A stretch of DNA of 44,205 nucleotides from Synechococcus sp. M44_DOE_062 (GTDB lineage: Bacteria > Cyanobacteriota > Cyanobacteriia > Thermostichales > Thermostichaceae), in contig DVDX01000019.1 of assembly GCA_015295985.1 (NCBI GenBank), positions 1 through 44,205 on the forward strand. The letters run 5' to 3'. The notes beneath the pieces were generated by a model. That model saw nothing but the letters and a program-made list of their open reading frames with translations. It searched no databases and was not told where the DNA came from. Below, piece after piece: positions 1 through 44,205 of this stretch. Each line of letters begins with the position of its first letter. Positions within the stretch are counted from its first letter, which is position 1. A program made the translations under genes and the position numbers.

Positions 1-20
1 CAAGAATCCCTGCCCTTTAG
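1..20 (+). CDS. tnpB: 3' end of a tnpB gene (partial, enters from the left)
   Basis: Only the last codons are inside the window. Reading from base 3 they give Arg-Ile-Pro-Ala-Leu followed by TAG at 18-20. The same ending (Arg-Val-Pro-Ala-Leu-stop) closes the partial gene at the right edge, and a degenerate form (TRIPCL) occurs in the relic near 12750. TnpB is the RNA-guided nuclease of IS200/IS605 elements. The stop codon lies within the terminal hairpin, as is usual where the 3' end of tnpB overlaps the right end of the element. The call rests on this similarity and on the hairpin. Confidence 0.6.
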
Positions 21-37
21 GGTAGGGAGTATGTCAA
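1..37 (+). mobile_element. IS200/IS605-type right end with hairpin (body lies left of the window)
   Basis: Bases 8-29 form an imperfect hairpin (CCCTGCCCT, loop, AGGGTAGGG), followed by GAGTATGTCAA. The same hairpin and tail occur in reverse orientation at 44119-44156. Similarity between the two ends stops right after TGTCAA, which marks the element boundary near base 37. The element body is outside the window. Confidence 0.65.
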
Positions 38-355
38 CTTTAGTACCTACACAGTGGGATAGGTTGGTAGCCCCGTACTTGAGTAGGGAGTGGATAAAGC
101 CCTCATGGGATTTGAGTCGCTGCACTTTGCTGGGCCATACTGGGTGCAGTCGCTACAACTTGGTGAAAAACCCAACCAGCAACAGTCGTCAAAATAAGCA
201 GATCAAAATAAGCAGAGCCTGAGACTCCGCCCTGCCCGTCCAATAAGGCTTTGCCCCAAGGAACCGAGTGGAGGCGTCTTGACCGATCCCCAGGGCTGTT
301 ACAAAGGCTGGATCTCACTTCTGGGATCCCCTTAGCCATTCCTGGGGTTCACCGT
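38..355. other. Gene-free stretch right of the IS end
   Basis: I see no convincing gene here. Bases 66-110 (AGCCCCGTACTTGAGTAGGG and following) and 165-190 (AAAAACCCAACCAGCAACAGTC) faintly resemble the left part of the IS relic at 12480-12570, which also has AAAAACCCAACAGTC. This could be the remnant of another element end. The right part, 200-355, lies downstream of the minus-strand oxygenase gene and may hold its terminator, but no clear hairpin with a T run was found. Confidence 0.4.
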
Positions 356-1804
356 TTAGGCGGGCGTTGCCCATACCTGTGGAGTAAAACTACCGTGTAG
401 GCCATAGGGAATGTGGTGCCGTAACGGGATCCGCGCGACCGGGCCGGCTGTTAGATCGGCTGCTTCCAGGATCACCACTTGAGAGCGCTGGCTGGCCGCA
501 TCAAAAACCACCGTCACAATCCATCCTGCCTCTTCGCCCTGACCTTCTGGGTCGGGGATGAACACCGGTTCTCCCACAAAGCCGCGGGGAGCAAAGCTGT
601 ACTGCTGTGTGCGGCCTGTGGCGGTATCCAGCTTGAGGATGGCCTGTAGGGGAGCATTGGATCCAGGAGCATGGGTGGCCCCGATGTAGATGTGGCGGTG
701 GGATCCCCCCATGCGAGCTGGATGGATGGCCGGAAACTCCACCGAGCGATCCAGCAGCAGTTCCCGCTTCACGCTGCCCGCCTCAGGATGCAGATAAAAC
801 CGCCACAGCTTGCCGGCTGGAATTTGGGCAAAGTCAATCTGCAGGTAATCGGCATCCGGCTCTAGGGCGGGGTAGTTCTCATAGAGGATGGCATCCACCA
901 CCACCTGATCCCCAACTTCGTAGCCGTTAACAAAATGGAAAACAAACCCCGGCTCTGTTTCCAGTTGCAGCGGCTCGTCGCCCTGGGGAAAGATCCAGAT
1001 GCGGGTCGGCTCTCCCGGTTTCAAGGTCAGACAGGTGCCCGCCGGCTGCCAGCCCAACACAAACGGCAGGGGGTTGAAAGCCAAGGGATTTTGGAAAAAG
1101 ATGCGGTAGCGGGGTGTCCAGACAAAATCGTGCAGGAAGGCAAAGCCTTGCAGGCGGTAATCCCGCTTTTCCACCAAGCGCCCGCGCGAGTCCAGACGGT
1201 AGAACGACAACGTGGAATTCTGGGCAGCCCGCACCCCAAAGGCGATGAGATCTCCCGTGCGGGGATCCCGCCGAGGATGGGCAGTGAAAGGCTGGTTGGC
1301 CGAGATCGCTCCTGCAAACGTTTCGATCCCTTCAGTGGCCAAGGTGGCTGGGTTCAGCCGGTAAGGGGCACTGGCCTCCCACAGGGCCAGCAGCTTGTCT
1401 CCCTGGTAGATGACGTTGGTGTTGGCAGGATTTTTGAAGCGCAAATCGAGAAAATTGCTCCACCAGCCGCCCGGCTTTTGGGTGCCAAACACCCCTCGGT
1501 AGAGCACCCGACCGGCTTTTTCCTCCGCTTCAAACTCGCGGGTGCGCACAAACCGGTTGCGAAAATGAACCTTCCCCTCCACAAAGGTGATGGCGCAGAC
1601 CATGCCATCCCCATCGAACGGGTGCCCGTAGCGCTGGGATCCCACCTCCAGCTTGCCTGGGCCGTTGCGAAACAGGGTTCCCCGCAACCCTGCCGGGATC
1701 CGTCCTTCGATCTCCGTAATCCAATAGTCGTACTCCTGGGATAGGGAGCGATAGCCCAATTGCCAGTCGGTGGTGCTGTAGGGAAGAGAAGCAACGCTGA
1801 CCAT
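356..1804 (-). CDS. Apocarotenoid oxygenase (carotenoid cleavage dioxygenase family)
   Basis: Non-haem iron oxygenase of the RPE65/carotenoid cleavage dioxygenase family, 482 residues. The Synechocystis apocarotenoid 15,15'-oxygenase, of similar length, cleaves apocarotenals to retinal. Family landmarks appear in order: LRGTLFRNGPG near residue 40, HPFDGDGM near 61, then the four iron-binding histidine contexts FTAHP (~175), FLHDF (~227), FHFVNGYE (~291) and GLHGSF (~472). The GGSHRHIYIG segment precedes the last one. Spacing matches the known histidines of the Synechocystis enzyme to within about a dozen residues. It starts at an ATG and stands alone, divergent from ffh. The exact apocarotenoid substrate cannot be read from sequence. 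Confidence 0.88.
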   Translation of the reverse strand: MVSVASLPYSTTDWQLGYRSLSQEYDYWITEIEGRIPAGLRGTLFRNGPGKLEVGSQRYGHPFDGDGMVCAITFVEGKVHFRNRFVRTREFEAEEKAGRVLYRGVFGTQKPGGWWSNFLDLRFKNPANTNVIYQGDKLLALWEASAPYRLNPATLATEGIETFAGAISANQPFTAHPRRDPRTGDLIAFGVRAAQNSTLSFYRLDSRGRLVEKRDYRLQGFAFLHDFVWTPRYRIFFQNPLAFNPLPFVLGWQPAGTCLTLKPGEPTRIWIFPQGDEPLQLETEPGFVFHFVNGYEVGDQVVVDAILYENYPALEPDADYLQIDFAQIPAGKLWRFYLHPEAGSVKRELLLDRSVEFPAIHPARMGGSHRHIYIGATHAPGSNAPLQAILKLDTATGRTQQYSFAPRGFVGEPVFIPDPEGQGEEAGWIVTVVFDAASQRSQVVILEAADLTAGPVARIPLRHHIPYGLHGSFTPQVWATPA

Positions 1805-1970
1805 GGGAGAGCTGCAAGCAACGTCTTCTATTGTCGCTTAAACTTTTGTAAAGTCGCCAATGTTTCTGGGCCGGGACGGCCTCCCTGGTGGGGATCCCCA
1901 AGATGGAGTCCCGCCAACTGGACTATGGTAGAAAATGCCCCCGAAGCGCCTGACAGGATAGACAGCACCC
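1805..1970. promoter_or_regulatory. Divergent intergenic region between the oxygenase and ffh
   Basis: This 166 bp stretch must hold the promoters of both divergent genes. On the ffh side TATGGT at 1924-1929 followed by AGAAAAT is a plausible -10 element, but I cannot place a matching -35. No operator-like inverted repeat stands out. Confidence 0.3.
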
Positions 1971-3419
1971 ATGTTTGATGCCCTCTCCGAGAAGTTGGAA
2001 TTGGCCTGGAGAAAGCTGCGCGGCCAGGACAAGATCACCGAAACCAACATTCAAGAAGCTCTGCGGGAGGTGCGGCGAGCCCTGCTGGATGCGGATGTCA
2101 ATCTGCAGGTGGTGAAGCAATTTATCGAGGATGTGCGGGAAGCTGCCCTGGGCTCCGAGGTCATCCTGGGGGTGACGCCGGATCAGCAGTTCATCAAGAT
2201 CGTCCACGACGAGCTGGTGAAGGTGATGGGAGAAGCCAACGTGCCCATCGCCCAAGCGGAGCAGTCTCCCACCATTGTTCTCATGGCCGGTTTGCAGGGA
2301 TCCGGCAAAACCACCACCTGCGCCAAGTTGGCTTTGTATTTGCGCAAGCAGGGCAAGAAGTCCCTCATGGTGGCCGGAGACATCTACCGTCCGGCGGCCA
2401 TTGACCAGCTCAAGACGCTGGGCCAGCAAATTCAGATCCCCGTTTTCGACCTGGGCAAAGCAGATCCCGTCGAGATCGCCCGGCAAGGGGTGGAGACAGC
2501 CCGACAGCAGGGCTACGACTACGTGATTTTGGACACTGCCGGTCGCCTGCAAATCGACCTGGAGATGATGGCGGAGCTGGAGCGGATCAAGGCGGCGGTG
2601 CAGCCCCACGAGATCCTGCTGGTGGTGGATGCCATGATCGGTCAAGAGGCGGCCAGCCTTACCCGAGCCTTCCACGAGCGCCTGGGCATTACCGGCGCCA
2701 TCCTCACCAAGCTAGATGGGGATACCCGCGGTGGAGCCGCCCTTTCCATTCGCCAAGTGTCCGGCCAGCCCATCAAGTTCATCGGCGTCGGCGAAAAGGT
2801 GGAAGCGCTGGATCCCTTTTACCCGGATCGCATGGCCTCCCGCATTCTGGGGATGGGGGATATCCTCAGCCTGGTGGAAAAAGCCCAAGAGGAAATCGAC
2901 CTGGGAGATGCCGCCAGTATGGCAGAGAAGATGATGACCGCCCAGTTTGATTTCACCGATTTCCTCAAGCAGATGCGCCTGATTAAACGCATGGGATCCC
3001 TGGCAGGGCTGCTGAGACTGATGCCGGGGATGGGCAAAATCAGCGAGGAACAACTGCAAAAGGGACAAGACCAACTGGCCCGCGCCGAAGCCATGATCAA
3101 CTCCATGACCCCCGAAGAGCGCCGCAACCCGGATCTGCTGGCCCGCAGCGTCAGCCGCAAACGACGGGTGGCCCGTGGATCTGGCCACAAGCTGGAGGAT
3201 GTCAGCCGACTGGTCAGCGATTTTCAGCGCATGCGCGACATGATGCGCAACATGGGCATGGGCGGCGGTTTCCCCGGCAGGGGGTGGGGTCTTCCCGGCA
3301 GGGATCCCAGTTGGCGCGGACGTTCAGCGGCCTCTCCCTCTCGGCAACAGCCCAGTCCCAAGCCGGGCAAAGGGGGGAGCAAAAAAGGGGGCAGCAACCG
3401 CGGATTTGGGAGCAAGTAG
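1971..3419 (+). CDS. ffh: Signal recognition particle protein Ffh
   Basis: SRP54-type GTPase that binds the 4.5S/6S RNA and signal peptides of nascent membrane proteins and docks with FtsY. The 482 residues show the N domain helical bundle (1-90) and the G domain with P-loop GLQGSGKTT (107-115). DTAGRLQID near 187 and TKLDGDTRGG near 245 follow. The M domain has methionine-rich stretches (MRLIKRMGSLAGLLRLMPGM; MRDMMRNMGMGGG). The C-terminus is an unusually long Gly/Ser/Lys/Arg-rich tail. It leads a plus-strand run with trmL 9 bp downstream. Start at ATG 1971. Confidence 0.97.
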   Translation: MFDALSEKLELAWRKLRGQDKITETNIQEALREVRRALLDADVNLQVVKQFIEDVREAALGSEVILGVTPDQQFIKIVHDELVKVMGEANVPIAQAEQSPTIVLMAGLQGSGKTTTCAKLALYLRKQGKKSLMVAGDIYRPAAIDQLKTLGQQIQIPVFDLGKADPVEIARQGVETARQQGYDYVILDTAGRLQIDLEMMAELERIKAAVQPHEILLVVDAMIGQEAASLTRAFHERLGITGAILTKLDGDTRGGAALSIRQVSGQPIKFIGVGEKVEALDPFYPDRMASRILGMGDILSLVEKAQEEIDLGDAASMAEKMMTAQFDFTDFLKQMRLIKRMGSLAGLLRLMPGMGKISEEQLQKGQDQLARAEAMINSMTPEERRNPDLLARSVSRKRRVARGSGHKLEDVSRLVSDFQRMRDMMRNMGMGGGFPGRGWGLPGRDPSWRGRSAASPSRQQPSPKPGKGGSKKGGSNRGFGSK

Positions 3420-3428
3420 GGTGGGACC

Positions 3429-3887
3429 ATGCCCTTCCACGTTGTTTTGGTTGCCCCAGAGATCCCGGCCAACACGGGGAATATCGCCCGCACCTGTGCA
3501 GCCACCGATACCCCTCTCCATTTGGTGGATCCTCTGGGGTTTCGCCTTTCGGATCGCTACCTAAAGCGAGCGGGGCTGGATTACTGGCAGCACGTCCAAC
3601 TGTATCGCTACCCCTCTTGGTCTGCTCTGGTGCAGGCCCACCCTGAGGCCCGGTTCTGGTGTTTTAGTGTGCGCGGCAAAGCCCTTTACACGGAAGTAAC
3701 CTATCAGCCGGGAGACTGGTTGGTGTTCGGCAGTGAAAGCCGGGGGTTGGATCCCATGTTCTTGGAAACCTATCCCAGCGTGCGTATCCCGTTGCGGGGG
3801 CCGGTGCGCAGCCTGAACCTCAGCAATGCCGTAGCAATTGCCCTTTTTGAGGCGCTACGTCAGCAGGGATCCCTGACCAAAGACTAG
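3429..3887 (+). CDS. trmL: tRNA (cytidine(34)-2'-O)-methyltransferase TrmL
   Basis: SPOUT-class methyltransferase of the TrmL/YibK type, 152 residues, the usual length. It transfers a methyl group from SAM to the wobble ribose of certain leucine tRNAs. The knot motifs are clear: EIPANTGNIARTCAAT (residues 11-26), LVFGSESRGL (~99) and the terminal NLSNAVAIALFEALR that forms the cofactor loop. It begins 9 bp after ffh and is probably cotranscribed with it. Confidence 0.93.
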   Translation: MPFHVVLVAPEIPANTGNIARTCAATDTPLHLVDPLGFRLSDRYLKRAGLDYWQHVQLYRYPSWSALVQAHPEARFWCFSVRGKALYTEVTYQPGDWLVFGSESRGLDPMFLETYPSVRIPLRGPVRSLNLSNAVAIALFEALRQQGSLTKD

Positions 3888-3934
3888 GTGCTGGGTTGAC
3901 CCTGTTATGATTAGTGTTTCTCCCCGTCAGGAAG

Positions 3935-4996
3935 ATGTGTGCCTTGCAGTATCTGCGCCCCGATTTGCTTGACCTCAAGCCCTACGACGCCGTGCCCGCC
4001 CCGGCTGCCGACAAGCTGGATGCCAATGAATTCCCCCTCGATTGGCCGGTGGGCTTCAAGCAAAAGCTCTCCCTCCTCTGGGAAAAGGGGATCCCCAGCA
4101 ACCGCTATCCCGATGCCCATCACCAGGGCCTGAAGCAGGCCATCGCCGCCTATGCCGGAGCGGAGCCAGAGCAGATTAGCTTGGGCAATGGGTCGGATGA
4201 GCTGATCCGCTCGCTGCTGATTGCCACCTGTTTGGGCGGGCGGGGCAGTATTCTGGTGGCAGAGCCCACCTTCTCCATGTACGCCATCTTGGCCCAGAGC
4301 CTGGGGATCCCAGTGGTACGGGTTCCCCGCGATTCCGAGACGTTTGCTTTGGATCTGGAGCGCTGTCAACAGACTTTGAGGGAGCACCCCATCCGGGTGG
4401 TGTGCCTGGTGGATCCCAACTCGCCGACGGGGAATGGCCTGACGGCTGCAGAGTGGGAGTGGGTGGAAGGGTTACCCGACTCAATCCTGGTGATTTTGGA
4501 TGAGGCCTACTTTGAGTTCAGCCGACACACAGCCCTACCCAAGTTGGCAGAGCATCCCAATTGGGTGATCTTGCGCACCTTTTCCAAAGCTTTTCGTCTG
4601 GCGGCCTACCGGGTGGGCTATGCTGTGGGTCATCCGCAGCTTATGCAGGTGTTGGATGGGATCCGCCTGCCCTACAACCTCACAGCCCTTTCTCAGTGGG
4701 CGGTTCAGATGGCTCTGGAGCACGCCGAGGAGCTTTTGGCCGACGTGGCACTGATTGGTCAGGAGCGGGAAGCCCTCTACCAAGCTCTTCAGGAACTGCC
4801 GGGGGTGCGGGTGTGGCCCAGCCAAGCCAACTTCCTCTACTTCCGGGTAGCCGGTTGGGATCCCCAAAAGCTGCAGCGGGCCTGGCAGGAGCTGGGGACT
4901 TGTGTGCGCTACACAGGCGGCGGGCTGCGTCTGACGGTGGGCACCCCTGAAGAGAACCGACGGGCCTTGGAGCGCCTGCGCCAAATCCTGCAGTAG
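3935..4996 (+). CDS. hisC: Histidinol-phosphate aminotransferase
   Basis: PLP-dependent class I/II aminotransferase that converts imidazole-acetol phosphate and glutamate to histidinol phosphate. Landmarks are ANEFPLDWP near the N-terminus, LGNGSDELIRS, DPNSPTGNGL, LDEAYFEF and the Schiff-base lysine in TFSKAF, then RVGYAVG. The reading frame is open upstream to a GTG at 3914. The ATG at 3935 (MCALQYLRPDLL) fits family N-termini better; neither has a good ribosome site. It follows trmL after about 47 bp and may share its transcript. No other his genes are nearby, as is common in cyanobacteria. Confidence 0.93.
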   Translation: MCALQYLRPDLLDLKPYDAVPAPAADKLDANEFPLDWPVGFKQKLSLLWEKGIPSNRYPDAHHQGLKQAIAAYAGAEPEQISLGNGSDELIRSLLIATCLGGRGSILVAEPTFSMYAILAQSLGIPVVRVPRDSETFALDLERCQQTLREHPIRVVCLVDPNSPTGNGLTAAEWEWVEGLPDSILVILDEAYFEFSRHTALPKLAEHPNWVILRTFSKAFRLAAYRVGYAVGHPQLMQVLDGIRLPYNLTALSQWAVQMALEHAEELLADVALIGQEREALYQALQELPGVRVWPSQANFLYFRVAGWDPQKLQRAWQELGTCVRYTGGGLRLTVGTPEENRRALERLRQILQ

Positions 4997-5029
4997 GTCT
5001 CCCGGCTCCGATCTGCTCCTGGAGCTAGC

Positions 5030-8000
5030 CTAGGTGGACAAGCCTGCGGTCAAGAAACGCTGGATCAAGCTGTGCACCTGCTGCAACTGTCGTTCGCCCA
5101 GATGCTCCAGCGCCTGGGCGATTTCCGCTCTCAGTCGGCTCTGGGTGTCGGTTTGGGCCTGCTGCAGCAGCCAACTTTGGATCGGGCTGGGGTACTCCAC
5201 AAAGTCAAACGCCCAGGGATCCCGTTCGTTCAGCTCAGGTTCTACCTGGGGCAGTTGCTCCCCCCAGCGCTCTTGAGCCTGTCGAAACTCCTCTGCCAAG
5301 CGGTCTGTTGGACGTCCTTCTGCTTGGAGAGAGTCTTGATACTTCTTATGGGTTATCAGCCAGCGCTGCCGGATTTGAGAGCGTTGCTGCCGGGTCAGTC
5401 TGCCGGTTCTGCTTTCGGTAAAGCGCTCGTAAAACCTGAGCGTATCTCGGTAGTGGCCCAATCGCTCACAGGCCAAGCCCACCTCCAGGGGCTGTAGCCA
5501 CCAAGCCCGCTCCATCTGTACGCTGGTGACCACCTCGTGTAGAAAATCTCGCAGGCCAGGCAATTGCCGCCTCAGCTCTTCCCAGTTGGTCTGGGTGTCC
5601 CGGGCCATACAGGTCACCAGCTCGTAATCGTGTCCCCGCTGCCACGCTTGAGGATGGGCCTGCACCTTTTCCCAGAGCTTCTCCCACTCTCGGCGCTGGA
5701 TCAGGACTCGCAGCATCAGCGGCCAGTCTTTCAAGCGCTCCAGACTGGTAACGACGTCGCTGAGGTACTCTGCCCACTCGCCTGTGAGAGGACGTCCTGC
5801 CTCTTGCCATAGGCCCAGCACCACCAAGTCTTGGCGGTCTTTGGATAGCCACCTCACCTTACCGGGAAGGGGCTCCAGGTGGATTTTGGCCCGGTAGTAG
5901 GGGGAATGCTCCGTTTGGCCCCCCTGATCCCAAACCTCTATCGCCCGCTCAAATTCCTGCCGCTGGAAGTGACAGGTGCCCCAAATCCTGCAGTACTGCT
6001 TCGCAAACGGTTGCTGCTGGCCGAGGAAGGCCAAACGTCCCTTCAAAGCCTCAAGGGTCTCTTGCAAAAACCCGCTGCGGGCCTCTGCCTGAGGGCAAAA
6101 AGTTTCTAAGTTGTTGAGAACTTGCTCAAGCTCTGCCAAAAATTGCTGTACACCTTCTCTCCAAGTGGGATCCGTTCGCGGCAGCGGGACGGGGTTCCTA
6201 TCCTTGGGGTCGACTTCAATGCTCAGCCAATCTCGCACCCGCACCAGTTGTCGAAGGCGCTCTGCAGGCTTGGCGGAGTTTTTTTGCGTCAGCACCATCA
6301 AATCCACCAAGGGACTGTAGTCTGGGATCCCAGGACATCCAGCAAAGTGGGCGGCGTTACGCTGCAGCTCCGACCAAGCCCTCCCTCTCCAAAAGCACTC
6401 CCAAGCTTCTCGTTTGAGATTTTTGTTGGGCAAAGCAGACTGCTCTAGGTTTAGGAACTTTTGCCCTGCGGAAGCATAGTTCTTCTGGAGCTTGAGAATC
6501 CAGGCCTGACATTCCTGTTCTAGAGGGGGGTTTTTTGCCTTCCGCGCCAGAGTTTGAACATCCTCCAGAAGTTTGAGGTTGCCCTCCTCGATGCCACGCC
6601 TAAGAAGTTCAAGAGCTGCCTCCAACAGATCTTTCAGGCTTGTATTTGTCCAGTACTGGATATTGATGCCTTTGACAGGGTAACCCAATACCGGTGGGTC
6701 GGTCTCCCATTCTGATCGATCCGGTTGCAGAGAAGGATGATTGAGCCAAAGGTTGGATTCTAAGCTTGGATCCCAGAACTCCCGCCAACCGGCAGAGGTA
6801 TCCACAATGGCCAGCGCCTCAATGGGGCGGGTAATGCCGACATACAATTGGTTAAGAAAATAATGGAGTTGCAGGGATATCGCCTCCCCAGCTTCGCGGG
6901 CGTAATAATTAAGCTTCCGGTTAAAGTTTTGTCGATAGGCATTCCCAAACTTGTAGAGGATAACTTTTTTGAACTCCATCCCCTTAACAGACGTAGCAGT
7001 TTGCAGGAGCGGTGGTTTAAGATTCTGCTTCAGTTCTTCGGCAAAGATCTTCTGGAGTTCGGGATCCTGCCTCACATAGTTCAGCTCCTCCCCCACAGGA
7101 CAGGGTAAGATACAGACTGTTCCCGTGAGATCACCAAGCATTTTTCTAAGCTCATCTTCGATTAAGTTTCTTTCCTGACCATCCAGCACAAACCTTTGAA
7201 CCGGCATGCCCTGCTCATGGGAACGCCAGGGCTGTTGGGGATAGATTTCTCGACTGTTGCTGAGAACTCGCCGCCACAGGTTGACTACATTGCTAAAACG
7301 AGTAACTTGTGGATTGCTGCGATAGTTGTTTCTCAGCTCCTGCGGGCCTGTAATCTCAAAGGGATGGCTCGGCAGTAAGTAGGCGCGGATATGCTCGTAG
7401 AGATATTTTTTCAGGGCAGCCCAACGAAATCCCGTTGGGTTAATGGTTTGCAAGGGATCCCCGGCAAAGGCATAGGGCAGGCGCTCAATAGCCCAATCCA
7501 ACTTGTATTTCCCCCAAGGAGATAAGCAAAAAATGATATTCAGCTCAAGTTGAGTAAAGTCTTGAACCTCATCGCAAAAAATGACCGGGTGAATCGGGTT
7601 AAGAGTGCCATTTTGCAGCACATCTCTGGCCAAATCTTGGTCATCCCAGTAGCCCTCGCGGGTGGTTCGATCCCGGTAACCCGGCCAAATCTCTTCGTAA
7701 ATCCGCTCGAAGGCTTCTTCATCCACACTGCGGTCGGCCTCAGGCAATTCTCGGTAGCTATCGGGATCCAAATAATCACTGACCTCATAGCCTTTGATCA
7801 GTGTGCGAATGGTGTGCCAAGCCAGCTCTACATCGCGGCGACCACAATACCAACTCTGAAACCGATAAAAATTGACATACCGATCTGGTTGGTAGCGTTC
7901 TTGCCGCTCAGGGGGAAGGCAGCTCAATAGATAATCCTGAAAAGTGCTAAAAAAAGTTTGACACTGCTGAATTTCCTCTGGGGAGAAGCTGCACCCCTCC

Positions 8001-9166
8001 TCCCGATAGCGGTGGCTGATGTGCAAAATTGAACTTACCCTGTCGCGGGCTTGCTGCACCAAGCTTGGGCTGTAGGTCAAAAAGAGAGGGCGGTACTCAA
8101 GAGGTCTCTGTTTTGAAGTTTTGAGGTAGTGGCTGCAATAGTCGGCAAAGCGGTAGTACAACATCAGGGATTTGCCACTGCCGGCTCGCCCGTTGATCAA
8201 AAGGGGCATGGATGTGCTCTGCAGAATTTCTTCCTCCTCCATGGACAAGGCCAAATTTCCCTCTGGGCTCTCCTGCATTTCCAGCCAAATGGTCTCATCC
8301 GCTACCATGTAGTCGGGGTAGGCGCGACGGGCGTACCGCTTCCACACCTCCAGAGGCTGCGGGTGCTGGAGAATGTCTGGCTGCTTAGCTTTTATGCCAA
8401 AGAGGCAGGTTTGGCATCCCAGATCAAACCGTTCCTTTTGCTCCGGAGCATGGTCGTAGACCCCGATGAGGAATGGGAACAATCTCCCCGGCTGCTCCCA
8501 AACTTGCACCAAGCTGACGGCCAGATGCAGGGATCCCTCCTGCCAGCCTTTGACCTCTGCCCCTGAATAGAACGGCGGGAGCTGCTGATAGAGCCTGCCT
8601 TCAATGTCATCGACCAACCGGGACACTGCTGGGTAAACCTGGCAACGCTGCTCTGGAGAAAGGGCCCGTACTTGCCGAACCCATTCCCCGCTTTCCAACA
8701 CCAGCCGCTCCTGTGGGTTGGGAGCATTCAAGAACTGTGTCCATTCATACAGCTCGTCAGGCAGAGGGGGGAGATGGTTTGGCGGATCCCCTGGTTCCTG
8801 CCGTTGCGCCAGCCACGCCTGCAGCCGGTCATCGGGCACCCAGCTCCGCACCCGCTCTTGATAATTCGGATCCCGCCGCCGAGCTAAGAACTCCTGGTAT
8901 TCGTAACTGCCTCTCGGCCAAAGGCCAAACAAAACCAGAATGGGTACCTCGCCTACATAGCGCAGCTCCCCCACCAAGCGAATGTTGTTGCGGAGATTAC
9001 GCTTCCAGTAAGGATAACGAACATCGAACAACTGGCTCAAAAGGGTGCGATCCCCCTCTTCCAGCCGTTCTATCAATGCTTCTAGGTTGCACTGGGTTCT
9101 GCTTTCCAGAAATTCCTCCGGGCAATATACATACATGGGATCCCGCCGGGTATACTTGGAAGCCAT
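5030..9166 (-). CDS. Very large superfamily 1 helicase-like protein (UvrD/TRANK1-like)
   Basis: A 1378-residue protein with an SF1 helicase core. Walker A is GRAGSGKS at 326-333, Walker B is DEVQDF at 532-537, followed by GDPLQTINPTGF (569-580), LRNNYRS (611-617), TSVKGMEFKKV (~717) and YVGITRPIEAL (~763). The DEVQDF form and the long helical C-terminal half (about 800-1378, rich in Trp, Leu, Arg and Glu, TPR-like in look) recall the TRANK1-like group rather than housekeeping UvrD or Rep. The N-terminal 320 residues match nothing I recognise. It is a lone gene with no toxin, nuclease or methylase next to it. DNA or RNA unwinding is likely; a role in defence or stress is only a guess. Confidence 0.75.
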   Translation of the reverse strand: MASKYTRRDPMYVYCPEEFLESRTQCNLEALIERLEEGDRTLLSQLFDVRYPYWKRNLRNNIRLVGELRYVGEVPILVLFGLWPRGSYEYQEFLARRRDPNYQERVRSWVPDDRLQAWLAQRQEPGDPPNHLPPLPDELYEWTQFLNAPNPQERLVLESGEWVRQVRALSPEQRCQVYPAVSRLVDDIEGRLYQQLPPFYSGAEVKGWQEGSLHLAVSLVQVWEQPGRLFPFLIGVYDHAPEQKERFDLGCQTCLFGIKAKQPDILQHPQPLEVWKRYARRAYPDYMVADETIWLEMQESPEGNLALSMEEEEILQSTSMPLLINGRAGSGKSLMLYYRFADYCSHYLKTSKQRPLEYRPLFLTYSPSLVQQARDRVSSILHISHRYREEGCSFSPEEIQQCQTFFSTFQDYLLSCLPPERQERYQPDRYVNFYRFQSWYCGRRDVELAWHTIRTLIKGYEVSDYLDPDSYRELPEADRSVDEEAFERIYEEIWPGYRDRTTREGYWDDQDLARDVLQNGTLNPIHPVIFCDEVQDFTQLELNIIFCLSPWGKYKLDWAIERLPYAFAGDPLQTINPTGFRWAALKKYLYEHIRAYLLPSHPFEITGPQELRNNYRSNPQVTRFSNVVNLWRRVLSNSREIYPQQPWRSHEQGMPVQRFVLDGQERNLIEDELRKMLGDLTGTVCILPCPVGEELNYVRQDPELQKIFAEELKQNLKPPLLQTATSVKGMEFKKVILYKFGNAYRQNFNRKLNYYAREAGEAISLQLHYFLNQLYVGITRPIEALAIVDTSAGWREFWDPSLESNLWLNHPSLQPDRSEWETDPPVLGYPVKGINIQYWTNTSLKDLLEAALELLRRGIEEGNLKLLEDVQTLARKAKNPPLEQECQAWILKLQKNYASAGQKFLNLEQSALPNKNLKREAWECFWRGRAWSELQRNAAHFAGCPGIPDYSPLVDLMVLTQKNSAKPAERLRQLVRVRDWLSIEVDPKDRNPVPLPRTDPTWREGVQQFLAELEQVLNNLETFCPQAEARSGFLQETLEALKGRLAFLGQQQPFAKQYCRIWGTCHFQRQEFERAIEVWDQGGQTEHSPYYRAKIHLEPLPGKVRWLSKDRQDLVVLGLWQEAGRPLTGEWAEYLSDVVTSLERLKDWPLMLRVLIQRREWEKLWEKVQAHPQAWQRGHDYELVTCMARDTQTNWEELRRQLPGLRDFLHEVVTSVQMERAWWLQPLEVGLACERLGHYRDTLRFYERFTESRTGRLTRQQRSQIRQRWLITHKKYQDSLQAEGRPTDRLAEEFRQAQERWGEQLPQVEPELNERDPWAFDFVEYPSPIQSWLLQQAQTDTQSRLRAEIAQALEHLGERQLQQVHSLIQRFLTAGLST

Positions 9167-9335
9167 CCTAGTGCTGGGCCACTGGCGAAAATTGCTGCTG
9201 TGCCAAAAGTCTTAATTTTTTTCATAATCCCCACGTAGCCCATAACCATCTGCGCAGCCATTGGTAAACTCACAAAACATCTCGATTCAAGCTTTTGTGA
9301 AATGCTCGGTAAGCTCAATTCAACTCCGAGCAGGG
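9167..9335. other. Intergenic region upstream of the helicase-like gene
   Basis: This 169 bp stretch separates two minus-strand genes. It must contain the promoter of the helicase-like gene and possibly the terminator of the hydroxylase gene. The T run at 9216-9222 has no strong hairpin beside it. A dispersed repeat overlaps the right border. Confidence 0.3.
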
Positions 9336-12191
9336 TCAGCGCTCCGTGCCGCTAGCGCGAACGGGCTGAGGTGGATCAATGCCAGACTGGATCCCTTGCC
9401 AGACCCGCTCTGGGGTGAGGGGCAGCCGACGCAAGCGAAGGCCGGTGGCTTGAAAGACGGCGTTGGCAATGGCAGGAGCGATGCAGTTGGTGGTGATTTC
9501 CCCCACGCCTTTGGCGCCAAAAGGCCCATAGGGATCCGCCTGTTGCACCAGGTGGACTTCGATGGGGGGAACTTCCTTGGCCGTGGGGATGCGGTAGTAG
9601 CGAAAGCCGGCGTTGAGGATCTGGCCTTGTTCATCTCGGATGAGTTCTTCGGAGAGGGCGTAGCCGATGCCCATGGCAGTGCCCCCAGCAACTTGTCCAT
9701 AGCAGATGCGCGGGTTGATGGCCGTGCCCAGATCGATGGCCTGCGCGATTTTCAGCAGCTCAATCTGGCCAGTCTCCATGTCCACTGCCAGTTCCACCCC
9801 CGCCACCGCAAAGGTGAGGGAAGATTCGTCGGCAGCATGGTGCAGCTCCACCTCGATGGGATCCGGAGTGCTTTGGGCCAGCTCCGGCAAAGTCAGGGAT
9901 CCCTGGGGAGCCGAAAAACACCCCTGCGCAAAACAAACTTGGTCGGGATCCGTCTGCAATCTCAGGGCAGCCGCTTGGATGAGTTTGTCCCGCAGGGCCA
10001 GGGCCGCCCGCCGACTGGCCTCGCCGGAAATGTACAAGGTGGCCGAGGCATAGGATCCGGCGTCGAAGGGGGTTTCTTGGGTATCGGCGGCGATGAGATC
10101 GATCTGGTTTATGGGGATCCCCAACACTTGGGCAACGATCTGGCGCAGGGTGGTATCGGAGCCGGTGCCCACATCCACTGCCCCACTGCGCATGAGGATG
10201 CGCCCGGAAGGCAAGAGGCTGAGCTTGACACCTGCCACGTGGATCTTGGAGAGGCCGCTCCCCTGCATGGAAATGGCAATGCCGCGCCCGTAGCGGCGGG
10301 ATCCCTGGGGTGGGGGAAGGGGGGTGCTGAAAGCCGTTTGAATCTTTTCAAAGCAGTCCTTGAGGCCGTAGCTGCCGATGAGGTTGAAGTGGGAATCCTT
10401 CCAATCGGCATCCTGCTGCTCTCGGTACCCCAGCGTGAGGGGATCCCCCGGCTGGATGACATTTTTCAGTCGCAACTGGATGGGATCCAGCCCTAATTTG
10501 TGGGCAATTTCGTCCATCTGGCATTCCACGGCGAAGGTTCCCTGGGTGGCTCCGTAGCCGCGGAAGGCTCCCCCCGGCATGGAGTTGGTGTAGACGGCAA
10601 AGCCCTCAAACCGCTTGTGGGGGCAGCGGTACAGCCCCAAGGGTATGTAGCCCGCCAAAAACACCACCGTCTGGCTGTGGTTGCCATAGGCGCCAGCATT
10701 GGCGTAGGCGGTGATCTCCTGGGCAACCAGGGATCCGTCGGATTTCACGCCGGTCTTGACGCGAATCTGCATGGCGTGGCGGCTGTTGGTGGCGGTGAAT
10801 TCCTCGCTGCGGGTGAGCTCCCACTGCACAGGTCGGCCCGTCTTCAGTGTTGCCAAGGCACAGAGGGGTTCGGTGAGGATTTCTTGCTTGTTGCCGAAGC
10901 CACCCCCGATTTTGCCCTTGATCACCCGAATGCGCTCGCGAGGGATCCCGGTGATCTCCGCCAAAACCCGCTGGCAGTGGAAGGGCACTTGTGTGCTGGA
11001 GCGCACCACCAGGCGGCCATCCGCCTCCAGCCAACTGGTGCTAACGTGGGGCTCCAGATGGGCGTGCTGCACGGCAGGGAGATGGTAGGTGTTCTCCAAA
11101 ATAAGATCTGCCTCGGCAAAGCCCTGCGCCGGATCCCCACTTTGCAGGCACACATATCCCGCCAAGTTGCGGCTGGCAAAGTCCTCCGTGCCGCTAACGC
11201 GAACGTTCATTGGCCGGGCCTCTGGCTCGTCATGGATGACCGGGGATCCCGGCTGCATGGCCTCCAGGGGATCCAGCACGTGGGGCAAAACCTCATACTC
11301 CACCTGGATGAGCTGGCAGGCCCGCTCGGCAATGGCCACCGACTCGGCCACCACCGCTGCCACTCCATCCCCCACAAAGCGCACTTTCTCATCCAGCACA
11401 AAGCGATCCAGGGGATCCGGCACCGGCTCCGCATGGCCGGCAGTGCTGTAAGCCCGACGCGGCACATCCCGATGGGTCAGTACGGCCACCACACCCGGCA
11501 GGGCCTGGGCTTGGCTGGTGTCGATACGGCGGATGCGGGCATGGGCATGAGGAGAGCGCAACAGCCGCAAATGAAGCAACCCGGCAGGAGCAAAATCGCC
11601 GGTGTAGGCAGGCTGACCGGAGACAATCTGCGGGCCATCTTGCTTGGGCACGTTGCGCCCCACACTCTCCAGCTCCGATTCGGGGAAAGTGCTATGCCTA
11701 CGGCACCCTGACGGGAACCGCACCGCTAAGGCGAACGAGGCGGGGATCCCTTGAATGCTTTCCAAAATGGCTTGATAGCCCGTGCAGCGGCAGAGGTTGC
11801 CCCGCAGTTGATCCCGCAGCTCCGCCTCGGACGGGATCCCTTCCCCACAGAGCTGACGAGCACTCAAGATCATCCCTGGCGTACAAAAGCCACACTGGAA
11901 CCCCTGCCCCTCTAAAAAGCGGGCCTGCATCGCATCCCACTCTCCGTTTTTGGCCAACCCCTCGATGGTGGTGATGGCTTGGCCCTGCAAGCGCGCCGCC
12001 GGGTACAGGCAACTGTGGATGGGATCCCCCTCCAACAACACCGTGCAAGCCCCGCAATCCCCCGATTCGCAGGCACGGCGCACCCCCACCCAGCCCAGCT
12101 CCCGCAACAAGCTCAGCAGAGTGATCCCCGGCGGAACCGCCTGCACATAGGGTTGGCCGTTCACCTGAAATCGGATGGGAATGGGATCCAT
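9336..12191 (-). CDS. Fused [2Fe-2S]/molybdopterin hydroxylase (XdhD-like)
   Basis: Xanthine dehydrogenase-family protein of 951 residues that joins the iron-sulfur subunit to the Mo subunit and lacks the FAD domain, as in E. coli XdhD. The N-terminal cluster ligands are C41, C46, C49, C61 and the second set C100, C103, C134, C136 (QCGFCTPG; LCRCTGY). The Mo part shows IGGGFGNKQE, GGAFRGYGATQG, DVGTGSDT and FGAKGVGEI with the catalytic Glu. The substrate is probably a purine or N-heterocycle, but this is not readable. No FAD subunit or XdhC-type maturation gene lies nearby. Three dispersed repeats are encoded inside it: at the domain linker (~153-170), at NVRVSGTEDFAS, and at the very C-terminus (RASGTER). 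Confidence 0.85.
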   Translation of the reverse strand: MDPIPIRFQVNGQPYVQAVPPGITLLSLLRELGWVGVRRACESGDCGACTVLLEGDPIHSCLYPAARLQGQAITTIEGLAKNGEWDAMQARFLEGQGFQCGFCTPGMILSARQLCGEGIPSEAELRDQLRGNLCRCTGYQAILESIQGIPASFALAVRFPSGCRRHSTFPESELESVGRNVPKQDGPQIVSGQPAYTGDFAPAGLLHLRLLRSPHAHARIRRIDTSQAQALPGVVAVLTHRDVPRRAYSTAGHAEPVPDPLDRFVLDEKVRFVGDGVAAVVAESVAIAERACQLIQVEYEVLPHVLDPLEAMQPGSPVIHDEPEARPMNVRVSGTEDFASRNLAGYVCLQSGDPAQGFAEADLILENTYHLPAVQHAHLEPHVSTSWLEADGRLVVRSSTQVPFHCQRVLAEITGIPRERIRVIKGKIGGGFGNKQEILTEPLCALATLKTGRPVQWELTRSEEFTATNSRHAMQIRVKTGVKSDGSLVAQEITAYANAGAYGNHSQTVVFLAGYIPLGLYRCPHKRFEGFAVYTNSMPGGAFRGYGATQGTFAVECQMDEIAHKLGLDPIQLRLKNVIQPGDPLTLGYREQQDADWKDSHFNLIGSYGLKDCFEKIQTAFSTPLPPPQGSRRYGRGIAISMQGSGLSKIHVAGVKLSLLPSGRILMRSGAVDVGTGSDTTLRQIVAQVLGIPINQIDLIAADTQETPFDAGSYASATLYISGEASRRAALALRDKLIQAAALRLQTDPDQVCFAQGCFSAPQGSLTLPELAQSTPDPIEVELHHAADESSLTFAVAGVELAVDMETGQIELLKIAQAIDLGTAINPRICYGQVAGGTAMGIGYALSEELIRDEQGQILNAGFRYYRIPTAKEVPPIEVHLVQQADPYGPFGAKGVGEITTNCIAPAIANAVFQATGLRLRRLPLTPERVWQGIQSGIDPPQPVRASGTER
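9341..9365 (+). repeat. Dispersed hairpin repeat
   Basis: GCGCTCCGTGC hairpin (one G-U pair) followed by CGCTAGCGCGAACG. It encodes the C-terminus (RASGTER) of the Mo hydroxylase on the minus strand. Confidence 0.7.
11184..11206 (+). repeat. Dispersed hairpin repeat
   Basis: CTCCGTGCCGCTAACGCGAACG inside the Mo hydroxylase gene, read as VRVSGTE on the minus strand. The hairpin is poorly conserved in this copy. Confidence 0.65.
11689..11740 (+). repeat. Dispersed hairpin repeat, probably two copies in tandem
   Basis: GTGCTATGCCTACGGCACC, then CTGACGGGAACC, then GCACCGCTAAGGCGAACG. It codes for the linker between the iron-sulfur and Mo parts of the hydroxylase. Confidence 0.55.
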
Positions 12192-12469
12192 AACAGTCTT
12201 CTTGCTTCACTCACCTTTACTCCATTCCGTTGTGAGCAAAATGTTTCGAGTGAACCATCAGAGTGCCCTCTTTGTCTCCATCCCTCTTCTTATAAGGTGA
12301 GGGGATCCTGCCTATCCCAGAAAGTGCTCCGCACCGCTAACGCGAACGGAGCAGGATTTTGTTGAATCCAAAGTGCAGGCCAAGCCTTCTTCAGGTGAGA
12401 CTCCTCCAATTCCCTCAACTCACTCGATCGTTACCCCAGGAGACGCCATGACAACTCTTCACCAAAAAA
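12192..12469. other. Intergenic region upstream of the hydroxylase
   Basis: About 280 bp with no convincing gene. It must contain the hydroxylase promoter. It also carries one well-formed dispersed repeat (12321-12353) and then runs into the IS relic. Confidence 0.4.
12321..12353 (+). repeat. Dispersed hairpin repeat
   Basis: GTGC-TCC-GCAC hairpin followed by CGCTAACGCGAACGG. The outer TGCTCCG and CGGAGCA are also inverted. Intergenic, upstream of the hydroxylase. Confidence 0.75.
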
Positions 12470-12778
12470 CTGGGTCTAAAGCCCCGCCCTTCAGGGCAGC
12501 TTTGTGCTATTCTGCCTGCAGCGGCAGGGTAGTCAACCGCTTTAAAAACCCAACAGTCTAACGACTGGATGCAGCCTCAATAAGCTTTGTAGTTGTTGTT
12601 CGCAACGGTACCTAAGGGCGTTAGGGAACCGCTCCATGCTTGCGTCGTCGGCGCGTATCGCTTGGGGAAACGCCTGGGGAGATGAGCACCGCTGCTTTGG
12701 CAGGGCAACCTGCCGAAGTAAGTGCTGTCGCAGAACCAGGAACCAGAATCCCTTGCCTCAAGGCAGGGGGGTATGTCA
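12470..12778 (+). mobile_element. IS200/IS605 relic (about 300 bp, MITE-like)
   Basis: The left part has a hairpin (GCCCCGCCCTTCAGGGC around 12481-12497) and AAAAACCCAACAGTC. The right part has AGAATCCCTTGCCTCAAGGCAGG followed by GGGGTATGTCAA, the same order as the IS right ends at both window edges. Just before that hairpin one frame reads AEPGTRIPCL, close to the tnpB C-terminus EASRVPAL seen at the right edge. Almost the whole transposase or nuclease gene is missing, so the element is an internally deleted, non-autonomous remnant. Its right end abuts the hsp20 coding region. Confidence 0.65.
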
Positions 12779-13226
12779 ATTTGGCCCTCTGCTCGAGGTG
12801 CAAGCTCTGCGACAGGAACCCAGCTCCCCCCGCCGGGAACGCTCGCGCTCCTTACTGCCCACCCCTCTGCAGGTTTGGGAGAGCGGCGCAGCCTACACCG
12901 TCCAGTTGTGGGTGCCCGGTGCCGACCGCGAACGCTTCAACATTGAGGCTACGGCTCAGCAACTCTCCATCAGCGGCGAGATCCAGGTACACGGGCCTGA
13001 AGGTGCCGAATTGCGCCATCAAGAAGTAGAGCCCCAACCTTTTCAACGCATCCTCAAGCTGGCCCACCGCATCCAGCCGGAGAAAGTCTCGGCCACCTAT
13101 CGCGACGGCATCCTCACCCTCACCCTGCCCAAAGCCGACGCAGCACGGGTGGTTAAAGTCCAAGTGGGTGCCTCAAGCCCCACCACTGCAGCGGAAGCCG
13201 TGGCGGTAGAAAGCCAACCTGCCTAG
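12636..13226 (+). CDS. Small heat shock protein Hsp20 with an IS-derived 5' end
   Basis: ATP-independent holdase chaperone. The alpha-crystallin domain is intact: VWESGAAYTVQLWVPGAD, LSISGEI, PFQRILKL, and the typical end YRDGILTLTLPKA with VVKVQV. The usual N-terminal segment is abnormal. From the ATG at 12636 about 45 residues are read through the IS relic. Family-like sequence begins at FGPLLEVQALRQE (compare WxPxREVxxLQRQ at normal starts), immediately after the IS end. The ATG inside the IS tail (12773) is out of frame. Another in-frame start is GTG 12798. The true start is therefore uncertain; the protein may be a chimera or may initiate late. Confidence 0.8.
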   Translation: MLASSARIAWGNAWGDEHRCFGRATCRSKCCRRTRNQNPLPQGRGVCQFGPLLEVQALRQEPSSPRRERSRSLLPTPLQVWESGAAYTVQLWVPGADRERFNIEATAQQLSISGEIQVHGPEGAELRHQEVEPQPFQRILKLAHRIQPEKVSATYRDGILTLTLPKADAARVVKVQVGASSPTTAAEAVAVESQPA

Positions 13227-13232
13227 GATCCC

Positions 13233-13264
13233 CAGTCTCCTCCCTCCCTTTTGGGGAGAGAGGA
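13233..13264. terminator. Possible bidirectional hairpin between convergent genes
   Basis: TCCTCCCTCCC pairs with GGGGAGAGAGGA around a TTTT loop with one mismatch, between the convergent hsp20 and SAM hydrolase genes. There is no clear T run on either side, so its function as a terminator is uncertain. Confidence 0.35.
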
Positions 13265-13265
13265 T

Positions 13266-14072
13266 CTAGCTACCCCACTGCACGCGCACCTCATCTCCCA
13301 CCTTAAAATCCAGTGCCCGGCTGGCATTGCCCCGGTTTTGTACAATCTCCACCCAGCCGGAGCTGCCCACCAAGGCCAGCACTTCGCCAACTTCTCCCTC
13401 GGCAAAAGTGGTTACGGAGCGGACGGGGATCCCTTTGACCGAGGCACTCCAGCTTCGACCCTCCACCCACTGTCCGGGAAGATTGCTGATGCCATTGCCG
13501 AAGTGATCGATGGCCTGGATGACACCACGCCAGCCGTCCGGCTCCTCCTGGGGCTGGGGCCAGTCCCACTGAGTGAGCTCTGCTGCATCCAGGGGATCCC
13601 CCAGTTCCGCCAAAGGGATCCCGTTGGCCAGATGAGCGGCAACCGGGGCAAAGATATCCCGCCCGTGAAAAGTGCGGCTAGGAGAGGGGGTGCGCCAATA
13701 GCGGGGCCGGTTGAGTTCCACAGCAGCCAGCGCTGGAGTTTGGGCCAAGACGCCACTGAACAGGCCATTGTCAGGGCCGACCAAAAAGCCCGTCTCGGTT
13801 TGGATGGCCACCGCCCGTCGACTGCTCCCCACCCCCGGATCCACAACTGCCAGGTGAATGGTGCCCGGCGGTAGATAGGGGTAGGCCGTCATCAGGGCAA
13901 AGCGAGCTGCTGCCACATCCTGGGGCGGGATCCCGTGGCTGAGGTCAATCAGCCGGGCTTGGGGAGCGATCCCCAGGATCACCCCCTTCAGGATGCCTAC
14001 GTAGGGATCCTGCAGGCCAAAATCCGTCAGTAGGCTGATGAAAATTTCCATCTTTGTTTCTATTGGTTCCAC
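13266..14072 (-). CDS. SAM hydroxide adenosyltransferase (DUF62 family)
   Basis: This family splits S-adenosylmethionine with water to adenosine and methionine and is related to fluorinases and chlorinases. Motifs are LLTDFGLQDPYVG at the N-terminus, IDLSHGIPPQD, VVDPGVGSSRR, VGPDNGLF, and in the C-terminal barrel IDHFGNGISN with FAEGEVG near the end. The length of 260-268 residues is typical. The frame starts at a GTG (14072), but the ATG seven codons later (MEIFISLLTDFG, 14051) agrees better with relatives. Its physiological role is unknown; it has no metabolic partner beside it. Confidence 0.88.
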   Translation of the reverse strand: MEPIETKMEIFISLLTDFGLQDPYVGILKGVILGIAPQARLIDLSHGIPPQDVAAARFALMTAYPYLPPGTIHLAVVDPGVGSSRRAVAIQTETGFLVGPDNGLFSGVLAQTPALAAVELNRPRYWRTPSPSRTFHGRDIFAPVAAHLANGIPLAELGDPLDAAELTQWDWPQPQEEPDGWRGVIQAIDHFGNGISNLPGQWVEGRSWSASVKGIPVRSVTTFAEGEVGEVLALVGSSGWVEIVQNRGNASRALDFKVGDEVRVQWGS

Positions 14073-14128
14073 TTCCCCGAGGGAAAGCGCTCTTTTGCAG
14101 TCCTACAGCTTCAACTTTTACAGTGACT

Positions 14129-14446
14129 CTACAATCGGCGCGCTTGATCCAAGGCGTCAAAGTACAGCAAGGCGAACGCCACCAGCGTCCACAGGCCGGC
14201 CACAAGGATCCCCACTCCCCACACCCAGGATCCCAAAAAACGCAGCGGCAACATCGCCAAATATCCCCAAAAAAATCCCAGAGGGTAGAGGACACTCAAA
14301 ACTATAGCGAAAAACAGGCCCCCCAATTCCAGCCCTTCTGCGAAGGCGTGTCCAAACCAGGCTTTGAACAGCCTGGAATAAAAATTGGTTAGCCAAAACC
14401 CCGGCCCGAAGAGCGGAATACAGGCTGCTACAGAGAGCAACAACAC
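14129..14446 (-). CDS. Small Trp-rich membrane protein, function unknown
   Basis: About 105 residues with three hydrophobic stretches (FFAIVLSVLYPLGFFWGYLA and WVWGVGILVAGLWTLVAFAL are clear). No family recognised. The GTG start at 14446 is doubtful. The frame stays open upstream through a Trp-rich segment to a stop near 14495, and a strong AAGGAGG at about 14488-14494 lies ahead of it without an ATG, GTG or TTG in this frame at the usual distance. It is read in the same direction as the upstream argZ gene, downstream of it. Confidence 0.5.
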   Translation of the reverse strand: MLLLSVAACIPLFGPGFWLTNFYSRLFKAWFGHAFAEGLELGGLFFAIVLSVLYPLGFFWGYLAMLPLRFLGSWVWGVGILVAGLWTLVAFALLYFDALDQARRL

Positions 14447-14559
14447 CCACCACCAAGCTCCAGCATCGGGCGGCAGCGGCCCAGGCCCTCCTTAAATCGA
14501 GTTGAGCTGGAACTTCGACAAAGACACCTGCAGGATAGCACCAGTTGTGGATGGGGTGG

Positions 14560-16692
14560 CTAGTGGGCGGCAAGAGCGGGTTCTGGGCGTTTGTACACCT
14601 GTCCCAGACGGGCCAACTGCTGCACCAGCAAGCTCAGGAACAAGCCCACATCGGTCACGATCCCCACCGACTCCAGGGATCCCCGATCGGCTAGCTTGGT
14701 CACCACTGCCGGGTTGATGTCTACGCAGATCAGCTTGACTCCGGCAGGTGTCATGTTCCCGGCCCCAATGGAGTGCAACATGCTGGAGAGCATCAGCACC
14801 ATGTCGGCTCCCTGTAGCAGCCGCGCATAATCCTGCTGGGCCTTGATTAGATCCATCTCCGTATCCGGCAGCGGCCCATCGTCACGGATGGATCCCGCCA
14901 GGGAGAAGGGCACCTGAGCGCGAATGCACTCGTAGAACACTCCACCGGTAATCACACCCGCTTCCACCGCGGCCTGGATGCTGCCGTACTTGCGGATGAG
15001 GTTGATGGTTTTGAGGTGATGCTTGTGGCCGCCCTTGACCGGCGTGCCCCGCGACAGATCCACCCCCAGTGAGGTGCCGTAGAGATTTTGCTCCAAATCG
15101 TGAACGGCAATGGCATTGCCCCCCAACAGCGCCTGCACATAGCCTTCCCGAATCAGGGTGGCCAAGTGGGATCCGCCACCGGTGTGGATGACCACCGGCC
15201 CTGCCACCACCACCGTTTTGCCGCCCCGCTCCTTGATTTGCCGCAGCTCCCAGGCAATCTGCTCCACCAGGATCTCCACCCGCCGCTCGCTGGAGACTCC
15301 CGATCCCATAAAGGTGAACTCCTGAGAAGAGCGCTCCTTGCTGGCTTGGCGCACGGTGCGGATCCCTTCCACCCCACACACCACGGCATCCCCTACCTGC
15401 AGGTCTCGAATCAGGGTGCAGTAGGCGGAAAACTGCGTCTTGCCATTGCAATCGGATCCCTTGACCACAATCACCCCATCCATGCGCTGCCGCTGCACCG
15501 GGATCCACTGGCCGGCCACCCGCACCTGCGTGGGGTAGATGGTGGTGACATAAAAATCGTCGGGAGCTACCCCTGCCTTCTCCACCCGCTCCAGACGGGC
15601 ATCCTGCTGAGTTTCTTCCGAGAGACGAGCCCCCTGCTCAATCAAGGCGCTGAGAATGGTGTCCAGGGTCTCTTCGGTGGGAGCGGAAACAGCCAGTTCC
15701 ACCGTGGAAGTGCTCTGCCGTTTTTCCCCCAGCTGAAACTTCAGGATCTGAAAGCTGCCGCCATTGTCGACAATGCAATCGACAGCCCTGGTAAGCAGGT
15801 CGCTATCCACCAAGTGTCCCTGGAGGATCACCGTCCGGCTGAGCACCGTCGCCACCGGATCGGTTTGGGGGGCCACCGTTTCATCGAGGCGCAGTGTCAG
15901 GCACTTGGCCGCCCCACCGGCTTTCAGGAACTCCGTCAGCTCCGTCTGCACCACCACAAATCCCCGCTCCTGCAGGGTGGCCTCCAGCTCTGGGCTGACC
16001 CGATTCACCAAGATCGTGCCGTTCACATCCACGGCATTGCAGGCAAAGTGAATGGCATCCACCTCCTGAACCGGGATCCGCTTTTCGGGGGGCACCCGCA
16101 TCTCAATTAAGCGGTTGGAATAGGTATCAAAAGCCGGTGGGTAGTAGAGCAAATAGCCTTCAGAGAGGGGGCAAAAGCAGGTGTCCAGGTGGTAAAACCG
16201 CTCGTCCACCAGCCGCAAAGACAACACCTCGATCCCCAACCACTTGGCCAAGTAGGGATGAGATTCCAGCATGGAGCGAAAGCCGTAGCCCGCCCACAGC
16301 CAGCGCCCTGCGCGATCCAACAGAGCATCTCCTGCCCCCTCGAAAACCAGGGCCGGCGGCAGCTCATAGACGGTGTAGCCCTGTTCCTCAAACCAAGCCT
16401 TGAAATGGGGCTGTTCCCCCTGCCGCTCTGGGTGATAGAAACGGCTCAGCACCACCGTGGATCCCAGGATGAGCCCGGCATTTGCCGTAAACACCATATC
16501 CGGCCACCCCGGCACCGGCTGGATCAGCTTCACCTCCGCCCGTTGCGAGAGATGCGAATAGAGAGCCTGCCACTGCTGCAACGCCCGTTCTCGCGAAGAG
16601 CGGCGAACATTCCCCACCATCCAGGGGTTGATCACATAGTCCACCTCGTAGTAATCGGGTGGGCACATCAAATACCGAATGGCACCAGACAT
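14560..16692 (-). CDS. argZ: Arginine dihydrolase ArgZ/AgrE (bifunctional)
   Basis: Cyanobacterial enzyme that converts arginine to ornithine, ammonia and CO2. It drives the ornithine-ammonia cycle and, in the Anabaena AgrE form, also makes proline from ornithine through the C-terminal domain. The 710 residues match the family length. The N-terminal amidinotransferase-fold domain has all key residues at the same numbers as Synechocystis ArgZ: N22, N71 (TANAG), E118 (FEGAGD), H168 and the nucleophile C264 (AKCLTLRL). The rest (about 285-700) is the LOR/SDH-type bifunctional domain with GGKTVVVAGPVVIHTGGG and DINPAVVTKL. It stands upstream of the small membrane protein gene. Confidence 0.95.
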   Translation of the reverse strand: MSGAIRYLMCPPDYYEVDYVINPWMVGNVRRSSRERALQQWQALYSHLSQRAEVKLIQPVPGWPDMVFTANAGLILGSTVVLSRFYHPERQGEQPHFKAWFEEQGYTVYELPPALVFEGAGDALLDRAGRWLWAGYGFRSMLESHPYLAKWLGIEVLSLRLVDERFYHLDTCFCPLSEGYLLYYPPAFDTYSNRLIEMRVPPEKRIPVQEVDAIHFACNAVDVNGTILVNRVSPELEATLQERGFVVVQTELTEFLKAGGAAKCLTLRLDETVAPQTDPVATVLSRTVILQGHLVDSDLLTRAVDCIVDNGGSFQILKFQLGEKRQSTSTVELAVSAPTEETLDTILSALIEQGARLSEETQQDARLERVEKAGVAPDDFYVTTIYPTQVRVAGQWIPVQRQRMDGVIVVKGSDCNGKTQFSAYCTLIRDLQVGDAVVCGVEGIRTVRQASKERSSQEFTFMGSGVSSERRVEILVEQIAWELRQIKERGGKTVVVAGPVVIHTGGGSHLATLIREGYVQALLGGNAIAVHDLEQNLYGTSLGVDLSRGTPVKGGHKHHLKTINLIRKYGSIQAAVEAGVITGGVFYECIRAQVPFSLAGSIRDDGPLPDTEMDLIKAQQDYARLLQGADMVLMLSSMLHSIGAGNMTPAGVKLICVDINPAVVTKLADRGSLESVGIVTDVGLFLSLLVQQLARLGQVYKRPEPALAAH

Positions 16693-16763
16693 ACAATCTC
16701 AGACCGCAATCCGCAGCAGGGCACCCCCTAGATTAGCAGCTATGTGAGCGGCATCCTCAAGAA

Positions 16764-17516
16764 TCACTTGTGGGAGTCTTTCGCCAGCTCCGGCTGCAGT
16801 GGGCTGGGATCGGCGATGTTGGGCAACTCCAGACAGTAGCCCGCCCCGTAAACGGTTTTGATGTACTGAGGGTGGCGCGGATCCGGCTCCAGCTTGGTGC
16901 GCAGGTGGCGGATATGGACGCGGATGGTTTCAATGTCGTCGTCGGGCTCGTAGCCCCATACCTCTTGCAGGATTTCGCTGGGGGAAACGGTCTGCCCGTG
17001 TCGCTGCATCAGGCAGTGGAGCAGGTCAAACTCCAGGTGGGTGAGCTTGATGGTTTTGCCGAACCACAGGGCTTCAAAGCGCTCCGGCACCAGCGTGAGA
17101 GGGCCATAGGTGAGGATCTCGCCGTGTTTGGCCGCCTGTGGGATCCGGTCTGAGCGACGCAACAGGGCCCGCACCCGCACCAGCAGCTCCTGCACTTCAA
17201 AAGGCTTGGTCAGGTAGTCGTCGGCACCGGCATTGAAGCCCTCGATCTTATCCTGGGTTTGGCCAAGGGCAGTGAGCATCAAAATCGGGATCTCACTGGT
17301 GCGCTCCTCCCGCCGCAAGCGCTGACATACGGTTAGGCCGTCCACCTGGGGTAGCATCAGGTCGAGGATGATGAGATCGGGGAGAACCTGCAGAGCCAGC
17401 GCTTGTCCACGTACTCCGTCGGTGGCCTTCACGACCTCGTAGCCCGCCAACTCCAGATTGATGCGCAGAATATCCAGAATCGAAGGGTCGTCCTCAATAA
17501 TGAGTATGCGAGCCAT
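16764..17516 (-). CDS. rpaA: Response regulator RpaA (circadian output regulator)
   Basis: OmpR-class regulator, the main transcriptional output of the KaiABC clock through SasA and CikA in cyanobacteria. The receiver domain has acidic pocket EDD (8-10), phospho-acceptor D52 in ILDLML, and KPFE near 104. The linker [16 protein letters not shown] and the winged-helix segment [20 protein letters not shown] are close to RpaA rather than RpaB. The frame is open upstream to 17615, but [10 protein letters not shown] at 17516 is the family start. No kinase gene is adjacent. RpaA is preferred over RpaB on linker and C-terminal wording; confidence in the exact paralogue is good but not absolute. Confidence 0.88.
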
Positions 17517-17719
17517 AGCTGGTTGCAGCCCAAACTGCGGATAAAACGTTTTGTTAAATGTGCTAACAAAGAGTCGAAGCTTTACGACTCGAAGTTTACT
17601 TAATTTTAGCCTCATTGCAAATCTTGCTGCGCAGCTAGCCCGTAGGGTTGTCTAGCCCGGAACCGGATACGTGGGAAACTGTTCAACCCGTTGGGGGCAA
17701 ATGGGCGCGTTTTTAAGGC

Positions 17720-26426: not shown

Positions 26427-26734
26427 GATGCAGCTTATCCTCTCCCACAGGCTGGGAAATGGCGGGAACCCAAACCCCCACGCTCATCTTCATCAGCGTA
26501 CAAACCGGCGAAAATTGCCCAGCACCCTCTTTGCCGCAGGAGCCACTTTGGCCAATGCCTCAGCCCCTGAACCGCATCCCTATTCATGATCAACTCTTCT
26601 CACCCGCAGGTGAGTCGCACTCCTCACTCCATCTATCCTTACTCAAATCCCTGCCGAAAGACCAGATACAGGAAATCATCCAGACCGTAGCGGTAGGGCT
26701 GTGAGTCGATGCTGCCTGCGTTCGCCTGAACTGG
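26427..26734. other. Intergenic stretch with an open extension of the C39-like gene
   Basis: No separate gene is convincing here. On the minus strand the codons right after the TAG of the C39-like gene stay open for 31 more codons, down to TAA at 26639-26641. They read as protein-like sequence ending FLYLVFRQGFE. The rest should contain the promoter of the NHL lipoprotein gene. Confidence 0.4.
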
Positions 26735-28021
26735 CTATCGAGTGGGGATAGGCCACTCTCGCGGATGAATCAAGTAGACGGTACCCCCGGAGTGCTCCAG
26801 CCAGAGGGACTCTAGCTGCTTGCGGCGGTAGGTACGGCGAACCTCCTCATTGGTTTTGGCTGCTGGATCATGGACGATGGGATCCCCGTGGCTATCAAAT
26901 CCCACCAGCACCGCCAAATGACCCTTGCTTTTGGGGATCGGCGCCCCTTCCAGTTCTCCCTCGCCCCAGGCATAGCTGAGGACCACCGGAACCCCTGCCA
27001 CGATCCAGGCTTCTGCTTGGGCCAAGCTCTCCAGCCGCGCCACCACACCGGACAAACCCTGCTCGGCAGCATGGGCGACGTTGAAAACCCAGTTGCCATG
27101 GCCGTCGTAGACCCGGTCGTACACACCGGCCACCGCTGCGCGCACCAGCAGCTCACAGGGACGGGGATCCCGCTGCCAGTAGGCCAGCACCATGGCCAGG
27201 GAGGTGGGGCTACACCAGACTTCTCCCCCATCGGGGTACACCATCTGGGAGCACAAAGGCAGATCCAAGACTTTGCCCCAGCGGCTGGGATCCCCAGGGG
27301 ATAGGCGGCTGGGCTTGACCGGCTGGTTCGAAATGGCAACCGCCACTTGATCCACAAGGGCAGAACGACCAGGGTCTTGGGTGAACAGGCGCACCCTCAC
27401 CTGGAAGGCTTCTGCCCCGTTGAGCGTATCATTGAGCACCAGTAAGTCCGTGTACAGGTTGCCATCCTCATCCCCTTGTCCTTGCACCGAGTGGCTGGCC
27501 AGAGTCAAGGGATCCGCAGCCCATACCCCGCCGTGATACCACCTTGTCCAGCGGTCTGAAAGCTTTGCCCGGATCCACAGTTCCAACCAGGTGCCGGGGG
27601 GCGTGGTGGCATTCCAGGAAGCGATGGCCCCGACCATAGGAAAGCCGGTGGGGACTGCTGGACTGGTGGCTTCTCCCACCCAATAGGTGCCGCCGGGATA
27701 AACGGGTCGGCCCTGAAACCCTGACTCGGGCTCTCCAAGGCTGACTTCTTGCCGCCAACCCTCTGGATCCAAGACCAATTGCCCTTGGGGGTTCAGGCGG
27801 ATCCCTTGGGTTGACCAGTGCTGAAATCCCTGAGCTTCTCCCGCCCGCCAGCGCTGCAACCCGGTGCGATAGGTGGAGTGGGTCTGGGCTTGCATCGTCA
27901 AGACTCCTGGGGAAGTTGGAACAGGCTGGGCCGATGTGGGCAACCCGAGCAAGAGCAGCAGAACCCCGCTCACCAACCCAGATAGCCCTTGCCTTCTGCG
28001 AGCATTGTCCACCTGGCCCAT
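26735..28021 (-). CDS. Secreted C39-like peptidase family protein
   Basis: A 428-residue protein with an N-terminal signal-like segment (GLVSGVLLLLLGLPTSAQ). A beta-rich N-terminal domain follows, then a papain-like C39_2 domain. EVWCSPTSLAMVLAYW holds the catalytic Cys, and GHLAVLVGFDSHGDPIVHDP supplies the His and Asp. The role is probably cell-wall or extracytoplasmic peptide cleavage; the substrate is unknown. The frame is open above 28021, but the ATG at 28021 overlaps the stop of the glycosylase gene by one base (TAATG), which argues for translational coupling. Confidence 0.82.
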   Translation of the reverse strand: MGQVDNARRRQGLSGLVSGVLLLLLGLPTSAQPVPTSPGVLTMQAQTHSTYRTGLQRWRAGEAQGFQHWSTQGIRLNPQGQLVLDPEGWRQEVSLGEPESGFQGRPVYPGGTYWVGEATSPAVPTGFPMVGAIASWNATTPPGTWLELWIRAKLSDRWTRWYHGGVWAADPLTLASHSVQGQGDEDGNLYTDLLVLNDTLNGAEAFQVRVRLFTQDPGRSALVDQVAVAISNQPVKPSRLSPGDPSRWGKVLDLPLCSQMVYPDGGEVWCSPTSLAMVLAYWQRDPRPCELLVRAAVAGVYDRVYDGHGNWVFNVAHAAEQGLSGVVARLESLAQAEAWIVAGVPVVLSYAWGEGELEGAPIPKSKGHLAVLVGFDSHGDPIVHDPAAKTNEEVRRTYRRKQLESLWLEHSGGTVYLIHPREWPIPTR

Positions 28022-28608
28022 TAATAGCGGGACACTGCTGGATGTCCACCGATGTACCAGCGCCACGGGATCTCGACTCCTTGGGTGATGCCAATGCGGG
28101 TGGTCTGGACAATGGGCAACTGGGTTTGCCAAGAGGGGGATCCCTCTAGCCAAAAGCCTTCTTGGCCAGCATCCACCTGCCCCAGCCGCCAACCGTTATG
28201 GGATCCATCGATGCGCAAGGCTTGACAGAGCAGGCCCGGCCCTGCGGCCACCCGTGCTGGCTTATTCTGCTTGTTGGCCGGGATCCACTCCGGCAGGCGA
28301 TCCAATTGAACCGCCCGGATCAAAACTGCCGCCGGGATCCCTTCGGCTGCGGTGACGATGTTCAGACAGTGGTAAAGGCCGTAGATGCGATAGACATACA
28401 AATGCCCTGGCGGCCCGAACATCACCTGGTTACGCCGGGTTTTGCGGCGGTAGGCATGGCAGGCCGGATCCCCGGCTGTATAGGCTTCCGTCTCTACGAT
28501 CTGGGCCCGCAACTGCAGCCCATCGGCAAATTGCCGCACCAGAACCATGCCCAGCAGTGCCGGAGCCACCAGCGGAGCCGGCTGACTCAGCCAGTCCACA
28601 GAGTTCAC
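28021..28608 (-). CDS. 3-methyladenine DNA glycosylase (AAG/MPG family)
   Basis: Base-excision repair enzyme for alkylated purines, 195 residues. Motifs are [40 protein letters not shown] and the terminal [11 protein letters not shown] region, typical of the mammalian-type AAG fold found in bacteria. The start is GTG 28608, 17 bp after the stop of the sulfur-carrier-like gene, and the stop overlaps the next ATG. The three genes therefore form a tight unit without obvious functional logic. Confidence 0.9.
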
Positions 28609-28625
28609 GGCCAGCCCCGCAACCC

Positions 28626-28901
28626 CTATCCCCCGGCAATTGCGGGGACAATGCTCACCTCATCCCCATCCCGAAGCGGGGTATCGGCTCCCTCGAGGAA
28701 GCGGATATCTTCGCTGTTGACATAAAAGTTGACAAAGCGGCGCAATTCCCCACTCTCATCGCACAGCCGCGCCTTAATCCCTGGGCAACTGCGCTCCAAA
28801 GAATCCAGCAATTCCCGAATGGTGGATCCCTCGCAACTCACCACCGCCCGATCCTGAGTGAGCTTTTGTAGAGGGGTGGGGATTAACACCTTGACCGCCA
28901 T
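28626..28901 (-). CDS. MoaD/ThiS-like sulfur carrier protein
   Basis: A 91-residue ubiquitin-fold protein ending in Gly-Gly (VPAIAGG), the site that is thiocarboxylated in this family. [16 protein letters not shown] matches the MoaD/ThiS/CysO end. It is longer than ThiS (~66), which favours the MoaD/CysO type. A threonine synthase gene lies two genes upstream. In several bacteria such carriers sit with PLP enzymes of sulfur or threonine metabolism, so a CysO-like role is possible but not proven. Confidence 0.82.
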
Positions 28902-28949
28902 AGCCCAATGCTCTCGTCACTCCTAAAGACATCAAGAAAGACATCAAAA

Positions 28950-29470
28950 TTAGGGTAGCAGCACCCCATCAATGCCGTGAATCACCCCGTTGGAGACGGG
29001 AATATCTGCCAGGTTCACGTTGGCCCCATTACCCGGATGCTGCCATCGGATCCCACTTGCACTCGCAGCGGTAGCCCCGCCAAGGTGGTGAGAGTAGCCG
29101 ACTGGCCCGGTTGCAAATCAAACGACGTAATTCGCCCCGGCACCACATGATATGTGAGAATGCGGGTGAGCTGAGCCCGGTTGGCCGGCTGCAACAGCGT
29201 CTCCACCGTACCCGGCGGCAGTTGCCCAAAGGCCACATCGGAAGGGGCAAAGACCGTGAACGGCCCCGGCCCTGCCAAAGCCGTATTTAGCCCCGCCGCC
29301 CGCAAAGCTGCTGCCAGCGTCGAGTAGCTGCTGGGCAAGGTTTCCAGCTCAACGGCAATGGTGTTCAGTCCTTGAGGCCGGGCCACGGGAGCAAAGACAA
29401 GCGGGGTCAGTACAGCCGCCACTGGGATCCAACGGCGAACAAGGCGCTGAACAGAAGGAAAGATAGGCAT
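28950..29470 (-). pseudogene. Fasciclin-domain protein gene with a one-base frameshift
   Basis: The reading frame starts at ATG 29470 with a signal-like segment (VAAVLTPLVFAPVARPQG), followed by a FAS1 domain: FTVFAPSDVAFGQLPPG, LTYHVVPGRITSFDL, LTTLAGLPLRVQV. The frame reaches SIRV and then hits TGA at 29015-29017. Adding one base at GGTAATGGGG (about 29027-29034) restores NGANVNLADIPVSNGVIHG and then IDGVLLP with TAA at 28950-28952, the conserved end of FAS1 domains. The length 521 is 3n+2, in agreement with a single missing base. FAS1 proteins act in adhesion outside the membrane. A sequencing error would look the same. Confidence 0.82.
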
Positions 29471-29574
29471 TGTGCAAAGCTCCTGAGCCAATAGGTCTAC
29501 GCCAGGGATCTTAACAGTTCTTCATTAAGATTCTGTTAAGAGGCCGTGGAGAGGGTCTTCCCTGCAAACCGAGT

Positions 29575-30915
29575 TCATACGGATGCCTCTTGCCAGTCCA
29601 GCCGCTCCAGGGTGCGAGCCCGCTCCAAAGCCTGTTCAAAGCTCTCCAGCTTGGGTGAGATCACCAGTGGATGGCCTACATGGGGCTGAACCGCCTCCTG
29701 GGTCTTCAAGCCGTTGCCAGTAATGTAGGCTACTGTAACCGCTTCCGGATCGATTTGCCCCGATTCTGCTAGGTGTTTGAGCACAGCAATGGTGGTGCCG
29801 CCGGCAGTCTCGGTGAAGATGCCTTCGGTCTCGGCCAGAAGTTTAATGCCGGCGATAATCTCGGGATCCGTAGCCGTTGCAATCTGCCCACCGGTTCTGC
29901 GGGCAATGTCCAGGGCATAGATCCCGTCAGCAGGGTTGCCGATGGCGATGGACTTGGCGATGGTGTTGGGCTTAACCGGAGTAACAAAGTCTCGCCCCTC
30001 GCGGAAGGCTTGGGCAATGGGCGAACACCCCTGCGCCTGCGCACCGTGGAAGGCGACCAGCTTATCCGCCACCAGTCCCACCTTCACAAACTCCTGGAAG
30101 CCTTTGTAAACCTTGGTGTACAGGGATCCTGAGGCCAACGGGATCACCACCTGATCCGGCAGTTGCCAGCCCAATTGCTCCGCCACCTCGTAAGCCAGGG
30201 TTTTGGATCCTTCCGAGTAGTAGGGGCGTAGGTTGATGTTGACAAAGCCCCAGCCGTAGCGATCCGCCACCTCGGCGCAGAGGCGGTTCACCTGGTCGTA
30301 GTTGCCCTCTACAGCCATGACGGTGGGGTTGTAAATCAGGGATCCCAGCACCTTGCCCGCTTCCAAGTCCGCCGGGATGAAGATGGTGCAGTCCAGGCCG
30401 GCATGGGCGGCGATGGCAGCCGTGGAGTTGGCCAAGTTGCCCGTGCTGGCACAAGAGACAGTGGTAAAGCCCAGCTCCTTGGCGCGGGTCAGCGCCACCG
30501 ACACCACCCGATCCTTAAAGCTAAGGGTGGGCATGTTGACGGCATCGTTCTTGATGTAAAGATTTTTTAATCCCAGCCGCCGACCCAGCCGCTCTGCTTT
30601 GATTAGGGGGGTCAGGCCCGTGCCCACATCAATGGGCTTCTCAGAAGTTACCGGCAGAAAAGGCCGATAGCGCCAGATGGAGTGCGGCCCGGCCTGAATG
30701 CTCTGACGGCTAACCGTGCGCTTCAGCCAGTCGTAGTCGTAGGCCACTTCGAGGGGGCCGAAACACAGCTCACAAACATGCTTGGCGACCGGTTCATACT
30801 CAGCACCACATTCCCGACAGCGCAAACGGCTGAAGCCCACCTTGGAGCTGTGCAAGGCAGAGGCCAACGGGGAATCGGCAGGGCTGAGTGGGCGTTCGGA
30901 AAGGGTTTGAGTCAT
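29575..30915 (-). CDS. thrC: Threonine synthase
   Basis: PLP enzyme that makes threonine from O-phosphohomoserine, 446 residues. It is of the class with an N-terminal zinc ribbon: C33, C36, C48, C51 (CRECG...CELCFG). The PLP lysine is K134 in LSFKDR, followed by SCASTGNLANSTAA and ITGNGLK near the end. The frame is open upstream to 30993, but ATG 30915 (MTQTLSERP) fits relatives. It is followed by the fasciclin gene and the MoaD-like gene on the same strand. Confidence 0.95.
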   Translation of the reverse strand: MTQTLSERPLSPADSPLASALHSSKVGFSRLRCRECGAEYEPVAKHVCELCFGPLEVAYDYDWLKRTVSRQSIQAGPHSIWRYRPFLPVTSEKPIDVGTGLTPLIKAERLGRRLGLKNLYIKNDAVNMPTLSFKDRVVSVALTRAKELGFTTVSCASTGNLANSTAAIAAHAGLDCTIFIPADLEAGKVLGSLIYNPTVMAVEGNYDQVNRLCAEVADRYGWGFVNINLRPYYSEGSKTLAYEVAEQLGWQLPDQVVIPLASGSLYTKVYKGFQEFVKVGLVADKLVAFHGAQAQGCSPIAQAFREGRDFVTPVKPNTIAKSIAIGNPADGIYALDIARRTGGQIATATDPEIIAGIKLLAETEGIFTETAGGTTIAVLKHLAESGQIDPEAVTVAYITGNGLKTQEAVQPHVGHPLVISPKLESFEQALERARTLERLDWQEASV

Positions 30916-31199
30916 GGGCAGCCTCAAGGTGAAGGAAGGGATGGGCGCTGGATTGGGTTTACCCATCGTTGAGGGGAATCCTATCACCCACAATCCACTG
31001 CGTCAAATAAACCCGACTAGAACAGTCTGGATTGCATCCGGCTGGGGATAACGGGCCCTGTGCTGGGTTCTCCCAGGCACGGTCTGTTGGGTTGCGGATA
31101 ACCCTGTTCGTTGCTGCCCTCGCTAAGCTAGATAAGCAAGCCGAAATAACCTGAATAGAAGACTGGGGATCCCAGGTATTCATTTGGAACTGCCACCCT

Positions 31200-33137
31200 A
31201 TGCTCAGAGTTGGACGGGACAGCATTGATTTTCTCGATCACTACGATGTGGTGGTGGTCGGCGGGGGGCACTCCGGCTGTGAGGCGGCTTTGGCGGCAGC
31301 ACGGCTGGGCTGCAACACCCTCATGTTGACGTTGAATCTGGACAAGATCGCCTGGCAACCCTGTAACCCTGCCGTCGGCGGCCCGGCCAAATCACAACTG
31401 GTACACGAAATCGATGCCCTCGGCGGCGAGATGGGCAAAATCACCGACCGTACCTATTTACAGAAGCGGGTGCTCAACCGCTCACGGGGGCCAGCGGTAT
31501 GGGCGCTGCGGGCACAAACCGACAAACGGGAATATGCACGGGTGATGCGCTCAGTGGTGGAAAACCAGCCCAACCTGACGATTCGCGAGGGCACCGTTAC
31601 CGATTTGGTGTTGGGACGCAACGATGAGATCGTCGGCGTGGTCACCCATTTCGGCACCGTCTTCGGCTGCCAAGCGGTAATCCTGACCACTGGCACATTT
31701 TTGGGGGGGCGCATCTGGATTGGCCGTCACTGGCAAGCTGCCGGACGAGCAGGCGAATTTGCGGTGGAAGGGCTGACAGACACCCTGCGCCAACTGGGCT
31801 TGGAAACGGGCCGGCTGAAAACCGGCACCCCTGCCCGTGTGGATCGGCGCAGTGTGGATTTTTCGGTCATGGAGCGGCAGCCGGGGGATCCCGATGTGCG
31901 CTGGTTTAGCTTCGACCCGGAAGTGTGGGTGCCGCGGGAGCAGATGGATTGCTACTTGACCCGCACTACCCCCGAGACCCACCGCATCATCCGGGAAAAT
32001 CTCCACGAAACCCCCGTCTATGGCGGCTGGGTAGAGGCCAAGGGACCCCGCTACTGCCCCAGCATTGAAGACAAAATTGTTCGCTTTGCCGACAAGGAAA
32101 GCCATCAGATTTTTATCGAGCCGGAAGGGCGGGATCTGCCAGAGCTCTACATCCAGGGGTTCTCCACCGGCATGCCGGAGAAAATTCAGATCCAGATGTT
32201 GCGCTCCTTGCCAGGTTTGGAAAAGTGCGTCATGCTACGTCCCGCCTATGCGGTGGAATACGACTATCTGCCGGCCACCCAGCTCTACCCCACGCTGATG
32301 ACCAAAAAAGTGCAGGGGTTGTTTTGTGCTGGCCAGATCAACGGCACCACCGGCTACGAAGAGGCAGCAGCTCAAGGGCTCATGGCCGGGATCAACGCTG
32401 CTCGCCTGGTTCAGGGCAAACCTCTGGTTACTCTGCCGCGGGAGTCTAGCTACATCGGCACCCTCATCGACGATCTCTGCACCAAAGAACTGCGGGAACC
32501 CTACCGCATGCTCACCAGCCGCTCCGAATACCGCCTCATCCTGCGCTCTGACAATGCCGACCAACGGCTCACCCCCCTGGGGCGGGAATGGGGCTTGATC
32601 GATGACCGGCGCTGGGCCCTGTTCCAAGCCAAGCAAGCCCGCATTGCTGCGGAAATCGAGCGCCTAGAAACCCAGCGGGTGAAGGCCCAAGACCCTGCTG
32701 GGATCCAATTGAGCCAACTGACCGGACAGGGGATCAAGGGATCCGCCACCCTGGCCGCGATCTTGCGCCGCAACCCGATCCACTACTCCCATCTCCTGGA
32801 ACTGGGGCTGGGGGATGCGGAGCTGGATCCCTTTGAGCAGGAAGCGGCGGAAATTGCCGTCAAATACAGCGGCTACATCCAGCGGCAACAAAGCCAAATC
32901 GAGCAGGTGAGCAAACAGTACCATCGCCCCTTGCCCCCTGACCTGGACTACCAGGCCATCCCCACCCTCTCCAAAGAGTCGCGGGATAAGCTCTCGGCGG
33001 TGCGTCCCCTCACCGTGGGCCAGGCAGCCCGTATCGGCGGTGTCAACCCCGCTGACATCAATGCCCTGCTGATCTACCTGGAAGTGAGGCAACGTCAGAG
33101 GACGGCTGCGGCAGATCCCGTCTGCTCTTCTGGGTGA
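31200..33137 (+). CDS. mnmG: tRNA uridine-5-carboxymethylaminomethyl modification enzyme MnmG (GidA)
   Basis: FAD- and folate-dependent partner of MnmE that modifies wobble uridine of tRNAs. The 645 residues show the dinucleotide-binding [14 protein letters not shown] (16-29), [58 protein letters not shown] and the C-terminal helical domain ending [21 protein letters not shown]. The last 43 bases overlap the 3' end of the convergent tsaD gene. Confidence 0.97.
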
Positions 33138-34195
33138 GCTCCGCCCCCACCCAGGTAGAGGGAAGGGATCCCTTCCAAGGGCAGGCGAGAGGCCACCCCC
33201 AGCTCCAGCGGCGAGACCTCCCCTCTCAGCCAATGGCAGAGACCAGCCGCCCCGATCATGGCCGCGTTGTCGGTACAGAGGGCCAGCGGCGGGATCACCA
33301 CCCGCAACCTCTTTTGCTGGGCTGCTTCCGTGAGGCGGGCCCTCAGCTCCCGATTGGCAGCCACCCCTCCAGTCAGCAGCAGTGTCGAGAGGCCCAGTGC
33401 TTCGGCACAGGCCACTGCTTTTTGGGCAAGCGCACTGGTCAGGCGGGCTTGAAAGCTGGCGGCAATATCGGCAATGGGCAACTCCTGGCCTTCTTGCTGC
33501 AACTGCTGCACTAGGCGCAACACTGCCGTTTTTAGGCCACTGAAGCTGCTGTCGTAGGGATGATCCAGCTTTCCCTCTGGCAGCGGGAACCGCTCTGGAT
33601 CCCCCTGCCGGGCCCAGCGGTCAATCTGCGGCCCTCCCGGATAACCCAGCCCCAACAGCCGCGCCACCTTATCAAACGCCTCGCCAGCAGCATCGTCGCG
33701 GGTGCGGCCCACCGTCTGGTACTCCCCGTAGTCCTTCATCCAAATCAGGCTGGTATGGCCTCCCGACACCAAAAGGCATAGGCAGGGGGGGCGCAAATCA
33801 GGCTCTGTCAAAAAGCCGCTGAAGAGATGGCCCTCCAGATGATGCACCCCGATCAGAGGCTTGTCGTAAAGCAAAGCCAAGGTCTTGGCCCCCATCAGCC
33901 CCACCAGCAGGGATCCCACCAGGCCCGGCGCACAAGTTACGGCAATGGCATCTACCTCGGTCACCTCCAATCCTGCCTGCTGCAGAGCCCTCTCCAGCAC
34001 AAAGGGCAGGGTTTCCACATGCTGACGAGAGGCCACCTCTGGCACCACCCCCCCGTAAGCCGCATGAAGATCGATTTGGCTGGCCACCACCGAGCTGAGC
34101 TGCCGCGGGGCAAACCCCGGCCAGGCTGCATCCGCCGCCACCACAGCCACAGCCGTTTCGTCACAACTGGTTTCGATGGCAAGGATGCGGGGCAT
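33095..34195 (-). CDS. tsaD: tRNA threonylcarbamoyladenosine synthase subunit TsaD
   Basis: ASKHA-fold enzyme that transfers the threonylcarbamoyl group to A37 of ANN-decoding tRNAs, working with TsaB and TsaE. Motifs are [10 protein letters not shown] at the N-terminus, metal ligands H119 and H123 in [36 protein letters not shown] and [11 protein letters not shown]. At 366 residues it is slightly longer than usual, owing to a C-terminal tail ([10 protein letters not shown]) that overlaps mnmG by 43 bp on the other strand. Confidence 0.96.
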
Positions 34196-34324
34196 AGGAG
34201 AGCAAGCTGGGGAAAGGAATAGGAAAGCCTTGGGATCCTTAATTAAGAATTGTGTGAGCTAAAACTCAGGATCCGTCGGGGCGAGGCGCTCAGGAGTATG
34301 ATACTAACCGTTTAGCTAGACCGC

Positions 34325-34572
34325 CGAGAAGCCCCGCCCTCTGTCCGTAGGACGAGGGTCGGAATGAAAGGCGGACATCTCCTGTTCTAGAATCAACTTG
34401 ACTGTACAAAACGGCATTGCCGGAATCTGGTACAGCTACGCGGTGGGGCATCCCGTGTCTGCTCGCAGAGGGTTCTTGCACTGGCTCCCCGATGAAGCGA
34501 GAAGCCTGCTCCGTTCGCGTCAGCGGTGCGTAGCACCAGACTGCCAGCAGTCGGAGTCGGGAGTATGTCACC
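34325..34572 (+). mobile_element. IS200/IS605 relic upstream of psaF
   Basis: The left side has GAAGCCCCGCCCTCTGTCCG with a pairing GGACGAGGG, like the left hairpin of the relic near 12481. The right side reads CCCCGATGAAGCGAGAAGCC, a short hairpin region, and ends GGGAGTATGTCACC, close to the GGGAGTATGTCAA tail at both window edges. The hairpin is interrupted by a dispersed repeat (34511-34538). Only fragments of a possible tnpB 3' end remain. Confidence 0.5.
34511..34538 (-). repeat. Dispersed hairpin repeat inside an IS relic
   Basis: On the minus strand GTGC-TAC-GCAC then CGCTGACGCGAACGG. It sits in the right-end hairpin of the IS relic upstream of psaF. Confidence 0.75.
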
Positions 34573-34626
34573 ATCCCTTAGCATTTGGACAGATCTTAGA
34601 CCCCTACCTCAAGGACACATCCTGCT

Positions 34627-35172
34627 ATGCGAACCTTTTTAAGCCTTCTTTTGGCCCTTTGCATCGCGCTTGGCCTCGCCCAATCTGTGCAGGCAGAGCC
34701 CTTGATCGGTCTGAAACCTTGCAGCGAAGTTCCCGCTTTTCAGGCTCTGATGAACGAACGCCTGAGCAGCCTAGAGGAGAAGATCCTCAACGCCAGCCCC
34801 GCTATGGCTCCCGTTTACCAACAAAAGCTGGCCCAAACCAGCAAGCGCTTTGAGCGCTACAGCAAGCTGCTCTGCGGCGAAGAGGGCCTGCCCCACCTGG
34901 TTACAGATGGTCGGTTGAACCATGCGGGCGAGTTTCTCATCCCCGGCCTGCTTTTCCTCTATATCGCCGGTTGGCTGGGCTGGGCTGGGCGTTCTTACCT
35001 CATCGCGGTTCGGGATGAGGATAGCCCCGAGATGAAAGAGAGCCTGATCGATGTACCGCTGGCGCTGCGCTGCTTCCTCACAGCTTTGGCTTGGCCCGCT
35101 GCTGCTTTCAAGGAGATTGCCAGCGGCGAAATTCGAGAGCCGGAAGCGGCTGTGCCCATCTCGCCCCGCTGA
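34627..35172 (+). CDS. psaF: Photosystem I subunit III PsaF
   Basis: Lumen-side PSI subunit that helps dock plastocyanin or cytochrome c6. The 181-residue precursor has a signal peptide (LSLLLALCIALGLAQSVQAEP, cleavage after QA). The mature part has the conserved Cys pair (LKPCSEV and KLLCGEEGLPHL). The membrane helix HAGEFLIPGLLFLYIAGWLGWAGR and a stromal tail ending with EIASGEI follow. It is first in a psaF-psaJ-psaL cluster; psaFJ is a standard cyanobacterial operon. The upstream region is occupied by an IS relic. Confidence 0.97.
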   Translation: MRTFLSLLLALCIALGLAQSVQAEPLIGLKPCSEVPAFQALMNERLSSLEEKILNASPAMAPVYQQKLAQTSKRFERYSKLLCGEEGLPHLVTDGRLNHAGEFLIPGLLFLYIAGWLGWAGRSYLIAVRDEDSPEMKESLIDVPLALRCFLTALAWPAAAFKEIASGEIREPEAAVPISPR

Positions 35173-35224
35173 GGAGCTGAGCCCGGCCTTCCAACTCGAT
35201 CTGTTCAATCTTTGAGAGGCATCT

Positions 35225-35344
35225 ATGGCTGACTTCACCAAGTTTCTCACCACTGCTCCGGTGGCGTTTATCCTGTTTTCCAGCTTCGTTTTTGCCTTGT
35301 TCATTGAAATCAATCGCTTCTTCCCCGACATTTTGACGTTCTGA
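35225..35344 (+). CDS. psaJ: Photosystem I subunit IX PsaJ
   Basis: A 39-residue, single-helix PSI subunit next to PsaF: MADFTKFLTTAPV, a hydrophobic core (AFILFSSFVFALFIEINR) and the end FFPDILTF, which is the standard PsaJ pattern. ATG at 35225 and TGA at 35342-35344, 52 bp after psaF. GAGG just upstream may be its ribosome site. A strong hairpin terminator follows nine bases later. Confidence 0.95.
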   Translation: MADFTKFLTTAPVAFILFSSFVFALFIEINRFFPDILTF

Positions 35345-35352
35345 GTGTAGGC

Positions 35353-35398
35353 CAGGGATCCCCAGTGCAACCACGCCCGACGGGATCCCTGCTTTTTT
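35353..35398 (+). terminator. Rho-independent terminator built from two GGGATCCC octamers
   Basis: CAGGGATCCC (35353-35362) pairs perfectly with GGGATCCCTG (35382-35391), a 10 bp stem with a 19-base loop, followed by CTTTTTT (35392-35398) and a second T run near 35403. It lies right after psaJ and would end the psaFJ transcript before psaL. Both arms are copies of the genome-wide octamer. Confidence 0.75.
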
Positions 35399-35443
35399 GA
35401 GCTTTTTTCCATCCTCTTTTGAACCGGACACAGAGTTGCTGAA

Positions 35444-35932
35444 ATGGTCGAACCCAATGCCGAGCCTGCTCCGTTGAATAGGTTGAATATAGATGAGGGA
35501 TATGTCACCGTCCCTGAGGGAGATCCGCAAATTGGCGATCTCTGGACACCGATCAACCACACACCTGTTGTCCGGCTGTTGATCGACTGGCTGCCCATCA
35601 ACCGACCGGGATTGAGTTCCATTTGGCGGGGCTTGGAAATCGGTATGGCCCACGGCTATTGGCTGGTCGGCCCCTTTGCCAAGCTGGGGCCGCTGCGCAA
35701 CGAGCCCATCGGTCTGCTGAGCGGCTTTTTGGGAGCCTGTGGCCTGATCCTGATCCTGACGGCGGCCCTTTCTCTCTACGGCTCTGTCACCTCGCAGCGC
35801 AACACAGGGCCGGTAAAGGGATCCCAATCTTGGAGCGAATTGGCTGCCGGCTTCTTGGTAGGGGGCATGGGGGGGGCGATCGTCGCCTACCTGCTTTTGC
35901 TAAATGCGGATCTCCTGATTCCTGCGTCTTAA
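35444..35932 (+). CDS. psaL: Photosystem I subunit XI PsaL
   Basis: Membrane subunit needed for PSI trimer formation. The 162 residues contain TPINHTPVVRLLIDWLPINRPGLS, RGLEIGMAHGYWLVGPFAKLGPLRN and two or three hydrophobic helices, ending GGAIVAYLLLLNADLLIP. It sits 100 bp after psaJ, separated by the terminator, so it may have its own promoter. Start at ATG 35444. Confidence 0.97.
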   Translation: MVEPNAEPAPLNRLNIDEGYVTVPEGDPQIGDLWTPINHTPVVRLLIDWLPINRPGLSSIWRGLEIGMAHGYWLVGPFAKLGPLRNEPIGLLSGFLGACGLILILTAALSLYGSVTSQRNTGPVKGSQSWSELAAGFLVGGMGGAIVAYLLLLNADLLIPAS

Positions 35933-35938
35933 TTGAGG

Positions 35939-36139
35939 CTATTGGCCTTCCATCACATCATCCACAACGTCTTTGATTGCCTCTCGAGCATCTTCGACTC
36001 CAGGGTGGGCGGCTGCTTCCGCTTGCTCGGCCTTGCCTTCCAGCCTTTCACGCTGATCGCTGGCCAGCTCACCCACAATTTCCTGGATTTTGCTCTCCAG
36101 ATTCTTGGCAGTGGCTCCACCTTGCTTTTCAAGGCTCAT
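35939..36139 (-). CDS. CsbD-like stress protein
   Basis: A 66-residue hydrophilic, Ala/Glu/Lys-rich protein of the CsbD type: ATAKNLESKIQEIVGELASD and GKAEQAEAAAHPGVEDAREA. CsbD proteins are induced by general stress, and their molecular role is unknown. The frame is open upstream to 36292, but ATG 36139 (MSLEKQGGATAKN) fits relatives and has GAAGGGA 8-14 bases upstream. It is convergent with psaL, with 6 bp between the stops. Confidence 0.78.
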   Translation of the reverse strand: MSLEKQGGATAKNLESKIQEIVGELASDQRERLEGKAEQAEAAAHPGVEDAREAIKDVVDDVMEGQ

Positions 36140-36346
36140 AACATCGGTCCCTTCACCGGCTTTGCCCTGTCTACTCGATAGCACCTTTTCTCTTTGGGCC
36201 TCGTGATCCAAATCACCTGCAAGGCAGCAAAGAGGGCGGCTCGGGCTGGCAGACCAGAGGAAGCTTGTCTTAGGATGGACTGAATTCTGCAATGAGCCGA
36301 TAACAGCGGTTCTAGAGATTTTTCTGCCTATCTTTCGTGAGCTGCT

Positions 36347-36778
36347 GTGAACGATCTGCTGTCCGAGCCCACTTCTGAAAGGCTCTCCTTAGCCGAGATC
36401 CGTCGCCTATCGCCCGCAGCCTTGGCCTACCTGGGAGACGCCATTTACGAACTGCACGTGCGGCGGCAACGGTTATTTCCGCCAGATCGACTGGAGCGCT
36501 ATCATCAGCAGGTGGTGAGGCGGGTACGCGGCTCGGCTCAGGCCAAGTTGCTGTTGGCCCTGTTGCCCCATCTCAGCCCCGAGGAGCAGGAAATTGTCCG
36601 CTGGGGTCGCAATGGCTGCGGTCGCCCACCCCGACATCTGCCTCTGGCCGACTACCAAAACGCCAGCGGCCTGGAAACGGTTCTGGGCTATCTCTACCTG
36701 GCCAATCCCGAACGGCTGCGCCATATCCTCGCCCTCACTGATGTTTTGGCCGAGACCCTGGGCGAGTGGGAAGGTTAG
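36347..36778 (+). CDS. mrnC: Mini-ribonuclease III
   Basis: RNase III catalytic domain without the double-stranded RNA-binding domain, 143 residues, that trims 23S rRNA precursor ends in relatives. Key stretch LSPAALAYLGDAIYELHVRR carries the metal-binding Asp and Glu. The second part has YQNASGLETVLGYLYL with the second acidic pair. It starts with GTG at 36347. It precedes rlmB by 33 bp, so two ribosomal RNA maturation genes are adjacent, a common pairing. Confidence 0.92.
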   Translation: MNDLLSEPTSERLSLAEIRRLSPAALAYLGDAIYELHVRRQRLFPPDRLERYHQQVVRRVRGSAQAKLLLALLPHLSPEEQEIVRWGRNGCGRPPRHLPLADYQNASGLETVLGYLYLANPERLRHILALTDVLAETLGEWEG

Positions 36779-36811
36779 GATAGTCTTTCCGTCTCTCCTT
36801 CTTCCACGCCC

Positions 36812-37954
36812 ATGCCCAAGACTTCTCAGCGCAAACCTGCTTCACGGCTGTCTCGCTCGGGCAAACTGCAGCGGCGAGGGGCAGGGCAATCCGTCAGCAA
36901 GCGGGTGCAGCGGCCCAAACACCGAGACGGGGATCCCAAGCTTGCCCCTGGAGAGGCTCCGGTGAAGCCGATCCGCCGCAACGCGCAACAGCAGTCGCCC
37001 CAAGGCAAGATGGCTCCCCAACCGGCAGGCAGGCTAGATCCCAGCCTTTCCATGGGTGGGACAGGGGTTCTGCTGCAAGAAGTCCAGCCTCAGGCCAACC
37101 GGGATCCGGAGACCGATCTGGAGCAAGAGATCATCTACGGTCGCCAGACGGTACTGGCTGCCCTGAGAAGTCAAGCCACCCTCAACCGGGTTTGGATTCT
37201 GCCGAGGTTGCGCTACAGCCCCCAATTTTTGTCTCTGTTGGAAGAAGCCAAAGCGCGGGGCACCGTCATCGACGAAGTCTCCCCACAGCGGCTACACACT
37301 CTCACCGCTGGCGCTAACCACCAGGGTGTCGCTGCCCAAGCCACGCCTTATCAGTACATGGATCTGGAGGATTTGGTGGAAAAAAGCCGGCAGGCCAGCC
37401 CCAATCCGGTGCTGGTGGTTCTAGACGGGATCCAGGATCCCCACAACTTGGGAGCCATTGCCCGTAGCGTGGAGGCTTTTGGCATGCAGGGGATGGTGAT
37501 CCCCCAACGGCGGGCAGCAGGGGTAACCTCGACGGTGATGAAGGTGGCGGCGGGGGCCCTCTCTACCTTGCCGGTGGCGCGGGTGGTGAATTTGAATCGG
37601 GCTTTGGAATACCTCAAAGAGCAGGGGTTTTGGGTTTATGGCACCACCAGCCGAGGAGCTGATCCCATCTATGGCGCCGATTTTCAACGGCCCATTGCCT
37701 TGGTGGTGGGATCCGAAGGGGAAGGGATTAGCCTGCTCACGCAACGCCATTGTGACCAACTGCTGTCCATTCCCTTGGCAGGCCGTACTGAAAGCTTGAA
37801 TGCTTCTGTGGCCACCGGCATTGCCCTCTACGAAATCTACCGGCAGCGCTCTCCCCACCGCCTCAAACGCCTCGAGGCTGATACATTCCTCAACAAATCC
37901 TCAACAAAAGCAGTAGAATCTAGGGGATTGCAAAAAATATCCAATGATCGTTAG
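36812..37954 (+). CDS. rlmB: TrmH-family rRNA 2'-O-methyltransferase (RlmB-like)
   Basis: SPOUT methyltransferase that methylates a ribose in 23S rRNA in relatives. The first ~105 residues are a basic, low-complexity extension (MPKTSQRKPASRLSRSGK and more) typical of cyanobacterial members. The substrate-binding domain begins IIYGRQTVLAALR. The catalytic knot has LDGIQDPHNLGAIARS, ALVVGSEGEGIS and IPLAGRTESLNASVATGIAL. At 380 residues it is long only because of the extension. It is probably cotranscribed with mrnC. Confidence 0.92.
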   Translation: MPKTSQRKPASRLSRSGKLQRRGAGQSVSKRVQRPKHRDGDPKLAPGEAPVKPIRRNAQQQSPQGKMAPQPAGRLDPSLSMGGTGVLLQEVQPQANRDPETDLEQEIIYGRQTVLAALRSQATLNRVWILPRLRYSPQFLSLLEEAKARGTVIDEVSPQRLHTLTAGANHQGVAAQATPYQYMDLEDLVEKSRQASPNPVLVVLDGIQDPHNLGAIARSVEAFGMQGMVIPQRRAAGVTSTVMKVAAGALSTLPVARVVNLNRALEYLKEQGFWVYGTTSRGADPIYGADFQRPIALVVGSEGEGISLLTQRHCDQLLSIPLAGRTESLNASVATGIALYEIYRQRSPHRLKRLEADTFLNKSSTKAVESRGLQKISNDR

Positions 37955-37970
37955 CCCTTGTTAATGGGGG

Positions 37971-38228
37971 ATGGATCCCGTGAGCAACCTTTTGGCCAGT
38001 CTGTTGGATAAGCTGCGCGGCCTATCGGTCTGGATCGAGATCACCACCGAGGACTGCATCTACTACTACGGCCCCTTCTCCGATGAAGCTGAGGCAGAGC
38101 GGCTTAAAGGCCACTACATCGCCGACCTGCAAAAGGAGGGAGCCAAAAAGATCCAGGCTCTGGTGAAGAAAATGCGCCAGCCGCAGTCTCTGACGGTGAC
38201 CCGTACTCCGTCGGGAGCGCGTTCCTGA
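37971..38228 (+). CDS. DUF1816 domain protein
   Basis: An 85-residue protein with the DUF1816 pattern: VWIEITTEDCIYYYGPFSDEAEAE, then GHYIADLQKEGAKKI. This is a small cyanobacterial family, some members of which are linked to phycobilisome or stress regulation; no biochemical function is known to me. The stop TGA (38226-38228) overlaps the ATG of the ferredoxin gene (TGATG), which points to translational coupling. Confidence 0.85.
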   Translation: MDPVSNLLASLLDKLRGLSVWIEITTEDCIYYYGPFSDEAEAERLKGHYIADLQKEGAKKIQALVKKMRQPQSLTVTRTPSGARS

Positions 38229-38545
38229 TGTCCGCTATGACCTATCAAGTAACCCTTCATCACCGTGGCCAAACCTACCACTTCCCTGCCTCTGCGGATC
38301 AGACGCTTTTACAAGCTGCTCTTGAGCATGGGATAGAGCTACCTTCCTCTTGTCAGGCGGGGGTTTGCACCACCTGTGCGGGGCGGCTAAGGTTAGGATC
38401 CGTGACTCAGACAGAGGCAATGGGGATTGGGCCAGAACTGCAGGCCCAGGGGTTTGTGCTGCTGTGTGTAGCCTATGCTACCTCAGATTTGGAGGTGGAG
38501 ACTGATCAAGAGGAAGAAGTTTACCGTTTGCAGTTTGGCTCCTGA
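38228..38545 (+). CDS. Plant-type [2Fe-2S] ferredoxin
   Basis: A 105-residue ferredoxin with the cluster motif CQAGVCTTCAG (CxxxxCxxC) and a fourth Cys in LLCVAYATSD. The acidic C-terminus ETDQEEEVYRL is typical. It diverges from the main PetF sequence, so it is probably a specialised electron carrier rather than the main PSI acceptor. It is coupled to the upstream DUF1816 gene by a TGATG overlap. Confidence 0.92.
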   Translation: MSAMTYQVTLHHRGQTYHFPASADQTLLQAALEHGIELPSSCQAGVCTTCAGRLRLGSVTQTEAMGIGPELQAQGFVLLCVAYATSDLEVETDQEEEVYRLQFGS

Positions 38546-38591
38546 CCGCGCCGGATTTCTGTTTAGGCCTACTTGTTAGTAGGTGTTATAG

Positions 38592-38723
38592 TCATTTCGG
38601 TTCAAACTGAGACACTGTACCCACAACTAAAACCTTGGTCGCGTCAGCGTTGCGGAGCAATAATGTAGGGGCCCAAAAGGTTTTTCTCAGTAGCCCAGGT
38701 GTCTCATCCCAACCTGAAACTAC
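38592..38723. mobile_element. MITE-like repeat, copy 1
   Basis: About 130 bp that starts TCATTTCGGTTCAAACTGAGAC and ends GTGTCTCATCCCAACCTGAAAC. The ends are imperfect inverted repeats with a perfect inner TGAGACAC/GTGTCTCA. A second copy is at 40792-40893. Both contain a dispersed hairpin repeat at the same internal position. No coding capacity. Confidence 0.65.
38638..38664 (-). repeat. Dispersed hairpin repeat inside MITE copy 1
   Basis: On the minus strand TTGC-TCC-GCAA then CGCTGACGCGACC. Confidence 0.75.
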
Positions 38724-38786
38724 TATATTGTTTATAAGTTATCGAGAGTAAGTCTGTTTTCTTGGCGAGACCGGTTCTCGACTCCT

Positions 38787-39017
38787 GTGAAGTTGCATTT
38801 GCTGCACCTATCTCTGCCGTTGAGCTTGCCTCTCTCTGCCCCGCAACTGGAGCAATCCCTCTGTCAGCAAGTTGACCGGGAGTTGGGACAGCCAGCCCAA
38901 CTTCTGCGCTGGAGCCTGACGGCGGTGGAGGGAGACAGAGCCTGGGTTGAGGTAGTGGCCACCACCGATCGCGCTAGCGGGACGGAGTCCTTTGAGGGCT
39001 ACTCAGGTTTAGACTAG
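38787..39017 (+). CDS. Small unknown protein with repeat-encoded C-terminus
   Basis: A 76-residue protein from a GTG start: MKLHLLHLSLPLSLPLSAP, then QLLRWSLTAVEGDRAWVEVVATT. I believe short proteins like this are conserved in cyanobacteria, but I know no function. The last ~15 residues (RASGTESFEGYSGLD) are coded by a dispersed repeat (38967-39002), so the original C-terminus seems replaced or extended. A MITE-like repeat lies 63 bp upstream. Confidence 0.6.
   Translation: MKLHLLHLSLPLSLPLSAPQLEQSLCQQVDRELGQPAQLLRWSLTAVEGDRAWVEVVATTDRASGTESFEGYSGLD
38967..39002 (-). repeat. Dispersed hairpin repeat at a gene end
   Basis: On the minus strand GGAC-TCC-GTCC then CGCTAGCGCGATCGG. It codes the last residues of the small gene at 38787 (RASGTESFEG). 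Confidence 0.75.
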
Positions 39018-39191
39018 GGCAATTCACTCTTGGTTAGCTTCTGAACAGAACGTCTGGAAGAGTTTTCCCCATACCTCAGCAGCCTCAGGCTGATCGGGAA
39101 CCAAGAGTTTCATTGCTACGTTGAAGAGATGGTTCATATTGATTGATGGAAATGGCTATCGGTACCCTTGCCCGTTTTTGTCGTTTGGCCG

Positions 39192-40058
39192 ATGTCTGTC
39201 TATGCATCTGAACCAACTCCGGCTCCACTGCTGGCCGAGCAGCACCCCCCTGTTGCCCTCACCATTGCTGGATCCGACAGTGGTGGAGGAGCAGGGATCC
39301 AAGCGGATCTGCGCACCTTTGCTTTCCAACGGGTACACGGCACCTCTGCCCTGACCTGCGTGACCGCCCAGAATACCCTTGGGGTGAGCCGGGTCGATGC
39401 GCTGCCCCCTGAAGCTGTGGCCGCCCAAATTGAGGCTGTGGTGCAGGACATCGGGGTGCAAGGGATCAAGACGGGCATGCTGCTGAATGCCGAGATCGTG
39501 CTGGAGGTAGCCCGTCAGGTGGAGCGCTGGACGTTGCGGCCTCTGGTGGTGGATCCGGTGATGGTGTCCCGCACGGGAGCGAAGTTGTTGGCAGATGAGG
39601 CCATTCAGGCCATCCGCGAGCGGCTGATCCCCTTGGCTCAGGTGCTGACCCCCAACCGCTATGAGGCGCAAATTTTAACGGGGCTGGAGCTGCAGTCCCT
39701 GGCAGATATGCAAACGGCGGCCCAGCGGATCCGCGCCTTGGGTTGTGGAGCGGTGTTGGTTAAGGGCGGGGGTATGCCGGGGGAACTGCAGGGGGTGGAT
39801 GTGTGGTTCGATGGCGAGCGACTGGAAGTGCTGAAAACAGAGCGGATTTCCACCCGCCACACTCACGGCACCGGCTGTACCCTCTCGGCAGCCATTGCGG
39901 CACAGATGGCCTGGGGTAAGGATCCCTTTGCGGCCACGGTGGCAGCCAAAGCCTATGTAACGGAGGCGCTGCGACATCCTTTGGCCATCGGGTCAGGGCA
40001 GGGGCCGGTGGGGCACTTCTACCCGCTTCTATCTGGGATCGGGGAACCTGTGCCATAA
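39192..40058 (+). CDS. thiD: Hydroxymethylpyrimidine/phosphomethylpyrimidine kinase
   Basis: Thiamine biosynthesis kinase of the ribokinase fold, acting twice on the pyrimidine precursor. Motifs are [54 protein letters not shown] and the anion hole [15 protein letters not shown]. About 288 residues from ATG 39192 (MSVYASEP); a TTG at 39168 in the same frame is the alternative. No clear ribosome site for either. The next gene begins 26 bp downstream. No other thi genes are nearby. Confidence 0.93.
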
Positions 40059-40084
40059 GAGAGAAGTCCCTCTCTCTGGCTGCT

Positions 40085-40651
40085 ATGGCTGGCCCGTCGC
40101 ATCGTTCTCAGAAGGGATCCCTGCCCGAATGGCGGTTTTGGCTACCCCTCCTGCTGCAACTGGGTATCGTTCTGCTGATACCGTCTCGGCAAGCGTTGAC
40201 CCTTGCTGTCGGAACCACGATCTACCTGCAAACGGCCCCCGTGGATCCCTATGACCTTTTGCGGGGCCGGTACGTGACCTTGGGCTACGTCGTCGCTCAA
40301 CGCTCCACCCTAGAGCAACTGCCGGGCTGGTCACCTGAATTGGAGATGCCAGGGATCCTTTATCTGCGCTTAGCTCCCCCCGCAGGGGATCCCACTCAAC
40401 CTTGGCCAGCCATCGGTGTCAGCCGGGAGATGCCCAAAGATTTGCAGCCCGAAGAGAAAGTGCTGCGAGGCTGGTTTGACGGGCAGCAGCTCAAGTTGGG
40501 AATCGAAGAATTTTTTATTCCCGAAGCGATTGGAGATGCCTTGGAAGAGGATATTCGGCGTTACCCCGAAGCCACGCGGGCAGAAGTGAAAGTGGATCCC
40601 TGGGGCAAGGCCGCATTGGTCGGCCTCTGGGTGGGAGAGCGTCGGTACTAA
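40085..40651 (+). CDS. Membrane-anchored GDYXXLXY-like protein
   Basis: A 188-residue protein with one N-terminal membrane segment (FWLPLLLQLGIVLLIPSRQALTL) and an exported domain. The pattern PVDPYDLLRGRYVTLGY matches the GDYXXLXY-type domain. The later stretch WFDGQQLKLGIEEFFIPE, with YPEATRAEVKVDPWGKAALVGL, is also characteristic. Function unknown. It follows thiD closely on the same strand and may be cotranscribed. Confidence 0.78.
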   Translation: MAGPSHRSQKGSLPEWRFWLPLLLQLGIVLLIPSRQALTLAVGTTIYLQTAPVDPYDLLRGRYVTLGYVVAQRSTLEQLPGWSPELEMPGILYLRLAPPAGDPTQPWPAIGVSREMPKDLQPEEKVLRGWFDGQQLKLGIEEFFIPEAIGDALEEDIRRYPEATRAEVKVDPWGKAALVGLWVGERRY

Positions 40652-40791
40652 GTGTATTCTTGGCTTTGGACTTCTTTAGCTTTCACAATCCGAAAGCTCT
40701 TTATCTAGCATAATCTCATGCTTCTTTAATTTTTCAATTTTTATTTGGCTCTAGCGATGATTTCAGTCCCTGAGCTGAAAACAAGCTATGG

Positions 40792-40893
40792 CCATTTCGA
40801 TTCAAACTAGGACACCGCACCCACACCTAAAACGCTGGTCGCGTCAGTGTTGCGGAGCAATATAACCCAGGTGCTCACCCTAACCTGAAACAA
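40792..40893. mobile_element. MITE-like repeat, copy 2
   Basis: About 100 bp: CCATTTCGATTCAAACTAGGAC at the left, CACCCTAACCTGAAACA at the right. It is clearly related to copy 1 at 38592, which has about 30 extra bases after the hairpin repeat. The core dispersed repeat (40838-40862) is at the same place in both. Confidence 0.65.
40838..40862 (-). repeat. Dispersed hairpin repeat inside MITE copy 2
   Basis: On the minus strand TTGC-TCC-GCAA then CACTGACGCGACC, at the same internal position as in MITE copy 1. Confidence 0.7.
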
Positions 40894-41088
40894 CTAATAT
40901 CCTGGCATCCGAATCCGAAGGAGAGCCGGAAAACCGAGTAGGACAGGGATCCCTACCACTTGCCCTCAAAGCCCTAGAGGTGGCGAGAACCGGGCCTGCG
41001 CTATTGAGGTTATTGAGGATCTCGCCAAGCGCTGCGAAGCCTTGCCCAACACCTGAATTAGAGTCATCCCAATTTCAGTCAGACTTCT

Positions 41089-41799
41089 TTAGGTTTTCAT
41101 TTCCAAATTTCTTCTATCCAATAGATTTTGCAACCACACCTGAATATCGCGCAGGCTCTCTGGGGAAACTTCATGGCCCATCTCGTACTCGCGATAGGTG
41201 AAATTCAGTGGCAGTGGGGTGAAATAATCCCGGATCTGGCGGCCAAACGCAATCGGCAAAACAGCATCAGTAGTGCCATGAACTGCCAAGATGGCCAGGT
41301 GTTTCATCCGCTCCGGCTCTACCGCCTCAGCCAGGATCTCCGGAGATAAGCGCCCACTCATCGCCACCACCCCCGCCAGCTTCTGCGGCTGGGTCAGAGC
41401 CAAGTACAGGCTCATAATCGCCCCCTGGCTAAACCCCAGCAGATACACCTGGCTGGGATCCAAGGCAATGTCTGGGATCCCATTGGGCAGCGCCTGTTCC
41501 AGAAAGTGGCTCAGGAGCTTGAGGCTATTGCGCGCTTGCTGGGGATCCCCCACCAGCCCTTCTGGCGTCCAGGCCATTTCAAACCAAGCAAACCCGCCCA
41601 CACTCCAGGGAATAGGGGCTCTCAAGCTAATCACCGCCAACCGGGGATCCAGGTAGGGGGCCAACTGGAACAAATCCCCCTCATGGCTGCCGATCCCGTG
41701 CAGCATCACCAACACAGGCGCGGATTCCGAGCCAGCTTGTCGGGGAGGCTGGAAGCGGTAGGTGAGGGGCAGAGGAGAAGGCACGCAGCGGATCCTCAA
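41089..41799 (-). CDS. Alpha/beta hydrolase, phospholipase/carboxylesterase family
   Basis: A 236-residue serine hydrolase of the YpfH/carboxylesterase type. The nucleophile is S124 in LLGFSQGA, the acid D178 in HGTTDAVLP and the base H209 in YEMGHEVS. The oxyanion loop is VMLHGIGSHEGD. Substrate not readable. The frame starts at a TTG (41799) with no good ribosome site, so the first residues are uncertain. It follows hemF on the same strand after about 24 bp. Confidence 0.85.
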   Translation of the reverse strand: MRIRCVPSPLPLTYRFQPPRQAGSESAPVLVMLHGIGSHEGDLFQLAPYLDPRLAVISLRAPIPWSVGGFAWFEMAWTPEGLVGDPQQARNSLKLLSHFLEQALPNGIPDIALDPSQVYLLGFSQGAIMSLYLALTQPQKLAGVVAMSGRLSPEILAEAVEPERMKHLAILAVHGTTDAVLPIAFGRQIRDYFTPLPLNFTYREYEMGHEVSPESLRDIQVWLQNLLDRRNLEMKT

Positions 41800-41823
41800 A
41801 AGCGAAGACGAGGTGTGGTCGGC

Positions 41824-42840
41824 CTACACCCAATCCTGTGGCTGGCGGAGCGCCTGGTAGAGCTTAGCTTCCCACGTGTCTGGTTGTGGCTCGTAGCCAT
41901 ATTCCCAGCGCACCAAGGGCGGCAAAGACATCAAGATTGACTCAGTGCGGCCTTGGGTCTGCAGTCCGAAGATCGTGCCCCGGTCGTAGACCAGGTTAAA
42001 CTCCACATAGCGCCCGCGACGATAGAGCTGGAATTGCCGTTCTCGCTCTCCCCATTCCATCCCCTGCCGCCGCTCCACAATGGGCACATAGGCCGGCAAG
42101 AAGGCGTCGCCACAGGCTTGCACCAACTCAAAAAGATGTTCCCAACTGCGGGATCCCACCTGCACCTGTAAGGAGGGTGGCTCAGAAGCCAGTTGTTCAG
42201 GATCCCCTTCCGCCTGACCTTCGGGTCGATAGAGCAGCCCAGGGCGTTCATCCTGATAGTCGAAGAAAATGCCGCCAACACCGCGCGCCTCGCCGCGATG
42301 GGGTAGGAAAAAGTAGCGATCGCACCAAATCTTGAAAACCGGGTAGTAGGCAGGATCCAGGCGGTCACAGGCTGCCTTGATGGTGCGGTGAAAATGGGTC
42401 GCATCCTCCTCAAACAGGTAATAGGGGGTGAGATCCATCCCGCCCCCAAACCACCAAACCGGCCCCGCCTCGAAATAGCGATAGTTCAGGTGTACCGTCG
42501 GCACATAGGGGTTGCGAGGATGCAACACCATAGAGGTGCCTGTGGCGTAGAAAGGATGCCCTGCCGCTTCCGGACGCTGTTTCAGAATCGAAGGGGGCAG
42601 ATGGGATCCGAACACCTCGGAAAAATTGACTCCCCCCTGCTCAAACACCTCTCCCTGCTGAATGACCCGCGAGCGCCCACCCCCTCCTCCAGGGCGTTGC
42701 CAACAGTCTTCCCGAAACTTAGCTTTTCCGTCTAGGGCTTCCAGACGGGCACAGATGTCATCTTGTAGGCGCTGCATGAACCGACTCACCTGTTGACGGG
42801 CATCCACCGGCAGCGCTGTAGGGCTTGAAGCCAGCATCAT
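41824..42840 (-). CDS. hemF: Coproporphyrinogen III oxidase, oxygen-dependent
   Basis: Haem and chlorophyll pathway enzyme that oxidatively decarboxylates coproporphyrinogen III to protoporphyrinogen IX with O2. Landmarks are [52 protein letters not shown] and GVGGIFFDY, with [22 protein letters not shown] near the end. The frame opens at a TTG (42867). The paired ATGs at 42840 and 42837, with GGAAG just upstream, are the better start, giving about 338 residues. It is followed by the esterase gene. Confidence 0.95.
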
Positions 42841-42976
42841 CGTCTTCCAATTCTCGAAACTCGCCAAAAACCTCTCCCGCCCGCATCAGCCCTCCTAGGC
42901 TGGGAGAACCGAACCAAAGAGTTCTAACCTGGCCGGGCCAGAAACTTTCTGGAAATCCAGGCCATTCTTAAAAATT

Positions 42977-43219
42977 CTACGTGGGAACCGCCTCATAGGG
43001 ACGGAGCCGCGCCCACTTGTTCCGTTCCTCGCGAAAGCTCTGGCAGCCTACTACATCCCATTCCATCTCGGTGCCCCCATTGCGGATATTGACATTGATC
43101 TGGGGGCCCTGGGGCTCAAAATCCGGCATCAACGTGAGATGAGGCTGCTGATGCTGCGCTTCCACAGCGTGGTAGGTGGTACAGCGGTCTACGTAGTAGC
43201 AGTGAATACAAATACACAT
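42977..43219 (-). CDS. ycf34: Ycf34 family protein
   Basis: An 80-residue protein of the Ycf34 family, found in cyanobacteria and red-algal plastids. The N-terminus MCICIHCYYVDRCTTYHAVE has the conserved cysteines, which can hold an iron-sulfur cluster. The later PQINVNIR and EWDVVGCQSF are also typical. The frame opens five codons earlier at 43234, but MCIC at 43219 is the family start. A role in photosynthetic gene regulation has been suggested for relatives. Confidence 0.88.
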   Translation of the reverse strand: MCICIHCYYVDRCTTYHAVEAQHQQPHLTLMPDFEPQGPQINVNIRNGGTEMEWDVVGCQSFREERNKWARLRPYEAVPT

Positions 43220-43433
43220 GGCTACTGCCTGCAAGAGACGGTTCCCGATCTCGAGGGTAGCATCCTGCCCCCTTTCAGACAGGGGATCCCCTCTCTCTCA
43301 GCCGATTCTTGAGATATTTCTTAGCAAAGAGAGGCATCTTCTCGTCTCTCGTCTAAAATCTCGACATATTTCTCAGGCTGAGGCTTGATCTGCCTCTAAG
43401 ATCAGACCATCCAAGCTATCCAAAGGAACTGCC

Positions 43434-43730
43434 ATGAACACCCACACCCGCTACCGCTTTACCTGCACCCTCTCCTTTGGAGATATCTACGGCCAGATCA
43501 TCGTTTGGCTGATCGTCATCTTTGCCAGCTTGGCTGCTGCTCTCTCCCTGATGAATAGCCCCCTCTACGCTTTTCTCACCATTGCCCTGATTTTGGTAAT
43601 CTCCCTGCCTTTCCTGCTCTTCGCCTTTGTGACCACCCTGCTCAACCACATCGAGTTTGCCGTTGTCCCCCCTGAGGAAGAAGAAAATCGGGCTGCTGCT
43701 GCGGCTAAGTCGCCTGTGGCTGTCAGTTAG
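43434..43730 (+). CDS. Small membrane protein, function unknown
   Basis: A 98-residue protein with two hydrophobic helices (IIVWLIVIFASLAAALSL and LTIALILVISLPFLLFAFVTTLL) and a charged Ala/Glu-rich tail (PPEEEENRAAAAAK). No recognised family. ATG with AAGGA 8 bases upstream. It diverges from ycf34. Confidence 0.7.
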   Translation: MNTHTRYRFTCTLSFGDIYGQIIVWLIVIFASLAAALSLMNSPLYAFLTIALILVISLPFLLFAFVTTLLNHIEFAVVPPEEEENRAAAAAKSPVAVS

Positions 43731-44118
43731 AAGCAACCGACGGTCGGTTAGCGCTTGTCGAATGGATCCCCTGCCCCAACGACACCCGTGCTGAGTTGAA
43801 AAAACCCGCGGCTCTCTTGGTCTAGCGCTTGGGTTGGCTCCTGCAAGGCAAGCAGGTGGATGACTTTTTATTTGCAATTGTTTTACGATTGTTAATGTTA
43901 GGACTGTAAGGCACAGCTTTTTCCAGCCTTGTCCAGGTCTGCGGCTGAGCTACAGGCGCCCTGTTGTGGGCAAAAGGGAGCTACGGCTCGGCTGTGGCGA
44001 GGCAGGGACTGGCTTCCTGCTCAGCAAGTTTTGGGAAAAGCGTTAGGTCGGCTTAGAAGAGGACTGGGTGTTTTGAGGCAGATGAAAAGTAGCTTGGTGC
44101 AGCTCGATTATCGAGTTT
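43731..44118. other. Gene-free stretch before the right IS end
   Basis: About 390 bp. A frame from TTG 43929 runs through LRQMKSSLVQLDYRVFD and then into the IS end, so it may be the 5' part of a gene cut by the IS. It matches no family I know and composition is the only support. Otherwise nothing is seen; the AT-rich run 43862-43905 could hold a promoter. Confidence 0.35.
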
Positions 44119-44205
44119 TTGACATACTCCCTACCCTAAAGGGCAGGGACTCTTGACGCTTCAACAACCGCTGCTGGCAAGCCAGGCTTACGCAGTCTCC
44201 GCGTC
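44119..44205 (-). mobile_element. IS200/IS605-type right end (body lies right of the window)
   Basis: TTGACATACTCCCTACCCTAAAGGGCAGGGA is the reverse complement of the left-edge IS end apart from minor changes. It contains the hairpin (TCCCTACCCT/AGGGCAGGGA). The tnpB 3' end lies inside. The element continues past the window. Confidence 0.7.
44136..44205 (-). CDS. tnpB: 3' end of a tnpB gene (partial, enters from the right)
   Basis: On the minus strand 22 codons are visible, ending LRKPGLPAAVVEASRVPAL then TAG at 44136-44138. This is the C-terminus of an IS200/IS605 TnpB (RNA-guided nuclease). The zinc-finger and catalytic regions lie outside the window. The stop lies inside the terminal hairpin, as at the left edge. 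Confidence 0.7.
   Translation of the reverse strand, partial: TRRLRKPGLPAAVVEASRVPAL

Follow-up and report, generated by a model that had tools for sequence, protein, structure and literature searches.

The Repeat Family and Its Copies

The window, as we call the whole analyzed stretch of 44,205 nucleotides from Synechococcus sp. M44_DOE_062, contains xanthine dehydrogenase-type, ABC transporter and serine hydroxymethyltransferase coding sequences. Dispersed among these is a family of very short repeats. The pattern CGCTRACGCGAACG, at up to two mismatches, was matched 17 times in the window against 0.36 expected, and none of 100 shuffles reached 17. There are 148 matches at up to one mismatch in the organism's own genome, compared with 4 for the reversed pattern. 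Exact copies of the block number 26 in this genome (G000) and seven in the relative G001. The repeat family, which was proposed in an earlier note on this DNA, is thus confirmed.

The unit can be written as X-(A/G-stem-TMC-stem-CGCTNNCGCGA)-Y, where the 23 nt in parentheses are the core, and the family consensus is nAAGnnCTCCGnnCCGCTGACGCGAACGG. The hairpin was found at all 13 coordinates that the earlier note had named. The constant block follows it at 12 of these, although at 40838 it reads CACT with extra mismatches; at 19682 another copy splits it. The stem classes GTGC, TTGC, GGCC, and GGAC are as first described, and TCGC, GCGC, TGCC, and others are present in addition. The units also occur head-to-tail in tandem arrays with a 24-nt period, one of 14.1 copies (containing a short N run) and one of 3.1 copies. 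No Rfam family matched the window at gathering scores, no repeats of at least 14 nt were found within 33900-35200, and viral contigs gave no matches to one exact 24-letter pattern of the GGAC class. No prior description of the family in hot-spring Synechococcus was found among the open-licence papers listed in the searches.

A total of 20 copies or pieces were counted between 9337 and 40862. Sixteen come from the 17 block matches; the other four are the copies at 22487 and 40838, a nested copy (11694), and a host piece (19684). One more match, at 6173 on the minus strand, is doubtful and may be an old copy (6175..6199); it has a GAAC/GTCC stem with three of four pairs and a CCC loop and lies within a large open frame.

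On the plus strand, the copy at 9337..9361 has a decayed GCGC/GTGC stem with three of four pairs. The copy at 11179..11203 lies in the xanthine dehydrogenase-type gene, has a decayed GTCC/GTGC stem with two of four pairs, and is missing from G003 and G005, where the target reads GCA|TCGT. A composite occupies 11689..11737. Here the loop (T|CC) of a GTGC-class host is interrupted by a second copy, TGCC-TAC-GGCA followed by CCCTGACGGGA, at 11694-11717. A GTGC/GCAC copy is at 12322..12346. The copy at 17745..17770, close to the 3' end of a gene for an ABC transporter, has a 12-nt hairpin, GTGCTTCGGCAC; it is present in G004 and absent from G001, G002, G003, and G005. ABC transporter coding sequence also holds the TTGC/GCAA copy at 19239..19263, whose site is empty in G001, G003, and G004 (CCGT|CAGG in G004). 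A GGCC/GGCC copy at 19524..19548, also empty in G004 (AGCC|TCAG), is followed by a TTGC/GCAA copy at 19573..19597. At 19682..19733 a GGCC-class copy (19684-19699 and 19725-19733) is split by a nested TTGC-class copy with its core at 19701-19723, which entered the host at CGCTAT|CGCG. A variant with a 21-nt insertion, ATTGCTTCGCCGCTATCGCGA, is at 19964..19984 and is empty in G004 (GAAGT|TCGG). The GGCC/GGCC copy at 21007..21031 reads in frame as KASGPLTR within the gene for serine hydroxymethyltransferase, and the site is without a copy in G001-G005. Two TTGC/GCAA copies at 21344..21368 and 22487..22511, the latter missing from the earlier list, complete the plus strand.

The minus strand carries a GGAC/GTCC copy at 23814..23838, filled in G004 and empty in G001 (TT|TCGG), and a GTGC/GCAC copy at 34514..34538. 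A TTGC/GCAA copy is at 38638..38662. The GGAC/GTCC copy at 38968..38992 has T on its right edge (GCGATCGG), and the block of the TTGC/GCAA copy at 40838..40862 is CACTGACGCGACC.

Two Hairpins

It was proposed earlier that pairing is kept through sequence change, and this was borne out for the variable hairpin (helix 1) in a statistical covariation analysis. The alignment used 132 of 151 listed matches, after out-of-genus matches and the repeated units of the two tandem arrays were dropped. Among these 132 genus copies, which were chosen by the block alone, 87 have all four stem pairs, while shuffled 3' arms gave a mean of 20.9 and a maximum of 34. The covariation score of helix 1 is 0.380, far above the 0.122 ± 0.011 of shuffled alignments (0 of 500 reached it), and it falls to 0.073 or less when the arms are slid. 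Each of the four pairs has changed on both sides, a weaker measure that 48 of 500 shuffles matched.

The block described as constant contains a second hairpin, CGC-TRAC-GCG, which is 94.9% paired. This helix 2 is nearly invariant, so covariation supports it weakly; in the nested copies it reads CCC...GGG. Both hairpins were recovered by DNA and RNA folding in the five strands tried. The whole unit as single-stranded DNA at 37°C gave -4.2 to -6.1 kcal/mol with z-scores of -1 to -2, and the 4-bp hairpins are weak. The likely host grows above 37°C. Both points count against the explanation favored below. Selection at the RNA level through G.U wobble was also considered; it was not seen, with 12 G.T and 13 A.C among single stem mismatches.

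Empty Sites and the Point of Insertion

Mobility was examined at 42 orthologous sites. A counterpart was found for 19, of which one (L044) is spurious, and 23 had none within 0-3 nt, including 9350, 11724, 12335, 19586, 19713, 21357, and 22500 in the window. For 19974 (the 21-nt variant) and 23812 the script gave no counterpart, and the empty sites were read directly from alignments. In 17 of the 18 true counterparts, the closest relative has exactly one base between the two matched flanks, a T; at one of these, L035, G004 with T and G000 with C are equally close. The 18th site (17759) also has T after its 12-nt hairpin is allowed for. The target T precedes CR in 14 of the 18 empty sites, and the net gain is 24 nt at 17 of them. 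No target duplication is present at this short, fixed target. Some relatives have C or G as the base at the site (L010 and L012 in G001, L035 in G000).

Some copies keep the target T at one edge, and in others it is replaced. It is lost at 14 of 18 sites, a figure that is inflated because most sites came from a pattern requiring A at that edge. Among 47 GGAC copies collected without such a pattern, the edge base is A in 19, T in 15, C in eight, and G in five, so clean insertion beside T is also common.

At the MetH site, G000 and G004 carry a copy, and G001, G002, G003, and G005 are empty. Sites that are empty in several relatives indicate insertions, not deletions. The copies are therefore not conserved at the same sites in all relatives, and the empty orthologous sites rule out an old, immobile sequence. 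The suggestion of mobility is supported.

Hairpin Class and Flanking Bases

The flanking bases differ among the hairpin classes. Copies of the GGAC, GTGC, and TTGC classes were collected by stem and core alone, and dropping flank-redundant copies reduced 176 to 118. In this set G is found at +14 in 39 of 47 GGAC copies and in 26 of 71 GTGC and TTGC copies (p 6.1e-7). At +15, G is found in four of 47 and 38 of 71, respectively (p 2.3e-7). C at -16 occurs in 22 of 24 TTGC copies and in 28 of 94 others (p 3e-8). An initial class test agrees; it used a flank-containing pattern for GGAC and stems only for GTGC and TTGC, gave 144 non-redundant copies from 241, and left uncounted one GCAC copy outside both classes. 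Within the 21 copies that have ACG at +11 to +13, the association gave p 0.024 and 0.12. No pairing rule that explains the association could be written, and part of it could reflect family history or coding selection. Such dependence of the flank on hairpin class is apparently new. It suggests that the variable hairpin is involved in the choice of target.

Relation to Known Elements

The repeat may be filed with the cyanobacterial small dispersed repeats (SDRs), by analogy with their traits rather than by a sequence match to a named SDR. In 2008 Elhai et al. reportedly described SDR4, SDR5, and SDR6 as dispersed units of 21-27 nt with a hairpin that shows compensatory changes. These are also said to nest in their own copies and to lie inside minitransposons and HIP1. 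The present family is like them in unit size (a 24-nt net gain), dispersal, covarying hairpin, and nested copies. A passage in PMC4390886 places SDR5 within HIP1. A closely related element is present in Nostocaceae minitransposons and HIP1 sites. For TTGC-class copies in named cyanobacteria outside the genus, CAACCCA, the end of the TTGGGTTTC...CAACCCAAC minitransposon, follows at 23 of 28 loci, and L222, L223, and L232 are located in GCGAT|CGC, which is HIP1. The family differs from SDRs in its thermophilic unicellular host genus, its GGAC, GTGC, GGCC, GCGC, and TCGC classes, its T-C-R target, its in-frame gene insertions, and the lack of RVT_1 matches in the genus.

The substrates of IS200/IS605 TnpA and PATEs have hairpin ends, a short target, and no target duplication, and IS200/IS605 single-strand elements show an orientation bias with the replication strand. 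The present unit shares the hairpin, the short target, and the lack of duplication. Unlike them, it totals 24 nt, has no separate left and right ends, often replaces the T, and shows no clear strand bias, the evidence on this point being mixed. Rickettsia palindromic elements (RPEs) insert in frame in genes, as copies of this family do, but they are much longer, at about 100-150 bp, and of a different structure. They are mentioned in PMC3733652; there and in PMC3116915, REP/REPIN sequences with RAYT are described as short dispersed hairpins that are sometimes in genes. The present family resembles REP/REPIN in these respects and differs in lacking a conserved GTAG/CGTC end tag. CGTC does occur, on the minus strand inside helix 2 if R is G, and on the plus strand in the GGAC-class arm only.

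Candidate Enzymes and Alternative Explanations

Matches to Y1_Tnp were found in all six genus genomes, with 19 in G001, and the match rows number 49. Seven of these rows were scanned as proteins, including all three loci of the source genome, and they match IS200/IS605 TnpA; six are above the cut-off and the seventh is a 30.6-bit fragment below it. None of the seven reaches the 80-bit RAYT cut-off, the best scoring 29.9. A Y1 transposase of the RAYT type flanked by the repeat, as the earlier note had envisaged, was therefore not among them. The constant block beside a short hairpin and the presence of Y1 proteins do recall REP elements moved by RAYT. Without a RAYT-family protein in this sample and without the end tag, this origin is very improbable.

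It is conceivable, although unlikely, that TnpA, an HUH Y1 enzyme, acts in trans on the hairpins by IS200/IS605-type single-strand transposition. Besides the general presence of Y1 proteins and the resemblance in hairpins, target, and absent duplication, the class-dependent flank resembles guide pairing, and the GTGC class in G004 has 13 copies on the plus and 27 on the minus strand (p 0.038). However, thinning of clustered copies weakens this imbalance (10/17, p 0.25), and TTGC is divided 13/11 and GGAC 87/72. The 62 copies listed for G004, out of 151 matches there, are divided 31/31 with no arc bias (the origin being unmapped). The three loci in the source genome, a draft of 90 contigs, look inactive judging from their sequence; in two the first His of HUH is gone, and a stop interrupts the third. 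In addition, G001 has the 19 Y1 matches and the fewer exact block copies, seven against 26 in G000, and the target T is often replaced.

Reverse transcription of a structured RNA has been proposed for Nostoc SDRs. A small structured RNA could in the same way be reverse transcribed into the target here. The unit folds as RNA too, and RVT_1 proteins are present in nine of 14 other copy-bearing genomes searched. Against this, RVT_1 has no match in any of the six genus genomes, where copies are most abundant, in a search that reaches only reverse transcriptases like RVT_1. It is also missing from copy-bearing G139, G102, G174, and G062 (f27 genomes) and G362, and wobble is not preferred in the stem mismatches. 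A DNA-level route is favored, and we consider an RNA intermediate improbable. Spread with no enzyme, through template switching in replication or through short oligonucleotides captured at breaks, with the hairpin merely promoting stalling, is only slightly less improbable. The replaced T in part of the copies, the 24-nt tandem arrays, and the variable X and Y bases would suit it. But the hairpin class predicts the flanks, and the constant unit ends together with the T target at 18 of 18 sites look enzymatic.

We lean, with modest confidence, toward a tiny mobile DNA element, non-autonomous and of the SDR kind, that is moved by a putative DNA enzyme. This enzyme, suggested by exclusion, would act in trans and recognize a folded single strand made up of the 4-bp variable hairpin and the nearly invariant CGC-TRAC-GCG hairpin. 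It would open the target at T and join a copy of the element there, often overwriting the T, and the variable hairpin seems to share in target choice. The sharp entry point, the lack of RVT_1 matches in the genus, and the prediction of flanks by class make the mechanism testable.

Insertions in Coding Sequence

Coding insertions, also claimed earlier, are present. Copies are in frame inside the conserved genes for DnaN, PurL, and serine hydroxymethyltransferase, and between domains in MetH and GyrA-type proteins. Each coding insertion adds eight residues. Five of the six reading frames of the element are open if R is G and four of six if R is A. A gain of 24 nt, or eight codons, is tolerable in coding sequence, and this helps the element to persist in a gene-dense genome.

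A further proposal can be made tentatively. The 25-nt two-hairpin DNA may be a complete transposition substrate in which the variable hairpin guides target choice. The enzyme moving it would be no reverse transcriptase and no RAYT, and the element would insert into conserved proteins, the sliding clamp among them, as an in-frame module of eight residues. If the guide reading is true, a change of stem would alter the bases accepted around the entry T. In-frame insertions in conserved proteins are a route by which selfish DNA can add short peptides to central enzymes.

Copies and structure of the repeat

The CGCTRACGCGAACG block has 17 matches with at most two mismatches in the window, against 0.36 expected, and most are preceded by a hairpin of 11 nt whose stem is 4 bp long and whose loop is TCC or TAC. 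In the draft genome (G000; 2.93 Mb, 90 contigs), of which the window is contig 84, the block has 148 matches at no more than one mismatch and the reversed pattern has 4. A dispersed family with a hairpin beside a near-constant block, as described in the earlier note, is therefore present. In a search of 30 genomes including G000, each of the six from the genus held 4 to 26 exact copies of the block, and the others 0 to 2. Two of the genus genomes have chromosomes of 2,932,766 and 3,046,682 bases. Stem classes are named by the 5' arm of the variable stem, and their make-up varies between species. Exact stem and core copies in G000 and its relatives G001 to G005, in that order, number 107, 37, 5, 26, 159, and 21 for GGAC; 43, 8, 10, 0, 40, and 61 for GTGC; and 46, 4, 0, 2, 24, and 7 for TTGC.

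An alignment was made of 132 genus copies chosen by the block, with the hairpin not used for the choice. Helix 1, the variable stem, is paired in 87.9% of cells and has changes on both sides at all four pairs. Helix 2 (CGC-TRAC-GCG) is 94.9% paired with almost no variation and sits within the block that had been considered constant. The covariation score was 0.380, against 0.122 ± 0.011 when shuffled (reached in 0 of 500 shuffles) and at most 0.073 when slid; the count of pairs changed on both sides is by itself unremarkable (48 of 500 shuffles). Stem pairing is thus kept through sequence change. Two hairpins are predicted for the five strands tried, both as single-stranded DNA and as RNA. Single stem mismatches are G.T in 12 cases and A.C in 13, so constraint at the level of RNA, one of the suggested reasons for the folded form, is not indicated.

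Site of insertion

Orthologous places in the genus were located by DNA searches and compared, and the number of bases separating the element's two flanks was counted in the relative. A counterpart was obtained for 19 of 42 sites, one of them (L044) weak and spurious. At 17 of the remaining 18 sites, exactly one base lies between the flanks in the best match, and this base is T (tied with C at L035). At site 17759, it is also T after allowing for a 12-nt hairpin. Some other relatives have C or G instead (L010 and L012 in G001; L035 in G000). The T is followed by C and then a purine in 14 of the 18 sites. Junctions at 19974, a 21-nt variant, and 23812, with the target TTTCGG, were read directly from the comparison. 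These T-bearing, element-free places support the proposed mobility, and relatives that hold empty sites are not what would be seen if copies stood at the same sites in all of them.

The bases at the left and right edges of the 23-nt core are A,A at ten sites, G,A at four, A,T at two, and T,C and T,A at one each. Thus, the T was kept at one edge in 4 sites and replaced in 14, most sites having come from a pattern that required A at the right edge. The right edge of 47 GGAC copies gathered without this requirement is A in 19, T in 15, C in 8, and G in 5. We conclude that the element enters at the T, which is either replaced or retained beside the insert.

Occurrence in other cyanobacteria

A covariance model of the unit (R1), run with strict filters and no more than 19 candidates scored per genome, had matches at E ≤ 0.001 in at least 38 of the 388 genomes searched in the class. 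The exact TTGC pattern, which itself required A at the right edge, gave 28 loci, all cyanobacterial by title, with hosts including Dolichospermum, Anabaena, Aphanizomenon, Cylindrospermum, Trichormus, and Okeania. In 23 of the 28, the sequence after the element is CAACCCA, which forms the end of a minitransposon. The empty form of this minitransposon is TTGGGTTTCGTTCC-T-CAACCCAACC (one copy of the exact form) and the filled form is TTGGGTTTCGTTCC-ATTGCTCCGCAACGCTGACGCGAA-CAACCCAACC. Three of the loci (L222, L223, and L232) lie within GCGAT|CGC, that is, HIP1. From the minitransposon and HIP1 sites, the T entry point is common to the genus and other cyanobacteria.

Other families of cyanobacteria have a variant with a longer stem: in L031 (G013) and L040 (G022), stems of 5 bp, such as TTGCC-TTC-GGCAA, stand ahead of the same block. 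One near-consensus GGAC copy each, with similar flanks, was found in L032 (G023) and L215 (G067), two genomes of another family. It was perhaps acquired through gene transfer.

Flanks and hairpin class

Of the stems with A or C at the third base, 50 of 54 are accompanied by G at +14, against 35 of 89 of the other stems (p 5.5e-11); for G at +15, the counts are 4 of 54 and 45 of 89 (p 5.4e-8). This comparison used 144 copies whose flanks were dissimilar, and many of its GGAC copies came from a search with +11 to +13 fixed. The association persists in G000 taken alone. Because of the fixed positions, the test was repeated with all three classes gathered by stem and core alone (47 GGAC, 47 GTGC, and 24 TTGC copies with dissimilar flanks). 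G at +14 was found in 39 of 47 GGAC copies against 26 of 71 of the others (p 6.1e-7); for G at +15, the counts are 4 of 47 and 38 of 71 (p 2.3e-7). The left edge is T in 22 of 24 TTGC copies against 19 of 47 GTGC copies (p 3e-5). C occupies -16 in 22 of 24 TTGC copies and in 28 of 94 copies of the other classes (p 3e-8). Limited to ACG at +11 to +13, 21 copies gave p 0.024 and 0.12. The target flank appears to depend on the hairpin class, and family history and coding selection could contribute to some extent.

Insertions in genes and composite forms

All 33 sites examined fall in an open frame 100 codons or longer, which says little by itself because the DNA is GC-rich. Pfam matches were found in 17 of 20 such frames scanned. 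The core is inside the best Pfam stretch at 7 of 21 sites placed: the DnaN central domain, Fe-ADH C-terminal domain, CoA-binding domain, AIRS_C of PurL, and SHMT in G000, GH3 in G004, and DUF2254 in G003. The SHMT insertion was not seen in any of G001 to G005. In MetH, a GyrA-type subunit (G001), and a xanthine dehydrogenase-type protein, the core is between domains; at the remaining placed sites it is outside the Pfam stretches reported. SRQRDGVP is among the commonest peptides encoded by the element.

Head-to-tail arrays are present in G005 (14.1 copies, period 24, with a short run of N within the stretch), G004 (3.1 copies), and, outside the genus, G102 (two copies). Several contig ends in G000 also fall in such arrays of the 24-nt unit (C74:3-72, C33:8-53, C81:9-54, and C40:13736-13805), so larger ones may hide in assembly gaps. 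One copy lies within the loop of another at 11689-11737 of the window, and a TTGC copy within a GGCC copy at 19682-19733. A TGCC-type copy, with CCC...GGG replacing CGC...GCG, is repeatedly found nested within another copy's loop (window 11694-11717; L011 2027; L020 2069; L009 2977; L073 2427), and it looks as if the composite itself may spread. Two minus-strand TTGC copies (window 38600-38670 and 40800-40870) seem to be carried in a longer dispersed repeat, since they share the flanks GTTTTAG-TGTGGGT...; L289 in G004 resembles them.

Candidate enzymes and placement of the family

Y1_Tnp is present in all 10 genomes searched. The seven Y1 proteins scanned, including those of the three G000 loci, match IS200/IS605 TnpA (six above the cut-off, one fragment below) and none passed the RAYT cut-off, so the suspected RAYT transposase is not among them. 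In two of the G000 TnpA loci, L169 (contig C71) and L171 (contig C16), the first His of HUH is substituted (PIH, AIH), and the third locus is interrupted by a stop. RVT_1 reverse transcriptase was found in none of the six genus genomes and was absent from 5 of 14 other copy-bearing genomes searched.

There is no clear orientation bias. Among the matches listed, 62 G004 copies divide 31/31 with no arc bias. In the same genome, 13 GTGC copies lie on the plus strand and 27 on the minus strand (p 0.038); thinning to one copy per 5 kb leaves 10 and 17 (p 0.25). The corresponding counts are 13 and 11 for TTGC and 87 and 72 for GGAC.

The traits of the element match those reported for small dispersed repeats by Elhai et al. 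(2008), and on this basis it is placed as a new member of that kind. What it adds to the kind is the entry rule, insertion in frame, flanks that vary with the hairpin class, and the lack of RVT_1 matches in the genus.
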